In this document: positions 1-64,000 of the stretch, one piece after another
How positions within the stretch are numbered: position 1 is the first letter of the stretch
Layout of the letters: the number at the start of each line of letters is the position of its first letter
NCBI GenBank assembly: GCA_024685285.1
Contig: JAIKVZ010000033.1
Coordinates: 1 to 64,000 of the forward strand
Origin: Bacteroidales bacterium
GTDB taxonomy: Bacteria > Bacteroidota > Bacteroidia > Bacteroidales > P3
Reading direction: 5' to 3'
DNA length: 64,000 bases
Translations under genes and position numbers: made by a program
Notes under the pieces: model-generated
Database searches by the model: none
Told to the model about the DNA's origin: nothing
What the model saw: the letters and a program-made list of their open reading frames with translations, nothing else

Positions 1-1
1 G

Positions 2-802
2 TTCCACACAATCTTCAATGTGGGCAACACCATCATCCTCGCCTTCTTCATTCCCCAGATTCTGAAGGTGGTGGATTGGATGGTGAAGACCCCCGTGGAG
101 GATTCCGAGGACGAGTTCCGCCTCACCTACATCGAAGGCAATTGGCTCTCCACCGCCGAGCTCAACCTGCAGAGCGCCAAGAGCGAAATCGAGGAATTCT
201 CCAAACGGGTACTGCGTATGTACACCTTCCTGCCGGCTCTGCGCACCGCCAAGAAGGATGATGAGTTTGAAACTACCATGGACCGCATAGCCAAATATGA
301 GGGCATCACCGACCGCATGGAGATGGAAATATCGAAGTTCCTCACCAAGGTTGCAAGCGGCGACATCAGTGCGCACGCCTCCGAGCGCACAAGCTCTATG
401 TTGCGCATCATAGACAACCTCGAGTCCATAGGCGACACAATATATCAGATAGCTATGACGCGCAAGAACAAACGCGAGGACGCTGTGCACTTTGACGACA
501 CCCTCAACGCCAACCTCGAACAGATGAGAGACCTTGTGCAAAAAGCTCTCGACGTCATGGACAGCAACCTGCACGACTACGACCACGTCGACCTCGACGC
601 CGCCTACAAGGCCGAACACGAAATCAACCAGTTCCGCGACCGTCTGCGCTCACAGCACCTCAACGCCCTCAAACTCGGTGTATACGACTACGCCATAGGC
701 AATGCCTATTCGAGCCTCTACGCCCTGTACGAGAAATTGGGCGATTATGTCATCAATGTGTCGGAAGCTATCGACGGCAGCCGTAAACATCAGGACGACT
801 GA
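2..802 (+). CDS. Na+/phosphate cotransporter family protein, C-terminal part
   Basis: The reading frame is open from base 2, so the start lies left of the window and 266 residues remain. A short hydrophobic stretch (NTIILAFFIPQIL) looks like the last membrane helix of a Na/Pi-cotransporter II-type permease. It is followed by about 200 charged, helical residues that resemble a cytoplasmic PhoU-like domain, with repeated helices such as TDRMEMEISKFLTKV and a C-terminal SLYALYEKLGDYVINV. In this family the membrane part moves phosphate with sodium, and the PhoU-like tail is thought to regulate it. The gene converges on the symporter at 896-2371; a G-rich repeat lies between them. The family call rests on the tail plus one helix only. 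Confidence 0.75.
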   Translation, partial: FHTIFNVGNTIILAFFIPQILKVVDWMVKTPVEDSEDEFRLTYIEGNWLSTAELNLQSAKSEIEEFSKRVLRMYTFLPALRTAKKDDEFETTMDRIAKYEGITDRMEMEISKFLTKVASGDISAHASERTSSMLRIIDNLESIGDTIYQIAMTRKNKREDAVHFDDTLNANLEQMRDLVQKALDVMDSNLHDYDHVDLDAAYKAEHEINQFRDRLRSQHLNALKLGVYDYAIGNAYSSLYALYEKLGDYVINVSEAIDGSRKHQDD

Positions 803-804
803 TT

Positions 805-846
805 GTTAGTCGGGTTGGGTTCGGGTTGAGGTCGGGTTAGGTTCGG
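805..846 (+). repeat. G-rich convergent-junction repeat, copy 1
   Basis: The sequence starts with GTTAGTCGGGTTGGGTTCGG, then GTTGAGGTCGGGTTAGGTTC and GG. It begins two bases after the stop of the Na/Pi gene and ends before the stop of the minus-strand symporter. It is the most divergent of six related copies, with the GGGTT-containing units in a different order, but it keeps four GGG tracts. Confidence 0.7.
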
Positions 847-895
847 ACAGCCCTTGCAAATCAACGCTTTATAGGCGGTCATTTCCCGACGAAAG

Positions 896-2371
896 TCAAT
901 GTTTGGCCCCTCTGTAGCCCGTTGCCATTGTCACCCCGGCGGCGGCCAAACCCCAGTACATCGGGTCGGCAGGCAGGTTCAACAGCCCCGCTATCAGCAT
1001 TGTGGCGGTGCCTAACACCATTGATAGGCGTACTGCCCGTGCGTTGAAACGTCCCGGCAGCCACAGCGCCGCGCTGAGCGGCAGCAGCAGCGCGGCGGCC
1101 CTAAGTCCCAGCGAAAGGAAACCCAAATCGTTCAAGAAGGCACCGCTTACAAAGTGTGCAGCCACAATGCCTGCAATCAGCAGTCCCACAATCGAGAGCC
1201 TCGTTGCCGTCAATGTGCTGCGATCGGTGCGTGGGCGGAGCACGTCGCGCGTCAGTATGGTGGCGGCCCCCAGCACCAATCCGCTGCCGCAGCCCAGAAT
1301 GTTGACCAGCAGCGTACCCAATGCCACACCGCCAAACCATGCCGGCAGATGGGCTGTGATGAATGTTGGGAAGGCCTGCAGCGAGTTGCCCAGAACCCCT
1401 GCGCCGGTAGGCAGCGGCACTCCGTCGGCCTGCAGGGCCGCAGCCTCGGCGGAGGTTATGTAGTGGCCGCGCATATAGAGTCCCACCAAGGTGCAGGCAG
1501 CTCCGATGAGAGGGATGAGCATGGCGCAGTATATGGCTCCGCGGCGTGCTTTGGCAGTGGTGGAGGCCGAGAGGACGGCCTGGGCGTAGGTTTGCGTACA
1601 CACTACGCCTAACGTCAGTGAGATGCAGCCGCCTATGTCTTTCAGAGGCCCTCGGGCTATGAGGTTCGAGTAGCGGCGGTGCACGCTCTCTGCTGTGTCA
1701 AGGCCGTTGAGGTCGGCTATATGCGGGTTGGTGTACATCTGTTCTATGCTTTGTTGCAGGCCTGCGAGCCCGTTGCCCAGTCGCCACACGGCTATGCCTG
1801 CCACCAACGAGCTGACATATAGCAGCACCAACTTGGCTATGCCGCTGGCGCCGGCACTCCTAATGCCGCCAACGAGCACCAAGGCCGCTATCAACGTTGC
1901 GCCTATGGCCAGCGCTGCTATGGTGGGTAGGCCGAAAAGGCTGGTTATCATGGCGGCCGATGAGAGCAGCTGCGAGGTTATACTTATAAATATTCCTGCC
2001 AGAAATAGCACGGAGCCCAACGTTTCGGCACGTGGGCCGTACTCGCGGCGCACCATCTCCATTATGGTGTTGCATCCGCTGCGGCGCAGTGGGCCGGCAT
2101 AGGCCAGACCCAGCAGCAAGGCCCCCAAGGCAGCTCCGATGGTAAACCACCATGCCGACAGACCGTAGCTGAATGCCAGCTGCGCTGTGCCTATGGTCGA
2201 CTGGCCGCCGACCAACGTGCCCAGTATGGCACCACACACCATCCAACTGCCGGCCTTGCCGCCGGTGGTGAAGCTGTGAGCGTCCCTCACGCGGCGGCCA
2301 GCTGCCACGCTCACCGCCACCAACAAGGCCACGGTGAGCAGAATGCCCGCGATATGTATAGTAGTCAGCAT
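896..2371 (-). CDS. Sodium:solute symporter (SSS family)
   Basis: The 491-residue protein is hydrophobic throughout, with roughly a dozen membrane helices, as expected for the SSS family (usual length 450-550). The N-terminal region contains SWMVCGAILGTLVGGQSTIG and FSYGLSAWWFTIGAALGALL, typical of the first helices around the sodium and substrate sites of the LeuT fold. It should take up an organic solute with sodium at the inner membrane; the substrate cannot be read from the sequence. It is a single-gene unit with its own perfect Bacteroidetes promoter upstream (2404-2434) and converges with the Na/Pi gene. Confidence 0.85.
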   Translation of the reverse strand: MLTTIHIAGILLTVALLVAVSVAAGRRVRDAHSFTTGGKAGSWMVCGAILGTLVGGQSTIGTAQLAFSYGLSAWWFTIGAALGALLLGLAYAGPLRRSGCNTIMEMVRREYGPRAETLGSVLFLAGIFISITSQLLSSAAMITSLFGLPTIAALAIGATLIAALVLVGGIRSAGASGIAKLVLLYVSSLVAGIAVWRLGNGLAGLQQSIEQMYTNPHIADLNGLDTAESVHRRYSNLIARGPLKDIGGCISLTLGVVCTQTYAQAVLSASTTAKARRGAIYCAMLIPLIGAACTLVGLYMRGHYITSAEAAALQADGVPLPTGAGVLGNSLQAFPTFITAHLPAWFGGVALGTLLVNILGCGSGLVLGAATILTRDVLRPRTDRSTLTATRLSIVGLLIAGIVAAHFVSGAFLNDLGFLSLGLRAAALLLPLSAALWLPGRFNARAVRLSMVLGTATMLIAGLLNLPADPMYWGLAAAGVTMATGYRGAKH

Positions 2372-2403
2372 GGTACGTCGGTTTTCAAAAAAACTTCCGT
2401 CTG

Positions 2404-2434
2404 CAAAGATACAAAATTTCTGCCGTCAGGCAAA
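2404..2434 (-). promoter_or_regulatory. Promoter of the SSS symporter
   Basis: On the minus strand TTTG (2434-2431) is followed by exactly 19 bases and TATCTTTG (2411-2404). This matches the Bacteroidetes primary-sigma consensus and lies about 35 bases upstream of the symporter ATG at 2371. Confidence 0.8.
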
Positions 2435-2458
2435 ATAAAAATTCATGTCCCGGTATTG

Positions 2459-2495
2459 CAAAAAACGAGAGGGGCCGCTTGTGTGCGACCCCTCT
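2459..2495 (-). terminator. Terminator of the ior operon
   Basis: The arms AGAGGGG (2468-2474) and CCCCTCT (2489-2495) form a GC-rich hairpin. On the minus strand it is followed by a run of six T. It lies just past the stop of the DUF4332 gene, so it ends the iorA-iorB-DUF4332 transcript. Confidence 0.75.
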
Positions 2496-2521
2496 GCATG
2501 TTTGGTATGGGCTATGGCTCA

Positions 2522-2929
2522 TTAGTATTTCACCATGGGCTCCATCTCCTTGGCCTGGGCAACCATTTTCTCTATCTCTTTGACAGAGGGTATGCGGTTG
2601 CAGAGGTTCTTTTCGGCGTTTACGGCCTCCATCTTGGCGCGGAGGTTGGCGGGCACGCGGTGGCGGAACTCTTTGATGGTGTCGACGCCGGCGGCTTCGA
2701 GCAGCTCTGAGAATTGCCCGGCCACGCCTTTAATGCGGAACAGGTCGGCATGGTTGGTCCAACGCAGGATGAGTTTCTCGCTTATGCCGGTGGCTTCGGC
2801 CGTTTTGCGGCGGCCGCTTTTGGTTGCGCAACGGGCAAGCAGGTCGTCGGTGGTTTTCACACCAGCCTCTTTGAGCTTGGCGGCGTAAGTGGCGCCAATG
2901 CCTTCAATGTCAATGATTTTGTGTGCCAT
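2522..2929 (-). CDS. DUF4332-like helix-hairpin-helix protein
   Basis: This 135-residue soluble protein begins with IDIEGIGATYAAKLKEAGV, a helix-hairpin-helix motif of the kind found in DUF4332 proteins. A second HhH-like segment (LFRIKGVAGQFSELLEAAGV) starts near residue 63. Such pairs usually bind DNA backbone or act as a protein-interaction module; the actual function is unknown. It is the last gene of a minus-strand operon, 33 bases after iorB, and a terminator follows. Its link to the oxidoreductase is positional only. Confidence 0.7.
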   Translation of the reverse strand: MAHKIIDIEGIGATYAAKLKEAGVKTTDDLLARCATKSGRRKTAEATGISEKLILRWTNHADLFRIKGVAGQFSELLEAAGVDTIKEFRHRVPANLRAKMEAVNAEKNLCNRIPSVKEIEKMVAQAKEMEPMVKY

Positions 2930-2962
2930 GATGATAATATTGTTTTGTTGTATAGGTTGGCG

Positions 2963-3526
2963 TTACTTGGCATCGCGGCCAGCGCGTATGGCCTTGATGT
3001 TTGTCTCTACCACGGTGTCGCCCTTGCGGCCAAAGATGGCCTTGATGGCTTTCTCCAACTCGTCGAAAGCAATCTCGAGGTAAGGGGCGGCGGCTCCGAG
3101 AAGTACCATGTTGCCGCGGGCGTTGAGCTCCTTGGCAATGGCGTTGGCGTTGAAGCTGACGCACTTCTTAAGCTTTGCCAACTCGGCGTTTACCTTCTCG
3201 ATGTCGGGATAGTTGGTAATATTGACAAACGGGTCGCTGTTGGTGATGACAACACCGTCGGGGGCCAGGAAGGTCAGGTAGCGCAGGGCTTCCATGGGTT
3301 CAGAGCTGAGTATAATGTCGGCCTTGCCTTCGGGTATAACGTCGGCAAATATGGGGTCGCTGCTGACACGCAGGTGGCTGAACACGCTACCACCGCGCTG
3401 ACTCATGCCGTGGATTTCGCTCTGCTTGACGTTGAGGCCGAGGTTGAGGGCGGCATCGCTGATGATTTTGGCCACGGAGACAATGCCGTCGCCGCCTACG
3501 CCGCAAAGTATGATGTCTTTTTTCAT
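2963..3526 (-). CDS. iorB: Indolepyruvate ferredoxin oxidoreductase, beta subunit
   Basis: The 187-residue protein matches the gamma-type domain of 2-oxoacid:ferredoxin oxidoreductases. It begins DIILCGVGGDGIVSVAKII, the glycine-rich motif of that domain, and continues with KQSEIHGMSQRGGSVFSHLR, a hallmark of IorB. With IorA it oxidatively decarboxylates aryl pyruvates (indolepyruvate, phenylpyruvate) to aryl acetyl-CoA and reduces ferredoxin. It lies 15 bases downstream of iorA, consistent with one transcript and stoichiometric synthesis. The length is normal for the family. Confidence 0.9.
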   Translation of the reverse strand: MKKDIILCGVGGDGIVSVAKIISDAALNLGLNVKQSEIHGMSQRGGSVFSHLRVSSDPIFADVIPEGKADIILSSEPMEALRYLTFLAPDGVVITNSDPFVNITNYPDIEKVNAELAKLKKCVSFNANAIAKELNARGNMVLLGAAAPYLEIAFDELEKAIKAIFGRKGDTVVETNIKAIRAGRDAK

Positions 3527-3541
3527 TGTTGTTTTCCTTTC

Positions 3542-5128
3542 TTATTTGTTAGCTGCAATACGTTTCTTGTTCTCGACAATGCAGACGCGCTGCGGTATGA
3601 TGACGCTCACGCCGTTGTAGGCAATCTCCTCTTCAAGGATCTTGACAAACTCGTCGTGGTTCTTCTTCAGCGGCACGATGGTGCGTATGTGGTCTGGATC
3701 GACACCGAGCCCCTTGCAGATATTGAAGAGCTTCTGGTTGGCGCTCGAGGGCTGGCCACCGGTCATGGCGGTGATGTCGTTGTCGAGTATCATAATTATT
3801 ACGTTGGCTTTCTCGTTCACGCAGTCGAGCAGGCCGGTCATGCCGCTGTGGCCGAAGGTACCGTCGCCTATGACGCCGATGGCAGGGAATATGCCCATTT
3901 CGGCGGCACCCTTGGCCATGGTAACGCTGGCACCCATGCACACGGTGGTATTGATGGCACCCATATTGAAACCGAGGGTGTAGCATCCGATGTCACCGAA
4001 TACGCGGCCGTTGGGATATTTCTTCATAACGTCGATAACGGCCTCATAGCTGTCGATATGAGGGCAGCCTACGCATAGAGCCGGTGGGCGGTTGGTAACC
4101 ACCTCGGGTACATCTGGACCTTTGGGCATGGGTTTGCCAAGAGCTATGGCCACCTTCTCGGCGTTGAGTTCGCCGTCGCGGCGTATGGTCTCGTCTATGC
4201 GGCCGTGCACGGGCTTGCCTTTGCCAAGGAAGCCTTTGATGTGCTCCTCTACAAACGGCTGGCCGTCTTCGAGCACCAATATCTCGCCAACCTCGTCATA
4301 GAGCTTGTTGAGCATATTGTAAGGCAGAGGGTACTGGGTTATTTTAACCACAGGGTAGGGGCATTTGCCGCCGGGGAAGTTCTCCTGCAGGTAGTTGAAA
4401 GCTATACCGGTGGTGATGATGCCGCGGCTCTTGTCAGTGCCCGGGATGTACTGGTTGTAGCCGCTCTCTTCAGAAGCTTTGGTGAATGCGGGCTGTTTGT
4501 CGATGAGGTCGCGGTAGAGACGCTTGGCGTTGACAGGCAGCAGCACGTAGCTCTTCGGGTCGCTGGGGCTCGAAAGTGGGTTCTGCTGGCGTACGGCTTT
4601 ACGCTCAACGCCGGCGCGGCTGTGGGCCAAGCGGGTGGGAATGCGCATGAGGATGGGGGTGCCCATCTGCTCGCTGAGCTCATAGCCATAGAAAACCATG
4701 TCGTATGCCTCCTGCTGGTTCGAGGGTTCGAGCATGGGTATCATGGCCCAGTGACCATAGTAGCGGCTGTCCTGCTCGTCCTGGCTGGAGAACATGCTGG
4801 GGTCGTCGGCCACTACGATGATAACACCCTTGGTGCCGATGATGGAGGCGTTCATGAAGGGGTCGCCGCAGACGTTGAGACCGACGTGCTTCATACAGGT
4901 CATGGCGCGTTTGCCGGCATAGGCCACGCCGATAGAGGCCTCGAGGGCGGTTTTCTCGTTGGCACACCAGTTGGCTACCACGCCCTGTTCCTTGGCCTGT
5001 TTGCTTTTCATCACATATTCGGTAATCTGGGTCGACGGGGTGCCGGGATAGCTGTTGATGGCGCTGCCGCCAGCATCAATAAATGCCTGTGCAATAGCCT
5101 CGTCGCCTAAAAGGAGAAGTTTTGACAT
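3542..5128 (-). CDS. iorA: Indolepyruvate ferredoxin oxidoreductase, alpha subunit (no ferredoxin tail)
   Basis: The 528-residue protein carries the pyrimidine-binding domain at the N-terminus (LLGDEAIAQAFIDAGGSAI, then SYPGTPSTQITEYV) and the thiamine diphosphate-binding domain after ALCVGCPHIDSYEAVIDVMK near residue 355 (GDIGCYTLGF, GDGTFGHSGMTGLLD). Classical IorA is about 600 residues and ends in a two-cluster ferredoxin domain with CxxCxxC motifs. Here the protein stops at RVCIVENKKRIAANK with no such motif, so electrons must leave by another route or a separate ferredoxin. It is the first gene of the ior operon, with a promoter at 5171-5199. Confidence 0.9.
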   Translation of the reverse strand: MSKLLLLGDEAIAQAFIDAGGSAINSYPGTPSTQITEYVMKSKQAKEQGVVANWCANEKTALEASIGVAYAGKRAMTCMKHVGLNVCGDPFMNASIIGTKGVIIVVADDPSMFSSQDEQDSRYYGHWAMIPMLEPSNQQEAYDMVFYGYELSEQMGTPILMRIPTRLAHSRAGVERKAVRQQNPLSSPSDPKSYVLLPVNAKRLYRDLIDKQPAFTKASEESGYNQYIPGTDKSRGIITTGIAFNYLQENFPGGKCPYPVVKITQYPLPYNMLNKLYDEVGEILVLEDGQPFVEEHIKGFLGKGKPVHGRIDETIRRDGELNAEKVAIALGKPMPKGPDVPEVVTNRPPALCVGCPHIDSYEAVIDVMKKYPNGRVFGDIGCYTLGFNMGAINTTVCMGASVTMAKGAAEMGIFPAIGVIGDGTFGHSGMTGLLDCVNEKANVIIMILDNDITAMTGGQPSSANQKLFNICKGLGVDPDHIRTIVPLKKNHDEFVKILEEEIAYNGVSVIIPQRVCIVENKKRIAANK

Positions 5129-5170
5129 AACGTATGTATTTTGTTAGATTTTAATTAATTTTAATTGGTG

Positions 5171-5199
5171 CAAAGATAATAAAAATTTCCGAATGTCAA
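5171..5199 (-). promoter_or_regulatory. Promoter of the ior operon
   Basis: On the minus strand TATCTTTG (5178-5171) forms the -7 element, with TTG (5199-5197) 18 bases upstream as a -33 element. The ATG of iorA is at 5128, giving a leader of about 35 bases. The surrounding 170 bases are very AT-rich. Confidence 0.65.
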
Positions 5200-5300
5200 T
5201 AAAATATTTATAAAACACTGGAAATCAATTAATATTTATTACATAAATTACAAAAAATGCAGACGACGGGACATCATATCACCGCGTTTTTGTATGGAAT

Positions 5301-5888
5301 TTATTTCCAACGAAGGGTCTCAATGAGGTGATTGACGTCGGTTTGCAGATAGTTTAGCACCGGGGCGAGGGAATCGTTGTTGGGACTTTCGTTGATGTAT
5401 AGGGCTCCGCGCAGGAAATGTCGCACGCTGTCGGTGGCCCAGAATTGGTATGTTGAAGCCACTTTGTTGCCTTTGATGTGGTATGTGGTGGCATACACAT
5501 GGTGCTCTGGGTCGGCATACTGCTGCTCCTCCACGCCTGACGAGAAGTCGAAATGCTGTTCCAGCAGACGGTAGGCGGTGTCAACTTGGCCTTTAAGGTC
5601 GTCGGGTTTGTCGAGGCGGCGATAGGTGAGGAACACAACTCCGTTTTGTTCGGGGTAGGTTACGTCCGCCCAGCATTCCTGCCGGCTATTCTGTTTAATA
5701 ACAATCTGACTATGTGAGTTCTGACTAAACGAGAAAGGTAGAACTGCTGTGTCAAGCGTTGAGTAACTTGCCTCAGGGAGGTCTATACGTATGTAGGCTG
5801 TTGGCTTCGGGGTCGGTTTGCCGCCGTCGCCGCAGGCTGCCAGGAGCAATGCAGTCAAAATTGTTGGTAGTATAATCTTTTTATGCAT
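5301..5888 (-). CDS. gldD: Gliding motility/T9SS lipoprotein GldD
   Basis: The 195-residue protein has a lipoprotein signal peptide ending in LLLAACG, so Cys19 should be lipidated. It then shows the GldD signature of a proline-rich segment followed by AYIRIDLPEASYSTLD, and later HVYATTYHIKGNKVASTYQF and HFLRGALYINESPNNDSLAP. GldD is required for gliding and for T9SS function in Flavobacterium and persists in non-gliding Bacteroidetes that keep the secretion system. Three T9SS-type cargo proteins in this window (S8, C10 and the protein at 44378) fit. It is monocistronic. Confidence 0.85.
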   Translation of the reverse strand: MHKKIILPTILTALLLAACGDGGKPTPKPTAYIRIDLPEASYSTLDTAVLPFSFSQNSHSQIVIKQNSRQECWADVTYPEQNGVVFLTYRRLDKPDDLKGQVDTAYRLLEQHFDFSSGVEEQQYADPEHHVYATTYHIKGNKVASTYQFWATDSVRHFLRGALYINESPNNDSLAPVLNYLQTDVNHLIETLRWK

Positions 5889-5992
5889 AATCGTTTAACG
5901 TTTTTTTTTGCTAAAAATTGCGTAACAGGGGTAAATTTTCAATTTTTTGTTGTATTTTTGCATTTCAGATGAACTATTAAAACATTCACGCC

Positions 5993-6721
5993 ATGCAAGC
6001 CCTTTTGTTAGCTGCCGGGTTGGGAACCCGCCTCCGCCCCCTTACCAACGACCGTCCCAAAGCTCTTGTGGAGGTAGGCGGCATGACCTTACTGGAGCGT
6101 AACCTGTTGAATCTACGCTCCCAAGGGGTCGTAAGGGTTGTTGTCAATGTCCATCACTTTGCCGAACAGGTCGAGGCTTTTTTGGCAAGTCGCAGTTGGG
6201 GCATGGAGGTGATTGTCAGTGACGAGCGAGACCAATTGCTTGATACAGGTGGTGGTTTGAGCAAAGCCTCTCGCTACTTCGTTGATAGTATGAATATTGC
6301 GGTGCATAATGTCGATATTTTGTCAAATGTTCGTTTGCTTGACCTTGAGACAGAAATGATCACCACCGGCGCTGATGCGGTATTGGCAGTATGTAAACGT
6401 CAAACATCACGTTACCTGCTATTTAGCTCTGATGGTAATCTTGTGGGTTGGCACAATTCTGCCTCGGGCGAATATCTTTGGGTGAATGAGGCTATAAGCG
6501 ATTATAAATGTCTTGCTTTCAGCGGGATAAGTCTATATAATCCTTACCTTGTCAAGCAGTTGCCCCCGGCCGACCACCCATATCCGTTGATCCCGGCACT
6601 CTTGAATTTGGCTAAAAATCATACTATCAAATGTTTGGAACATCCATGCCAAGGGTGGCTCGATGTCGGCAAACCAGAAACATTGGCCGAGGCTAACTCT
6701 TTTATAGCAAGGTATTTATGA
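5993..6721 (+). CDS. NDP-sugar nucleotidyltransferase (MurU-like)
   Basis: The 242-residue protein opens with ALLLAAGLGTRLRPLTNDRP followed by KALVEVGG, the nucleotide-binding signature of sugar-1-phosphate nucleotidyltransferases. A conserved D..LDTGGGLSKA segment (from DQLLDTGGGL) and NVDILSN, with the metal-binding aspartate, follow. Length and order fit the short MurNAc-1-phosphate uridylyltransferase / mannose-1-phosphate guanylyltransferase group; the exact sugar is not determinable. A TATTTTTG -7 element lies at 5953-5960. Its stop overlaps the next start (ATGA at 6718), so the two are translationally coupled. Confidence 0.8.
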   Translation: MQALLLAAGLGTRLRPLTNDRPKALVEVGGMTLLERNLLNLRSQGVVRVVVNVHHFAEQVEAFLASRSWGMEVIVSDERDQLLDTGGGLSKASRYFVDSMNIAVHNVDILSNVRLLDLETEMITTGADAVLAVCKRQTSRYLLFSSDGNLVGWHNSASGEYLWVNEAISDYKCLAFSGISLYNPYLVKQLPPADHPYPLIPALLNLAKNHTIKCLEHPCQGWLDVGKPETLAEANSFIARYL

Positions 6722-9525
6722 GCAATATGGAGCCTTTCTTGAGTCAGGTTGCCAGACAGATTTTGTCAGAGCACCCAAACGATACCGATAAGGTAACAGT
6801 GGTCTTCAACAACCACCGTTCTGGTCTTTTTTTGCGCAAATACTTTTCGCAGCAGGGTAATGGCAGCTTCTTCATGCCGCAAATCACTGTAATAGATGAT
6901 TTTATAGAAGAGTTGAGCGGTCTGCAGATAGTTCAGCACGAGTTCTTGCTATTCGAACTATACAAGATACACTGTAAAATTGGTGGAGAAAATAGAAAGT
7001 ATGCTAATTTCCAAGATTTTATCTCTTTTGGCGACTTGATGTTGGCCGATTTCTCAGAACTGGATCTGTATATGGCAGATGCTCGCCAATTGTTTATCAA
7101 CCTACAAGGTATCAAGGCAATAGGTGAGTGGAATATTGAGGGAGACTCCCTCTCTCCGTTTCAAGAACAGTATTTAGAGTTCTATCGGTCGCTGTATCAG
7201 TATTATACTTCGTTGCGTGAAGTTTTACTGTCGCAAGGCAAAGCCTATTCGGGCATGGCATATCGGTATGTGGCAGAACACATTGATTCTATGATAGATG
7301 TCTGCGCAGGCAGGTTCTATTATTTTGTTGGTTTCAATGTCATGTCGGAGTGCGAGCTTAAAATCATAAAAACGCTCTACAAGGCGAATCTTGCCCGAAT
7401 AAAAACCGATGGTGACTCTTACTATTTTGATGACGAGATGCAAGAAGCTGGCCTTTTCTTGCGCAAACATAGTGTCGATTTTCCGTTAGATGAGGCCTTT
7501 GAGTCGCACTTTGATGTTGGTAACAAGATGGTTACGTTGGTTAAGTGTCCGGAAAATGTATTGCAGTGCAAGTATGTAGGCAATCTGCTTGACGAGCATA
7601 GGGAGTGGGTTGAAGACAGCACCCAGACTGCTGTTGTGTTGGCCGATGAGAAATTGCTTATACCAATGTTAAATTCTCTGCCAGAGAATGTTGCGACTGT
7701 CAACGTAACCATGGGCTATCCATATGCCGACAGCAATGTGCACGAAACAGTACTGAAACTTTTCTCGCTCTATCAACACGTTCGCAACTGCAAGTTTCAT
7801 CATGCCGACATAGTGGAGGTTCTTGGTGACTATAATGTAGCTAAACTCCATGGAACAAGAGATTTGCGTAGTGTCATGACGCGTCAACTGGCAGCAGGCA
7901 ACTTTGTCTACGCCTCCGCAGATGATATTGGTGAAATGCTTGGCAATGAGGGATTCGCCTCAGAAACCACTTCGTTCATCTTCAGGATAAACGGCAATGT
8001 GGTTGACGAGTTTTGGAATGTTTGTCGTGAATTAGCTGCACGTCTTGTTGGGTGTGATGCCCTTGAAAGCAACCGCAAGGAGAGCGAAGCTCTGACTTCT
8101 ATGGTTGAGATGGCTGATTACCTTTCGAGTTTACAGGTTGAAAATCACTTTATTGAGAGCCTCGAAACATTACAGAAAATCTATACCCGTCTGTCGCGCA
8201 GACATAGCATATCGTTCTTCGGTCAGCCTCTCTCTGGGTTGCAGGTTTTGGGTATGCTTGAGACGCGAAACCTCGATCTCAAACGAGTGATACTGCTCTC
8301 GGCCAACGAAGGTATATTGCCGTCAAGCAGAAGTGATAATTCGCTGATTCCATACGATTTAAGGGTCGCTTTCGGGCTGCCTACCTACCAGCAAAAAGAT
8401 GCCGTTTTTGCCTATCATTTCTATCGCTTGTTGCAGCGTGCCGAGGAAGTTTGGTTGGTGTGCAGCACTGAAACCGATGTTTCTGGCAAGGGCGAACCAA
8501 GCCGGTTTGTGCTACAGGTGGCAAAGGAGTTGGTCCAGAAATTCGCAGACCACATTACTTTGAGAGAGCAAATAGTTGAAGTAGAGAATGTTGAGCTGCC
8601 AACAGCTGGCCTCGACGAGGTCGCAAAGAGTCCCTTTGTAATGCAACGGCTTGCCGAAATCAATGAGCGCGGTTTTTCACCATCGGCACTCAATAACTAC
8701 AGGGCTTGCCCAATGAAGTTCTACTATGAGAACATATTGAAAATCAAAGAGGAGAAAGATGTGGTTGAGGACCTTGACCAGTCGGATTTGGGCACCTGCA
8801 TTCATGAAACTTTGCAGCAGTTGTTTTCGGCCGATGTCGACGGCAGGCTTCGGGCAGAGACTCTGCGCAGCGAGCTGGAGCATTTTGATGAAACTCTGCA
8901 ACAAAAGTTCGACAAACTGTTCAACTCGGGAAGAGCAATCGAGGGTCGCAACCATTTGCTGTACGCTATAGCTAAATCGCAGATAACCAACTTGTTGAAG
9001 CTCGAAATCAATGAACTTGAAAAAGGCCGTGTCATTGATGTGATTGGGTTGGAGAGTAAGCTTGAGCATAGTTTGAGCGTTAACGGCAAGTTGGTGAAAC
9101 TTAGCGGCGTGGCGGACCGCATAGACCGCCGTGGCGGCGTGTTGTGCATAGCCGATTACAAGACCGGCAAGGTCGACGAGAAGGATCTGGCCATGGATGA
9201 GGCAAAGTTCGACTCTGGCAAGGTACCGGACAAGTGGTTCCAGGTGATGTTCTACGCATTGCTGTACAACCGCTCGGTGTCAAGCACAGAACCCATGCTA
9301 TCAGGCGTTTACCCTCTTCGTCATATAGGCCACAATATGGTGCCGGCCACATGGGAAGGCGAGGCTGTGATTGAGGCTGAACTGCTCGACAGGTTCGAGG
9401 CAATGGTGAAAAAGATTGTGAGCGAGCTCTTTGACGTGTCGACACCCTTTGCGGCGAGCGATGACAGCACGGTCTGTCCGTTCTGCCCTGCTAAAAATGT
9501 GTGCAAAAAATCCAAGTGTTTCTGA
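6718..9525 (+). CDS. PD-(D/E)XK nuclease family protein (AddB/RexB-like)
   Basis: The 935-residue protein has a divergent helicase-like middle (TRNLDLKRVILLSANEGILP near residue 520, with the EG.LP pattern of inactive UvrD-type lids). Its C-terminal nuclease domain contains FSPSALNNYRACPMKFYYEN, then GTCIHETLQQLF and VLCIADYKTGKVDEKDL, the PD-(D/E)XK active-site series. It ends in CPFCPAKNVCKKSKC, a cysteine cluster like the iron-sulfur staple of AddB. No Walker A was seen. It probably acts in double-strand break processing with a separate UvrD-like helicase. The base composition is visibly more AT-rich than the downstream genes. It is coupled to the upstream nucleotidyltransferase, a pairing also known in other Bacteroidetes. 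Confidence 0.8.
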   Translation: MSNMEPFLSQVARQILSEHPNDTDKVTVVFNNHRSGLFLRKYFSQQGNGSFFMPQITVIDDFIEELSGLQIVQHEFLLFELYKIHCKIGGENRKYANFQDFISFGDLMLADFSELDLYMADARQLFINLQGIKAIGEWNIEGDSLSPFQEQYLEFYRSLYQYYTSLREVLLSQGKAYSGMAYRYVAEHIDSMIDVCAGRFYYFVGFNVMSECELKIIKTLYKANLARIKTDGDSYYFDDEMQEAGLFLRKHSVDFPLDEAFESHFDVGNKMVTLVKCPENVLQCKYVGNLLDEHREWVEDSTQTAVVLADEKLLIPMLNSLPENVATVNVTMGYPYADSNVHETVLKLFSLYQHVRNCKFHHADIVEVLGDYNVAKLHGTRDLRSVMTRQLAAGNFVYASADDIGEMLGNEGFASETTSFIFRINGNVVDEFWNVCRELAARLVGCDALESNRKESEALTSMVEMADYLSSLQVENHFIESLETLQKIYTRLSRRHSISFFGQPLSGLQVLGMLETRNLDLKRVILLSANEGILPSSRSDNSLIPYDLRVAFGLPTYQQKDAVFAYHFYRLLQRAEEVWLVCSTETDVSGKGEPSRFVLQVAKELVQKFADHITLREQIVEVENVELPTAGLDEVAKSPFVMQRLAEINERGFSPSALNNYRACPMKFYYENILKIKEEKDVVEDLDQSDLGTCIHETLQQLFSADVDGRLRAETLRSELEHFDETLQQKFDKLFNSGRAIEGRNHLLYAIAKSQITNLLKLEINELEKGRVIDVIGLESKLEHSLSVNGKLVKLSGVADRIDRRGGVLCIADYKTGKVDEKDLAMDEAKFDSGKVPDKWFQVMFYALLYNRSVSSTEPMLSGVYPLRHIGHNMVPATWEGEAVIEAELLDRFEAMVKKIVSELFDVSTPFAASDDSTVCPFCPAKNVCKKSKCF

Positions 9526-9534
9526 TTTTTTTTG

Positions 9535-9542
9535 TACCTTTG
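9535..9542 (+). promoter_or_regulatory. -7 element of the protease pair
   Basis: TACCTTTG lies 42 bases before the ATG at 9585, overlapping the region just after the stop of the AddB-like gene. No clear -33 TTTG is present at 19 bases (a TTTC is there), so the promoter is moderate. Confidence 0.5.
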
Positions 9543-9584
9543 CAAAAAGTGCAACGGAGTAAACGCTGTGTTAAATATCATGGT

Positions 9585-10037
9585 ATGAAGAATTTATTGA
9601 TTGTAGCGATGGTGCTGTTTGTGGTTTGTAGTGTGCGTGCGCAGGATGACAGGCGCGTGCAGTCGCCCAATTTTGGCCATGCCGACAGTCATGCGGCAGA
9701 AGTCGACGAGCAGGGAACTAGGCTCTCTCCAATGGCCGCATTGTTGCGCAGCGACCTTGAGAGGCTCGGCCGTCAGGTACGCCGCAAAGATACTGCTCTC
9801 ATTGAACGCTACAACCTTGTCCGCCAGTGCAATAGATACTATGTGCAGGCCTTCGTGTTTCCAGCCGACAATGTTAGCGAGCGCGACCTGAAACGATATG
9901 GAGTGCTGTGCAACGGATTTGCCCCACAGGGCTGCACGGCTCTGATTCCCACGCGCCGTTTTGTTAAACTTGTCAAATCGGGTCGCTTGGTGCGCATCGA
10001 TGTGTCGGCTCCATTACAGAAAAGAATTATAAGATGA
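9585..10037 (+). CDS. Secreted small protein resembling the S8 protease N-terminal region
   Basis: The 150-residue product starts at the internal ATG that gives a clean signal peptide (MKNLLIVAMVLFVVCSVRAQ), after the TACCTTTG promoter. The mature part aligns by eye with residues 45-150 of the adjacent S8 protease: LSPMAALLRSDLERL against LSSITALLVADMLTG, YVQAFVFPAD against VALFAVLADD, and TRRFVKLVKSGRLVRIDVSA against LSRLVELSASGLCKLLDVGV. It has no catalytic domain. The stop overlaps the protease start (ATGA), so translation is coupled. Inference: a stand-alone propeptide-type chaperone or inhibitor for the downstream subtilase. No known family could be named. Confidence 0.7.
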   Translation: MKNLLIVAMVLFVVCSVRAQDDRRVQSPNFGHADSHAAEVDEQGTRLSPMAALLRSDLERLGRQVRRKDTALIERYNLVRQCNRYYVQAFVFPADNVSERDLKRYGVLCNGFAPQGCTALIPTRRFVKLVKSGRLVRIDVSAPLQKRIIR

Positions 10038-12265
10038 AGAATATGAAAAAGATAGTTGCCATGGCATTAGCCGCGGCTTTTGTGATTTGCGCTTCGGCAC
10101 AGGAGCGTCGTGTTTCGGCCTCGGCTTTCGGACCTGTCAGCAACGAGGGCATGGTAGTCTCCACTGCCGGCCTCTCGTCAATCACCGCATTGCTCGTTGC
10201 CGACATGCTTACAGGCGTGGCCGACGATGTTTTGCAGGCATCCTACGGCCTCACCTACGTCGATGGAGAACTCAGCGTAGCTCTTTTTGCTGTGCTTGCC
10301 GACGATGTAAAGATTTCGGAGTTTGAGCATTACAATGTTGTCGTCAAGTCGGTTATGGGCAACCGTGCAACCTTGCAGGTGCCGCTGAGTCGTCTGGTCG
10401 AGTTGAGCGCCTCTGGTCTATGCAAGCTCTTGGACGTGGGCGTGAAGGCTTATCCTCGCCTTGATGTAGCTCGCGTGGCCATGGGTGTAGAGGACGCCTA
10501 CAACGGTGTCGGTCTGCCTCACCCCTACGACGGCTCAGGCGTGGTGGTAGGCATAATCGATGTGGGATTTCAATACGACCATCCGGCGTTCATGGCAGCC
10601 GATGGCAGTGGCTTAAGAGTCAAACGTGTATGGAACCAGACCGCCCGCACCGGAACCCGTCCGTCCGGCTATAACTATGGCGCCGAGTATACCACTGAGG
10701 ATGCGATTCTCGCGGCAAAATACAGCAGCAAAGACGAAGTCCACGGTACACATGTTGCCGGTATAGCCGCCGGCATTGGCGGTTTGACCCCCGAAGGTGC
10801 CGTCTATCGCGGCATGGCACCGGCCTCAGAGATAGTGTTGGTGGCCACCACTATGACCGACGCAGGCCTTTACGACGGAATACAGTACATATACAATTAT
10901 GCCCAGTCGCAGGGCAAGCCGTGTGTAATCAATATGAGCATCGGCAGTCATGTGGGACCCCACGACGGCACGTCGAGTTTCGACAGGCAGTGCGATGCTT
11001 TTATTGACAACCACCCAACCGGATTGCTTTTGGTGGGTGCTGCCGGCAACGAGGGTGCCGACCGTCTGCACCTCTCGCACACCTTTGCCGGCGGCGACAC
11101 ACTGCTCACCACTCTGCGCTTTACCAGTGGTTGGTTTGGTGGCGGCTCTGGCTATGTCGATATCTGGGGTTCGGCAGGCTCCAATATCGAGGTGGCTTGC
11201 GGCATAATTGACAGTATTACAGGCGACTTCGACGCTGCCGGTGACTACCGCTCGGCGTCCAGTGCCGGCACATTCTACGACCGCCTCACCGACTCTGACG
11301 GCGAGGTTACCTCGGTACAGTTCAGCTGCACGCCCAACACGCAAAACAGCAACAACTGCCCCAACATCACTTTGGCTGTCGATGCCTCCAGGCAGAGCTC
11401 GCGCAATCAGAAAGTGTTGGTGGCTGTGGTGGCACCCGAGGGCACCACGGTGCACCTCTGGGGCACGCAGTGCGGTTTCAGCGACTGCAACTTCCCTATG
11501 CTCAGCGCCGGCAACAACGACTGTTCTGTGGGCGAAGTGGGTGGCGTGGGCAACAGCATAATCAGCGTGGGGGCTTACACCACCAAGAACGAATGGATTA
11601 CGGCATCGGCTCGATACATCTCGATGGCCAGCAAGTATCCGCTGAACGAACTTGCCTCGTTCTCGTCGCACGGCCCCACGGCCGACGGCCGTGTCAAACC
11701 CGATGTCACCGCCCCAGGGTGGGTGGTGGCCCCTATCAACCGCTACTGCCGCAGCGAAGCCACCACCAATAACAGTTATGTGGTTACAACCGTTGATGAC
11801 GGCTCCAACACCGAGTACTACGCCATCGAGGCAGGCACTTCTATGGCCACGCCCTGCGTCACAGGCATGTTGGCCCTCTGGCTGCAACGCAAGCCAGACA
11901 TGAGCACCGCCGACGCACTCTCGCTCATACAGCAGACTTCGACCGCCGACTCCTACACCGGCACCATCCCCTCCAACAGCAGCAACCTCTGGGGCTGGGG
12001 CAAGGCCAATGCTTGGGCTGGTTTGCGGGCCTGGCCCAGCAAGGTGACCGACCTTGCGGCTGCCGGAGTGGCAGTGGGCTGCCAGGGCTTGACCCTCAAT
12101 GTGGCAGGATGCGACGGCCGCCAACTGACAGTGGTCGATATGTCGGGTCGTGTCGTGGTGACCGCCCGCCCCACCGGCCACGCCCTCTACAACCTGCCGA
12201 CGGCAGGCATATACATCGTAATGGTCGACGGCAAGCCCGCCGCCAAGGTGGCAGCCATAAGATAA
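10034..12265 (+). CDS. Secreted S8 family subtilisin-like protease with T9SS-type C-terminal domain
   Basis: This is a 743-residue serine protease. After a signal peptide (ending ICASAQ) comes a prodomain to about residue 160, then the catalytic triad: Asp176 in GIIDVGFQYDHP, His237 in EVHGTHVAGIAAG and Ser603 in AGTSMATPCVTGML. A large insertion of about 200 residues sits between His and Ser, as in many Bacteroidetes S8 enzymes. The last 70 residues (LTVVDMSGRVVVTARP, then LPTAGIYIVMVDGKPA, ending AAIR) match Por-type T9SS sorting domains. It should be exported by Sec, carried across the outer membrane and anchored or released. It follows a small prodomain-like gene and is followed by a terminator. 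Confidence 0.9.
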   Translation: MKNMKKIVAMALAAAFVICASAQERRVSASAFGPVSNEGMVVSTAGLSSITALLVADMLTGVADDVLQASYGLTYVDGELSVALFAVLADDVKISEFEHYNVVVKSVMGNRATLQVPLSRLVELSASGLCKLLDVGVKAYPRLDVARVAMGVEDAYNGVGLPHPYDGSGVVVGIIDVGFQYDHPAFMAADGSGLRVKRVWNQTARTGTRPSGYNYGAEYTTEDAILAAKYSSKDEVHGTHVAGIAAGIGGLTPEGAVYRGMAPASEIVLVATTMTDAGLYDGIQYIYNYAQSQGKPCVINMSIGSHVGPHDGTSSFDRQCDAFIDNHPTGLLLVGAAGNEGADRLHLSHTFAGGDTLLTTLRFTSGWFGGGSGYVDIWGSAGSNIEVACGIIDSITGDFDAAGDYRSASSAGTFYDRLTDSDGEVTSVQFSCTPNTQNSNNCPNITLAVDASRQSSRNQKVLVAVVAPEGTTVHLWGTQCGFSDCNFPMLSAGNNDCSVGEVGGVGNSIISVGAYTTKNEWITASARYISMASKYPLNELASFSSHGPTADGRVKPDVTAPGWVVAPINRYCRSEATTNNSYVVTTVDDGSNTEYYAIEAGTSMATPCVTGMLALWLQRKPDMSTADALSLIQQTSTADSYTGTIPSNSSNLWGWGKANAWAGLRAWPSKVTDLAAAGVAVGCQGLTLNVAGCDGRQLTVVDMSGRVVVTARPTGHALYNLPTAGIYIVMVDGKPAAKVAAIR

Positions 12266-12293
12266 CCCGACCGTTTTTTGGTCAAGATAGAAA

Positions 12294-12334
12294 ACCGTAG
12301 CCCATGCCTTAGGTATGGGCTACGGTATGTTTTT
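12294..12334 (+). terminator. Terminator of the S8 protease operon
   Basis: ACCGTAGCCCAT (12294-12305) and ATGGGCTACGGT (12315-12326) form a perfect 12-bp stem with a short loop, followed by ATG and a T run. Confidence 0.85.
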
Positions 12335-12390
12335 GATTTTCAACGAATTAAATACTGTAGAATAACTTGCTGTAAATCAGTGCAATAAAT

Positions 12391-12436
12391 GGGTTAGGTT
12401 CGGGTTAAGGTCGGGTTGGGGTCGGGTAGCCTTCGG
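12391..12436 (+). repeat. G-rich convergent-junction repeat, copy 2
   Basis: The copy reads GGGTTAGGTTCGGGTTAAGG then TCGGGTTGGGGTCGGGTAG and a CCTTCGG tail. It lies between the 3' ends of the S8 protease (plus) and the aroG-aroQ fusion (minus). It is nearly identical to copy 5 at 50684. The rest of the 12266-12514 gap holds only the terminator. Confidence 0.85.
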
Positions 12437-12514
12437 AGACCGCAGCGCTGGCTCCGATGATTTCACGTCCAGACCCCGATGTTTATACGTTAGTTGGCTG
12501 ATTTACAGGCCTTG

Positions 12515-13531
12515 TTAGCCCTCTTGCTGCACCCTCACACTCTCGGCGTGGATGGTCTCGAGCAGGCGGCTCACAAAGTCCTGCTCCAGCCCCAGCTCGG
12601 CAGCCAGTGCTTTGCGGTCGGCCATCAGGGCCTGCCAGCGCTCGGGCTGGTATAGAGCCATGCCGAGCGGCCGCTTGATGGCGGCAATGCGGCGCGAGGT
12701 GTCCATACGACGGGCCAGCAGTTGCAGCAGCTGGTGGTCTATATCGTCAATCTGCGAGCGGCAGTCGGCAAGCGCCGCGTTGGCTCGCTGGCTTCCGGTG
12801 CGGCGCGGCACCAACGAGGCCGTCATGGCCGCAAAACCGTCGGGGGTGAGTTGCTGGGCGGCGTCGGTGAGGGCGGCGTCGGGGTTGGGGTGAGTCTCGA
12901 CCATTAAGCCGTCGAAACCCAGGTCGAGAGCCATCTGTGCCGTCTGCGCCACGATGTCGCGCCGTCCGGCTATGTGCGAAGGGTCGCAGATCAACTCGGT
13001 TTGAGGCATATAGCGGCGCAACTCGAGTGGTACCTCCCAGAGGGGGTGGTTGCGGTAACCGAGGTTGTTGTAGAGGTTGAATCCGCGGTGCACGGCGCTC
13101 ACGTCGCCGGTGGTGGCTTGGCTGCAGCGCTCTATGGCACCGAGCCACAGCCCGAGGTCGGGCACAGGTGCGTTCTTAACCATCACCGGCATGGCGGTGC
13201 CTTGCAGGGCTGCGCAGAGTTCCTGCACCTGGAAGGGGTTGGCGGTGGTGCGGGCTCCGAGCCACACCGCGTCGACACCGTATTGCAGGCACAGCTCGAC
13301 GTGCTCGGGCAGGGCCACCTCGCAACAGAACTTGAATGTGTGCTTGCTTTTCAGTTCGGCCATCCATCGCAGGGCTGGTTCGCCCAATCCCTCGAAACCG
13401 CCTGGACGGGTGCGTGGTTTCCACACCCCTCCGCGTATCATCTGCACGCGTGGGTCGGCGGCCAGCGCCTCGACGACGGCGGCCAGTTGCTGGCGGCTTT
13501 CAATGCTGCAGGGTCCGGCAATGATTTTCAT
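12515..13531 (-). CDS. Bifunctional DAHP synthase / chorismate mutase
   Basis: The start was set at the internal ATG giving MKIIAGPCSIESRQQL, the conserved opening of the KDO8P/DAHP synthase family, which gives 338 residues. The synthase half (about 1-250) shows WKPRTRPGGFEGLGEPAL, MVKNAPVPDL and CDPSHIAGRRD. The C-terminal 90 residues are a type II (AroQ) chorismate mutase helix bundle: CRSQIDDIDHQLLQLLARRM, then IAAIKRPLG. The enzyme condenses PEP and erythrose-4-phosphate and also converts chorismate to prephenate, so it links the first and a late step of phenylalanine/tyrosine synthesis. This fusion is common in Bacteroidetes; the mutase half often confers feedback control. It converges with the S8 gene. 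Confidence 0.92.
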   Translation of the reverse strand: MKIIAGPCSIESRQQLAAVVEALAADPRVQMIRGGVWKPRTRPGGFEGLGEPALRWMAELKSKHTFKFCCEVALPEHVELCLQYGVDAVWLGARTTANPFQVQELCAALQGTAMPVMVKNAPVPDLGLWLGAIERCSQATTGDVSAVHRGFNLYNNLGYRNHPLWEVPLELRRYMPQTELICDPSHIAGRRDIVAQTAQMALDLGFDGLMVETHPNPDAALTDAAQQLTPDGFAAMTASLVPRRTGSQRANAALADCRSQIDDIDHQLLQLLARRMDTSRRIAAIKRPLGMALYQPERWQALMADRKALAAELGLEQDFVSRLLETIHAESVRVQQEG

Positions 13532-13649
13532 GATGGCCTGTAATTTTTTTGCAAAAGTACACAAAAAAGCCGACATATGGGCCGCAAAATGCAATTTGGT
13601 TTTGTTTTTTACGACTCTTGTCTGGCTGTCAATGGTTTGCGATTCGGAA

Positions 13650-14165
13650 CTACGGGTTGCTGCGGTTCAGCATTTTGAGCACAAGGCGCGACACTATGGC
13701 CTCGGCCTGGCCCGCTGTCTTTGGGGCGAAGATGTAGACGGTGCGGCTCAGATAGGATATGCCGAGGTAGCAGCTGGCCGAGGCGTCGACCTGCTCGCCG
13801 TTCATGGGGGCGGGTTTGCCCGGCCACTGGCTGTCGCGTTGGGCAAAGAGCACCACGTCGTTGCCTGTCAGCAGATCGCGTTGCTGCTCGGGGGCGGGGT
13901 CGCCAATGGCAAACTCGCCCTTCATCCACTGCCAGCCTGCATCGCTCACGGCCTCGACCACCAGCACATCGATGGCGGTGGCACTGTCTATGCGGAAGCC
14001 CTCGACTTCGGCCACCCTCACACCGGCGCGGTTTGCGTAGCGGTTGTATAGCTCGCTCTGGGCTGCCGCCATGGGACTCAACCACAACCATAGCGACCCC
14101 ACTGCGATTGCGGCGAGCATAGGCAGCAGGGCTGTCCGGGTTCTTTTGCGTGATGTATTGTTCAT
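13650..14165 (-). CDS. Small secreted or membrane-anchored protein of unknown function
   Basis: The start was chosen at 14165 because that ATG overlaps the stop of the upstream gene (ATGA); this gives 171 residues. One hydrophobic segment (LLPMLAAIAVGSLWLWL) near the N-terminus is a signal peptide or anchor. The rest is a compact domain (LYNRYANRAGVRVAEVEGFR, CYLGISYLSRTVYIFAPKTA) that loosely recalls DUF4252-type proteins. It is the last gene of a sigma factor / regulator set, so it may be an output or accessory of that signalling unit. No firm family match. Confidence 0.7.
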   Translation of the reverse strand: MNNTSRKRTRTALLPMLAAIAVGSLWLWLSPMAAAQSELYNRYANRAGVRVAEVEGFRIDSATAIDVLVVEAVSDAGWQWMKGEFAIGDPAPEQQRDLLTGNDVVLFAQRDSQWPGKPAPMNGEQVDASASCYLGISYLSRTVYIFAPKTAGQAEAIVSRLVLKMLNRSNP

Positions 14166-14716
14166 GCTTTCAAGAATTTCCATATTTCGTTAATCACCGA
14201 GTCGGCGTTGCACTGGGTGTTGCACACCACGATAGGTTCGGCAGCAGGGTGCTCTATATAAGCCTGTTCCGGCTCTGCCTGCGGTTGGTTCCCGGCCTCT
14301 TGAGGCGTTGGTTGCGGTGCGGGCTGCTGCGGTTTTGCGTTGCGGGGAGCCATGACCGGCTTTGGCTGAACGGCTGCGGGGGTTGCTGCGGGGGTGGGTT
14401 CGGCGGTCTGGTGCGATGGACCTGCGGCTATCTGCGTGGTTCCAGGCATGGGAGGTTGTGTGGCGGTCGGGTCGCTGCCTGCCATACGTACCCCAAAGGT
14501 AACCACGGCTCCGATTGCCAATGCAGCCGCCACGGCAGCTGCACGGCGCCGCACCCGTATGCGGTGGGCGCGTTTCACGGCTTGTTGCAGCACTGTCTGA
14601 CGGCCGCTCAGTTTCTCAAGCTCGGCGGCCTCGGCAGGGGTTATGTCTCCTGTGCGGTAGCGCTCGAGCAAGGTGTCGAGTCCGCTGTCGGGGTTGGGTT
14701 TTGCTTGCTGTTCCAT
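14162..14716 (-). CDS. Putative membrane-anchored anti-sigma-like regulator
   Basis: The 184-residue protein begins with a charged cytoplasmic segment (GLDTLLERYRTGDITPAEAA, then ELEKLSG). One membrane helix around residues 60-78 (AAAVAAALAIGAVVTFGVR) follows, and then a long Pro/Gln/Ala-rich periplasmic linker with a small C-terminal end. It starts 10 bases after the stop of an ECF sigma gene. Size, topology and position fit an anti-sigma factor or a sigma-linked regulator. No zinc-binding HxxxCxxC motif is visible, so this is positional inference. Confidence 0.65.
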   Translation of the reverse strand: MEQQAKPNPDSGLDTLLERYRTGDITPAEAAELEKLSGRQTVLQQAVKRAHRIRVRRRAAAVAAALAIGAVVTFGVRMAGSDPTATQPPMPGTTQIAAGPSHQTAEPTPAATPAAVQPKPVMAPRNAKPQQPAPQPTPQEAGNQPQAEPEQAYIEHPAAEPIVVCNTQCNADSVINEIWKFLKA

Positions 14717-14726
14717 ATCATTGATG

Positions 14727-15194
14727 TTATTTTTCGTTCTTGTTATTGATCATTCTGCGCATCTTATCGTGAGCGTAGGCTATGTCGCGTTTTATAGAGG
14801 ATATGCTTCTGCCGGTCAAAGCCGCTAAGTCGGAGTAGGTGTAGCCCTCCACGTCGTGCAGCTCCATCATGACACGCAACTGTTCGGGCAGTTCGTCTTT
14901 GAGTTGCCATGCCTCTTTGGCCGCTTCGTCGGGGTAGGTTTCGCTGGTTAGTTTCATGATGTCCCTAATTGGTGCCAAGCGTCTGCGATGGCGAAGTATG
15001 TCGACGCAGTTGTTGCGCAGGGCGTGCCGGCAGAAGGCGTAGGGGTCTCGCGTAAAAGGTCGCGCCAATGTCGTGGCGATGGCCTCTTGCAGAGCGTCTC
15101 TGGCGTCATCGCTGTTTTGCACGATGGACATGGCTAAACTGAATAGGTCCAGATAGCGTTCCGAGAGTTTCTGTAGGCGGTCCTGCTGGCTCAT
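14727..15194 (-). CDS. ECF-type RNA polymerase sigma factor
   Basis: The start was placed at 15194 (MSQQDRLQKLSERYLDLFSL), giving 155 residues, because an earlier ATG adds a non-conserved tail. Region 2 spans DLFSLAMSIVQNSDDARDAL and RDPYAFCRHALRNNCVDILR. Region 4 near the C-terminus contains VMMELHDVEGYTYSDLAALT followed by GRSISSIKRDIAYAHDKM, the helix-turn-helix that contacts the -35 element. It should direct transcription of a small regulon, probably held in check by the adjacent membrane protein. It sits 47 bases after the HsdR-N-like gene. Confidence 0.88.
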   Translation of the reverse strand: MSQQDRLQKLSERYLDLFSLAMSIVQNSDDARDALQEAIATTLARPFTRDPYAFCRHALRNNCVDILRHRRRLAPIRDIMKLTSETYPDEAAKEAWQLKDELPEQLRVMMELHDVEGYTYSDLAALTGRSISSIKRDIAYAHDKMRRMINNKNEK

Positions 15195-15241
15195 AATTTG
15201 CCCGTTGTATATATAATAGACGACGAGAAGGCCAAAATGGC

Positions 15242-15691
15242 TCAAATTTTAACATTTTTTTTTTCGTCAAGCTCTTCCCACGAGGGTATCGACGGCATGG
15301 GACTGAGCGTTTTCGAGGCCGCTTCAACCCTCAGACACAGGCACTTGCGTCCGTTAGTGAGCATCAGATAGGGCACGCCGAGGGTTATATTGTACCGGCA
15401 GGCCTGGTCGGCCACGCGCTGGGTAATTTTAACATCGGGTCGTTTGCACTCCACAATCATGACCGGACGCAGTTGCCGGTTGTAGACTACAATGTCGCAA
15501 CGCCGTGTGAGTCCGTTCACGCTTATTGCCCCCTCGACTTGCATAAGCTCCAGTGGGTAGCCGTAGTGTTCATGCAGTACGCCAATCACAGCCTGCCGTA
15601 CCCCCTCCTCGGGTGTCAGCGCCACACGGCGTCGGCGCACTGGGTCAATAACCTGCGCACGTTTAGGACTGTCTGGGCTGCTGTTGCTCAT
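15242..15691 (-). CDS. HsdR N-terminal (HSDR_N_2) nuclease-fold protein
   Basis: The 149-residue protein matches the PD-(D/E)XK-like N-terminal domain of type I restriction R subunits: EEGVRQAVIGVLHEHYGYPL, then RRCDIVVYNRQLRPVMIVEC with KRPDVKI. The D...ECK triad is visible. No helicase, methylase or specificity gene is nearby, so it is not a working restriction system; such lone domains are widespread in Bacteroidetes, and their role is unknown. It lies 9 bases after the stop of a large outer-membrane protein gene and upstream of the sigma factor, so it is probably co-transcribed. Confidence 0.85.
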   Translation of the reverse strand: MSNSSPDSPKRAQVIDPVRRRRVALTPEEGVRQAVIGVLHEHYGYPLELMQVEGAISVNGLTRRCDIVVYNRQLRPVMIVECKRPDVKITQRVADQACRYNITLGVPYLMLTNGRKCLCLRVEAASKTLSPMPSIPSWEELDEKKNVKI

Positions 15692-15700
15692 ATAGGTGAT

Positions 15701-18262
15701 TTAATAAACGTTGTTTTCACCGCCGTCGTCGTCCATGTCTTGCTGCTGGCGCTGTTTGAGGCCGTTGTTGATTTTCCAGGTGAAGCCCACTGTGACGGTG
15801 GGGGAGAGTCGTCGACTCTTGAACACGCGGTTGAAGGTGGCGCTGTAGGTAGTGTGACCCCAGCCTCCGGTGCAGAATACGTCGCTGACGCGCAGGTTGA
15901 CGGTTCCGCGCTTGTTAAAAACGTCTTTCTTTACGGCCAAGTCCACCCAGTAGTTCGGGTCCATTTGGGTCTGCAGGTCGAGCCACGGCGCCCAGTACTG
16001 TCCGCTAAGTTGTATGGTCCAGTCTTTGGACAGGGTCATGAACGAGCTGAATTTGCCGCTGGCCTGGAACGACTCGCTGCTCTGGTTGTGGAGCAATTCG
16101 GTGCCTTCAATATGGCTTTGGTAGAAGTTGACACTGACGTTGATTTTCCACCATTGGAATATCTGCCAGTCGACGATGAACTCCATGCCGTAGTTGTATC
16201 CAGTGCTTAGATTGAGGCGTGTCGAGGCGCGATAGCCGTCGTACTGGCTGTTGTATGGCTCCCACCAGGCATAGTGGTCGACGCTGTCCTGGCACCAGGT
16301 GAAGCCGTAGTGGGTAATCATGTTGTTGGTCTGGCGGTAGTAGAGCGAGGTGAATATGTTCACCTTCTTGATTCCGAGGTTGTAGCTGAGCTCAAAGGCG
16401 TTGGTGTACTCGGGGTCGAGGTTGGGGTTGCCGAAACTCATCTGGTTGTCTTCGCGGATGTCGAGGAAGGGGTTGAGGTCCCACATGTGGGGGCGGCGTA
16501 CTCGGCGGCTGTAGCTGATTTGTGCGCTTTGCAGGTCGGTGATTTTGTACGACAGGTGCAGGGTGGGGTATAGTTGCCAGTAGGGTTTGTCGACAGCGGC
16601 GGTGTTGGGGTGGTTGATGTCCTTGCCAAAGATGTGTGCGTATTCGCCGCGCAGGCCGCCTTGCAGCGACAGGGCTTCGGTGATGTTGCCGCCCAGTGTG
16701 GCATAGACAGCGTGCACCTGCTGGCGGTAGTTGAAGTGGGTCGACGACAGCGAGTCGTAGTAGCCGTAGTACTCGTAGGGGCTGGTGGTTGTGTCGAACA
16801 CTGTGCGGTAGTAGTCGGCTCGCTGGTCGGGCCAATCCATGCGGCCCTCGTATCCGCTCTCCAGCCGCCAACCATCTTTGCCGAGGAACGAGTCGAGGGG
16901 CCGCAGCCAGTTGAGTTTGATGTTGAGTGCCTGGTGGTGGTTCTCGGTCAGGCTGGTGCGTTTGTAATAGTTGGCGTAGTTGGCGGCCAGGTCGGCATAG
17001 GTCTGCTCCTGCACCCCGTTGCCTTGCACCTGGCGGGTGCTGAAGGTGGCGTCGAAGGTCAGCTCCTCGTCCTTGCGGTCGAATTTCTTGGTGTAGAGTA
17101 AGTTGAACGAGTGGTTGGTGTTGTGGTTGTCGCTTGTGGCGATTTGGGTGTAGTGCAGCGAGTCGTTGTAGAGCAGGTCGGTGGCGTAGCTGCTGCTGTT
17201 GCGCCGCCGGTTGCCGCCGCGCAGCTGGTAGGAGAGCAGCAGGCTGTTCTTGTCGTCGAAGTAGTATTCGCCGCCCACTTTCACGCTGCCCATGAGGTTG
17301 GGGTTGAGGCTGTATTGCTCTATGTCGTTGTGTGTGGGTATGCTGCCTGCCCCGAGCGGCCGGTTCTCGATGTCCGAGGTGCTCTTGCTGCCGCGTTGGC
17401 GCAGGCCCGCGTCGGCGTTGAAGAAGAGGTTGTATTTCTCGGTGGTGTAGTTGAGGCTTATGTTGCCCATGGCGGTGGGTATGAACGGGGGCAGCGAGTC
17501 GGGCACCATGAATGGCAGCGGGGCGCCGACGTTGAGGTTGACCACTCCGTTCAGGCCCAGGGCCCCGGCGGTCTTGTCCTTGAGTTTGATGTTGATGATG
17601 CCGCTCATGCCCTCAGGGTCGTATTTGGCCGAGGGGTTGGTGATGACCTCGACATTTTCGACCGTCGATGCGGGTATCTGTTCAAGTAGTGTAGCCAAGT
17701 CGCTGGCCAGCAGTTCGCTGGGGCGGCCGTTGACGAGCACCTTGACGTTTGACGAGCCGCGCAGGGTCACGTTGCCGTCGTTGTCTATGGCCACGCTGGG
17801 CACCTGCTCCAGCACGTCGGTGGCTGTGCCGCCGCCGGCCACGATGTTCTTGTCCACGTTCACCACGCGCTTGTCCAGCTGGTACTCTACCATCGAGCGC
17901 TCGGCCGTTATCTCAACCGCCTCCATCGTGGTGGCTCGGGGGTTGATGGCAACCTTGCCGAGGTTTGCCGAAGGGTGCTCGGCGCTGAGGGTCACGGTGT
18001 TCTTGTAGTACTGCGGCTCATAGCCCACGAAGGTGATGCGTAGCAGATAGCGTCCGTATGGGGCTTCAATCTTGAAGTGGCCGCCGCCGTCGGTAACGGT
18101 GCCGCCTTTGAGGGTCGAGTCCTTGGGCGAGAGCAGGGCCACGGTGGCGTATTCAATGTTTTCGCTTGTCCGTGCGTCGGTCACCCGACCGCGCACAACG
18201 CCCTGCTGAGCCTGTGCACCGAGGGCTAAGAAAGTTATTATCAGAACAATAATGCGTTTCAT
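15701..18262 (-). CDS. Outer-membrane beta-barrel protein with CarboxypepD_reg domain
   Basis: The start was set at 18262 (MKRIIVLIITFLALGAQAQQ, a clean signal peptide), giving 853 residues. Residues 20-105 form a CarboxypepD_reg-like beta domain (VVRGRVTDARTSENIEYATV, GGHFKIEAPYGRYLLRITFV). A TonB-receptor plug-like region follows (VLEQVPSVAIDNDGNVTLRG, then VKVLVNGRPSELL) and then a long barrel ending in TVTVGFTWKINNG. This fits the OMP_b-brl_3 group of TonB-dependent receptor relatives. The ligand is unknown. A perfect promoter lies upstream (18282-18312); the HsdR-N-like and sigma genes follow closely. Confidence 0.85.
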   Translation of the reverse strand: MKRIIVLIITFLALGAQAQQGVVRGRVTDARTSENIEYATVALLSPKDSTLKGGTVTDGGGHFKIEAPYGRYLLRITFVGYEPQYYKNTVTLSAEHPSANLGKVAINPRATTMEAVEITAERSMVEYQLDKRVVNVDKNIVAGGGTATDVLEQVPSVAIDNDGNVTLRGSSNVKVLVNGRPSELLASDLATLLEQIPASTVENVEVITNPSAKYDPEGMSGIINIKLKDKTAGALGLNGVVNLNVGAPLPFMVPDSLPPFIPTAMGNISLNYTTEKYNLFFNADAGLRQRGSKSTSDIENRPLGAGSIPTHNDIEQYSLNPNLMGSVKVGGEYYFDDKNSLLLSYQLRGGNRRRNSSSYATDLLYNDSLHYTQIATSDNHNTNHSFNLLYTKKFDRKDEELTFDATFSTRQVQGNGVQEQTYADLAANYANYYKRTSLTENHHQALNIKLNWLRPLDSFLGKDGWRLESGYEGRMDWPDQRADYYRTVFDTTTSPYEYYGYYDSLSSTHFNYRQQVHAVYATLGGNITEALSLQGGLRGEYAHIFGKDINHPNTAAVDKPYWQLYPTLHLSYKITDLQSAQISYSRRVRRPHMWDLNPFLDIREDNQMSFGNPNLDPEYTNAFELSYNLGIKKVNIFTSLYYRQTNNMITHYGFTWCQDSVDHYAWWEPYNSQYDGYRASTRLNLSTGYNYGMEFIVDWQIFQWWKINVSVNFYQSHIEGTELLHNQSSESFQASGKFSSFMTLSKDWTIQLSGQYWAPWLDLQTQMDPNYWVDLAVKKDVFNKRGTVNLRVSDVFCTGGWGHTTYSATFNRVFKSRRLSPTVTVGFTWKINNGLKQRQQQDMDDDGGENNVY

Positions 18263-18281
18263 CGTAGATGGAATAATCATG

Positions 18282-18312
18282 CAAAAATACACAAAAAATT
18301 GCTATTTGCAAA
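18282..18312 (-). promoter_or_regulatory. Promoter of the outer-membrane protein gene
   Basis: On the minus strand TTTG (18312-18309), 19 bases, then TATTTTTG (18289-18282). It lies about 20 bases before the ATG at 18262 and about 40 bases past the tracrRNA terminator, so the terminator separates the two same-direction transcripts. Confidence 0.8.
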
Positions 18313-18349
18313 GAATATCTTTCACCAATGCAAAAAAAGAATACATATT

Positions 18350-18437
18350 AAAAAAGACGACGACAATTTATTCAATTGCCGCCCCCTTGATAGTTTTCAC
18401 AACGGAATAATCCTTATTGTGAATTGCTTGAAAAGTG
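18350..18437 (-). ncRNA. tracrRNA of the type II-C CRISPR-Cas system
   Basis: Read on the minus strand, the RNA starts a few bases after a TATCTTTG element. It opens with the anti-repeat CTTTTCAAGCAATTCACAA (18435-18417), which pairs perfectly over 19 bp with nucleotides 2-20 of the CRISPR repeat read leftward. It continues with TAAGGATTATTCCGTTGTG, a segment resembling known Bacteroides tracrRNAs, and ends in a hairpin (GGCGGCAATT paired with AATTGTCGTC, two G-U pairs) followed by six T at 18355-18350. It should pair with crRNA precursors, recruit RNase III and load Cas9. The orientation is only compatible with crRNAs made from the minus strand of the array. Confidence 0.9.
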
Positions 18438-18440
18438 CTG

Positions 18441-18471
18441 CAAAGATACAACTTTTTTGCAAACTGGCAAA
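18441..18471 (-). promoter_or_regulatory. Promoter of the tracrRNA
   Basis: On the minus strand TTTG (18471-18468), 19 bases, then TATCTTTG (18448-18441). Its flanks (TTTTTTGCCA upstream, TTTGCAGC at the end) closely match the promoter in front of the CRISPR array at 26108-26138. Confidence 0.85.
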
Positions 18472-18477
18472 AAATAT

Positions 18478-18508
18478 TTTGAAAACTACAGAAAAATTTG
18501 TATCTTTG
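18478..18508 (+). promoter_or_regulatory. Promoter of cas9-cas1-cas2
   Basis: TTTG (18478-18481), 19 bases, then TATCTTTG (18501-18508), with the cas9 ATG 22 bases later. The core is back to back with the tracrRNA promoter; only six bases separate the two -33 elements. Confidence 0.85.
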
Positions 18509-18530
18509 CACAATAAAATAATCATTAATT

Positions 18531-23833
<5,303 letters not shown>

Positions 23834-23891
23834 CCCAACCCCATGCCGACCGCCGAAAACACTGTCAATATAACCATCATATATACAGGCT

Positions 23892-23932
23892 GTTAGATGG
23901 GTTAGGTTCGGGTTAAGGTCGGGTAGGGGTCG
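23892..23932 (+). repeat. G-rich convergent-junction repeat, copy 3
   Basis: GTTAGAT is followed by GGGTTAGGTTCGGGTTAAGG and TCGGGTAGGGGTCG. It lies between the end of cas2 and the end of the leftward CRISPR transcript, that is, at a convergent junction like the other five copies. Apart from this repeat and the terminator at 24058, nothing else was seen in the 313-base gap 23834-24146. Confidence 0.85.
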
Positions 23933-24057
23933 TTTAGAGTTCGGTTATTGCCTGTTTTTCAAGCATGTGTAAGCGGTTCTGAGCCGAACATACCCTCAAC
24001 AGACTACCCATTTCGGCCCCGTGGAATAGGTCGGCACAAATTAAAAACCGTAATAAA

Positions 24058-24097
24058 AACAAGAAAATCCTACTTTTTAAAGCAGGATTTTCTTGTT
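24058..24097 (-). terminator. Terminator of the CRISPR array transcript
   Basis: AACAAGAAAATCCT (24058-24071) and AGGATTTTCTTGTT (24084-24097) form a perfect 14-bp stem. On the minus strand it is followed by GTTTTTATTA. It sits 50 bases beyond the cas-proximal repeat, where a leftward array transcript should end; it may work in both directions. Confidence 0.75.
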
Positions 24098-24146
24098 CTA
24101 TAACATTAGATAAAAGACTGGTTCTCACCAAACTTACATAGATCGT

Positions 24147-26097
24147 ATTGTCAAATATCTATGTCAAAGTTCTCTTTTCAAGCAATTCACAACTTCGCGT
24201 CTGGCCTCATTATAATTGTTGGATTGTCAAATATCTATGTCAAAGTTCTCTTTTCAAGCAATTCACAACCACCTGGACACGCTCAGACAACCAGTGGCAA
24301 TTGTCAAATATCTATGTCAAAGTTCTCTTTTCAAGCAATTCACAACGCTAACAGTTGTACCTCCTCACGGGACCAAATTGTCAAATATCTATGTCAAAGT
24401 TCTCTTTTCAAGCAATTCACAACCGCCTGTCGGTACTGTTGTTTGACGGCACGATTGTCAAATATCTATGTCAAAGTTCTCTTTTCAAGCAATTCACAAC
24501 ACAGTCGAAGTTTGGCAGCTCATCGACGGCATTGTCAAATATCTATGTCAAAGTTCTCTTTTCAAGCAATTCACAACCACGAGGAGCAGCCACACATACT
24601 CTATCTATTGTCAAATATCTATGTCAAAGTTCTCTTTTCAAGCAATTCACAACCGTTCTCTTACATAGGCTTCGATATTAACATTGTCAAATATCTATGT
24701 CAAAGTTCTCTTTTCAAGCAATTCACAACCGGGTATCTCAATAGTAAACTCGTTGAACGATTGTCAAATATCTATGTCAAAGTTCTCTTTTCAAGCAATT
24801 CACAACCCTTCGGGTCAAAACAACTCCAATACAAGATTGTCAAATATCTATGTCAAAGTTCTCTTTTCAAGCAATTCACAACTGCTGCATAATCATTCAG
24901 TTACCGGCACACATTGTCAAATATCTATGTCAAAGTTCTCTTTTCAAGCAATTCACAACCAATGATACGCATAACAAACGAGGCAATAAATTGTCAAATA
25001 TCTATGTCAAAGTTCTCTTTTCAAGCAATTCACAACTTGTGACAGTTGTTCCGCTGCTGTGAGCCATTGTCAAATATCTATGTCAAAGTTCTCTTTTCAA
25101 GCAATTCACAACCGCGCTGTGTAATTTATACAGAAGTCAGAGATTGTCAAATATCTATGTCAAAGTTCTCTTTTCAAGCAATTCACAACAATTTGTGTCA
25201 TTTTCAAACACCCAATCAAATTGTCAAATATCTATGTCAAAGTTCTCTTTTCAAGCAATTCACAACCGTCGCGCCTGGCTTTGAGTTGCACCCAGAATTG
25301 TCAAATATCTATGTCAAAGTTCTCTTTTCAAGCAATTCACAACTACTAATGTTTTATCTTTAAGCATTGCTGCATTGTCAAATATCTATGTCAAAGTTCT
25401 CTTTTCAAGCAATTCACAACGTCTAATTTACGTCAAAACGCTGCAATGACATTGTCAAATATCTATGTCAAAGTTCTCTTTTCAAGCAATTCACAACCCT
25501 CACATTGACATATGCTCCAGATTGTAAATTGTCAAATATCTATGTCAAAGTTCTCTTTTCAAGCAATTCACAACCATGTCAATAAAGATAATATAAAAAA
25601 GTCTATTGTCAAATATCTATGTCAAAGTTCTCTTTTCAAGCAATTCACAACTGGTAGTGTATTATTGTCTATTGTTATACTATTGTCAAATATCTATGTC
25701 AAAGTTCTCTTTTCAAGCAATTCACAACACTTCGGACGCGACTATGTGGAGAAGTTAAATTGTCAAATATCTATGTCAAAGTTCTCTTTTCAAGCAATTC
25801 ACAACAAGAAAGTGATTAATGTTTCCAATTGTATATTGTCAAATATCTATGTCAAAGTTCTCTTTTCAAGCAATTCACAACCGGGCGAGGGAACTTTTTG
25901 CATTAATGTTGATTGTCAAATATCTATGTCAAAGTTCTCTTTTCAAGCAATTCACAACCAGGGGTTGTGATTTCTGTATTGTGGGGAAATTGTCAAATAT
26001 CTATGTCAAAGTTCTCTTTTCAAGCAATTCACAACTTTCATGGGTGCACGATGTTGTATAACTATATTGTCAAATATCTATGTCAAAGTTCTCTTTT
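24147..26097 (-). CRISPR. Type II-C CRISPR array, 26 repeats and 25 spacers
   Basis: The 47-bp repeat, read on the minus strand (sense of the crRNA), starts with GTTGTGAATTGCTTGAAAAG, continues AGAACTTTGACATAGATATT and ends TGACAAT. Twenty-five copies appear identical; the 26th (26066-26097) keeps only 32 bp and lacks the GTTGTGAATTGCTTG end. The spacers are 30 nt (19 of them) or 29 nt (6). The minus strand is called the sense strand because the tracrRNA anti-repeat, a strong promoter at 26108-26138 and a terminator at 24058-24097 all agree. The truncated repeat is then the first one transcribed; since no spacer precedes it, losing its tracrRNA-pairing half costs nothing. Spacer targets cannot be read without a search. 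Confidence 0.98.
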
Positions 26098-26107
26098 TTT
26101 CACGCTG

Positions 26108-26138
26108 CAAAGGTACAAATCTTTTTTCATTTGGCAAA
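26108..26138 (-). promoter_or_regulatory. Promoter of the CRISPR array
   Basis: On the minus strand TTTG (26138-26135), 19 bases, then TACCTTTG (26115-26108). Transcription would begin about five bases before the truncated repeat and run leftward through all spacers. Confidence 0.85.
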
Positions 26139-26197
26139 AATAATTTTATAGGAGGAAGTGGCATTGTTTTGTCAGCGTATTGTTTGGTGGCTCTCTC

Positions 26198-26260
26198 ACC
26201 GACAAATTTTTCACACTGAGGCCATCCGGTGAATGACCTCAGTGTGAAAAATTTGTCGGT
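26198..26260. repeat. Perfect 24-bp inverted repeat
   Basis: ACCGACAAATTTTTCACACT plus GAGG (26198-26221) is repeated exactly in reverse complement at 26237-26260, with a 15-base loop. No T run follows on either strand. It lies between the PAS gene and the array promoter, downstream of the first and upstream of the second on the minus strand, so it may stop or process read-through into the array. Confidence 0.85.
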
Positions 26261-26284
26261 TAAAAACGACTGAGAACGGTTTTA

Positions 26285-26647
26285 TTATTGTTTTTTTGGT
26301 TGGCGGACGTAGTGGGGCATCTCGAAGGGTATCTCGATGGAGTATTCGATGAGGCCGCCGAAGGAGCCGTCGGCGTTGTACCAGGGGGTCTGGTAGATGA
26401 GTTTCTTGACTTTGCTGCCGTCGGCCAGTGTCTTCTCGATGGTGTAGGCGTTGAGTTGCTGATGTTCCAGCAGCCCGCGGAGTTTGGTTTTGGCGGGCTC
26501 GGGGTGGCAGTTCATCAGGTTGTAGCCGAGGATTTTTTGGCTGTGGCTGTTGACGTCGGCCGAATGCTGGTTCATGTCGAGGATGTTGCCCTCAGCGTCA
26601 CAGACGGTGATGGCGATGTTCTTCAGGTTTTCAAAATAACAATCCAT
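26285..26647 (-). CDS. PAS domain protein
   Basis: The 120-residue protein is one PAS fold: NIAITVCDAEGNILDMNQHS at the start (typical DxxGxIxxxN turn), QKILGYNLMNCHPEP in the middle, and YQTPWYNADGSFGGLIEYSI at the end. It has no kinase, cyclase or DNA-binding domain, so it is a free-standing sensor module; the ligand is unknown. It is transcribed toward the CRISPR array from a promoter containing TACCTTTG (26713-26706). The stretch between this gene and the array holds the long inverted repeat and the array promoter. Confidence 0.85.
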   Translation of the reverse strand: MDCYFENLKNIAITVCDAEGNILDMNQHSADVNSHSQKILGYNLMNCHPEPAKTKLRGLLEHQQLNAYTIEKTLADGSKVKKLIYQTPWYNADGSFGGLIEYSIEIPFEMPHYVRQPKKQ

Positions 26648-26705
26648 ATCTATTCTATTTTATATCAAATAAATAAACCAGTAGGTATCATTACCTTTTA
26701 GAAAG

Positions 26706-26713
26706 CAAAGGTA
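26706..26713 (-). promoter_or_regulatory. -7 element of the PAS gene
   Basis: TACCTTTG on the minus strand, with TTG (26737-26735) 21 bases upstream; about 55 bases before the ATG. The gap 26648-26906 also holds a small inverted repeat (TGGCGGAT/ATCCGCCA, 26761-26784) and the opposing promoter of the DUF2798-like gene. Confidence 0.55.
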
Positions 26714-26800
26714 CGAAAAATATTTGAATCCATGCAACCCTCAGTCGTTTTAAATTGTGGTGGCGGATGAAAAAAAATCCGCCAATTGAAAAAAAAATCG

Positions 26801-26906
26801 TACTTTTGCTGGCGATTCCGGTGAGCGTGTCGGTAGTCGGAACATGGTGTGAATCTGTAAGAACCATGCAAGTTGGGCACATGTTTAACTTAATGGTTTT
26901 TTCAGA
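26801..26906 (+). promoter_or_regulatory. Promoter and switch-like structured leader of the DUF2798-like gene
   Basis: TACTTTTG (26801-26808) starts a leader of about 95 bases. It can fold as TTCCG/CGGAA (26816-26820, 26838-26842) and ATGGT/ACCAT (26844-26848, 26863-26867). Alternatively AACCAT (26862-26867) pairs with ATGGTT (26893-26898), extended by AAGTT/AACTT, forming a terminator that ends in six T, four bases before the start codon. The two pairings exclude each other. A GGAAC..GGTGTGAATC stretch loosely recalls the cobalamin riboswitch core, but the rest does not match. The ligand is unknown. Confidence 0.45.
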
Positions 26907-27557
26907 ATGAAGTCTCAAAATCAGATTCAGCATTTGGTGTATGCGTTGATTACGGTGGCCATCACCGTTCCGGCGTTTGTGTTTTACAGTTTGTATGTCA
27001 TCGAGGGCGACACCCTGATGCAGGCCACGGGGTCCGCGTCGGTGTTGCAGGCCCTTGGCTGCCAGGGCGGCGTTTATATGTTCGGCGGCTATCTGCCGCT
27101 GTGGCTGGTGGTTGCCGTCGAATTGGTATGCGCCTATGTGCTTGCGGTGTTTATGGGCAGCCCGCTGGCCTTCCGGCTGGCTAGTCGCAAGTTCGACCCT
27201 CGACGCAACCATCCAATGATTTTCGAGTCGGCCATTATCACGTCCACCGTCTGCCTGATGTGCCCGTCGATGAGCTTGCTGGCTGATGTGTTCTATTACC
27301 CTTATCACGAAGGGTTTGATGTCTTCACCCTGCTGTGCCGCTGGTTCCGTCTGGTGTGCTACAACCTGCCGTTTGCCTACTTCTCGCAGATGTTTTTCAT
27401 CCAGCCGTTCGTGCGGTTTGCCATACGCAGGATTTTCCCCAGCAACATCGCACGGCGCAACGAGCGTAACGCCAGCAAGACGGTGAAGCCAACCGACGAA
27501 GCGGAGGCCATTGCCGATGTGATTATCCGCGAAGACGAGATTGCCGCCGCAAACTGA
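26907..27557 (+). CDS. Four-helix inner membrane protein, DUF2798-like
   Basis: The 216-residue protein has about four membrane segments: LVYALITVAITVPAFVFYSL, PLWLVVAVELVCAYVLAVFM, AIITSTVCLMCPSMSLLADV, and a fourth around LVCYNLPFAYFSQMFFIQPF. The halves look alike, as in DUF2798 proteins, and the tail is charged and cytoplasmic. The function of the family is unknown. The gene stands alone behind a structured leader with a possible transcription switch, which suggests control by a small molecule or by translation state. A hairpin at 27667-27697 probably terminates it. Confidence 0.7.
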   Translation: MKSQNQIQHLVYALITVAITVPAFVFYSLYVIEGDTLMQATGSASVLQALGCQGGVYMFGGYLPLWLVVAVELVCAYVLAVFMGSPLAFRLASRKFDPRRNHPMIFESAIITSTVCLMCPSMSLLADVFYYPYHEGFDVFTLLCRWFRLVCYNLPFAYFSQMFFIQPFVRFAIRRIFPSNIARRNERNASKTVKPTDEAEAIADVIIREDEIAAAN

Positions 27558-27666
27558 CCTCCAGTGGTCTTTGCTGCCATTATTGACACAACCTTATGGC
27601 TGTTGTCTCGCAATATCAAACCTTCAAAAAACATTCATGGAGTTGTCCGCTCTACCAAGCGTAAAA

Positions 27667-27697
27667 ACAGGCACTTTGCCGATAGTGCTTGACCTGT
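27667..27697 (+). terminator. Hairpin after the DUF2798-like gene
   Basis: ACAGG...CACT pairs with AGTG...CCTGT with a five-base bulge, followed by ATTTT on the plus strand and by five T on the minus strand. A minus-strand TATCTTTG at 27716-27709 points into it but has a poor -33 element. Nothing else was found between 27558 and the HU promoter. Confidence 0.5.
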
Positions 27698-27749
27698 ATT
27701 TTCAAGTGCAAAGATACAAAAAATATTTTTTCTAATCCGAAAAAATTGC

Positions 27750-27757
27750 TATTTTTG
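27750..27757 (+). promoter_or_regulatory. -7 element of the HU gene
   Basis: TATTTTTG lies 134 bases before the chosen HU start, leaving an unusually long leader. That leader contains a 20-codon open frame (ATG at 27769) and an in-frame upstream ATG at 27840. Confidence 0.5.
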
Positions 27758-27890
27758 CATGTGTTGGTATGAGAAGCGGACAATCCGTGCAAATTCCTGT
27801 TTTCGAGTGTTATCGACTGACGGCATACTGACATATAAAATGAGCGAAAATAGCGTGTATCAGCATCAAAAAAGAACAAAAAAAACAGAT

Positions 27891-28166
27891 ATGACAAAAG
27901 CAGAAATTGTAACCCGCATCAACGAGCGGACAGGCATCGAGAAAAGCTATGCATTGACGATGGTGGAAGCCATCATGGAAACCATCAAGGAGCATGTGAC
28001 CAATGGAGAGAGTGTCTATCTTCGTCATTTCGGGACTTTCGGCGTCATTACACGCCGTGAGAAACTCGGTCGCAACATCAGCAAGGGAACCTCCATCATT
28101 ATCCCTGAACACAAGATTCCTCGCTTCAAACCGAGCAAGACGCTGATGGGGATGATAAAGCAGTAA
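27891..28166 (+). CDS. HU family DNA-binding protein
   Basis: The 91-residue protein starts MTKAEIVTRINERTGIEKSY, the usual HU opening, and has the beta-arm/body motif VYLRHFGTFGVITRREKLGR with NISKGTSIIIPEHKIPRFKP, matching the DNA-wrapping arm. It is a dimeric nucleoid protein that bends DNA. An in-frame ATG at 27840 would add 17 basic residues (ending KRTKKTD); the shorter start is preferred by family length. A coiled-coil protein follows 47 bases later, probably in the same transcript. Confidence 0.92.
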   Translation: MTKAEIVTRINERTGIEKSYALTMVEAIMETIKEHVTNGESVYLRHFGTFGVITRREKLGRNISKGTSIIIPEHKIPRFKPSKTLMGMIKQ

Positions 28167-28213
28167 ACACAATCAAGGGGCGCAAGCCCAATAATAATCA
28201 AAAATTAAATATT

Positions 28214-28525
28214 ATGTCAGTAACAAATTTGAACGAAATCGACAAGGCAGATGTGCTCGTAGCCGGTCTGCGGAAACACCCCCAAGAGGTGAAGGAACTC
28301 GGCATCACCACCGATGCCATCAACCGTTTGGAAGAGGCCTCCAAAGCATTGCGCCAGAAAGACGCCGAGGTGGACGAACTGCGCCGCCAAGCCACCCTCA
28401 AGGCGCACGAGAATTTGGAATTGATTGCCGACCTCAAGGCGCAGATGCTCACCATGCGCAAAGCCGTCAAGGCCCGCTACCCGCAGTACGAATGGATCAA
28501 GTACGGCGTTCAAGACAAGCGGTAG
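28214..28525 (+). CDS. Small coiled-coil protein of unknown function
   Basis: The 103-residue soluble protein is almost all helix: LEEASKALRQKDAEVDELRR and LKAHENLELIADLKAQMLTM form a likely coiled coil, with an aromatic-basic tail KARYPQYEWIKYGVQDKR. No family could be named. It follows HU by 47 bases and is probably its operon partner. Confidence 0.7.
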   Translation: MSVTNLNEIDKADVLVAGLRKHPQEVKELGITTDAINRLEEASKALRQKDAEVDELRRQATLKAHENLELIADLKAQMLTMRKAVKARYPQYEWIKYGVQDKR

Positions 28526-28564
28526 GCGAAAAGGTACACAACACCCAAACCTCATCGTCCGACT

Positions 28565-28603
28565 GACGTGCCTTTACATGGCTTCCTGACGTAAAGGTAC
28601 GTC
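28565..28603. repeat. 13-bp inverted repeat after the HU operon
   Basis: GACGTGCCTTTAC (28565-28577) pairs with GTAAAGGTACGTC (28591-28603), with one G-T pair. It probably ends the HU transcript. This convergent gap (28526-28768) lacks the G-rich junction repeat. Confidence 0.6.
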
Positions 28604-28676
28604 GCGGCTGATGTATAATTGTGCTGTAAAAAAACCGCCGACACACCGCCGAGGGGTCACCGAGAGGTCGTGGGGT

Positions 28677-28722
28677 AAAAAAAAACTTGCGCAGGTGCAA
28701 TTTGAAAATTGACCTGCGCAAG
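28677..28722 (-). terminator. Terminator of the phosphate butyryltransferase gene
   Basis: CTTGCGCAGGT (28686-28696) and ACCTGCGCAAG (28712-28722) form a perfect 11-bp stem that is extended by CAATT/AATTG. On the minus strand nine T follow. Confidence 0.9.
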
Positions 28723-28768
28723 CAGTTTATCGGATTAGTCTAAATAATTCCCCGCCGCGGGGACGCGG

Positions 28769-29677
28769 TTATTTGCACTGCAGGGCGGCTAGGGCGATGC
28801 TGTAGAGCTTGGTCTTGGCGCTGTCGCCGCGGCTGGTGAGGACGCAGGGGACGCGGGCACCCATGACCATGCAGGCCAACTCGGCGTGGGCGAACTTGGT
28901 GCAGGCTTTGTAGAAGATGTTGCCGGCCTCGATGTTGGGGAACAGCAGGCAGTCGGCATCACCGGCCACTTCGCTGGTGAGCTTCTTGGTCTGTGCGCTC
29001 TCTTTGTCGATGGCGCAGTCGAGGCTCAGGGGGCCGTCGACGATGGCGCCGGGTATCTGTCCACGCTGGCTCATCATGCCGAGCCAGGCACCCTCGGCGC
29101 AGGCGTTCATGCCGACGCTCACCTGCTCGGTGGCGGCCAGCACGGCCACTTTGGGTTTGGGGTTCTCGAGGCTCTTGGCCACGCTGATCTCGAAGTTCAT
29201 AATGGCCTGCTTCTGCTTGAAGTCGGGGGCGGGGATGATGGCCATGTCGCTGCAGATGAGCAGTTTGTGGTAGGCGGGCACTTCCATGACGGCCATGTGT
29301 GTCAGCATGTCGTTCTTCTTGCCGGGCATGAGGCCGCTCTCTTTGTTGAGGATGGCGCGCATGTACTTGTCGGTGCTGAGCAGGCCCTTCATGAGGAAGT
29401 CGCCCTTGCCTTCGTTGATGAGTTTCACAGCCAGGGCGCCGGCCTTGTTGTCGTTGGCCTCCTGGATCATCTCGAATTTGTTGGGGTCGATGCCCTCTTC
29501 GGCGCATACTTTCTTCATGGTCTCTATGTCGCCCACGAGGGTGGCTTCGACTATGCCGCGGTCGATGGCGGCGCTAACGGCGCTGATGGTGTGGCTGTCG
29601 TTGGCGTAGGCGGCCACCATGCGTTTTTTGCCTTTGGATTTGACCAGCTCGAGCAGGTCGTCAAGTTTTGTAATCAT
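28769..29677 (-). CDS. Phosphate acetyl/butyryltransferase family protein (Ptb-like)
   Basis: The start was placed at MITKLDDLLELVKSKGKKRM (29677), giving 302 residues, the usual size of phosphate butyryltransferase. Conserved stretches include MVAAYANDSHTISAVSAAID, KGDFLMKGLLSTDKYMRAIL, TEQVSVGMNACAEGAWLG and a C-terminal CMVMGARVPCVLTSRGDSAK. The enzyme exchanges phosphate for CoA on a short acyl-CoA, giving acyl phosphate for ATP synthesis. No acyl kinase (buk or ack) is next to it, so the partner kinase must be elsewhere. Its promoter, divergent from the C10 protease, contains a palindrome that may bind a regulator. Confidence 0.87.
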   Translation of the reverse strand: MITKLDDLLELVKSKGKKRMVAAYANDSHTISAVSAAIDRGIVEATLVGDIETMKKVCAEEGIDPNKFEMIQEANDNKAGALAVKLINEGKGDFLMKGLLSTDKYMRAILNKESGLMPGKKNDMLTHMAVMEVPAYHKLLICSDMAIIPAPDFKQKQAIMNFEISVAKSLENPKPKVAVLAATEQVSVGMNACAEGAWLGMMSQRGQIPGAIVDGPLSLDCAIDKESAQTKKLTSEVAGDADCLLFPNIEAGNIFYKACTKFAHAELACMVMGARVPCVLTSRGDSAKTKLYSIALAALQCK

Positions 29678-29725
29678 CTTATTGATAGGTTTTTGTTTAA
29701 AAATATACATTAATTAGTAGAACTG

Positions 29726-29757
29726 CAAATATACAACATTCCGTTGTATTATCCAAA
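29726..29757 (-). promoter_or_regulatory. Promoter of the Ptb-like gene with internal palindrome
   Basis: On the minus strand TTTG (29757-29754) is followed by 20 bases and TATATTTG (29733-29726). Between the two boxes lies ATACAAC-ATTCC-GTTGTAT (29731-29749), a 7-bp inverted repeat placed where a repressor would block polymerase. Confidence 0.6.
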
Positions 29758-29763
29758 TAATAT

Positions 29764-29794
29764 TTTGTCAAATTGGCAAAAAAACGTATCTTTG
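29764..29794 (+). promoter_or_regulatory. Promoter of the C10 protease gene
   Basis: TTTG (29764-29767), 19 bases, then TATCTTTG (29787-29794); the ATG is 26 bases later. Its -33 element is six bases from that of the opposing Ptb-like promoter. Confidence 0.85.
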
Positions 29795-29820
29795 CAAAAA
29801 CGATAATAAAAAGAAATACC

Positions 29821-32800
29821 ATGAAGAGATTGTTTATCACATTGTTTTTCATACAGTTGGCCGTAGTTGGTGTCTTCGCGAGGCCGGTTGATGTGGTCAC
29901 GGCACGCCGTGTTGCCGACACCTACATGGAGGCTATGGGGATGAAGAATACCGCATCGCTAAACGATGTCACCGTCCAGACCCCGTTCACAGAATTCTAT
30001 GTCTTTGCCTCGAGCGAGGGCGGGTTTGTCCTTGTCAGTGCCGACGACTGCGTGGTGCCGGTGCTCGGATACTCTGTTGGCGGCCGTTTTGCGGTCGAGA
30101 AAATCCCGGCCAACGTGCGCAGCATACTCGACGGCTACGAGCGCGAGATACGCCACCGGAAGAGGTTTGATACCCCGCAGGGCGACAGGCCCGACAACGC
30201 GGTTGCACTCCAGTGGGAGGCTCTCACTAACGGCCGGATGTTCACGGCACCTTTGACAACCACCGTCACGCCCCTGCTGAGCACCACCTGGGACCAATGC
30301 CCCTATTACAATATATTATGTCCCTACGACGAGAATGAGGACTATTCAGAGAATTACCACATAGTCACTGGCTGTGTGGCCACCGCCACAGCCCAGATTA
30401 TGAAGTACCACAACTATCCCGCCACAGGCCACGGCAGCCACAGCTACTACCACGACAACGGCACGGTGAGCTACGGCACCCTCAGCGCCAATTTCGGTGC
30501 CACCACCTACAACTGGAGCAATATGCCCAACAGCCTTTCGAGCACCAGCACCACCGCCCAGGTCAACGCTGTTGCGACCCTGATGTACCACATAGGTGTG
30601 GCCGACGAGATGGAGTACGACTATGCCGATAACGGCGGTAGCGGCGCATTCAACTACAACTACGGTTTGGAGTTGGTTCCCTGCTCGCAGACTTCGCTGG
30701 CAAAGTACTTCAAGTATCGTCCCGACATGGCTGTAATTGAGCGTGACTCATACAGCGACGAGGACTACTGCGCCATTCTCCGTTCCGAACTCAACATGCA
30801 GCGCCCCATTCTCTATTCAGGCTATGGTGGCGGCGGCCACAGCTTTGTGTGCGACGGCTACAACAACAACGGCCAGTTCCACATCAACTGGGGCTGGGGT
30901 GGCGTGTATGACGGCTACTTCACCATGGGCGACCTCACCCCTGGTGGCAGCGGCACAGGCGGCAACAGCACCCATAACTACAGCTACGGCAACGTGGCTC
31001 TCATAGGCATCAGGCCCAATAACAACTGGAGCGCCACCAGTACCACCACCGTGACGTTGAGCACCACAGGAGCCAGCGGCGCCACCGCTACGGTTGGAGG
31101 TGCCGGTACATACCAATTCGGCGACACGGTGGAGCTTGGCGTCAGTGGAGTCAGCGAAGGTTACCGTTTCATCGGATGGACCGACGGCGACAAGAATAAT
31201 CCCCGCCTGCTTTATGCCAACGGTGGCAGCTACAACTTTACGGCAAAAATGGAGCAGCTTGCGGGCGATACCCTCTCGTACTGTGGCAACTACACTACAG
31301 AGGTCTCCAGCTACTCTGTAGACTGGGCCGACTACCGTTGGGGCATCCGTCTGCCTGCCTCTGCACTCACCGCAGGCCATAACCTCGAAGCAGTTCAGCT
31401 GTATGTGCCCGATGCCGGTACATACACCTTGACCGTCTACACAGGCACCTCCTCACCCGCAACGGCTGCCTACACCGCTTCGCTCACCTTCAGTGACGAA
31501 GACGAGGACCAGTGGCAGACTTTCACCCTCTCGACCCCTGTGACCGTCACCGGCTCGCAGAATCTCTGGCTCACCTTCACGTGCAGCGATGCAGACTACC
31601 CAGCAGCTATCACCCACTCCTGCGGCAACTCCGACGGCTTGCTGTTCGGCGACGACTTGACCGGGTACGACTCCTACACCTTCCTCATTCGTGGCATTTT
31701 CGGTACCTCAACGTCGTCAGACCCCTGTGCCACACCGGCCACGGTGCCTTATGTGCTTGACTTTGCGGCTGACGACTTTGACGATAAGATTAACTGTTGG
31801 ACGATATACGACTACGACGGTGATGGCTACAACTGGGAACTCGGCAGCTCATACTTTGTGTCCTATTCATGGGAAAATAGCTCAGCCCTCGACCCCGACA
31901 ACTGGCTCATAATGCCCAGCATTCAGCTTCCTGCCGGCAATAGCAGCATACTTTCGTGGTATGATTTCACCGCCAATATCAACTATCCTGACGAACATTA
32001 TGGCGTTTACATCTCGACCACAGGAGGTGCCAGCATTGACGACTATACCATGCTTGTGGATTATACCCTCGAGGACACTGTATGGACACCTCGTGCCATC
32101 GACCTTGGTGCCTATGCCGGCCAGGTTGTCAAGCTCGCTTTCCGCCACCACAACTGCCCCGACAGGTTGGCTATGGCCATAACCGACATCTCGGTTACCC
32201 TGGCGCCGGGCTACGTCGTCAGCGCCACCGCCAACAACACCGCGCTGGGCTTCACAGTCGGCAGCGGCACCTACAACTCTGGCGACACCGCCACCCTGTG
32301 GGCCGTCCCATACTCTGGAACCATGTTCATGGGCTGGAGCAACGGTACCGAGGACAACCCATACAGTTTCATAGTCAACAACGATGTCAATCTTGTGGCC
32401 AACTTTGCCCTTTCGACCAACGATACTCTCTGGCAGCACGATACTACAACGGTTGTCATTCTCGACACCGTCACTCTTTATGATACGGTGATTAATACCG
32501 AATATGTGTACGACACCGTTTACACCGATCCGGACACTGTCACTCTTTACGATACTGTTAATGTGACCAATACTGAATATGTTTACGACACGGTCGTTGT
32601 TACCAGCATCGAGTATGTTCATGACACAATTTATTCGGATGCCGACACCATCACCATCATACGCGTTGACACAGTTATAATCAATAACTTCGATACCATT
32701 TGGTCTTTTGACACCGTCACGTTTACAAACACCGAGTATGTGCACGACACTGTGACTCTCACCAACACAGAATACGTGCATGATACAGTCACTGTCACCA

Positions 32801-33321
32801 ATACGGAGTATGTGTATGATACAGTTACTGTGACCAATACGGAATATGTGCATGACACTGTGACTCTCACCACCACCGAGTACGTGCATGATACGGTAAC
32901 TGTGACCAATACGGAATATGTTTATGATACCGTTACCGTCACTAATACTGAATATGTCTACGACACTGTCAATATCATCGACACAGTGACCCTTGTACAG
33001 CGTGACACCATTTACGGTGACACCATAGTGCTGACAATTCACGATACTATCCACATTACCGACACTGTCTTTATAGACACTACTCAGACCGGCATCGGTG
33101 ATATTGAGGTTAATTCGGCCAAAATCTATCAGCGCGATGGTTGCATTGTGGTCGAAGGGGCCGAGGGTCACAATGTATATCTCTATGATGCAGTTGGACG
33201 TATGCTGGCCGTCAAGCACGACAACATTGGCGAGGCCATCGCTTACCCCATTGCCTCAAGCGGTGTCTACCTCGTCAAGGTAGGCGATGCCCCGGCACGG
33301 CGCATTGCAGTCATCCGCTAA
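29821..33321 (+). CDS. Secreted C10 (streptopain-like) cysteine protease with repeat stalk and T9SS-type C-terminus
   Basis: The start was set at MKRLFITLFFIQLAVVGVFA, a signal peptide, giving 1166 residues. A Spi-like prodomain (VVTARRVADTYMEAMG to VLVSADDCVVPVLGYS) precedes the C10 domain with Cys185 in GCVATATAQIMKYHNYP and His340 in GGHSFVCDGYNNNGQFHINW. An InlB-type beta repeat (FGDTVELGVSGVSEGYRFIG), a jelly-roll adhesin-like region around residues 480-790, and a second beta repeat (FTVGSGTYNSGDTATLW) follow. From about residue 877 comes a Thr/Val/Tyr/Asp tandem repeat. The last 75 residues (VYLYDAVGRMLAVKH, SGVYLVKVGDAPARR) are a Por-type sorting domain. It is probably a surface or secreted endoprotease. 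It has a strong promoter and a terminator, so it is monocistronic. Confidence 0.9.
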   Translation: MKRLFITLFFIQLAVVGVFARPVDVVTARRVADTYMEAMGMKNTASLNDVTVQTPFTEFYVFASSEGGFVLVSADDCVVPVLGYSVGGRFAVEKIPANVRSILDGYEREIRHRKRFDTPQGDRPDNAVALQWEALTNGRMFTAPLTTTVTPLLSTTWDQCPYYNILCPYDENEDYSENYHIVTGCVATATAQIMKYHNYPATGHGSHSYYHDNGTVSYGTLSANFGATTYNWSNMPNSLSSTSTTAQVNAVATLMYHIGVADEMEYDYADNGGSGAFNYNYGLELVPCSQTSLAKYFKYRPDMAVIERDSYSDEDYCAILRSELNMQRPILYSGYGGGGHSFVCDGYNNNGQFHINWGWGGVYDGYFTMGDLTPGGSGTGGNSTHNYSYGNVALIGIRPNNNWSATSTTTVTLSTTGASGATATVGGAGTYQFGDTVELGVSGVSEGYRFIGWTDGDKNNPRLLYANGGSYNFTAKMEQLAGDTLSYCGNYTTEVSSYSVDWADYRWGIRLPASALTAGHNLEAVQLYVPDAGTYTLTVYTGTSSPATAAYTASLTFSDEDEDQWQTFTLSTPVTVTGSQNLWLTFTCSDADYPAAITHSCGNSDGLLFGDDLTGYDSYTFLIRGIFGTSTSSDPCATPATVPYVLDFAADDFDDKINCWTIYDYDGDGYNWELGSSYFVSYSWENSSALDPDNWLIMPSIQLPAGNSSILSWYDFTANINYPDEHYGVYISTTGGASIDDYTMLVDYTLEDTVWTPRAIDLGAYAGQVVKLAFRHHNCPDRLAMAITDISVTLAPGYVVSATANNTALGFTVGSGTYNSGDTATLWAVPYSGTMFMGWSNGTEDNPYSFIVNNDVNLVANFALSTNDTLWQHDTTTVVILDTVTLYDTVINTEYVYDTVYTDPDTVTLYDTVNVTNTEYVYDTVVVTSIEYVHDTIYSDADTITIIRVDTVIINNFDTIWSFDTVTFTNTEYVHDTVTLTNTEYVHDTVTVTNTEYVYDTVTVTNTEYVHDTVTLTTTEYVHDTVTVTNTEYVYDTVTVTNTEYVYDTVNIIDTVTLVQRDTIYGDTIVLTIHDTIHITDTVFIDTTQTGIGDIEVNSAKIYQRDGCIVVEGAEGHNVYLYDAVGRMLAVKHDNIGEAIAYPIASSGVYLVKVGDAPARRIAVIR
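32716..32967 (+). repeat. 36-bp tandem repeat within the C10 protease gene
   Basis: Seven consecutive 36-bp units encode the 12-residue motif VTVTNTEYVYD-T, with Tyr or His at one position and small changes at others. Degenerate units extend the tract on both sides (about 32449-33075). Unit length is a multiple of three, so copy-number change keeps the frame. Confidence 0.9.
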
Positions 33322-33341
33322 ACATTAGTGAGTCTAATAAA

Positions 33342-33372
33342 AAGGGCGACGAAAACCAATTCCGTCGCCCTT
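33342..33372. terminator. Bidirectional terminator between the C10 protease and FMN-binding genes
   Basis: AAGGGCGACG (33342-33351) and CGTCGCCCTT (33363-33372) form a perfect 10-bp stem flanked by A- and T-rich runs. It serves both converging genes; no G-rich junction repeat is present here. Confidence 0.85.
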
Positions 33373-33392
33373 CTTTATTGATGCCGATTTGG

Positions 33393-34118
33393 TTAGAGGT
33401 CGCTGAGGGCTTTCTGCATGGTCTCAATTATTGCCTTCGAGGTGTAGGTGGCACCGCTAACGGTATCGACCTTTTTCTTGCGGGCTTTCTTTATATTGAG
33501 ACCGTTCCATGCTTTGAGGAGGCCAGCCTGCTCAATGCTTTTCACATAACGCGGCCCTTCGTTGTTGGCAAGCAGCTCAACAGAGATGATCTTCTTCTTG
33601 GGCGACAGGGCTATGAGTAGCGGCGTCTCGCCGTTGAAACCTTTAATGCCGTCGCTGGCAGGCTTGCTGTATAGGGCGTAGCCTAAACGTTTGCCGTCGG
33701 CATCGAGAACCTCGACAAGACGCTCCTTGTTAAGTTTCTTCACGGTTGGGAATGCACGCACAATGGCCATGTCAATGCCGTCGGCATTGAGTTCGGGACC
33801 TTTAGTGCGGCGTTGTGCATCGGGTCGGTTGAACTTGCCAACCATCTCGGCACGTCGGTCGTTGGGTCGCTGGGCGTTGTTGGCCCGCTGGCACTCTTCG
33901 TGATGTTGGCAGTGTTTGTTCTGATTTTTGTCAATGCCATGGCTGCCGCCGCCGTTATTGGCCGGTTGTTGGGCTGGTGCCTGTTTCTGGGGTGCGGGAG
34001 CGGTTTTCTGTGGAGGTTGAAACTTCTCTTTCGGTTGTTGTACAGGTTGTTGCGCTAAGGCGGTACAGGTGGCCAAAGCCAGTAGCACTGCCGTGGCAAG
34101 GGTTGCTTTGTGTGTCAT
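33393..34118 (-). CDS. Secreted FMN-binding domain protein
   Basis: The start was placed at 34118 (MTHKATLATAVLLALATCTA, signal peptide ending ALAQ), giving 241 residues; an ATG at 34145 is an alternative. A Pro/Gln-rich linker and a His-rich patch (NKHCQHHEEC) precede a C-terminal FMN_bind domain: GYALYSKPASDGIKGFNGET, NNEGPRYVKSIEQAGLLKAW, and VDTVSGATYTSKAII, where the SGAT threonine is the usual covalent FMN attachment site. It resembles the flavinylated domains of RnfG and NqrC and probably carries electrons in the periplasm. The promoter is at 34198-34227. Confidence 0.87.
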   Translation of the reverse strand: MTHKATLATAVLLALATCTALAQQPVQQPKEKFQPPQKTAPAPQKQAPAQQPANNGGGSHGIDKNQNKHCQHHEECQRANNAQRPNDRRAEMVGKFNRPDAQRRTKGPELNADGIDMAIVRAFPTVKKLNKERLVEVLDADGKRLGYALYSKPASDGIKGFNGETPLLIALSPKKKIISVELLANNEGPRYVKSIEQAGLLKAWNGLNIKKARKKKVDTVSGATYTSKAIIETMQKALSDL

Positions 34119-34197
34119 GACGATATGTTTGTTTTTGTGTGTCATTGTTTTGGTATTCAATAGCTTGACGGTTATAGACGAGCCGCAATGCAATCGA

Positions 34198-34227
34198 CAA
34201 AGATAAGCATTTTACTTCATTGGCAAA
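34198..34227 (-). promoter_or_regulatory. Promoter of the FMN-binding protein gene
   Basis: On the minus strand TTTG (34227-34224), 18 bases, then TATCTTTG (34205-34198). This rules out the earliest in-frame ATG at 34193 as the start. Confidence 0.7.
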
Positions 34228-34292
34228 TGTTAAAAAATGCAAAATCTTTTCCCCGTTCCAAAAAAAAGTTGTAACTTTACGGCCAGAAAATA

Positions 34293-36125
34293 ATGAAAGA
34301 AAAACATTGGATATTTAGGAAAGACTATGATTTAGAGACCGTTGACAGACTTTCAGAAGCTCTTGGAGTAGACAGAATTATAGCCATTCTGCTGGTCGAG
34401 AGAGGCGTGACCACCTTCGAGGAGGCGCGCGCTTTCTTCAGACCAGGTTTAGAACAGTTGCACGACCCATTCTTGATGAAGGATATGTCGGCTGCCATTG
34501 AGCGGATTAACAAGGCTGTTAAACGGCACGAGCGTATCATGGTTTACGGCGACTACGATGTGGACGGCACATCGGCGGTTGCTTTAGTCTATTCCTACCT
34601 GCAGGAATTGGACTCGAACATCGATTTTTACATCCCCGACCGCGACTCTGAGGGCTACGGCATCTCCTTCCAGGGAATTGACTATGCCCACGAGACGGGT
34701 GTGCGCCTCATCATTGCTCTCGACTGCGGCATCAAGGCCATCGAGCAGGTTGACTATGCCAATTCTCTCGGTATCGATTTCATTATCGGCGACCACCACC
34801 TGCCTGGCGACGAGCTTCCCCGTGCCGTGGCGGTGCTCGACCCCAAACGCTCCGATTGCCCCTACCCATATAAGGAGCTTTCGGGCTGCGGCATTGGTTT
34901 CAAGATTGTCGAAGCCCATCTCGAGCAGCGCACTGGCCTCAAACTCAGCGCTCTGCCACAAGACCTCAGCCCCGATGATGCCCGTCGCCACGAGGCTCTT
35001 AAACTCAAGTTGCTGAAATATTTGGACTTGGTGGCGGTGAGCATTGCATCGGACATTGTGCCCATAAACGGCGAGAACCGTGTGCTGGCCGCTTTCGGTC
35101 TCAAGGTGCTCAATACCCGTCCGCGTCCCGGCATCGAGGCAATATTGCGCTACGGCAACGTGGCTCCACGTACCGAGACAGAGCGCGCCGAGGGTCAGAC
35201 ATATTTCGTCAAAGAGCTGGGAATAAGCGATCTGGTGTTCTTGGTAGGTCCGCGAATCAACGCCGCAGGACGCATACGCAACGCTTTCGACTCTGTGCGC
35301 CTCATGCTGACGCAGGACACCGAGATTGCCAGCCTGCTGGCCGAAGAGATTAACAACTACAACCTGCAGCGCAAAGACCTGGACCAGGCCGCCACCGACG
35401 AAGCCAAACGCCGCATCGAAGCCAACCCGGCCTTGGCGTCGCGCCATTCCATTGTGCTCTTCGACGAGAGCTGGCACAAGGGCGTGGTGGGCATCGTGGC
35501 GTCACGACTTGTCGAGGCATACTACAAGCCTACCATCATATTCACCCGCTCGGCCGACGACCTTATAACCGGTTCGGCCCGCTCTATAAAAGAGTTTGAC
35601 GTGCACACCGCCCTCGAGCAGTGCAGCGACCTGCTGGAGCATTTCGGTGGCCACAAGTGCGCCGCCGGAGTGTCGCTCAAACCCGAGAATTTCGATGCCT
35701 TTGTAGCTCGTTTTGAGGATATTGTGGCTGCAGGTATGCCAAGCGGCGATTTCACACCAGAGCTTGAGGTCGACGCCGAGATAAGCCTTGCGCACAACGT
35801 GACTCCCAAGTTCCTGCGAATCCTCAAACAGTTCGCCCCATTCGGTCCCGAAAACAATGTGCCGATGTTTGTCTCGCGCAACCTTGTCGACACAGGCTAC
35901 GCCCGTGTGGTTGGTCAGAAGCACTTGAAATTCAATGTAATATCGCTCGAGGCCAGCCATCATCCCTTCCCTGCCATAGCCTTCCAGCAGGCCGAAAACT
36001 ACCGTCGCATAAAGCGCGGCGAGCCTTTCGACATCTGCTACCAGTTGGAGGAGAATTTCTGGAACGGACGCACCGAGATGCAACTCAACGTCAAAGATAT
36101 CAGATTCGACGGCATAGATTGGTGA
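34293..36125 (+). CDS. recJ: Single-stranded-DNA-specific exonuclease RecJ
   Basis: The 610-residue protein has the DHH phosphoesterase core: MVYGDYDVDGTSAVALVYSY near residue 88, RLIIALDCGIKAIEQ, then FIIGDHHLPGDELPRAVAVL with the DHH triad. The DHHA1 part contains VGPRINAAGRIRNAFDSV and HFGGHKCAAGVSL, with the OB-like RecJ domain at the end. It degrades single-stranded DNA 5' to 3' in mismatch repair and RecF recombination at metal-dependent sites. A weak TAACTTTA element lies just upstream. It converges with the ABC operon; a G-rich repeat and a long palindrome separate them. Confidence 0.95.
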   Translation: MKEKHWIFRKDYDLETVDRLSEALGVDRIIAILLVERGVTTFEEARAFFRPGLEQLHDPFLMKDMSAAIERINKAVKRHERIMVYGDYDVDGTSAVALVYSYLQELDSNIDFYIPDRDSEGYGISFQGIDYAHETGVRLIIALDCGIKAIEQVDYANSLGIDFIIGDHHLPGDELPRAVAVLDPKRSDCPYPYKELSGCGIGFKIVEAHLEQRTGLKLSALPQDLSPDDARRHEALKLKLLKYLDLVAVSIASDIVPINGENRVLAAFGLKVLNTRPRPGIEAILRYGNVAPRTETERAEGQTYFVKELGISDLVFLVGPRINAAGRIRNAFDSVRLMLTQDTEIASLLAEEINNYNLQRKDLDQAATDEAKRRIEANPALASRHSIVLFDESWHKGVVGIVASRLVEAYYKPTIIFTRSADDLITGSARSIKEFDVHTALEQCSDLLEHFGGHKCAAGVSLKPENFDAFVARFEDIVAAGMPSGDFTPELEVDAEISLAHNVTPKFLRILKQFAPFGPENNVPMFVSRNLVDTGYARVVGQKHLKFNVISLEASHHPFPAIAFQQAENYRRIKRGEPFDICYQLEENFWNGRTEMQLNVKDIRFDGIDW

Positions 36126-36202
36126 TTGCCAGGGCGTTAAACCTTTAATGCAAGGGCCATGTACGCCTTTTGTTCGGATGGCGGGCATACCGCTCCGATG
36201 TT

Positions 36203-36247
36203 GACCCGACCTCAACCCGACCTTAACCCGAACCTAAACTATCTAAC
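36203..36247 (-). repeat. G-rich convergent-junction repeat, copy 4
   Basis: On the minus strand: GTTAGATAGTTTAGGTTCGG, then GTTAAGGTCGGGTTGAGGTC and GGGTC. It lies between the ends of recJ and the ABC permease. The sequence after it (AACATCGG) is shared with copy 6. Confidence 0.85.
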
Positions 36248-36255
36248 GACAAGAA

Positions 36256-36294
36256 ACCCAGCGAGTTAAGTATTTAATACTTAACTCGCTGGGT
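36256..36294. terminator. Near-perfect 39-base palindrome between recJ and the ABC operon
   Basis: ACCCAGCGAGTTAAGTATT (36256-36274) is repeated in reverse complement at 36276-36294 with one base between, so the stem can be up to 18 bp after loop formation. There is no T run on either strand, so it may stop RNA decay or polymerase differently from a classic terminator. Confidence 0.65.
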
Positions 36295-36316
36295 ATTAGT
36301 GAATTGGCTTTTAAGC

Positions 36317-37597
36317 CTATCCTTTTTGGGTTGAGAGGATATTCCGGCGATAGGTTTTGGCTGCCAACACCAAGGCACTCGCCAGGGCGGCTATCATAAG
36401 TAGCAGGCTTGCAGCCACTTGCCACATAGCTATGCCGAAAGGCAGCCTCAGCAGTGCGGCCGCAGGTGCGGTGAGCGGGAAGAGGGTGAGCGTTACAGCC
36501 AGCGCCCCCGACGGGGCGGCCATGACGGCAGGGCCGAGCAGCAGAGTGGCTATGAGTGGCAGGGCTATGAGCAGCACCGTGCCGGTGGTTTCGCCGCCGT
36601 GTCGAGAGGCTCCGGCACCGGCATACAGGGTGGCGTAGAGCAGATAGCCCAACACGAAGTATATCAAAAACATTATGGCAATGAGCGGCATGTTCAAGGC
36701 TTCGAGGCCTCCCAGCAGCAGGTCGCTCTGGGTCAGGGTCTGGGCGTTTTCGAGTTGTGCAGTGGCTTCGACCCCCTTGGTGGCTATCAGTGTTGTGGGC
36801 GCTGCGTTGGCAAAGCGGTCGGCCCAAATGGTGCGCACCGCCGCCATGCCGCCTCCGGCAAGCAGCACCCAGACGAGGAACTGTAGCACTCCAGCCACGC
36901 CTATGCCGGCCACCTTTCCGGCCATCAGTTGCAGTGGGCTGGCCGACGAGAGTGTCAGTTCGGCAATGCGGCTGGTTTTTTCTTCGGCCACTCCGCGCAG
37001 CACGCTGCCGCCAAACAGCAACACCGCCAGCACCGCTAGGGCGGCCAATGCGGCACCGGTGGCAGTACGCACTGCGGTGTGGGCTTCGCGCCCGCTCTCA
37101 ATGTCCTGGGTGCGCACCTTGACGCGGGTGGTCTGCAGCAGGTGGTAGTCGGCAGGGCTTATATTGTAAACGTCGAGCAGTATGTTGTTGCGCAGTATGG
37201 TGTGGAGCTGTTCGGCTACATCGGCCTGCAGCCATGCCGGCGGTGGTGTGGTACGATAGTAAAGGAAGGCATCGTGAGGTATCGACACATCGCGGGCAGG
37301 TATAAACACCGCCGCTGTGATGTGACCTTGGGGGTCGGCCATGAGTTTGGCGGCGTAGGCCATGGTGGGTGCCGAGCGGTATACAAGTCTTTCGGTCGAT
37401 GAGAAAGCGCCTTCAAAAAGTCCCGTTTCGTCGACCACCAGCACGGTGTGTTGCTTTTCTGCCGGGTCGGGGATTATTAGCGGCAACGCGTAGAGCAGCA
37501 CTAAGGCTGCCGGCACCAACGCGGCCACTACCCAGAACATGGGGCGGCGCAGACGGGTGCGCAGTTCGCGTCCTATTATGATTAAAGTCTTTTTCAT
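36317..37597 (-). CDS. ABC-2 type transporter permease (NatB-like)
   Basis: The start is at MKKTLIIIGRELRTRLRRPM (37597), overlapping the ATPase stop by ATGA; 426 residues. The topology is one N-terminal helix (VVAALVPAALVLLYALPLI), a periplasmic domain of about 130 residues, and five or six further helices from ALAALAVLAVLLFGGSVL on, with VAEEKTSRIAELTLSS as the conserved cytoplasmic loop. This is the NatB/YhaP-type permease layout of Na+ or drug export ABC systems; the substrate is not known. It is the last gene of a five-gene operon. Confidence 0.85.
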   Translation of the reverse strand: MKKTLIIIGRELRTRLRRPMFWVVAALVPAALVLLYALPLIIPDPAEKQHTVLVVDETGLFEGAFSSTERLVYRSAPTMAYAAKLMADPQGHITAAVFIPARDVSIPHDAFLYYRTTPPPAWLQADVAEQLHTILRNNILLDVYNISPADYHLLQTTRVKVRTQDIESGREAHTAVRTATGAALAALAVLAVLLFGGSVLRGVAEEKTSRIAELTLSSASPLQLMAGKVAGIGVAGVLQFLVWVLLAGGGMAAVRTIWADRFANAAPTTLIATKGVEATAQLENAQTLTQSDLLLGGLEALNMPLIAIMFLIYFVLGYLLYATLYAGAGASRHGGETTGTVLLIALPLIATLLLGPAVMAAPSGALAVTLTLFPLTAPAAALLRLPFGIAMWQVAASLLLMIAALASALVLAAKTYRRNILSTQKG

Positions 37598-38301
37598 AGC
37601 GATGTTTTTTGGGCAAACAGTTGTTGCAGAGTGGTGCCTTCGGGGCATAGCTGGTCAAGGGGTCCTTGTGCGGCCACACGGCCATGGTGCAGCATGGTGA
37701 GCGAGCTGCAGAGGGTCTGCACCGAGTGCAGGTTGTGGCTTGAGAGCAGCACGGCGGCGCCTTCGGAGGCCAAGCGCAGCACCTCGTCTTGCAGCTTCTG
37801 GGCGCCTGTGGCATCGAAACCGCTGAAAGGCTCGTCAAGTACTATCAGGCGTGGGCGGTGCGCCACGGCGATGGCGAACTGCACCGTTTGCTGCATACCT
37901 TTAGAGAGTTCGGCCACGCGGCGGTTGTACCATTGGCCTATGCCCAAGCGCTCCAGAGTTTGCCGCAGGTTCTGCTCGGCCTCGGTGCGGCTCAGTCCGC
38001 GCAGACGTGCAAAGTATATGCCCTGCTCGCCCACGCTCATGCGGCGGTAGAGGCCGCGCTCTTCGGGCAGATAGCCCAGCAGGGCGGGGTCGGCATCGGT
38101 GACAGGACGGCCCATCAGGCGCACCTCGCCGCCATCGGGTTCGATTATGCGGTTGATGATGCGTATCAAGGTGGTCTTGCCGGCGCCGTTTGGTCCAACA
38201 AGGCCGTGCACCTGTCCCGGGTCGAGGGTCAGGCTCACGCTGTCGAGCACGTGGTTGGCTCCAAACAGCTTGCTCACATTGTCTACTTCGAGCAGGCTCA
38301 T
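37594..38301 (-). CDS. ABC transporter ATP-binding protein (NatA-like)
   Basis: The 235-residue ATPase has Walker A GLVGPNGAGKTTLIRI, a Q-loop near GYLPEERGLYRRMSV, signature ELSKGMQQTVQFAIA and Walker B RLIVLDEPFSGFD with the H-loop SSHNLH. It energises the adjacent permease. Both of its junctions are ATGA overlaps, which couples its translation to the BatA-like gene upstream and the permease downstream. Confidence 0.93.
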   Translation of the reverse strand: MSLLEVDNVSKLFGANHVLDSVSLTLDPGQVHGLVGPNGAGKTTLIRIINRIIEPDGGEVRLMGRPVTDADPALLGYLPEERGLYRRMSVGEQGIYFARLRGLSRTEAEQNLRQTLERLGIGQWYNRRVAELSKGMQQTVQFAIAVAHRPRLIVLDEPFSGFDATGAQKLQDEVLRLASEGAAVLLSSHNLHSVQTLCSSLTMLHHGRVAAQGPLDQLCPEGTTLQQLFAQKTSL

Positions 38302-40355
38302 TTCTTCTCTTTTTTTGTTAATGGTAGAAGTATCAATGCAATTTCAATGCCAATCATGGCCAGTGCCAGCAGCAGGCATAGACGCCACAGTTCACGTCCG
38401 CTGTTGCGTGCGCGAATCTGCTCGTCGAGAGGCAGGCCGGCTCCGTTGAGCACGCTGTATGTACCGAGGCCGGCGGTGCGGAGGCGTGTGGCTAAGTCGG
38501 TGCGGCTTATGAAAGTCATGTCGGACTCGCGGTGGTCGTAGTTGAAGGCCAGAGCCTCCTCCATGCCTGACGACAGCCGCAGGCGGTAGTTGCCGGCACG
38601 GTTGGGCTGGCCGTGGGGTATGAGCACAGTCTGGCGACCTAAACGGCGCAGGTCGGGCACTATGTCGGTGCTGCCGTCGGTACTCACCAGGTGGGGGACC
38701 TCGTCGGGGTTGGCGTTGCCTCCAAGCACTATGGGACTCTCGCTGCCCAAAATGAAGTAGGGCTGGCGTACCTGGCGGCTGAAAAGGGCCATGTTGTAAA
38801 TTGTGGGCACAAAGAGCGCCTGCTCGGCAAAGTCGCTGTAATTGGCGTCGAGTGGGGCGGTGAGCAGATAGGCAACACCTTTGCCCACGGGCGTGAGGAG
38901 CAGCAGGTCGCTGCCGTCGGCAAAGCCTATAACCTGTTCACGCACGGTATTTGCAGACATAGAGGTAGGGTAGTGGCCGTTCACTGTTGGCATCTCCATA
39001 TCGTCGTTGTGGCCCGCAAACACGTTGCGGTAGAGACGGCTGCCGAGGTCTATGTTCGTGGCTCGGAGTTTGCGACGCTGGAATGTACCCATACGCGGCA
39101 TTGACAATTGCGACAGGAAGTCGTTGTAGGAAGCCAGATCGGCTTCGGCCGGCGGCACAATGAGCAAGGCCCCGCCCTCGTCGAGATATCGGTGCAGTGT
39201 TTGTGCCAGACCACTGCTTATGCTGCGTAGTTCGTTGAGGACCACGAAGTTGCTGTTGCCGAGCACAGTATAGTCGAGTGTAGCGGCGTAGGTCTGGCGG
39301 CAAGTAACGCTTGAATCGGCCTCAAACAAACGCGTGAGGTAGCTGTTGGTGGCGGCACCGTTGACTATAGTGGCCTGCACAGGTCCGGCAATATTGAGCG
39401 AGAAATAAAGCTGGTCGTCGAAGCACACCGGGTAGTCTGTGGTCTCCACACGACAGTCTTGTGGGCCATCGGCCTCTACCGCAAAGCGCATTGCGGCGGT
39501 GGCGTGTCCACCTGCAGGAATGTCTACGGAGGCCATGGCGCGCTCGCGTCCGTCGACATATAGCTTCACTGGCAGTTTCTCCACATCTCGGCTGCCTGTG
39601 TTGCGCAAAGTGGCTTCGGCTACTACGGTGGCTCCGCGTACATAGGCTGGAGCGTTGAGAACGAGAGTGTCGAAAAATATATTGTCGGTAGAGGCGGCCT
39701 CGAGGGGTACCAAGGTAGCCTGCACGGAACTGTCGGAGGGCAGTTGCTCTATGTCGGTCACGGTTTGTTGGAAGTCGCTTATTATATAAAGGTGTAGGTT
39801 TTTGGCATTCGAGTTGTGCAGGAAGTCGAGCTGTCGGCGTGCCACCTGACTAAGATTCACAGTATTAGCCGACTCTTCAAGGTTAGCAGCCGCCTCAATA
39901 AGTTCCTCGCGGTCGAGCCAGCGGAATTGATGGCCAGCCATATCGCCGCTAAGTAGCTGGAAGCGGGTCTCCGGACCGTAGGCCGCCGCGATTTCGGCAA
40001 CTTTGGCTGAGGCCTCGCTTAGCAGGCTGCCGTCGGTGCCGGCATTCTCCATACTGTAAGAATTGTCCACAAAGATGCTCACTGCCGTGCTGCCGCTCTG
40101 CAATTGCTGCTCACGGTTGGGAAGCACAGGCTGCGCAAAGGCCAGCACTAAAAAGACTATGGCGAGAATGCGTGCCGCCAAGATAAGGAGACGGCGCAGG
40201 TTAGAGCGGCGGCGTGTCTGGCTCTGCATGGCGCTTAGGCGGCTCACATTGCTGAACAGAACGCGTTTGTAGCGGCGGAAGTTAAATAGGTGAACCACCA
40301 CAGGCACGGCCACTGCTATCAGGCCCAACAGCATTATGGGATTGGCAAAAATCAT
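38298..40355 (-). CDS. BatA-domain / vWA-like membrane protein
   Basis: The start was chosen at 40355 (MIFANPIMLLGLIAVAVPVV), which overlaps the nth stop by ATGA; 685 residues. The N-terminal BatA domain shows two helices and HLFNFRRYKRVLFSNVS. A von Willebrand A-like domain begins STAVSIFVDNSYSMENAGTD with the DxSxS metal site and continues to LHLYIISDFQQT. A long periplasmic region and a C-terminal helix (LCLLLALAMIGIEIALILLP) follow. The family is Bacteroidetes-typical and membrane bound, of unclear role, often next to AAA or ABC ATPases. The downstream ABC pair may work with it. Confidence 0.82.
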   Translation of the reverse strand: MIFANPIMLLGLIAVAVPVVVHLFNFRRYKRVLFSNVSRLSAMQSQTRRRSNLRRLLILAARILAIVFLVLAFAQPVLPNREQQLQSGSTAVSIFVDNSYSMENAGTDGSLLSEASAKVAEIAAAYGPETRFQLLSGDMAGHQFRWLDREELIEAAANLEESANTVNLSQVARRQLDFLHNSNAKNLHLYIISDFQQTVTDIEQLPSDSSVQATLVPLEAASTDNIFFDTLVLNAPAYVRGATVVAEATLRNTGSRDVEKLPVKLYVDGRERAMASVDIPAGGHATAAMRFAVEADGPQDCRVETTDYPVCFDDQLYFSLNIAGPVQATIVNGAATNSYLTRLFEADSSVTCRQTYAATLDYTVLGNSNFVVLNELRSISSGLAQTLHRYLDEGGALLIVPPAEADLASYNDFLSQLSMPRMGTFQRRKLRATNIDLGSRLYRNVFAGHNDDMEMPTVNGHYPTSMSANTVREQVIGFADGSDLLLLTPVGKGVAYLLTAPLDANYSDFAEQALFVPTIYNMALFSRQVRQPYFILGSESPIVLGGNANPDEVPHLVSTDGSTDIVPDLRRLGRQTVLIPHGQPNRAGNYRLRLSSGMEEALAFNYDHRESDMTFISRTDLATRLRTAGLGTYSVLNGAGLPLDEQIRARNSGRELWRLCLLLALAMIGIEIALILLPLTKKEKK

Positions 40356-41014
40356 GATGTTGCTGTGGTTTTGGTTGAGTGTGACTTGGAATAGTGGCGG
40401 CACAGGGCGGTCAATCCGCACTCATCGCATTTTGGCTTGCGTGCCTGGCAAACATAGCGTCCGTGCAGTATCAGCCAGTGGTGGGCACGTGGTATCTTTT
40501 CGGCAGGAATGTTCCGGACCAAGGTCCGTTCGGTTTGCAGGGGTGTACGGCTGTTGTTGGTTAGCCCGATGCGGTTGGCCACACGGAACACGTGGGTATC
40601 TACCGGCATAGCTGGGCGGTTCCATGCTATGGCCTGCACGACATTGGCTGTTTTGCGCCCTACGCCTGGCAGAGTCAGCAGGTCGTCCATGGTGTCGGGT
40701 ACTTCGCCACCGTAAACATTCACTATGCGGCGAGCAAGTTCTACCAAGTGCTTGCTTTTGCTGTTGGGGTAAGACACCGAGGCAATATACCGCAGCACCT
40801 CGTTTGGTTGGGCAGTTGCCATGGCGGCTGCATCGGGATAGGTGGCGAAGAGGGCGGGGGTTACCATATTAACGCGCTTGTCGGTGCATTGTGCCGAGAG
40901 CACCACAGCCACCAACATCTGGAACGTGGAGCCAAAATGCAACTCGCTCTCGGCTAATGGACGCTCGGCCTCAAACCAGGCCATCACTTTTTCGTATCGT
41001 TCCTTCTGTGTCAT
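40352..41014 (-). CDS. nth: Endonuclease III (DNA glycosylase/AP lyase)
   Basis: The 220-residue enzyme has the helix-hairpin-helix LTLPGVGRKTANVVQAIAW with the catalytic lysine region (AQCTDKRVN near residue 41 and GRKTA), the conserved aspartate in MPVDTHVFRVANRIGL, and a C-terminal [4Fe-4S] cluster motif C-x6-C-x2-C-x5-C in CQARKPKCDECGLTALC. It removes oxidised pyrimidines and cuts the abasic site. It shares ATGA overlaps with the EEP gene before it and the BatA-like gene after it. Confidence 0.96.
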   Translation of the reverse strand: MTQKERYEKVMAWFEAERPLAESELHFGSTFQMLVAVVLSAQCTDKRVNMVTPALFATYPDAAAMATAQPNEVLRYIASVSYPNSKSKHLVELARRIVNVYGGEVPDTMDDLLTLPGVGRKTANVVQAIAWNRPAMPVDTHVFRVANRIGLTNNSRTPLQTERTLVRNIPAEKIPRAHHWLILHGRYVCQARKPKCDECGLTALCRHYSKSHSTKTTATS

Positions 41015-42093
41015 GGTGTGGGTTTGGTTTGCAGGTTGAAGGCGGCCATTATTGGGTAGTGGTCAGAAAATTTTACGCGGAAGCGACGGAAAGCGGTGCA
41101 CTCAAGCTCGGTAGAATGGAAGATATAGTCTATCCTGAAGGCTGGGAAGTCATGCCCGCAGAAGGTTACACCCATGCCGCGTCCGGCATCCACAAAAGCG
41201 TCGTCAAGGTTGCGTCGCACAGAATGGTAGAGATGAGATGACGGTATGTCGTTGAAGTCGCCAGCCACAATCACTGGCACCGAGGCTGCTTGTACAAGCG
41301 GCGAAAGTTCGTCGCTCCATTCTGCTTCGTGTGAGCGTATGGTGCTTTTAAGTTTGGCCACTGTTTTGCCTGTGGTGCTGTCCATGTCGCCATGGGCTAT
41401 GCGGTCAATCTCTTCGCGGTCAGAATCGTTGAGACGGTAGGATTCAAAATGTACGCATATAACCCTCACGGTGTGCCCGTTTTTCACAATGTCGGCATAT
41501 ATTTTTGAGCCGTTGCCTATGCTGTTTACATAAGTAATAGGCTCACGCGAGAAGATTACTGAACTGTAGGGATGGCCAGTGCGCGAGGTATGGGCGGCAT
41601 ACTGTTCGGTGTAGCCCATGAAACGCAGGCTGTCGGCCAGCGACATTCCTTTCACGGCGGCAAACTCTTGCAAGCATAGCACGTCTGGGCCGTTTAATTC
41701 CACAGTGTTGAGGAAGAGTCGGGCGTTATCGGCGGTCTGGCTCATATCGGCTTCACAACCCATAAATAGGCGCACGTTGAGCGACATCACCGTGAGTGTA
41801 TCGTTGTCGGGCTCGGGCATATCGGGTTTGCCGAACAGCTGCAGGTAGAGTGGCAGCAGTGGGTAGCGCAGTGCTATGGCGGCGATGGAGATAAGGCACT
41901 CTTTGCGTCCAAACCATAGCCAAATCAGTGCAAAAACCACATTGACTATCAGCATTGGCAGGTATGCGAAAGTGAGCAGCGACGGTAGCATACACCGCGA
42001 TGGGGAAATGTAGCCCGCCACCGTGGTGAGCAAGAAGGCCGTAACAACCAACACGTTAAGCACGACAGCTATTATGCGCACAAATTTTTTCAC
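41011..42093 (-). CDS. Membrane-anchored endonuclease/exonuclease/phosphatase family protein
   Basis: The start codon is GTG at 42093; 360 residues. Three hydrophobic segments lead (AVVLNVLVVTAFLLTTVAGY, LPMLIVNVVFALIWLWF and ISIAAIALRYPLLPLYL). The EEP domain then begins LTVMSLNVRLF and has GPDVLCLQEF, VICVHFESY, PVIVAGDFNDIPSS and FRIDYIFHS, the metal and catalytic residues of the DNase I-like fold. The substrate may be a phosphoester at the outer face of the membrane. It is the first gene of the operon; a TAAATTTG element ends four bases before the GTG, so the mRNA may be almost leaderless. Confidence 0.85.
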   Translation of the reverse strand: MKKFVRIIAVVLNVLVVTAFLLTTVAGYISPSRCMLPSLLTFAYLPMLIVNVVFALIWLWFGRKECLISIAAIALRYPLLPLYLQLFGKPDMPEPDNDTLTVMSLNVRLFMGCEADMSQTADNARLFLNTVELNGPDVLCLQEFAAVKGMSLADSLRFMGYTEQYAAHTSRTGHPYSSVIFSREPITYVNSIGNGSKIYADIVKNGHTVRVICVHFESYRLNDSDREEIDRIAHGDMDSTTGKTVAKLKSTIRSHEAEWSDELSPLVQAASVPVIVAGDFNDIPSSHLYHSVRRNLDDAFVDAGRGMGVTFCGHDFPAFRIDYIFHSTELECTAFRRFRVKFSDHYPIMAAFNLQTKPTP

Positions 42094-42097
42094 GTTG

Positions 42098-42145
42098 CAA
42101 ATTTACACAATTTTTTACGAAATCCAAAAAAAATATGTAAATTTG
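42098..42145. promoter_or_regulatory. Divergent -7 elements of the EEP operon and miaB
   Basis: TAAATTTG occurs on the minus strand (42105-42098, for the EEP operon) and on the plus strand (42138-42145, for miaB). Start codons follow after 4 and 9 bases respectively, so both mRNAs would have very short or no leaders. Confidence 0.55.
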
Positions 42146-42154
42146 CACCTTATT

Positions 42155-43471
42155 ATGGACGGTAAAGGGGTTTATATTGAGACCTATGGATGTCAGATGA
42201 ATTTCGCTGACAGTGAGGTTGTTAGTTCAATATTGAGCAAGGCTGGATATACTATGGTTGCCGATATTGGAGAGGCCTCATTTGTACTAATAAACACTTG
42301 TGCCATCCGTGACAATGCAGAGCAGCGTATACGCAACCGTGTGCGCGAGCTCCGCGCCCGCCAGGGCAAGCATCCGCGCCTACGTATAGGCATATTGGGA
42401 TGTATGGCCGAGCGTCTACAATCTCAACTTATGGCCGAGGAGGATAATGTAAGTTTTGTGGTGGGACCCGACTCGTACCGCAAACTGCCAGATATCCTGA
42501 GTCGTGTGGCCGAGGGACAGCGTGCTGCCGAGGTGGAATTGAGTACTGTCGAGACATATGCAGATATAGAGCCGGTACGAATGGGAGGGAACGGCATTTC
42601 AGCCTATATATCAATAATGCGCGGTTGTCAGAATTACTGCTCCTACTGCGTGGTGCCCTACACCAGAGGCCGTGAGCGCAGTCGTGACCCTGAGACCATC
42701 GTGGCCGAAGCCCGCAGTCTCTATCGTGATGGATACAAAGAAGTGACTCTGCTGGGGCAGAATGTAAACTCGTACCATTGTGGCGGTGTGAACTTCGCCG
42801 AGCTGATGGCTCGTGTGGCAGAGGTGTCGCCACGTCTCAGAGTGCGTTTTGCCACCTCGCACCCAAAGGACCTAAGTGATGAATTGTTGCACACCATGGC
42901 CAGCTACGACAACATTTGCAAGTGCATTCACTTGCCTGTGCAGAGCGGAAGCGACCGCATATTGAAACTAATGAACCGCCACTATGACTCTGCATGGTAT
43001 CTTGACCGTATAAGTGCAATACGTTCCATAGTACCCGAATGCTCAATTACCACTGACGTTATTGCCGGTTTTTGCACCGAGACGGAGGAAGACCACCGTC
43101 GTACCCTCGACCTTTTCAAGCAGGTACGCTACGACTATGCTTATATGTTCAAATTTTCTATGCGTCCAGGTACATATGCCGAGAAACACTTAGCCGATGA
43201 TGTTCCAGATGATGAAAAGACTCGCCGCTTGGAGGAAATTATTGCCCTGCAGGGCCAGATAGCCCTTGAGAACAACCGCCAGGAACTGGGCAGGGAATAT
43301 GATGTGCTTGTCGAAGGTCCTTCTCACCGCAATAAAGAGCAGTATTTTGGCCGCAACAGTCAGAACAAGGTACTGGTGTTCGACCGCAATAGTGTTGAGC
43401 CAGGCCAGTATGTGAGGGTGCGAGTGACCGACTGCACCGCCGCCACTCTTATAGGCCAGTTAGTGGATTAA
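42155..43471 (+). CDS. miaB: tRNA-2-methylthio-N6-dimethylallyladenosine synthase MiaB
   Basis: The start at 42155 gives 438 residues, the family length. The N-terminal UPF0004 domain begins VYIETYGCQMNFADSEVV with Cys residues for the second cluster (also INTCAIRDNAEQR and GILGCMAERL). The radical SAM motif is RGCQNYCSYCVVPYTRGRE, followed by GQNVNSYHCGGVNF and HLPVQSGSDRIL. A C-terminal TRAM domain closes the protein. It adds a methylthio group to i6A37 of tRNA. It starts a long plus-strand series that runs to fabD. Confidence 0.96.
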   Translation: MDGKGVYIETYGCQMNFADSEVVSSILSKAGYTMVADIGEASFVLINTCAIRDNAEQRIRNRVRELRARQGKHPRLRIGILGCMAERLQSQLMAEEDNVSFVVGPDSYRKLPDILSRVAEGQRAAEVELSTVETYADIEPVRMGGNGISAYISIMRGCQNYCSYCVVPYTRGRERSRDPETIVAEARSLYRDGYKEVTLLGQNVNSYHCGGVNFAELMARVAEVSPRLRVRFATSHPKDLSDELLHTMASYDNICKCIHLPVQSGSDRILKLMNRHYDSAWYLDRISAIRSIVPECSITTDVIAGFCTETEEDHRRTLDLFKQVRYDYAYMFKFSMRPGTYAEKHLADDVPDDEKTRRLEEIIALQGQIALENNRQELGREYDVLVEGPSHRNKEQYFGRNSQNKVLVFDRNSVEPGQYVRVRVTDCTAATLIGQLVD

Positions 43472-43493
43472 AGTTACAACATACCGTATTATT

Positions 43494-44372
43494 ATGGCAA
43501 AGCAAACATTCATACAGTTTTTACAGAAATATCCTGTTGTGAAGCACCTACTTTTAATGCTGGGGGTATCTTTGGCAATATTGGTTGTGGTTTTTGTGCT
43601 CATCAAGATTTATGCACGCCAAGGCCAGGAGTATGAGCTGCACGACATTGTGGGCATGAATTACGAGTCTGTGCGCGACAATAACGAACTCTCGTTGCGT
43701 TATGTCGTCATGGATTCGATATACAAGCCAGGAGTCGAGGGCGGTCTTATATTGACCCAGGATCCCAAACCGGGCACCATGATAAAGAAAGGCCGTAAGA
43801 TATACATTACCATGACAGCATACTCGGCCGAGGATGCTGTCATGCCTGAGCTTTCCGGTAGTACTGTGCGCCAGGCGGTGTCACACCTCGAGAGTGCCGG
43901 CCTGCAAGTGGGCTCACTAAAGTTCGTCGACGACCCATATAAGAATGCAATCCTTGGACAGTCAGTAGGAGGCAAGAATGTGTATGCAGGCCAACAGATA
44001 CCACGAGGTTCTATGGTAGATCTCACTGTGGGTCTTGGCGATGGCAAGGGCGAGTCGGTGGTGCCGTTTGTTATAGGCAAGACCTCGTCACGCGCCAGAC
44101 GCGACATACTGGTATTGTCGCTCAATGTGGGCAGAGAACACTACAAAGGGGTAAAAGACAAACAGAACGCAGTGGTCTACCGTCAGGATCCTGACTACAC
44201 GGGCATCTCCAAATATCCTTTTGGAACCTCGGTGGAACTCTGGTATTGCGATGCTACCAATGAAGAGATTGACCGTATGGTTAAAGAGTTTAAAGTCGAT
44301 TCCTCAAAAATAATACTCCCGGCCGAGACCGAAGAAGGTTTCTTCTCTGATGATGACGGCTACCAATGGTAA
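43494..44372 (+). CDS. PASTA domain protein
   Basis: The 292-residue protein has one N-terminal membrane helix (LLLMLGVSLAILVVVFVLIK) and three extracytoplasmic PASTA-like units. The clearest is MPELSGSTVRQAVSHLESAG followed by LQVGSLKF, with others around QDPKPGTMIKKGRKIYITMT and VPFVIGKTSSRARRDILVLS. PASTA units bind peptidoglycan fragments or cell-wall precursors in other bacteria; this protein has no kinase domain. It follows miaB by 22 bases and precedes a T9SS cargo gene by 5 bases, so it is probably co-transcribed with them. Confidence 0.87.
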   Translation: MAKQTFIQFLQKYPVVKHLLLMLGVSLAILVVVFVLIKIYARQGQEYELHDIVGMNYESVRDNNELSLRYVVMDSIYKPGVEGGLILTQDPKPGTMIKKGRKIYITMTAYSAEDAVMPELSGSTVRQAVSHLESAGLQVGSLKFVDDPYKNAILGQSVGGKNVYAGQQIPRGSMVDLTVGLGDGKGESVVPFVIGKTSSRARRDILVLSLNVGREHYKGVKDKQNAVVYRQDPDYTGISKYPFGTSVELWYCDATNEEIDRMVKEFKVDSSKIILPAETEEGFFSDDDGYQW

Positions 44373-44377
44373 TCCCC

Positions 44378-46264
44378 ATGCGTCGCGTTTTCTCCATAGC
44401 CATACTGCTCATTGCCGCCCATATTGTTATGGGACAGGAAGTCCTTGTGCCTCTTGAGTGCCCACCTGTTTCGGCTCCTAAACGTGCAATAAAGCAGGCT
44501 GTCGGAGCTGTCAAACTGCCGTTTTTCGACGATTTCTCAAACTACCAAGGCTATCCTGACCCATCGTTGTGGGTGGGCGATCAGGCCTTTGTGGGACGTG
44601 GCTACGGCTCCAAACCGCCAACATTGGGAATGCTCACTCTCGATGCCATCGATGGACAGGGCAACCTTCATGTCGATGCGAGCACCGATATTTTTGGAGG
44701 CGACACCGCCCTCAGTGTGGCTATTAGGCTCGACTCGGTGTGGGATGCCAGTCCTCACCCAGCAACTGCTGCCGATTCGATAGTATTCAGCTTTTTCTAC
44801 CTGCCGGGCGGAGGCTCTGGCGAACAGTGGGAACGTACAACAGGACGCCCGTCCGAAGAGGACTCATTGTTTCTCGAGTTTTATCAACCCCGGATAGGAA
44901 TGTGGAAAACAGTATGGAGCCGAGGTGGAATTCCAGCAGATAGCGTCGGGTTAGGTTCGGGTCAAGTATGGAGATATGTCGCCCTAAGCATTACCGATAC
45001 AGCCTATCTGGATAGCGCTTTCCGATTCCGTTTCCGCAACCATTGCTCCCTGCCCAATAGTACTAAGCCTGGTAGGGTGGGCAACTGCGACCACTGGAAT
45101 ATTGACTACGTATTCCTCGACTGGGGTCGCAGCGTGAGAAACAGCACTTTCGACGATGTTGCGTTTGTTGACGACGCACCCTCAATGCTGGCCCACTATC
45201 GTGCAATGCCAGCACGCCAGTATACTCCGGCCGATATGGCTGCGAATTTGCAGATGACCATCACCAACCTCTACTCGTCACCGATAGCCACGCACTACGG
45301 CTACACTGTCTACGACCAAACCGGAACCGAGGTGCACAGCTACGACGGAGGCAATAACAATGCACCCTCCTTTCAGCAAACAGGCTCCTACCAACAATGG
45401 GCGCCACACGCTACGCCGCCTGTTGATTTCAGTTATACCGTTGGTGCCGAACCCCACACATATACCGTTGTTCATGTGGTGAGTGAGGGCACTGGCGACA
45501 CACATCCGCAGAACGACACAGTTTCATTCACGCAGGTGTTCGACAACTACTATGCCTATGACGACGGTACTCCCGAAAACGGTTACGGCCTATCTTCTGT
45601 GGGTAAGTTGGCATATCGTTTTGACCTCAATATAGAAGATACCTTGACTGCCGTCGACCTCTACTTCAACCGCACTCGTAATGGTGAGAACGAGCGTGTG
45701 CCTTTCTACATATCGGTGTGGAACTGCGTGGGTGGCAAGCCGTCACAATTGCTATATCGCGATACAAGACGCCGCTATCCACAGTTTTCGGGTCTCAACA
45801 AGTATGAGCGCTATGTGCTTGAGACCGAGGTTGTGGTGTCAGACACCATATTTGTGGGACTTGAACAGCTCAATGCTAACTTCCTCAATATAGGATTCGA
45901 CCGTAGTTTAAATACAAGCAGTCGCATATTCTGCCGCTATGGCACCGAATGGGAGGGCAGCATTAATGCGGGCTCTATTATGCTAAGACCATACTTTGGC
46001 CGGAAGGCTACAATGAAGGTCCCGCAGGCCAATGCTGCGCAATACAGCGTTTATCCTTTGCCTGCAACCAGCGTGTTGCACGTGACAGGTCCTGTGCAGG
46101 GATGCATGGTAACATTGGCAGATATGTATGGGCGCGTGTGTTTTGCGGCCAAAGGTGCGGATGATATTGATGTAAGTGCTTTTCCAATAGGGATTTATGT
46201 ACTATATATCGCCGACAGCCAAAAACATACCCTCTACACAACAAAAATCGTGATTTCGCGTTAA
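44378..46264 (+). CDS. Secreted protein with T9SS-type C-terminal sorting domain
   Basis: The start was set at 44378 (MRRVFSIAILLIAAHIVMGQ, a signal peptide); an ATG at 44366 would overlap the previous gene. The 628-residue protein contains beta-sandwich domains (LPFFDDFSNYQGYPDPSLWV at the start, a jelly-roll typical of Bacteroidetes surface proteins) and ends in a Por-type domain (YSVYPLPATSVLHVTG, MYGRVCFAAKGADD, IGIYVLYIADSQKH). No catalytic motif is visible. A stretch at 44945-44966 encoding VGLGSGQ matches part of the G-rich junction repeat. It is probably a secreted or surface-attached protein of unknown role. Confidence 0.8.
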   Translation: MRRVFSIAILLIAAHIVMGQEVLVPLECPPVSAPKRAIKQAVGAVKLPFFDDFSNYQGYPDPSLWVGDQAFVGRGYGSKPPTLGMLTLDAIDGQGNLHVDASTDIFGGDTALSVAIRLDSVWDASPHPATAADSIVFSFFYLPGGGSGEQWERTTGRPSEEDSLFLEFYQPRIGMWKTVWSRGGIPADSVGLGSGQVWRYVALSITDTAYLDSAFRFRFRNHCSLPNSTKPGRVGNCDHWNIDYVFLDWGRSVRNSTFDDVAFVDDAPSMLAHYRAMPARQYTPADMAANLQMTITNLYSSPIATHYGYTVYDQTGTEVHSYDGGNNNAPSFQQTGSYQQWAPHATPPVDFSYTVGAEPHTYTVVHVVSEGTGDTHPQNDTVSFTQVFDNYYAYDDGTPENGYGLSSVGKLAYRFDLNIEDTLTAVDLYFNRTRNGENERVPFYISVWNCVGGKPSQLLYRDTRRRYPQFSGLNKYERYVLETEVVVSDTIFVGLEQLNANFLNIGFDRSLNTSSRIFCRYGTEWEGSINAGSIMLRPYFGRKATMKVPQANAAQYSVYPLPATSVLHVTGPVQGCMVTLADMYGRVCFAAKGADDIDVSAFPIGIYVLYIADSQKHTLYTTKIVISR

Positions 46265-46270
46265 ACATCT

Positions 46271-47338
46271 ATGGAAGAGCTTGAAGACACTGTCATCGAT
46301 CAGCCCGAAGAAGGCGAACTCTACGAGCACCACCGTATCGTGGTTGACCGTGGACAGGAGATGGTACGCATAGACAAGTATCTGCAGTCCAGGCTCGAAG
46401 GTGTGTCGCGAAACAAGATACAGGCTGCTGCCAAAGCAGGCTGTATAGTGGTGAACGGCAAAGCTGTGAAGTCCAATTACCGCATCAAGCCTCTTGATGT
46501 CATAAGTGTGCTTTTGCCAGAGCCTCCTCACAATTTCGAACTGCTGCCGGAGGATATTCCATTCAATATAACCTACGAAGATGAAGACGTGTTGGTAGTT
46601 GACAAGCAGGCTGGTCTTGTGGTGCATCCAGGAGTGGGCAACTACACCGGCACACTGCTCAACGGGCTCCTATATTACTACCAGGGCAAGACCGATGCCA
46701 ATGGTGAACCGATAGAGCCACGTTTGGTGCATCGTATCGATAAAGACACCACAGGTCTGCTATTGGTGGCAAAGACCGAGGGCGCACAGGCAGTTCTTGC
46801 CAAACAGTTTTTTGAACACACCATCGAACGTAAGTATCTGGCTTTGGTGTGGGGCGATTTCGCTGAAAACACAGGCACTATTGAAGGCAACCTTGGACGC
46901 TCGCCCAAGGATAGGCGTGTTATGTGCGTTTATCCTAAAGACGATACCCTGCCCGAGGAGCAACAGCGCGGCAAGCACGCCGTAACCCACTACCGTGTGG
47001 TTGAGCGCTTTGGCTATGTAACCCTCGTGGAGTGTGTTCTTGAAACCGGACGCACTCATCAAATCAGGGCCCATATGCGTCATATTGGGCATCCTCTCTT
47101 TAGCGATGCGGCCTATGGTGGCAACGAGATCTTGAAAGGTACAACATTTTCGAAATACAAGCAATTTGTCGACAACTGCTTTACTCTTATGCCTCGGCAG
47201 GCCTTGCATGCGCGTGTGCTTGGGTTCGAACATCCAACGACTCACCAGCATTTACACTTCGAGAGCCCTATGCCTGCCGATTTTGAAGCGGTGCTGGCCA
47301 AGTGGCGCAACTATTCAAAGTCAGTCCAACTCGATTAG
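46271..47338 (+). CDS. rluD: 23S rRNA pseudouridine synthase RluD-type
   Basis: The 355-residue protein has an S4 RNA-binding domain (RIDKYLQSRLEGVSRNKIQA, then GCIVVNGKAVKSNYRI) and a RluA-type catalytic domain with the aspartate in PRLVHRIDKDTTGLLLVAKT, plus ERKYLALVWGDF and GRTHQIRAHMRHIGHPLFSD. It isomerises uridines in 23S rRNA helix 69 by family analogy. It begins six bases after the T9SS cargo gene and is followed three bases later by the YbaK-like gene. Confidence 0.93.
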   Translation: MEELEDTVIDQPEEGELYEHHRIVVDRGQEMVRIDKYLQSRLEGVSRNKIQAAAKAGCIVVNGKAVKSNYRIKPLDVISVLLPEPPHNFELLPEDIPFNITYEDEDVLVVDKQAGLVVHPGVGNYTGTLLNGLLYYYQGKTDANGEPIEPRLVHRIDKDTTGLLLVAKTEGAQAVLAKQFFEHTIERKYLALVWGDFAENTGTIEGNLGRSPKDRRVMCVYPKDDTLPEEQQRGKHAVTHYRVVERFGYVTLVECVLETGRTHQIRAHMRHIGHPLFSDAAYGGNEILKGTTFSKYKQFVDNCFTLMPRQALHARVLGFEHPTTHQHLHFESPMPADFEAVLAKWRNYSKSVQLD

Positions 47339-47341
47339 TTT

Positions 47342-47818
47342 ATGGGCAAGATAAACAAGACCAACGCGGCACGCATTCTCGACCGCCTCAAAGTGTCATA
47401 CACCTTGGTGCCATACAAAGTAGACGAGAACGACTTGGGTGCCGAGCACGTGGCGGCACAATTGGGCGAGCCTGTCGAGCAGGTCTTCAAGACATTGGTG
47501 TTGCGTGGCGACCGCACGGGACATTTTGTATGCGTGGTGCCGGCCATGGCTGAGGTCGACTTGAAAAAAGCCGCCCATGCTTCGGGCAATAAGAAATGCG
47601 ACCTCATTCCTTTGCGCGAGTTGCAGCCTTTGACGGGATACATCCGCGGCGGTTGCAGTCCCATAGGCATGAAAAAGGCACAGCCAACATATATCGATGC
47701 CACCTGTATGAATTATACATATATATATGTCAGTGCAGGTATGCGCGGCTTGCAGTTCCGCATAGCCCCGGGCGACCTTGTAGAGGCCTCGCAAGCCACG
47801 GTGGTTGATATTATTTAG
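47342..47818 (+). CDS. ybaK: Cys-tRNA(Pro)/aminoacyl-tRNA deacylase (YbaK/EbsC)
   Basis: The 158-residue protein matches YbaK: KVSYTLVPYKVDENDLGAEH, QVFKTLVLRGDRTGHFVCVV, KKAAHASGNKKCDLIPLREL and LTGYIRGGCSPIGMKKAQPT, the last with the conserved G-x-C-SP-G loop. It hydrolyses mischarged Cys-tRNA(Pro) and related mistakes. It lies three bases after rluD. Confidence 0.92.
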   Translation: MGKINKTNAARILDRLKVSYTLVPYKVDENDLGAEHVAAQLGEPVEQVFKTLVLRGDRTGHFVCVVPAMAEVDLKKAAHASGNKKCDLIPLRELQPLTGYIRGGCSPIGMKKAQPTYIDATCMNYTYIYVSAGMRGLQFRIAPGDLVEASQATVVDII

Positions 47819-47850
47819 CCCTTTTTGGCGTGCAATTGCAAAAAAATATG

Positions 47851-47858
47851 TACTTTTG
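47851..47858 (+). promoter_or_regulatory. -7 element before the lipoprotein gene
   Basis: TACTTTTG lies 20 bases before the ATG at 47879, with TTGC about 20 bases further up. It gives the lipoprotein-fabD pair its own start and argues for the internal ATG rather than 47825. Confidence 0.55.
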
Positions 47859-47878
47859 CAAAAAGTTTTAGACACAAT

Positions 47879-49558
47879 ATGAGCCGCCATCCATCTATAA
47901 TACTGCTCGTTTTGCTGTTGCTTGCCTCGTGCGCCAAGCAAGGCTACCCCACTGGCGGCCCCAAAGACACCCGTCCGCCTGAGCTTGTAGCCACCAAGCC
48001 TGCCAACGGCACGATGGATTTCGCAGCCAAGGAGTTTTTCTTGGAGTTTGACGAATATGTGAATATCAAGGATGCCGAGAACAATGTCATTGTCTCGCCT
48101 CCAATGAAGTATAAACCGGAGTACACCACCAAGGGTCACGGCATAAGAGTGCGCTTGCGCGATACCCTGCAGCCCGACGCCACCTACCTCTTCCAGTTCA
48201 AAGGGGCTATTGTCGATTTCAACGAGGGCAACCCACTGCCTTCGCTCGAGTACGTCTTCTCCACAGGCAGTAGCATCGACAGCATGGCCTTGCTCGGAAC
48301 AGTGGTCGACGCCCTCACAGGCCAGCCGCGCAAAGAGAGCCTCACGGTCATGGCCTACCCAGCCGAGTCGTTGACAGACTCGACCGCCATGCTCGTGCAG
48401 CCCACATACATAACCCGTGCCGGCGCCGACGGCAATTTCGCGTTCAACCATATCAAAGCCGGAAAATATCATTTGGTGGCCATTGTTGATGACGACAAGA
48501 ATATGCGCTTGGCTGCCACCGAGGCTATGGCTTTCTTGGACACACTTGTGCCGGCTTGCCTCATGGGCGATTCGGTGCCGCTGACTCTGCGCATTGCCGA
48601 TAGCGATGTGCCAAAGCCTCAACGGGTGCTCAAAAGCGGATACCGCCAGCGTGCCCACGCTTTTGTGGTGCTTGCCCAGCCAGCCGTAGGTCTTCAGGTT
48701 GGTGCCGACTCGGTGCGCTGGCGCCTCTGTCACAGCCACGACACCATAGACCTCTGGCATTTGAACCCCGAATGCGACACCATGATTGTGACTTTGACAG
48801 ACTCGGCTGGACTGGCCGACACCCTCAAGCTTGTCTACCGTGCGCGCCAATCTATGCGCCGTCAGCCGCAACAACTTCAGCCGCAGTCCAAGAATTTTGT
48901 GCGTGCACTGCGTTCAGGCTCGTTTGCCTATTTCGATACAGTTCGCTTTGTGTTCGAAAGCCCGGCCACACAGTTGCGCCATGCCGACTCTGCCGTCATG
49001 GTGTTATGCCTTGCCGACAGTTCGCTAACTTATTACCCTCTGCAGCTTACCCCGGATTCGACAGGCGCCACAATCGACTTTACTCCCAAACAAAGCACGG
49101 CCTACCGTATTACCTTGCTGCCACGCACCATAGCCGACCTCTACGGCCACTGGAACGATACCCTGGCTTTCGGCTTGCAGGCAACACGCCCCGAAGACTA
49201 CGGCAACATAATTCTCCACTTCAACCCCGACACAGCACAGTTAGGCCCGGCCTACTTGGTGCAGCTGCTCGACACCAAGGGCCAGGTTGTTGAAGAGCGC
49301 CGTGCCGCCGGCGCCGCCACGCTGCGGTTCGAGCACCTGAAACCTGCCACCTATACCCTGCGGGCCATTGCCGACCGCAATGCCAACGGACGCTGGGATT
49401 GTGGAAACTACCCCTCGCGCCGCCAGCCCGAAGATGTGATGTACATTGGCAAGGATTTCGAACTGCGAGCCAACTGGGACGTTGAGGAGCGCATGGACTG
49501 GCAGTCGGCTCAGCAGCAACCATTATTGAATAATTTTAACCAACAAATTGATAAATAA
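47879..49558 (+). CDS. Lipoprotein with N-terminal bacterial Ig-like (Big_5) domain
   Basis: The start at 47879 gives a lipoprotein signal (ILLVLLLLASCAKQG), so Cys13 should be lipidated, and a 559-residue protein. A glycine/proline-rich segment (GYPTGGPKDTRPPELVATKP) leads into a Big_5 domain (IVSPPMKYKPEYTTKGHGIR, YLFQFKGAIVDFNEGN). Further beta domains follow, and a C-terminal part has GPAYLVQLLDTKGQVVEERR and YTLRAIADRNANGRWDCGNY, with a SpaA-like look. The family is conserved in Bacteroidetes, always a lipoprotein, and of unknown function. fabD follows after 8 bases. Confidence 0.82.
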   Translation: MSRHPSIILLVLLLLASCAKQGYPTGGPKDTRPPELVATKPANGTMDFAAKEFFLEFDEYVNIKDAENNVIVSPPMKYKPEYTTKGHGIRVRLRDTLQPDATYLFQFKGAIVDFNEGNPLPSLEYVFSTGSSIDSMALLGTVVDALTGQPRKESLTVMAYPAESLTDSTAMLVQPTYITRAGADGNFAFNHIKAGKYHLVAIVDDDKNMRLAATEAMAFLDTLVPACLMGDSVPLTLRIADSDVPKPQRVLKSGYRQRAHAFVVLAQPAVGLQVGADSVRWRLCHSHDTIDLWHLNPECDTMIVTLTDSAGLADTLKLVYRARQSMRRQPQQLQPQSKNFVRALRSGSFAYFDTVRFVFESPATQLRHADSAVMVLCLADSSLTYYPLQLTPDSTGATIDFTPKQSTAYRITLLPRTIADLYGHWNDTLAFGLQATRPEDYGNIILHFNPDTAQLGPAYLVQLLDTKGQVVEERRAAGAATLRFEHLKPATYTLRAIADRNANGRWDCGNYPSRRQPEDVMYIGKDFELRANWDVEERMDWQSAQQQPLLNNFNQQIDK

Positions 49559-49566
49559 CACATTTT

Positions 49567-50448
49567 ATGAAAGCATACGTCTTCCCTGGACAGGGATCCC
49601 AGTTTGTGGGCATGGGCAAGGACCTTTATGAAGGCAACAAAACTTGCCGCGATATGTTTGAGCGGGCCAACGAGATTATTGGCTTCCGCATTACCGACAT
49701 CATGTTCGGCGGAACCCCCGAAGAACTCAAGCAAACCAAGGTGACCCAGCCGGCCATCTTCCTGCATTCCACCATCCTGGCCGCCTATCTGGGCGACAAA
49801 TTCCGCCCCGATATGGTGGGAGGCCATTCTCTTGGCGAGTTCTCGGCACTGGTAGCCGCCGGTGCCATGCAGTTCGACGACGGTTTGCGCCTTGTCATAG
49901 CCCGCGCTAACGCCATGCAGAAATGCTGCGAGTTGCGTCCTTCGACAATGGCCGCCGTGGTCAAGCTCGACGACAAGACGGTTGAGGATGTCTGTGCCTC
50001 GATAACCGACGAGGTGGTGGTGCCTGCCAACTACAACTGCCCCGGCCAGTTGGTCATCAGCGGCAGCATAGAGGGCGTGGCCCGTGCCGGCGAGAAGCTC
50101 AAAGAGCTTAAAGGCAAAGTGTTGCCTCTGGCGGTGGGAGGAGCCTTCCACTCACCGCTCATGGAGCCCGCCCGCATAGAGTTGGCCGAGGCCATAGAGC
50201 GCACCACCTTCAGCGAGCCCGTGTGCCCCTGCTACCAGAATGTCGATGCATTGCCGCACAGCAATCCTGCCGAAATCAAGCAGAACCTACTTATGCAGCT
50301 CACCGCCCCCGTGCGTTGGACCGCCACGGTGCAGAATATGCTCAAAGATGGCGCCGAAGAGTTCATCGAGGTAGGCCCGGGCACCGCCTTGCAGGGCATG
50401 GTGAAACGTGTCAACCCCGACGCCAACGCCCATTCGGCAGAGTATTGA
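49567..50448 (+). CDS. fabD: Malonyl-CoA:ACP transacylase FabD
   Basis: The 293-residue enzyme begins KAYVFPGQGSQFVGMGKDLY and has the nucleophile Ser88 in GGHSLGEFSALVAAG, Arg in VIARANAMQ and His in GGAFHSPLMEPAR. It transfers malonyl from CoA to acyl carrier protein, the first committed step of fatty acid chain building. Length and motif order are standard. It ends the series that started at miaB; a candidate small RNA gene follows. Confidence 0.96.
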   Translation: MKAYVFPGQGSQFVGMGKDLYEGNKTCRDMFERANEIIGFRITDIMFGGTPEELKQTKVTQPAIFLHSTILAAYLGDKFRPDMVGGHSLGEFSALVAAGAMQFDDGLRLVIARANAMQKCCELRPSTMAAVVKLDDKTVEDVCASITDEVVVPANYNCPGQLVISGSIEGVARAGEKLKELKGKVLPLAVGGAFHSPLMEPARIELAEAIERTTFSEPVCPCYQNVDALPHSNPAEIKQNLLMQLTAPVRWTATVQNMLKDGAEEFIEVGPGTALQGMVKRVNPDANAHSAEY

Positions 50449-50489
50449 TTTGATTTTCAAACTATTCCGAAAATCACCAAAAATGGTTA

Positions 50490-50520
50490 TTGTGGGGTCT
50501 CGGCTGAGGGTGTATCTTTG
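50490..50520 (+). promoter_or_regulatory. Orphan promoter after fabD
   Basis: TTG (50490-50492) is followed by 20 bases and TATCTTTG (50513-50520). No open frame of useful length follows; the terminator is about 70 bases downstream. Confidence 0.6.
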
Positions 50521-50525
50521 CACTC

Positions 50526-50618
50526 AGAAAATGGAGCCATAGAAAGTTCATAGTACCCATTTTTGTTTTAGGATTAATGTTAAATGGAGAGTCCTGGTTC
50601 AAGGGCTCTCCATTTTTT
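50526..50618 (+). ncRNA. Candidate small RNA
   Basis: A promoter (50490-50520) and a strong terminator frame a region of about 90 bases. The terminator is AAATGGAGAG (50582-50591) paired with CTCTCCATTT (50606-50615), then more T. No gene lies inside; the only frame is a three-codon ATG GAG CCA. The gap 50449-50772 otherwise holds only the G-rich repeat copy 5. It could also be a leader remnant. No known RNA family was recognised. Confidence 0.5.
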
Positions 50619-50683
50619 CAATGTGCTCATTTTCAGGAAGTTGACATTATCGGTATAATTACCTGAAATTCAATGCGTTGAAT

Positions 50684-50720
50684 GGGTTAGGTTCGGGTTA
50701 AGGTCGGGTTGGGGTCGGGT
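50684..50720 (+). repeat. G-rich convergent-junction repeat, copy 5
   Basis: GGGTTAGGTTCGGGTTAAGG then TCGGGTTGGGGTCGGGT, followed by AGGCCTCGG. It lies between fabD with its small RNA (plus) and the MBL gene (minus). The 36-base core is identical to copy 2, 38 kb away. Confidence 0.85.
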
Positions 50721-50772
50721 AGGCCTCGGCAGGAACAATGGTTTCTATATATTCTATAGGTTCTATAGCAGT

Positions 50773-52173
50773 CTAAAGCTCGACTTCATCGCGGAAATGG
50801 GGTATGCTTATGCGCTTCCAACCCACTTCGGCGAGGGTCTGGCTGAAGTGTTCTTGGGTCTGCTCTTCGCCGTGCACAAGGAATAACTGCTTGATTTTCC
50901 GCTTGTCTTGGCAGCCGATGTAGTTAATCATCTCGCTGTAGTCGGCGTGGCCGCTGAGTGAGTCGATACGGCGCAGTTCGGCGCGCACGGTGTGTGGCTG
51001 TCCGAAGATGCTCACTGTGCGGTCGCCCCGCATTATCTTGGCTCCGAGGGTGGAGGGCTCGCAGTATCCCACGCAGAGGATGGTGGTGGAGGGATCCTCG
51101 ATGTGGTTGGCCAGATGGTGTTTGACGCGGCCGGCCTCCATCATGCCCGAAGCGGCTATGATGACGCAGGGTTTGTGGCGCATATTGAGTTCCTTGGAGG
51201 CTTGCACGCTCTGTATATATTGCAGGCGGTTGAAGCCGAAGGGGTCGGGGTCGGTGCGGGTGTATTCCACAATGTCGTCGTTGAAGCACTCGGTGTGCAA
51301 ACGCATGATGTTGGTGGCCGAGGTCGAGAGGGGGCTGTCTACAAACACATCGATGTCGGGCAGCAGCTTGGCGTGCTCCAAGCGGTCGAGGGCGTAGATT
51401 ATTTCTTGCGCGCGTCCAATGGCGAAACTGGGTATGATGAGTTTGCCTTTCTTTTTGGTGCAGGTATCGAGCACGGCCATAAGGAGCTCCTGCTCAGCAG
51501 TGTCGAGGGTGGTGTGCAGGCGGTCGCCGTAGGTCGATTCCATCATCAGGTAGTCAACTTGCGGGAACGGTTCGGGGTCTTTAAGGATTTTGGTATTGTA
51601 GCGGCCAATGTCGCCGGTGAAGCCGAGGCGTATTGTGCGGCGGCCTTCCTTGATTTCGAGGTACACAAATGCCGAGCCGAGGATGTGGCCTGCGTCGAAA
51701 AACTCCACCTTCACTTCGCCCTCAATGTTGAAGGGCTTGTGGTAGGGTATGCTGATGAACGAGTTCATGGAGTTTTGCGCGTCTTCCATAGTGTATATGG
51801 GTTCAACCGGGGGCAGACCCTGTGCGCGGCGCTTCTTGTTGAAGGTCACGGTGTCCTGCTCCTGGATACGGCCGGCGTCGGCCAGCATTATGGCGCAGAG
51901 GTCGCGTGTGGCCGGGGTGCAGAGCACGGTGCCGCCGAAGCCCATCTTGTATATGTAGGGTATTAGACCGGAGTGGTCTATATGTGCGTGGCTGAGAATG
52001 AGATAGTCTATCTCGGCCGGGTCGAACCCGAGGTCGCGGTTCATGGCGTCGGTCTCCAAGCCCTTGCCTTGGTACATACCGCAATCGAGCAGTATCTTGA
52101 GGCCGCTTTTGGTGGTTATGAGGTGCTTGCTTCCGGTCACTTCGCGCGTAGCACCTAGGAATTGCAGTTTCAT
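50773..52173 (-). CDS. MBL-fold / beta-CASP RNA-processing exonuclease-like protein
   Basis: The 466-residue protein has the metallo-beta-lactamase site (LILSHAHIDHSGLIPYIYKM, the HxHxDH motif), the beta-CASP motif region (GKLIIPSFAIGRAQEIIYAL and VFVDSPLSTSATNIMR), PCVIIAASGMMEAGRVKHHL, and a C-terminal RMMBL domain (DSLSGHADYSEMINYI, LVHGEEQTQEHFSQTL). This is the CPSF73-like group, which acts as ribonucleases in archaea and eukaryotes; in Bacteroidetes the substrate is not established. It is divergent from lon and has a TAAATTTG element on its own strand at 52213-52206. Confidence 0.9.
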   Translation of the reverse strand: MKLQFLGATREVTGSKHLITTKSGLKILLDCGMYQGKGLETDAMNRDLGFDPAEIDYLILSHAHIDHSGLIPYIYKMGFGGTVLCTPATRDLCAIMLADAGRIQEQDTVTFNKKRRAQGLPPVEPIYTMEDAQNSMNSFISIPYHKPFNIEGEVKVEFFDAGHILGSAFVYLEIKEGRRTIRLGFTGDIGRYNTKILKDPEPFPQVDYLMMESTYGDRLHTTLDTAEQELLMAVLDTCTKKKGKLIIPSFAIGRAQEIIYALDRLEHAKLLPDIDVFVDSPLSTSATNIMRLHTECFNDDIVEYTRTDPDPFGFNRLQYIQSVQASKELNMRHKPCVIIAASGMMEAGRVKHHLANHIEDPSTTILCVGYCEPSTLGAKIMRGDRTVSIFGQPHTVRAELRRIDSLSGHADYSEMINYIGCQDKRKIKQLFLVHGEEQTQEHFSQTLAEVGWKRISIPHFRDEVEL

Positions 52174-52292
52174 GGTCGGTTGGGTTGGGTGTTACAAATC
52201 AGCGGCAAATTTACACAAAAAAATTGATATGGCGCACATTTTTTTGCCCAAGTGTTGCAAAAAGCATGACAAAATGGCAGTCGACTTTGACG

Positions 52293-52308
52293 TGGCACAC
52301 TTTATGCA
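52293..52308 (+). promoter_or_regulatory. Possible sigma-54 promoter of lon
   Basis: TGGCACACTTTATGCA has the GG-N10-GC spacing of sigma-54 sites and differs from TGGCACRNNNNTTGCA by one base. It lies 91 bases upstream of the lon ATG. No clear primary-sigma TAnnTTTG was seen for lon. Confidence 0.4.
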
Positions 52309-52398
52309 AAGGCTTTAACGTGGGCGCAACGTGGCCGTGTGAAACTTTTTTGCCATTTTTGCGTATACAATATCTGTTACATTGCGAACAACCAACTG

Positions 52399-54822
52399 AT
52401 GAAAAAAAAACCAGAACAGGACGAGATAGCAACCGCCGGCATAACAGGCCGCGCCGAATTTATACCGCTTATTTCAAAAGACGAAGAGGATTTCCTGCTG
52501 CGTGAGCAAGATGTGCCCGACCGTTTGCCGGTGCTCACCATAAGAGACAACGTGCTTTTCCCGGGTGTCATCATGCCCATAGCGGCCAACAGGCCCAAGT
52601 CGGTCAAGCTGCTTAAAGAGGCTGGCCGCAAGAGCCTGCGCATAGGTGTACTGGCCCAACTGGGCGACGATGACGACCCCTCGCTTGACCAAGTGTACCA
52701 TGTGGGCGTGGTGGCGCGGGTGCTCAAGGTGTTCGACCTGCCCGACGGCACTACCATGGCCGTGGTCCAGGGCTCGGAAAGGTTCGGTTTGACCCAGCTT
52801 TACATCTCATCGCCTTACAACTACGCCGATATAGTGCTCCTGCCCGAATTGCCAAACAAGCGCAAACGTGCCTTTCGCACCAACATGACCGTGCTGCGCA
52901 ACCAGTACACGGCGTTGCTGCAAGCCCGCAACCAGGGCGGACCTGTCGACAGTATTAAAGATATTGGCAGCGACAAGATTCTTATCAACTTCATTGCCAC
53001 CCATCTCGACATCAGCACCGAAGACAAGCAAAACCTGCTCTGCACCGACACCTACGAGGAACGCTTGGAGATGTTGTTGGTCCAGTTGGAGAAGGAATTG
53101 CAATACACCAAGGTGCGCGACGACATCCTCGACAAAACCCGCAACGAGATGGACCGCCAGCAGCGTGAATACTACCTCAACCAGCAGATGAGGGTTATCC
53201 AGGACGAACTTGGCGGTTCGCCCACCGACCACGATGTTGAGGAGCTGCAAGCCCGTGCCGCCAAGAAGCATTGGAACAAGAAAGTCTCGTCGGCTTTTGA
53301 CCATGAACTCGACAAGTTGAAGCGTATGCAGCTTCAGTCGCCCGACTATTCAACACAGATATCTTATCTTGACTTCATGCTCGATCTGCCGTGGGACGAT
53401 GTGAGCCGCGATGACCTGCGCGTTGACCACGCCCGCCGTGTGCTCGACCGCGACCACTATGGCATCGAGAAAGTCAAAGATCGCATTATAGAACACTTGG
53501 CCGTGCTTTCGCTCAAAGGCGATCTCAAAGCCCCGATTCTGTGCTTGGTTGGCCCCCCGGGTACTGGAAAGACCTCGTTAGGCAAGAGCATTGCCGCCGC
53601 CATGAACCGCAAGTATGTGCGTATGGCGCTTGGAGGTATGCACGACGAGTCGGAGATACGCGGCCATCGCCGTACATACATAGGTGCTATGCCGGGTCGT
53701 GTCTTGCAGAACATCAAGAAGGCCGGCACCTCGAACCCCGTGTTTGTGCTTGACGAGATAGACAAGGTGCAAGGGCAGACCGTGAACGGAGACCCAACCT
53801 CGGCTTTGCTCGAAGTGCTTGATCCTGAGCAGAACGTGGCCTTCCATGACAACTATTTGGATGTTGACTACGACCTCTCGCACGTCATGTTCATAGCCAC
53901 CGCCAACACGCTCTCCACCATACAGCCCGCTTTGCTCGATCGTATGGAGGTGATAGACCTTTCGGGCTACATCTTGGAGGAGAAGATCGAGATAGCTTCG
54001 CGCCACTTGGTGCCTCGTGCCATGAAGGAGCACGGCTTCACGCCGTCGGCCCTTAAGTTCTCGAAAGAGATTTTGACACTCATAATCAACGACTATACAC
54101 GCGAGTCGGGCGTGCGTGGGCTTGACAAGGCATTGACCAAGATAATCCGCCGGCGTGCGGTGCGTGTGGCCTCGGGCGAGACTTTCGGCCGTGGCGCTGC
54201 CCGCAATATTACCGCCGACGAGGTCCGCGAGGCCCTCGGCCTGCCTATACACAACAGCGAGCGCCGTGCTCAAGAGCCGTCCGTGGGTGTCGTCACAGGC
54301 TTGGCATGGACTCAAGTCGGTGGCGAGATTCTCTTCATCGAGGCCTCTACCTCGCATGGCAAGGGCACCTTGAGCATGACTGGAAATTTGGGCGACGTGA
54401 TGAAAGAGTCGGCCACTTTGGCATTCGAGTACCTCAAAGCCAACGCTGAGAAGTTCGGGATAGCCACCGACCTCATCGAGAACAGCAACATACACATCCA
54501 CGTGCCCGAGGGTGCCACACCCAAGGATGGCCCGTCGGCCGGCATAACCATGTTCGTGGCTATGGTGTCGGCTTTCACCGGCCGAAAAGTACGCCCCGAG
54601 ACCGCCATGACTGGTGAAATAACGTTGCGTGGCGCCGTGACACCCGTGGGTGGCATAAAAGAGAAGATTTTGGCCGCAAAGAGGGCCGGAATTACCAACA
54701 TAATATTATCTGAAGACAACCGTCGCGACATCGAGGACATCAAGGCCGAGTATCTGGCAGGCCTCGAGTTTCACTACATTACCAATATGTCGCAGGCTCT
54801 GTCACTGGCCCTGTTGCCTTAA
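52399..54822 (+). CDS. lon: ATP-dependent protease Lon (LonA)
   Basis: The start at 52399 ([20 protein letters not shown]) gives 807 residues. The N-domain ([20 protein letters not shown]) binds substrate. The AAA+ module has Walker [16 protein letters not shown], Walker [12 protein letters not shown] and arginine fingers. The protease domain has the Ser-Lys dyad Ser713 in [10 protein letters not shown] and Lys756 in [14 protein letters not shown]. It degrades damaged and regulatory proteins in the cytoplasm. A sigma-54-like site lies upstream. The next gene begins 13 bases later. Confidence 0.97.
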
Positions 54823-54835
54823 AAGCCCCCGAACC

Positions 54836-56302
54836 ATGCACAGTTTGTTCAGAAAGACCATAGTTGCCGCAGCTGCAGTGTTTGCCACTGCTGCCGCTTT
54901 TGCGCAGACCTCGGCCTTGGTTGCACACGAGGAGCCGCTGGCGGCTCTGCCCACAGCCGTTCAGCGTATCTACCAGCTCGACGGCCGTCTGCTCTGCCGC
55001 GTGGAAGGTTTGACCATGGTGGCTGATGTTGTCAATGGGCACATTGCCACCTTGCACCCCGACACCGTCCTTGCCGCCATTGACCGCAATGCAGAGTACG
55101 CCCAGCGCCATCCGGCCACGGGCGACCTTTATGTGACAGTACCCAACCGCAAAGGCACACCACGCCTCTACCTGTGGACTGCCAACGAGCGCCGCCCCAA
55201 GCTGCGAGAGGTGGTGCTGCCAGGTTTTGAGGACAAGGCAGTAGCCATTGTGGGCCATGTGTTCACTGCTGACGGCAGCCTGATGATATTCGCATCAAAC
55301 AGTCGCAGGGGCAGCGGCGGCTACGACCTGTGGTACAGCGAGTACCGCCAAGGCGCGTGGCAGCGACCGCACAATCTTGGCGGTCGCATCAACACCCCGG
55401 GCGACGAGCTCGACCCAACGCTATACGGCCCGTATCTTGTTTTTGCCTCGACAGGCCACCGCAAAGAGGCAGCCCCCCTCAACCTGTATGTCACCCGCCT
55501 CATTGCCGACCATATAGAGGGCGACACTGTGGGTATGCTCCAGATAGGACGCAGCCGTGTGCAGCACCTGCCCGAGCCAATCAATGCCGCAGGCGAGAGC
55601 CGCAGCATGATGGCCGACTCGGCGGCGGCTTTCTGCTTATGGGCGGCCGACGGCCGTATATGCTCGCTTCAGGGACCGCTGCAAAGCACCAGCCTTTGGG
55701 GACGCGTGAGTGACAAACTGGGCAACCCCGTGGACAAAGCCACAGTATGCGCGCAAAAGGACGGCAGGATCCTCTGCCGCACCACAACAAATATGTTTGG
55801 CTACTATCAGTTGCAACTGCCTTGCAGCGGCAACTATACCATAGTGTGCACCAAACCCAACCGTTATGCCACTTCGGAGCAGGTCACGACTTCGGTTGCC
55901 GACAACGGGAACCTATTGGCCGACCTCCAGCTCGATATTGTGCAGGACAGCCTGCCGCTGGGTCAGAAACTGACCTATACCGACCTCTTTGACTACGATG
56001 CCTCGCCCGAGCTCTCGCCCGCCGGCAAGGCCGCGTTGCAGCCGCTTATCGCCTACCTGCGCGACAACCCCCACATAGGCGCAACACTGAGCCTGGCCGA
56101 GGGGTTGACTGGCAGCGCCGAATTCAACGCGCTGCTGGCGCAAAACCGTGTGCAGAGCCTGCGGCAATACCTGCGCGAGCAGTTACCCGAAGGAACCAAA
56201 TTGGTGTTCAAAACACCCCGCAGAGCTCCGATGCCGCCCAACTATGGAGGTCCGTGGACTCAGTTGAGCGTGCTGCTGCAACCTGCCAACCGTATGGATT
56301 GA
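54836..56302 (+). CDS. Envelope protein with PD40-like propeller, CRD and OmpA-like domains (PorE-like)
   Basis: The 488-residue protein has a signal peptide (ending ATAAAFAQ). Beta-propeller PD40-like blades follow (FTADGSLMIFASNSRRGSGG then YDLWYSEYRQGAWQRPHNLG, and LDPTLYGPYLVFASTGHR), then a CarboxypepD_reg-like unit (SLWGRVSDKLGNPVDKATV, MFGYYQLQLPCSGNYTIV), and a C-terminal OmpA-like part (FDYDASPELSPAGKAALQPL, LLAQNRVQSLRQYLREQLPE). This order matches the T9SS anchoring protein PorE, but the N-terminal TPR of PorE is missing. The function is therefore an inference. It lies 13 bases after lon. Confidence 0.72.
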   Translation: MHSLFRKTIVAAAAVFATAAAFAQTSALVAHEEPLAALPTAVQRIYQLDGRLLCRVEGLTMVADVVNGHIATLHPDTVLAAIDRNAEYAQRHPATGDLYVTVPNRKGTPRLYLWTANERRPKLREVVLPGFEDKAVAIVGHVFTADGSLMIFASNSRRGSGGYDLWYSEYRQGAWQRPHNLGGRINTPGDELDPTLYGPYLVFASTGHRKEAAPLNLYVTRLIADHIEGDTVGMLQIGRSRVQHLPEPINAAGESRSMMADSAAAFCLWAADGRICSLQGPLQSTSLWGRVSDKLGNPVDKATVCAQKDGRILCRTTTNMFGYYQLQLPCSGNYTIVCTKPNRYATSEQVTTSVADNGNLLADLQLDIVQDSLPLGQKLTYTDLFDYDASPELSPAGKAALQPLIAYLRDNPHIGATLSLAEGLTGSAEFNALLAQNRVQSLRQYLREQLPEGTKLVFKTPRRAPMPPNYGGPWTQLSVLLQPANRMD

Positions 56303-56389
56303 GCCGCAGCAAGACGTTGATAATTAATATTTTGAGTACTATTAAGGTGCTCTGTAAGTCTGTGGCTGCCAAAAAATAGCAAAAAAAAT

Positions 56390-56420
56390 TTTGCCATATC
56401 AGAAAAAGTTAGTACTTTTG
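56390..56420 (+). promoter_or_regulatory. Promoter of tRNA-Pro
   Basis: TTTG (56390-56393), 19 bases, then TACTTTTG (56413-56420), about 35 bases before the tRNA. Confidence 0.8.
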
Positions 56421-56455
56421 CACCCGATTTCGAAAGAACGAAATCGTCATTCGCT

Positions 56456-56529
56456 CGGGGTGTGGCGCAGTTGGCTAGCGCACTTGCATGGGGTGCAAGG
56501 GGTCGAAAGTTCGAGTCTTTTCACCCCGA
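56456..56529 (+). tRNA. tRNA-Pro (anticodon GGG)
   Basis: A 74-base cloverleaf is complete: acceptor CGGGGTG/CACCCCG, D stem GCGC/GCGC, anticodon stem CTTGC/GCAAG around loop ATGGGGT (anticodon GGG at 56490-56492), T arm GAAAG-TTCGAGT-CTTTT, discriminator A at 56529. CCA is not encoded. It reads CCC and CCU proline codons. Confidence 0.96.
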
Positions 56530-56538
56530 CGAAAGAAG

Positions 56539-56577
56539 GAAGAGAGAACACAGTGGTGTTCTCTCTTCGTTTGTTTT
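56539..56577 (+). terminator. Terminator of the tRNA gene
   Basis: GAAGAGAGAACAC (56539-56551) and GTGTTCTCTCTTC (56556-56568) form a perfect 13-bp stem with a four-base loop, followed by GTTTGTTTT. Confidence 0.92.
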
Positions 56578-56660
56578 ACGGGTATAAATAGCTGACAGTC
56601 AGTGTGAAGATGGACTATGTTCGGCTTTTGTTCGCAGGGTGGGCGTGGGTGGCCGATGTT

Positions 56661-56705
56661 GACCCGACCACAACCCGACCTTAACCCGAACCTAACCTAT
56701 CTAAC
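56661..56705 (-). repeat. G-rich convergent-junction repeat, copy 6
   Basis: On the minus strand: GTTAGATAGGTTAGGTTCGG, then GTTAAGGTCGGGTTGTGGTC and GGGTC, followed by AACATCGG as in copy 4. It lies between the tRNA (plus) and the OmpA-family gene (minus). Confidence 0.85.
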
Positions 56706-56732
56706 AGCTTGATTTTAAGGTATTTATATATA

Positions 56733-56769
56733 AAAAGCCAATCTGTTGATTATCAGCAGATTGGCTTTT
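56733..56769 (-). terminator. Terminator of the OmpA / exopolysaccharide gene series
   Basis: AAAAGCCAATCTG (56733-56745) and CAGATTGGCTTTT (56757-56769) form a perfect 13-bp stem flanked by A and T runs, so it can work in both directions. Confidence 0.85.
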
Positions 56770-56785
56770 GGGGTGTATTTTTCTG

Positions 56786-58324
56786 TTACCTGCGACGGCG
56801 AGCGTTGCGGCGCTCGGTGCGAGGCCACTTGTCGATGACCGCTTTGGTCTCCGGGGTCTTTAGTATGACGATGGTGATACGGTTGTTCTCCTTGGGCTCG
56901 TATACCGTTATACCGCCCACGGGGTTGAGGATCAGCTTGTCGCCGTCCATGCCGAATTTCTCTATGAGCATATCGCGCACCACTTCCGAGCGGTTGTCGG
57001 AGAGTACCCAGTTGTGTGGTATTGAGCCTGTGAGCGAGTCGGCGGCACCCACCACGTAGAACTCGCAGGTGTCGTAGGGGCCGTTCATTATCTCGCGGGC
57101 AAAGTTGCGCAGGCGGTTGCGACCGTTGAGGTCGATCTGCCATTTGTCGAGTTCGAAGTAGACCACCACGGCGGGCAGGTTGAGCAATTCGCCGAGTTCG
57201 AGCAGCTCGTCAATCACGTTGGTCGGGCCGCTTATGCCGAGATCGGTCTTGATTTTGTCGATGGTGTCGTTGAGACGTGCGATGTCGAATTCGAGGGCTT
57301 TGATGCTCTCCTTGTTCGAACTGTCGGCTTCAATTATAGAGTCGCGTACCTCGACGAGTCGCTCCACGCTGTCGGTCACATCGCGCATATTGATGTACTG
57401 GAAACGGTGGTAGTTGTCGATTTCGTAAGATCTTTCGGAGAAGCGGTCGTATTTTACGGTGGTCTTGATAAGGTTCAACTTGAGACCTGCCGAGACGGTG
57501 GGTATGTAGTCGAATATGTTGCCGTTGCCGCTGTTGGTGTATGGCGACCAGTCCCATGTCGATTCAGAGACAAAGAAACCTGCTGTGGCGTTGAAACTGA
57601 GTTTCTGGCTGGCGATGTACTCGACGCCGAAGTATATGTCGGCCGCGAGTTCGAAGTTGCGGTAGAAGATGCCCACCTCGACGCCGTTTTTCTGTGCCGT
57701 AATGGGGTTGCGCAGGTTGCCGAAGAGCATGGAGGGGCCGAAACCAACCGAGGTGAAGGTGTGCCAGCGAGTGCGGTAGCCTATCTCGGTGCCGTAGAAG
57801 AAGTTGGTCCAGTCGAGCGTGACGTTGCCCATAATGGAGAGTGCGTTGGCGTGGAAGGGGTAGTAGTAGTATATGGTGCCATCGGTGTTGGTGTGGAAGT
57901 TCTGCGTGGGGGTGTCGTTGAGTTTGTCGATGAACGGCTGGCGGCCGTAGTACGACTGTCCGTCGATGCTGTAGAGCGAAAAGCGCAGCGTCACGGCAAG
58001 GTCGGGAATCATCCATTTGCCTATCTCGGCGGCCACATGGATGTTGAGTTTGTTGTGTCGGGCTGCGGCGTCGGGCTCGTTTCCGATAAAGGTGTTGATA
58101 CCGCCGTCGAACTTTACGAACCAGTTGTCAAAAGGCGAGGATATCAGGTAGTGCAGAGTGTCGTTGTCGATACCAAGGGCGAAACCGCGGAACGGTCCAT
58201 TGTGTGGGCGTGGCACTGCCACTGTGTCTGAACCAAACCACTGGGCCCTTGTAGGTAGTACCACCGCGCAGAGCAGTGTTAGTAGTAGGAGTAGTTTTTT
58301 TAGGTTCAAGGCAGTGTGTCGCAT
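56786..58324 (-). CDS. OmpA-family outer-membrane protein
   Basis: The 512-residue protein has a signal peptide (LLLLTLLCAVVLPTRAQ), an N-terminal barrel-like part of about 300 residues rich in aromatic beta strands, a short coiled region (EADSSNKESIKALEFDIARL), and a C-terminal OmpA peptidoglycan-binding domain (VVYFELDKWQIDLNGRNRLR, AADSLTGSIPHNWVLSDNRS, EVVRDMLIEKFG). It links the outer membrane to the wall. It follows the kinase gene by 27 bases, and its ATG grows out of an (AT)8 run. It is the last gene of the cluster. Confidence 0.9.
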   Translation of the reverse strand: MRHTALNLKKLLLLLTLLCAVVLPTRAQWFGSDTVAVPRPHNGPFRGFALGIDNDTLHYLISSPFDNWFVKFDGGINTFIGNEPDAAARHNKLNIHVAAEIGKWMIPDLAVTLRFSLYSIDGQSYYGRQPFIDKLNDTPTQNFHTNTDGTIYYYYPFHANALSIMGNVTLDWTNFFYGTEIGYRTRWHTFTSVGFGPSMLFGNLRNPITAQKNGVEVGIFYRNFELAADIYFGVEYIASQKLSFNATAGFFVSESTWDWSPYTNSGNGNIFDYIPTVSAGLKLNLIKTTVKYDRFSERSYEIDNYHRFQYINMRDVTDSVERLVEVRDSIIEADSSNKESIKALEFDIARLNDTIDKIKTDLGISGPTNVIDELLELGELLNLPAVVVYFELDKWQIDLNGRNRLRNFAREIMNGPYDTCEFYVVGAADSLTGSIPHNWVLSDNRSEVVRDMLIEKFGMDGDKLILNPVGGITVYEPKENNRITIVILKTPETKAVIDKWPRTERRNARRRR

Positions 58325-58339
58325 ATATATATATATATA
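58323..58339 (-). repeat. AT dinucleotide microsatellite at the ompA start codon
   Basis: Eight AT units plus one base abut and include the first two bases of the ATG. Any change in unit number alters the spacing between upstream signals and the start codon. Confidence 0.85.
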
Positions 58340-58351
58340 ATTTCGTTAATA

Positions 58352-60859
58352 TTACTTTTTCTTCTTGATTTTGTTATTGGCGGACTCTTGGTCAAGAGCG
58401 TCGCCGCCGTCATCGTCTGTGCGCTCGTTATCGCCATAGCCGTAACCGTAGCCATAACCATAGCCATAACCGTAGCCATAACCATAGCCGTAACCGTAGC
58501 CATAGCCGTAACCGTAGCCATAGCCGTATTTGCGCTCGTATGGAGTGAGCTTCTTGTAGTGCACATCGTTGAGCACTATCGACATCGCGGGGAATACGCC
58601 CTCGGTGTAGAGACGGTCGACTTCGGGCATCAGGCGTTTGTCGAACCGGCCGGAGCGGATGATGAACAGGGTGTTGTCTACAAAATGTTTAATTATGTCG
58701 ACATCGACCACCATGCCTACGGGGGCGCAGTCGAGGATTATATAGTCGTAATGGCGCCGCAGTTCGGCGATGAGGATGTCCATGCGTCCGCTGCTGAGCA
58801 TCTCGGTGGGGTTGGGTGGAATGACACCCGAGAATATCGTGTCGACCCCGTTGGCGATTACATTGTGCTGTATCAGTGAGTTAATATCGTCTGTTTTGCC
58901 TGCCAAGTAGGCCGAGAGGCCGAGACGGCGACGGCTGTAGAATTCGCGTGTCAGCGAGCCCTTGCGTAGGTCGAGGTCGATGATGGCCACCCGCTTGCCG
59001 GCAATGCCGAAGCTTGCGGCCAAGTTGGACGAGATGAAAGTCTTGCCCGAGCCAGGGAGCAGCGAGGTTACCATGACCACGGTGGCACCATGGTCGGGGT
59101 CGGCGTTGCGTACAAAGTCGAGCTTGGTACGCAACAGGCGGAACGACTCGCTGATATTGTCTGTCTTGTTGCCGATAACCACAATGGGGCGCTCGTCGTC
59201 TTTTACGCGTGCAGGTATCTCGCACATAAACGGGGTGTTGGTGCCGCGCTGTACATCGAAATAGAACTTAACCTTGGTATCGAGCAGGCGCCGCAGGAAG
59301 AACACGGCCACGGGTATGGCCAGGCCGATAAGCATTCCGGTCATGGTGCGTTTGCGCTCGTTGGGGGCTACAGGGTTGCGGTTTACCAATGCCTCGTCTA
59401 TAACTTTGGCGCTGCCCTCGATGCTGGGCTGACTTATCATAAGCTCCTCGCGCTTTGAGAGCAGGTGTAGGTAGAGCTCCTCCTTGATTTTCTGCAGGCG
59501 CTCAACATTCTCTATGTAGAGCTGCTTGGCCGGCACTTGGCGTATCTTGTTCGAGGCGGCTGAGTTGATGGCCATTGCGTTGGCCATACGCTCCTGCAAA
59601 GCTCCTATGTAGACCTCGAGCAGACGAGCCATATTGGAGCGCATTGTGGCCATGTCGGCCTCCATGCCTTTAACCACGGGGTTGTTGGGACTGTCGTATT
59701 TGTCGAGCTTGAGCACCGTCTCGTTGTAGCGGGCAATCATGTTTGTGATGTTGGCATCGTCAATGCCGACAGCCGACGATATGATGTGCGGCGTGCCGTC
59801 GAAAGACTCGCACACTTGCAACAGGTAACGTGCGATGGAAAGCTGGTCGCGAAGGTGCTTGATTTCCTCTGACGACTCGATACTCGCAGCCACGTAGGTC
59901 TGGCCGATGTTGCTAACATCGAGCAATTGGTTGTCGCGCTTGAATGAGGCGAGGGCGTTTTCTTGGTCGCCGAGGTCGGAATGCAGCATAGCCAAACGCT
60001 CGTTGATATAGTCGTAGGTGTAGGCTATGATACGGCGTTTGTCGTTCACGGCGTCCTCGTTGTATGTCTCAATAGCGGTATTAATGACGTCGGCAGCGCG
60101 CAGGGGCGAGAGGTCGGTGAGCGACAGGGTGACTATTGAGTTGTAGTCGTTGTCGCGAGTCACCTGCAAGGCATAGCGGTATTGGTCTGCTACCGCGTGC
60201 ACACTTCGCAGGGTCACCGTTATGGGTATGTTGTAGTAGCTGTTGGTGTAGAACCATGTGGGGCTGACCACGATACGGCCCATGGGGGTGGCCACAGTGT
60301 CGTTCAAGCGCAGGCGTTGAGGCTCGTAGTCGCCATATCGCATGAGTACGTATTGTTTGTTGATGGGTGTGATTGTGATGGAGGCGTAGCTGTCGCCGTC
60401 GTCGTCGATGAAGGTAACAACTATTGGCGACTCGCCATAGAGGTCTTTGGTGCGCTTTACGATTCGGGTGTTGGTAGTGTAAGTGGTATTGAGGTTCAAC
60501 TTCCGCACCACCTTGGTCATGGTGGTTTTGGAGGTGAGAATCATCATTTCATTGTTGATGGTAGTGTTGTATATTGGTCGGCCGCTGAACATACTACGTA
60601 TGGTAGCGTCGCGCGCGGCGTTGTCGTAAGAGGCATTGCTCTTAATCATTATCTTGGCCGAGCTAGCGTATATACGGTTCTCTCGGCGCACCATGTATGA
60701 GGCGATTATTGCACCCAGAGCTCCGCACAGCACCAACCAGTGCAGGTTGCGCAGAATAGTGAAAAGCACGTCTTTGACGTGTAGGGTGGGCCCTTTGTCG
60801 TTGTCGAGGAACGACAGGTTGGCTTTATTCTGGGTTGTGTTGTTTTGCTCGGTGTCCAT
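58352..60859 (-). CDS. Wzc-type polysaccharide co-polymerase and tyrosine autokinase
   Basis: The 835-residue protein has an N-terminal Wzz domain with two membrane helices (WLVLCGALGAIIASYMV near residue 36 and MTGMLIGLAIPVAVFFLRRL near residue 510) around a long periplasmic coiled region. The cytoplasmic BY-kinase domain has Walker A VTSLLPGSGKTFISSNLA, Walker A' VAIIDLDLRKGSL and Walker B YDYIILDCAPVG. The C-terminal tail is (Tyr-Gly)16, then DNERTDDDGG and a lysine end. Members control chain length and export of capsule or exopolysaccharide through autophosphorylation of a tyrosine-rich tail. It lies 18 bases after the Wza-like gene. Confidence 0.93.
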   Translation of the reverse strand: MDTEQNNTTQNKANLSFLDNDKGPTLHVKDVLFTILRNLHWLVLCGALGAIIASYMVRRENRIYASSAKIMIKSNASYDNAARDATIRSMFSGRPIYNTTINNEMMILTSKTTMTKVVRKLNLNTTYTTNTRIVKRTKDLYGESPIVVTFIDDDGDSYASITITPINKQYVLMRYGDYEPQRLRLNDTVATPMGRIVVSPTWFYTNSYYNIPITVTLRSVHAVADQYRYALQVTRDNDYNSIVTLSLTDLSPLRAADVINTAIETYNEDAVNDKRRIIAYTYDYINERLAMLHSDLGDQENALASFKRDNQLLDVSNIGQTYVAASIESSEEIKHLRDQLSIARYLLQVCESFDGTPHIISSAVGIDDANITNMIARYNETVLKLDKYDSPNNPVVKGMEADMATMRSNMARLLEVYIGALQERMANAMAINSAASNKIRQVPAKQLYIENVERLQKIKEELYLHLLSKREELMISQPSIEGSAKVIDEALVNRNPVAPNERKRTMTGMLIGLAIPVAVFFLRRLLDTKVKFYFDVQRGTNTPFMCEIPARVKDDERPIVVIGNKTDNISESFRLLRTKLDFVRNADPDHGATVVMVTSLLPGSGKTFISSNLAASFGIAGKRVAIIDLDLRKGSLTREFYSRRRLGLSAYLAGKTDDINSLIQHNVIANGVDTIFSGVIPPNPTEMLSSGRMDILIAELRRHYDYIILDCAPVGMVVDVDIIKHFVDNTLFIIRSGRFDKRLMPEVDRLYTEGVFPAMSIVLNDVHYKKLTPYERKYGYGYGYGYGYGYGYGYGYGYGYGYGYGYGYGDNERTDDDGGDALDQESANNKIKKKK
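58433..58528 (-). repeat. Six-base microsatellite encoding (Tyr-Gly)16
   Basis: Sixteen hexamers of the type TAYGGY (TAC/TAT with GGC/GGT) lie at the end of the kinase gene. Synonymous variation (tac/tat, ggc/ggt) shows the tract is not a fresh duplication. Because the unit is six bases, slippage changes the number of Tyr-Gly pairs but never the frame. Confidence 0.95.
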
Positions 60860-60877
60860 AGTTGTAAGGCTGGTGGG

Positions 60878-61681
60878 CTATTGAACGGAGTTGTAGAGCA
60901 TCAGGGTGGCGACCAATGAGGCCAACGACGTAGCCATAGAGACCCATCCCAACCAGTAGGATACCTCGCTGCGCAGGGTTTGGTTGTTGACCGACGGGGT
61001 TATGATGAAATCGTTCTGCTGTAGCATGAAGTATGGGTCGTTGAACACTCTTGACGAGCGTGGGTCGAGGTAGCGCATGGTCATGCGGCCGTTGACTTCG
61101 CGCAGCACGGCTATTTTGCTGCGGTTGGTAAAGAGGTTTAAGTCGCCGCTCAGGGCTAATGCCTCCAAAAAAGTGCAGCGCTCGTTGCTTATGTTGATGG
61201 CTTTGCCGCCGTCGGCACCAAGGAAGAATATCTTGAAGTTGGCAAAACGCACCATGACGTAGGGGTCGCGTATGTAGCCTCCCCTCTCGAGCATACGGGC
61301 TATGGTGTCTTGCAATTGCAGGCGTGTGAGGCCTGCAACGTGCAGCTCGCCCAACACGGGGAACTGGATGTTGCCGTTTACGTCGACCAAGTAGCCGTGG
61401 CTCTGGGTGCCGATATTGTTGGTAGTTGCATTGTTGTATATGCTGTTGAAGGGTTTGGCCATGTCGGGGTCGGCACAGCTCACAATGATACTAAGCTCAT
61501 CGTAAGGGCTCACCACGGCCTCGAACTTGTTCTCGAGCTCTATCTGGCTGCCTTGGAACATATCTTGCAGATAGTTGACCTTGGCCGGTGTTACGCATGA
61601 GGTTGCCATTAGCGCGACTATTGCAGCTGCCAGAAATAGTATTGGATTAATTTTGAGTATGTTATCTTTTGTTGTGGTCAT
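60878..61681 (-). CDS. Polysaccharide export lipoprotein (Wza/BexD family)
   Basis: The 267-residue protein has a lipoprotein signal ending in LMATSCVTPAK, with Cys29 as the lipidation site. A polysaccharide-export domain (VVSPYDELSIIVSCADPDMA, then GYLVDVNGNIQFPVLGELHV) and a SLBB-like domain (ILFLGADGGKAI-type segment FKIFFLGADGGKAINISNER) follow, and a C-terminal helix (WLGWVSMATSLASLVATLML). It forms the outer-membrane pore for polysaccharide and works with the Wzc-type protein next to it. Confidence 0.92.
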   Translation of the reverse strand: MTTTKDNILKINPILFLAAAIVALMATSCVTPAKVNYLQDMFQGSQIELENKFEAVVSPYDELSIIVSCADPDMAKPFNSIYNNATTNNIGTQSHGYLVDVNGNIQFPVLGELHVAGLTRLQLQDTIARMLERGGYIRDPYVMVRFANFKIFFLGADGGKAINISNERCTFLEALALSGDLNLFTNRSKIAVLREVNGRMTMRYLDPRSSRVFNDPYFMLQQNDFIITPSVNNQTLRSEVSYWLGWVSMATSLASLVATLMLYNSVQ

Positions 61682-61746
61682 TGTAGTGCACTTTATGTTG
61701 AGCAGTTTAAATAAATATAACGCGCGTTGTTTGTATTTAGTATGCT

Positions 61747-62826
61747 TTATTGTGCGAAATTAACAATTTTTATGATTATTTTTTTTGCGGCGTTGCCGTC
61801 GCCATAGGCTGTGGGTTCGGCCACCGTGATTCCAGACATACGATAGTAGGCTTGCAGAATGCGGTTTGTATCGGCATCGGCCAGTTCGGCGGCTCCGTTG
61901 CGCACTATCTCAACCCACTCGGTTTCGGGTCGCAGAATGACGCACGGACGGCGCATGAAGTATGCCTCTTTTTGTACTCCACCAGAGTCGGTAAGAACTA
62001 CCTGTGCGTTGCTTTCAAGCTGTAGGGTATCCAGGTATTGTACTGGTTCTGTGAATGTTATGTGTGGATATGATGTTGTGCTTAGTCGTCCTTTGGTTCG
62101 GGGATGAAGAGGCAGTACAACGGGTGTACCGTTGGCGGCAATGGTGTCGAGAGCCGTCATAATGTCACCGAGGCGCTTGGGATTGTCGGTGTTGAAGTCG
62201 CGATGCACTGTGGCTAATGCAAACCGTTTGCCTTCGAGTCCGAGGCTCTCAACGATGTGCGAGTATGTGCGAGACAGGTTGGCAAAGTGCAGTACGTTGT
62301 CGTACATCACGTCGCCACTGTTCACTATAGCCTCTTCTTTATAGCCTTCGTGTCGCAGGTTGATGCAGGCCTCTTCGGTAGGGGCGAAAAGCAGTGATGA
62401 CAGGCGGTCGGCTACCAGACGGTTTACCTCCTCGGGCATAGCCATATTACGGCTACGCAGACCAGCCTCGACATGATGAAGCGGTATGTGCAACTTGCTG
62501 GCAGCCAAGGCTCCGGCAAGGGTTGAATTGGTGTCGCCATAAACTATCACCGCATCGAACTTATCACTCAGGAGAACCTCCTCAATGCCCTCGAGCATTC
62601 GTGCCGTCTGTCGCCCGTGCGTGGCAGATCCCACACCGAGGTTATAGGCAGGTCGGGGAATATCAAGCTCGTCGAAGAAAAGGCCTGACATGGCATCGTC
62701 ATAGTGTTGGCCTGTGTGTAATATGCGTTCTTCGATAAGCTCAGGGTATACCTCTCGCATTGCTCTCGACACTGCCGCTGCCTTGATGATCTGCGGTCGG
62801 GCTCCCACTATGGTCAGTATTTTCAT
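61747..62826 (-). CDS. wecB: UDP-N-acetylglucosamine 2-epimerase (non-hydrolysing)
   Basis: The 359-residue enzyme begins KILTIVGARPQIIKAAAVSR and shows LHTGQHYDDAMSGLFFDELD, VIVYGDTNSTLAGALAASK, HVEAGLRSRNMAMPEEVNR and LTDSGGVQKEAYFMRRPCVI, all conserved in WecB/MnaA. It makes UDP-ManNAc from UDP-GlcNAc for surface polysaccharide. The start overlaps the stop of the NodB-like gene (ATGA). A gap of 65 bases without a clear promoter separates it from the Wza-like gene. Confidence 0.95.
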   Translation of the reverse strand: MKILTIVGARPQIIKAAAVSRAMREVYPELIEERILHTGQHYDDAMSGLFFDELDIPRPAYNLGVGSATHGRQTARMLEGIEEVLLSDKFDAVIVYGDTNSTLAGALAASKLHIPLHHVEAGLRSRNMAMPEEVNRLVADRLSSLLFAPTEEACINLRHEGYKEEAIVNSGDVMYDNVLHFANLSRTYSHIVESLGLEGKRFALATVHRDFNTDNPKRLGDIMTALDTIAANGTPVVLPLHPRTKGRLSTTSYPHITFTEPVQYLDTLQLESNAQVVLTDSGGVQKEAYFMRRPCVILRPETEWVEIVRNGAAELADADTNRILQAYYRMSGITVAEPTAYGDGNAAKKIIIKIVNFAQ

Positions 62827-63560
62827 CGCCTTATTTTTAGTAATAACGCTTTCGCGACGTTTTTAGTGTTCTGTAATAAAAATTCTTCAACCCATGTCAG
62901 TCCAAACGGCATCCACCTCTGTGGGTGGGTGTTGATGAGTAGTCTGAGGTTGTGAATTTTGTGGTTTGGGTCGACAAGGGCGCGAATGATGTCGTTGGTG
63001 GTGTGGAATACGAGTCCTTCACGTTTCCATTCTTTCTGATACTCAGGCACCTTGTCGCGTATGCTGACGCGGCTGCCGTCCCATCGCCGCCCTGTGTCGG
63101 TCAGGTATAGTGTGTGGCTCCAATCGGTGTCCATCATCGGTTCGTAGTCAATGCCCAGTGTGTGGATGTCGTGGTAGTTCCAAATGTCCTGGCTGTTCCA
63201 TGGTGATCGAGGGCTGCCATGGGCGCAAGCGGTATGCACAGGCACTAAACGACATAATACCTTTAGCTCGCTAATAAACAGGCGGTAGGCAGCCTCTATA
63301 TCCCCTTTTGTGGTGGTCAAGCACTCGTAGTGAAAGCCCGCCTCATGCCCCAGCGCTACGATGGCCTTGATGGTGTCGGCATGACTCTTAAAGTGCATGG
63401 AACGAAAGTAATAGGTGGCTTTCATCCCCATCTCGGCCTCCACCTGTGCCACCCGCAGCGAGTACTCAGGTCTCAAGTCCACATCATGCCTGATTCTATG
63501 ATGTTTATGCTTCTTCAGCGCCTCAAGGAGCTCCCTGTATTTCTCAATAGTGAAGTCCAT
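62823..63560 (-). CDS. NodB-like polysaccharide deacetylase family protein
   Basis: The 245-residue protein has RHDVDLRPEYSLRVAQVEAE, where HDVD replaces the usual DD of NodB, then ATYYFRSMHFKSHADTIKAI and LGHEAGFHYECLTTTKGDIE. A late HTACAHGSPRS and LLINTHPQRWMP could complete a metal site. It is the group of short deacetylase-like proteins found in capsule loci; it may deacetylate or epimerise a sugar. It overlaps its neighbours by 1 and 4 bases, so it is strictly coupled. Confidence 0.82.
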   Translation of the reverse strand: MDFTIEKYRELLEALKKHKHHRIRHDVDLRPEYSLRVAQVEAEMGMKATYYFRSMHFKSHADTIKAIVALGHEAGFHYECLTTTKGDIEAAYRLFISELKVLCRLVPVHTACAHGSPRSPWNSQDIWNYHDIHTLGIDYEPMMDTDWSHTLYLTDTGRRWDGSRVSIRDKVPEYQKEWKREGLVFHTTNDIIRALVDPNHKIHNLRLLINTHPQRWMPFGLTWVEEFLLQNTKNVAKALLLKIRR

Positions 63561-64000
63561 CAGATGTCAAGATGTTTAATGATTTTGGCCGGTACTCCGG
63601 CAGCAAGTGTGTGAGGTGGCACATCTTTGGTGACCACAGCGCCGGCGGCTACGATAGCACCTTCGCCGATGGTTACGCCCGGGAGAATGGTGACGTTTAC
63701 ACCCACCCAAGCGTTCTTGTCTATAACCGTCGGTGCTACAAACGATTCTACGCATTTGGCGTGGTATTCCATAGGGGTGCTATGGGCCAGCACGTAGTTG
63801 TTGCCAGCCAGCGAGGCGCCGTCTTCAATGATGACGAAATAAGGGTAGGGGTAGTCAAGGGTGCAGTCGGGACCTATGTGTACCTGCTTGCCTATCTGTA
63901 CACCCCTCCATCGCTGTAGTCTGATTCTAAGTCCGTTCCATGGGCAGCGCATGGCCCATTGGTTCAGTATGTGGTCTTTCCAGCGGATGATGCCGAACCA
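63560..64000 (-). CDS. Hexapeptide-repeat acyltransferase, N-terminus outside the window
   Basis: The frame is open to the right edge (first visible residues [20 protein letters not shown]), so the true start lies beyond base 64000; 146 residues are seen. Left-handed beta-helix repeats are clear: [60 protein letters not shown] and [13 protein letters not shown]. It probably O- or N-acetylates a sugar of the surface polysaccharide. It is the first visible gene of the export cluster. Confidence 0.88.

What the first reader, a model, noticed from the sequence alone, without database searches (positions are those of the whole stretch)
805..56705. A G-rich intergenic repeat family placed only at convergent transcript ends
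Six copies (805-846, 12391-12436, 23892-23932, 36203-36247, 50684-50720, 56661-56705) share a core of GGGTTAGGTTCGGGTTAAGG followed by TCGGGTTGNGGTCGGGT. Four point right, two left. Each lies between the 3' ends of two converging units; of eight such junctions in the window six carry a copy, and no complete copy was found at a divergent or co-directional gap. Each copy has about four G-runs of three or more, so a quadruplex is possible. The family could act in termination, RNA stability, replication-transcription conflict or nucleoid organisation.
Basis: seen in the sequence. Interest (0 to 1): 0.8.

Follow-up and report, generated by a model that had tools for sequence, protein, structure and literature searches.

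The report
Phased repeats at converging gene ends
A rumen-type bacterium carries one copy of a short, evenly spaced DNA repeat in most places where two neighbouring genes run towards each other, and a related species does the same, less completely, with its own version of the repeat, which points to a job, still unproven, at the ends of converging genes.

Summary
The repeat is real and not confined to the window. The draft genome G000 (2.0 Mb, Bacteroidales, same genus as "bacterium P3") has 242 core matches. In 864 kb, 57 of 80 convergent gaps carry a copy, against 21 of 498 co-directional and 1 of 82 divergent gaps; no convergent gap holds two, where chance placement gives about 11. Tolerance behind terminators does not readily explain this: among 100-800 bp gaps with a strong terminator call, 35 of 41 convergent and 11 of 55 co-directional ones carry a copy.

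The unit is TCGG repeated at 11 bp with variable fillers, behind a degenerate palindrome. A related species (G016) has 139 matches of its own dialect, absent from G000, at 36 of 85 convergent, 12 of 568 co-directional and 1 of 87 divergent gaps, never two per gap. At the orthologous cas2 end the two species hold arrays in opposite orientations; four relatives lack one.

Best reading (0.4): a DNA docking element kept at convergent 3' ends, working like a BIME. Main rival (0.3): a selfish repeat surviving only there. Quadruplex unsupported (1 of 78 copies). No RAYT found in G000 or G016.

The parts
805..846 (+). copy 1, array only (no upstream palindrome seen), between a PhoU-domain gene end (802) and a symporter gene end (896)
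12391..12436 (+). copy 2, array; between a subtilase gene end (12265) and a DAHP synthase/chorismate mutase gene end (12515)
12294..12326 (.). hairpin between gene end 12265 and copy 2
   Evidence: sequence, coordinates; terminator call
23892..23932 (+). copy 3, array; downstream of cas2 (stop 23833); related species G016 has its own array here in the opposite orientation
24059..24096 (.). hairpin downstream of cas2; four relatives without the array have a similar hairpin 30 to 200 bp after the cas2 stop
36203..36247 (-). copy 4, array; between recJ-like gene end (36125) and ABC-2 transporter gene end (36317)
36256..36294 (-). 18-bp-stem hairpin upstream of copy 4 (in its orientation)
50684..50720 (+). 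copy 5, array; between acyltransferase gene end (50448) and beta-CASP metallohydrolase gene end (50773)
50656..50680 (+). degenerate palindrome upstream of copy 5 (family consensus TAAC-N3-CTG-N5-CAG-N3-GTTA)
   Evidence: consensus; sequence
56661..56705 (-). copy 6, array; between tRNA-Pro (56456-56530) / gene 54836-56302 and gene end 56786
56733..56769 (-). 13-bp-stem hairpin upstream of copy 6 (in its orientation)
44948..44967 (+). near-copy (2 mismatches in 20) inside coding gene 44366-46264
28526..28768 (.). convergent junction without a copy; strong hairpin calls in both directions
33322..33392 (.). convergent junction without a copy; compact hairpin called in both directions

Best explanation
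A species-specific extragenic element: a degenerate palindrome or hairpin followed by (usually) three to four half-sites (TCGG) in 11-bp helical phase, present as one copy per convergent gene junction. The most likely mechanism is a DNA-level docking array for a protein that acts where two transcripts run at each other. That protein could be gyrase, which removes the positive supercoils trapped there, or a nucleoid or insulator protein. The element spreads by copying, and selection keeps one where it is needed and removes it from promoters and genes. Shown: placement, one per junction, 11-bp phase with freer fillers, dialects in two species, and arrays of opposite orientation at two orthologous ends. 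Inferred: separate gain at those ends, protein binding, the protein's identity, and the topological or insulating role.
For: Placement 57/80 convergent, 21/498 co-directional, 1/82 divergent; 52/58 convergent gaps of at least 100 bp, against 21/137 and 1/72. Never two per convergent gap, against about 11 expected, minimum 6 in 2000 simulations; also never two in G016. Terminator-matched control, gaps of 100-800 bp: 35/41 against 11/55, p 1e-10. Where a further TCGG was found it lay 11 bp on in 72/72 and 46/46 copies at the two steps outside the searched core; 6 and 26 copies had none. Third half-site 1.6-1.9 bits, fourth 0.6-1.3, fillers 0.1-1.0. Related species: 139 matches of its own dialect; 36/85 convergent, 12/568 co-directional, 1/87 divergent; the same 11-bp lag. 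Opposite orientations at the cas2 end and at C29:124411/G118.
Against: No protein partner was found, and none was sought. Copies exist in co-directional gaps (21) and in genes (about 10), so it is not an absolute rule. In G016 the 11-bp lag also shows in 19 of 224 co-directional and 6 of 78 divergent gaps of at least 50 bp. Some convergent gaps work with a hairpin alone, and 116 of 120 genus genomes show no match at the stringency (111 of 120 at that), so any role is dispensable. One per gap could also come from target immunity. One orthologous junction (C21:82266) has the same orientation and related flanks in both species, that is, plain inheritance. 11-bp tandem repeats of other sequence occur in some relatives without convergent placement. 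At the fourth spacing step the counts are 2 at 11, 1 at 7 and 43 none.
Confidence: 0.4

Rival explanations
1. A selfish mobile repeat (MITE- or REP-like) that inserts near gene ends or terminators and survives only between converging genes, because elsewhere it damages promoters, operons or proteins. Target immunity, or lack of room, limits it to one per gap. No host function.
For: Element present in G000 and absent in G016 at two orthologous co-directional gaps (C26:21653, 373 bp against 96 bp; C29:107149). Opposite orientations at two orthologous ends. G016 copies have imperfect inverted ends TAAC..CTGA / TCAG..GTTA. A few copies share longer near-identical stretches (about -286 to +70) that include related gene ends. 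Gaps with a copy are longer, as insertion would make them.
Against: Co-directional gaps of 100-800 bp with strong terminators are mostly empty (11 of 55 carry a copy) while convergent ones are mostly full (35 of 41). 11-bp phase with freer fillers looks like constraint, not even decay. No Y1 (RAYT) transposase found in G000 or G016. No target-site duplications were established.
Confidence: 0.3
2. An RNA-level 3'-end element: the C-rich strand, with ACCCGA every 11 nt, is a Rho loading site, or the array plus hairpin is a composite terminator or RNA-stability element for one of the two transcripts.
For: C-rich, regularly spaced strand; 29 of 78 copies have a hairpin with a stem of 9 bp or more upstream, all with different arms, against 31 of 390 shuffled. 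Of 50 convergent gaps of 100-800 bp with a copy, 15 have no strong terminator call on either strand, while all 6 such gaps without a copy have one.
Against: Orientation relative to the upstream transcript is not fixed in co-directional gaps: C-rich in 13 of 21 (G000) and 5 of 12 (G016). At cas2 a hairpin is retained beside the array and the two species have opposite orientations.
Confidence: 0.15
3. A DNA uptake signal with species dialects, spread by transformation and molecular drive into the least constrained sites.
For: Species dialects. Matches inside genes exceed synonymous shuffles: 9 sense and 2 antisense against means of 0 and 0.3. Neisseriaceae DUS have dialects and sit in terminators (PMC3630211, passages seen).
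Against: Hundreds, not thousands, of copies (the paper's abstract passage says thousands). Much longer than a DUS, and concentration at convergent gaps is not a DUS trait that I know of (both recalled). Competence genes and receptors were not searched.
Confidence: 0.08
4. Chance local expansion of 11-bp minisatellites, a habit of this genus, without dispersal or function.
For: Other species of the genus have unrelated 11-bp (and 7-9 bp) tandem repeats in gaps.
Against: In G000 and G016 the same array recurs at more than a hundred scattered sites, and the copies read share a 5' palindrome (80 copies, 49); local expansion cannot give that.
Confidence: 0.04

Closest known systems
REP / BIME elements (repetitive extragenic palindromes)
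   Same: Hundreds of short extragenic copies, few at divergent gaps; a palindrome plus other motifs; BIME-2 has the properties of a strong gyrase site in E. coli, and the gyrase motif has phased 10-bp G/C variation (PMC3733652 and PMC6379681, passages seen).
   Different: REPs lie between co-directional as well as convergent genes and often in dimers or clusters; here 57 of 80 convergent gaps carry exactly one and co-directional gaps few. No GTAG/CGTC foot in the consensus; no RAYT found in the two carrier genomes; the conserved part is an 11-bp direct array.
BrickBuilt MITE of Porphyromonas gingivalis
   Same: Bacteroidales (recalled); a tandem array (23-nt bricks) with leader, tail and small inverted ends; always intergenic; keyword 'species-specific repeat' (PMC4596501, abstract and outline seen).
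   Different: 19 copies in one strain, not over 200; 23-nt units; convergent placement not stated in the abstract; bidirectional promoter activity is reported for BrickBuilt.
DNA uptake sequences (DUS/USS)
   Same: Species dialects, many scattered copies, in terminators and tolerated in genes (PMC3630211, passages).
   Different: About 10-12 nt (length recalled) and thousands of copies; no phased array; not restricted to convergent gaps (recalled).
OmpR/PhoB-type direct-repeat operators (PhoP box)
   Same: Half-sites at 11-bp head-to-tail spacing; for M. tuberculosis PhoP, 7-bp motifs with a 4-bp spacer (start of abstract of PMC4832192 in the listing; the Bacillus PhoP box is recalled).
   Different: Those lie at promoters in far fewer copies (recalled); these lie at gene ends in hundreds. 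No regulator was tested.

Membership tests
REP/BIME | short palindrome with GTAG or CGTC foot | tested here: not met
   By consensus only, not copy by copy: 80 G000 copies and 49 G016 copies show TAAC-N3-CTG-N5-CAG-type palindromes without such a foot
REP/BIME | RAYT (Y1_Tnp, PF01797) gene in the genome | tested here: not met
   0 in G000 (90% complete) and 0 in G016 (listed 100% complete); present in G118, G051 and G002
REP/BIME | extragenic, at 3' ends, few at divergent gaps | tested here: met
   57/80 convergent, 21/498 co-directional, 1/82 divergent; about 10 in genes
REP/BIME | binds gyrase or IHF | not testable with these tools
   needs binding data
MITE | terminal inverted repeats | tested here: inconclusive
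   G016 copies have imperfect TAAC..CTGA / TCAG..GTTA ends; in G000 only the left end is at a fixed place
MITE | target-site duplication and a cognate transposase | not tested
   One long/short gap pair seen but not analysed for a duplication; transposases other than Y1 not searched
DUS/USS | species dialects of one motif | tested here: met
   G000 core, and a G016 26-mer with 139 matches in G016 and 0 in G000
DUS/USS | thousands of copies | tested here: not met
   242 core matches in G000, 139 in G016
DUS/USS | uptake receptor and uptake bias | not tested
   no competence-gene search was made
G-quadruplex element | four G3+ runs with loops of 1-7 nt | tested here: not met
   1 of 78 G000 copies, 8 of 49 G016 copies
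Rho utilisation site | C-rich strand in the transcript to be ended | tested here: inconclusive
   C-rich in the upstream transcript in 13 of 21 (G000) and 5 of 12 (G016) co-directional copies; at convergent gaps one transcript always reads it

The most novel reading that the evidence does not exclude
Some bacteria mark each convergent gene boundary that has room with one helically phased protein-docking array, a dedicated convergent-junction insulator. The recognition sequence changes between related species together with its binding protein, and the same junctions are filled again independently in each species.
Probability: 0.25. Interest if true: 0.9.

Novelty: new variant of a known kind. 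Interest (0 to 1): 0.7.

Why it matters
How bacteria deal with two polymerases driving positive supercoils and antisense transcripts into one short gap is an open question. Here is a genome in which about 90% of convergent gaps of at least 100 bp (52 of 58; the element itself adds to that length) carry exactly one copy of a defined element, and a related genome with a different dialect at the same kind of place. That gives a natural two-species test of sequence, phase and protein partner. Even if the element proves selfish, one copy per convergent gap is an unusually sharp case of site limitation for an intragenomic parasite.

Tried and rejected
Quadruplex: 1 of 78 copies fit the canonical pattern. 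RAYT-driven REP: no PF01797 match in G000 or G016. Phage-borne repeat: 0 exact matches of one 17-mer in IMG/VR (one exact pattern only). Rho site with fixed orientation: not fixed. Orientation with replication: by local GC skew 39 concordant against 24 discordant of 63, not convincing. Transposase beside the longest duplicates: the neighbouring genes share a C-terminal domain that I read by eye as T9SS-type sorting, not a transposase (no Pfam run on them). Literature: sought such repeats (one search returned no paper; no title in the listing other than BrickBuilt looked related); some searches sought analogues. Only open-licence PMC papers are held. Opened: PMC4596501 (outline and abstract), PMC3733652, PMC6379681 and PMC3630211 (passages).

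Weak points: the genes are from my own codon-usage caller, so starts and some small genes are uncertain and some 'co-directional' cases may be misassigned. G000 is a draft, 90% complete with 6% contamination. Copies were merged within 60 bp or 25 bp on one strand; 2 copies at stretch edges were dropped; 2 register duplicates were dropped but not. The 242 and 139 count matches, not merged copies. The simulation takes 110 bp off each gap that has a copy. G118 and G051 stretches were picked around known hits, so their gap counts say nothing about placement.
Full report
WHAT IS IN THE WINDOW. The core GGGTTAGGTTCGGGTTAAGG (up to 3 mismatches) matches 8 places on the two strands; 100 shuffled windows gave none. 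These are the six reported copies, one second register 11 bp away, and one near-copy inside gene 44366-46264. My gene calls give eight convergent junctions, six with a copy. The junction at 23.9 kb is the end of a cas9-cas1-cas2 operon facing a CRISPR array.

WHAT THE UNIT IS. Reading the copies side by side shows an array with an 11-bp unit: TCGGGT followed by five variable bases. Of 78 copies, all have a second TCGG 11 bp on (partly set by the searched core), 72 a third and 46 a fourth, each at 11 bp; 6 and 26 copies end before. At one step more, 2 continue at 11, 1 at 7 and 43 not at all (11 was taken when present). The third half-site carries 1.6-1.9 bits, the fourth 0.6-1.3 and the fillers 0.1-1.0. 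Upstream lies a degenerate palindrome TAAC-N3-CTG-N5-CAG-N3-GTTA. In 29 of 78 copies there is a hairpin with a stem of 9 bp or more, all 29 arms different, against 31 of 390 shuffled.

PLACEMENT IN THE GENOME. G000 has 242 core matches and none to the reversed control. Copies: 34 of 46 and 23 of 34 convergent gaps; 9 of 267 and 12 of 231 co-directional; 1 of 43 and 0 of 39 divergent; 6 and 4 in genes; 0 and 2 at edges. Pooled: 57 of 80, 21 of 498 and 1 of 82 (Fisher p about 4e-42 for convergent against co-directional). Among gaps of at least 100 bp: 52 of 58, 21 of 137 and 1 of 72.

ONE PER JUNCTION. No convergent gap has two copies. Poisson expects 12.8 such gaps; a length-weighted placement gave 11.3 on average and never fewer than 6 in 2000 runs. 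Of the 23 convergent gaps without a copy, 17 are shorter than 90 bp, and several of those hold a strong two-way hairpin. Of the six longer ones, three share another sequence that includes TCTAACCCGACTTCTGACCCG, which read on the other strand has two array-like units 11 bp apart, and one looks coding by eye. Because an insertion lengthens a gap, length alone proves nothing. The count of one per gap and the next control carry the argument.

CONTROL FOR TOLERANCE. If the repeat merely survives behind terminators, co-directional gaps with a terminator should carry it too. Among gaps of 100-800 bp with a strong terminator call, 35 of 41 convergent and 11 of 55 co-directional ones have a copy (p 1e-10). 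Convergent gaps were scanned on both strands and co-directional ones on one; shuffled gaps were called in 12 of 56 and 5 of 129. A residual promoter effect in co-directional gaps is not excluded.

RELATIVES. A word search in 120 genus genomes finds the G000-like array in four (154, 40, 16 and 1 matches). A looser phased pattern finds matches in 9 of 120, G051 with different fillers. At family level exact matches occur in 7 of 190. De novo k-mer counting in G016 found its own dialect: the 12-mer CGACCTCAATAC in 20 of 35 convergent, 5 of 134 co-directional and 2 of 30 divergent gaps of at least 25 bp. A 26-nt form of it has 139 matches in G016 and none in G000 or 57 other genus genomes. In 920 kb of G016 it sits in 36 of 85 convergent, 12 of 568 co-directional and 1 of 87 divergent gaps, never two per gap. 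In unbiased lag tests, 11 is the sharp period at convergent gaps of G000 (24 of 40) and G016 (18 of 33); with more sequence, 43 of 71 and 30 of 67, but in G016 also 19 of 224 co-directional and 6 of 78 divergent gaps. G002 also shows 11-bp arrays (4 of 13 convergent, 5 of 96 co-directional, 1 of 18 divergent), of another sequence and often as inverted pairs. Nine further species, 398 kb in all, show scattered 11-bp repeats of other sequence and none at their 28 convergent gaps of at least 50 bp; G093 shows none at 9. So convergent placement is shown for two species only. G016 is the closest relative tested (median identity of reciprocal best hits 75%; G118 69%; G002 63%).

ORTHOLOGOUS JUNCTIONS. 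Of 152 adjacent orthologous gene pairs between G000 and G016, 4 are convergent in G000: arrays in both at C21:82266, same orientation and related flanks; an array in G000 only at C1:50758, where G016 is co-directional; an array in G016 only at C31:12233, where G016 has 2.8 kb between the genes; none in either at C7:1716. Of 140 co-directional pairs, 2 have an array in G000 only (C26:21653, 373 bp against 96 bp; C29:107149), 1 in G016 only, 137 in neither; 8 divergent pairs have none. Against G118, C29:124411 has arrays in both, in opposite orientations, and C29:116946 none in either. At the cas2 end G000 has the G-rich strand in the cas2 sense and G016 the reverse, each in its dialect. G067, G097, a horse-gut relative and P3 have no array there, only a hairpin 30, 30, 101 and 200 bp after the stop. 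The sample is small. It shows inheritance at one junction and, most simply read, separate gain at two.

IN GENES. At up to 3 mismatches, 9 sense and 2 antisense matches lie in genes, against means of 0 and 0.3 in 10 synonymous shuffles. Examples are folC, the ftsZ linker and sorting-domain proteins (names read by eye, not from a family search). The motif is therefore tolerated at rare places in genes.

MECHANISM. Helical phase, freer fillers, indifference to orientation, one per convergent gap and a dialect in each species fit a DNA docking array better than an RNA element. Convergent gaps collect positive supercoils (recalled). In E. coli, the gyrase motif has phased 10-bp G/C variation, gyrase is enriched downstream of transcribed units, and it cuts BIME-2 (PMC6379681, passages; there the BIME-2 signal rises, not falls, when transcription is blocked). 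The mean G/C profile here autocorrelates at lag 11 (0.68 in G000, 0.51 in G016), in part because the copies are aligned on a searched core. Gyrase is thus a concrete candidate, but nothing here shows binding. I give docking with a selected role 0.4 and a purely selfish repeat 0.3.

KNOWN KINDS. REPs lie mainly between co-directional and convergent genes and carry GTAG or CGTC feet (PMC3733652, passages); their link to RAYTs is recalled and appears in abstracts listed. Here foot and RAYT are not met. BrickBuilt (PMC4596501, abstract) is the nearest element by build that I found. I file this as a new variant of the extragenic-repeat kind: it works like a BIME, if it works, but is not a REP.

Noticed in passing
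window 18531-26113: Type II CRISPR-Cas locus: Cas9-like protein of 1352 aa (RuvC_III, HNH), Cas1, Cas2 and an array of 26 repeats at 76-77 bp spacing; near full-length relatives of the Cas9 (56% identity or more) in 12 of 120 genus genomes, own included.
   Followed up: partly
G016 C22:34637-34777 (L148): A run of 11-bp units (GGTCGGGTTRA) over more than 140 bp, filling a 168-bp gap between two co-directional genes: tandem expansion of the same unit.
   Followed up: no
G002 C1 (L150-L162): 11-bp arrays as inverted pairs around ACCATGGT, and abundant 7-bp tandem repeats in gaps and even coding tiles (30 of 773 tiles).
   Followed up: partly
G051 contig ends (C65, C37, C71, C84, C101, C163, C184): Phased TCGGG arrays with other fillers lie within about 75 bases of a contig start, or (C65, C37) of a known contig end, suggesting a high-copy family that broke the assembly.
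   Followed up: no
G000 C12:76311-76698, C14:17104-17592, C34:757-1377: A second, longer repeat shared by three convergent gaps (TATTCGGA... and TCTAACCCGACTTCTGACCCG), possibly a divergent relative of the array.
   Followed up: partly
G016 folC (R5:77823-79199) and G000 folC (C21:42871-44205): The coding gene, orthologous by eye, carries array-like sequence in frame at the same place in both species, longer in G016.
   Followed up: partly
G163 C11:339522-339569: A tandem TCGGGTACTTG 11-mer in another genus of the family.
   Followed up: no
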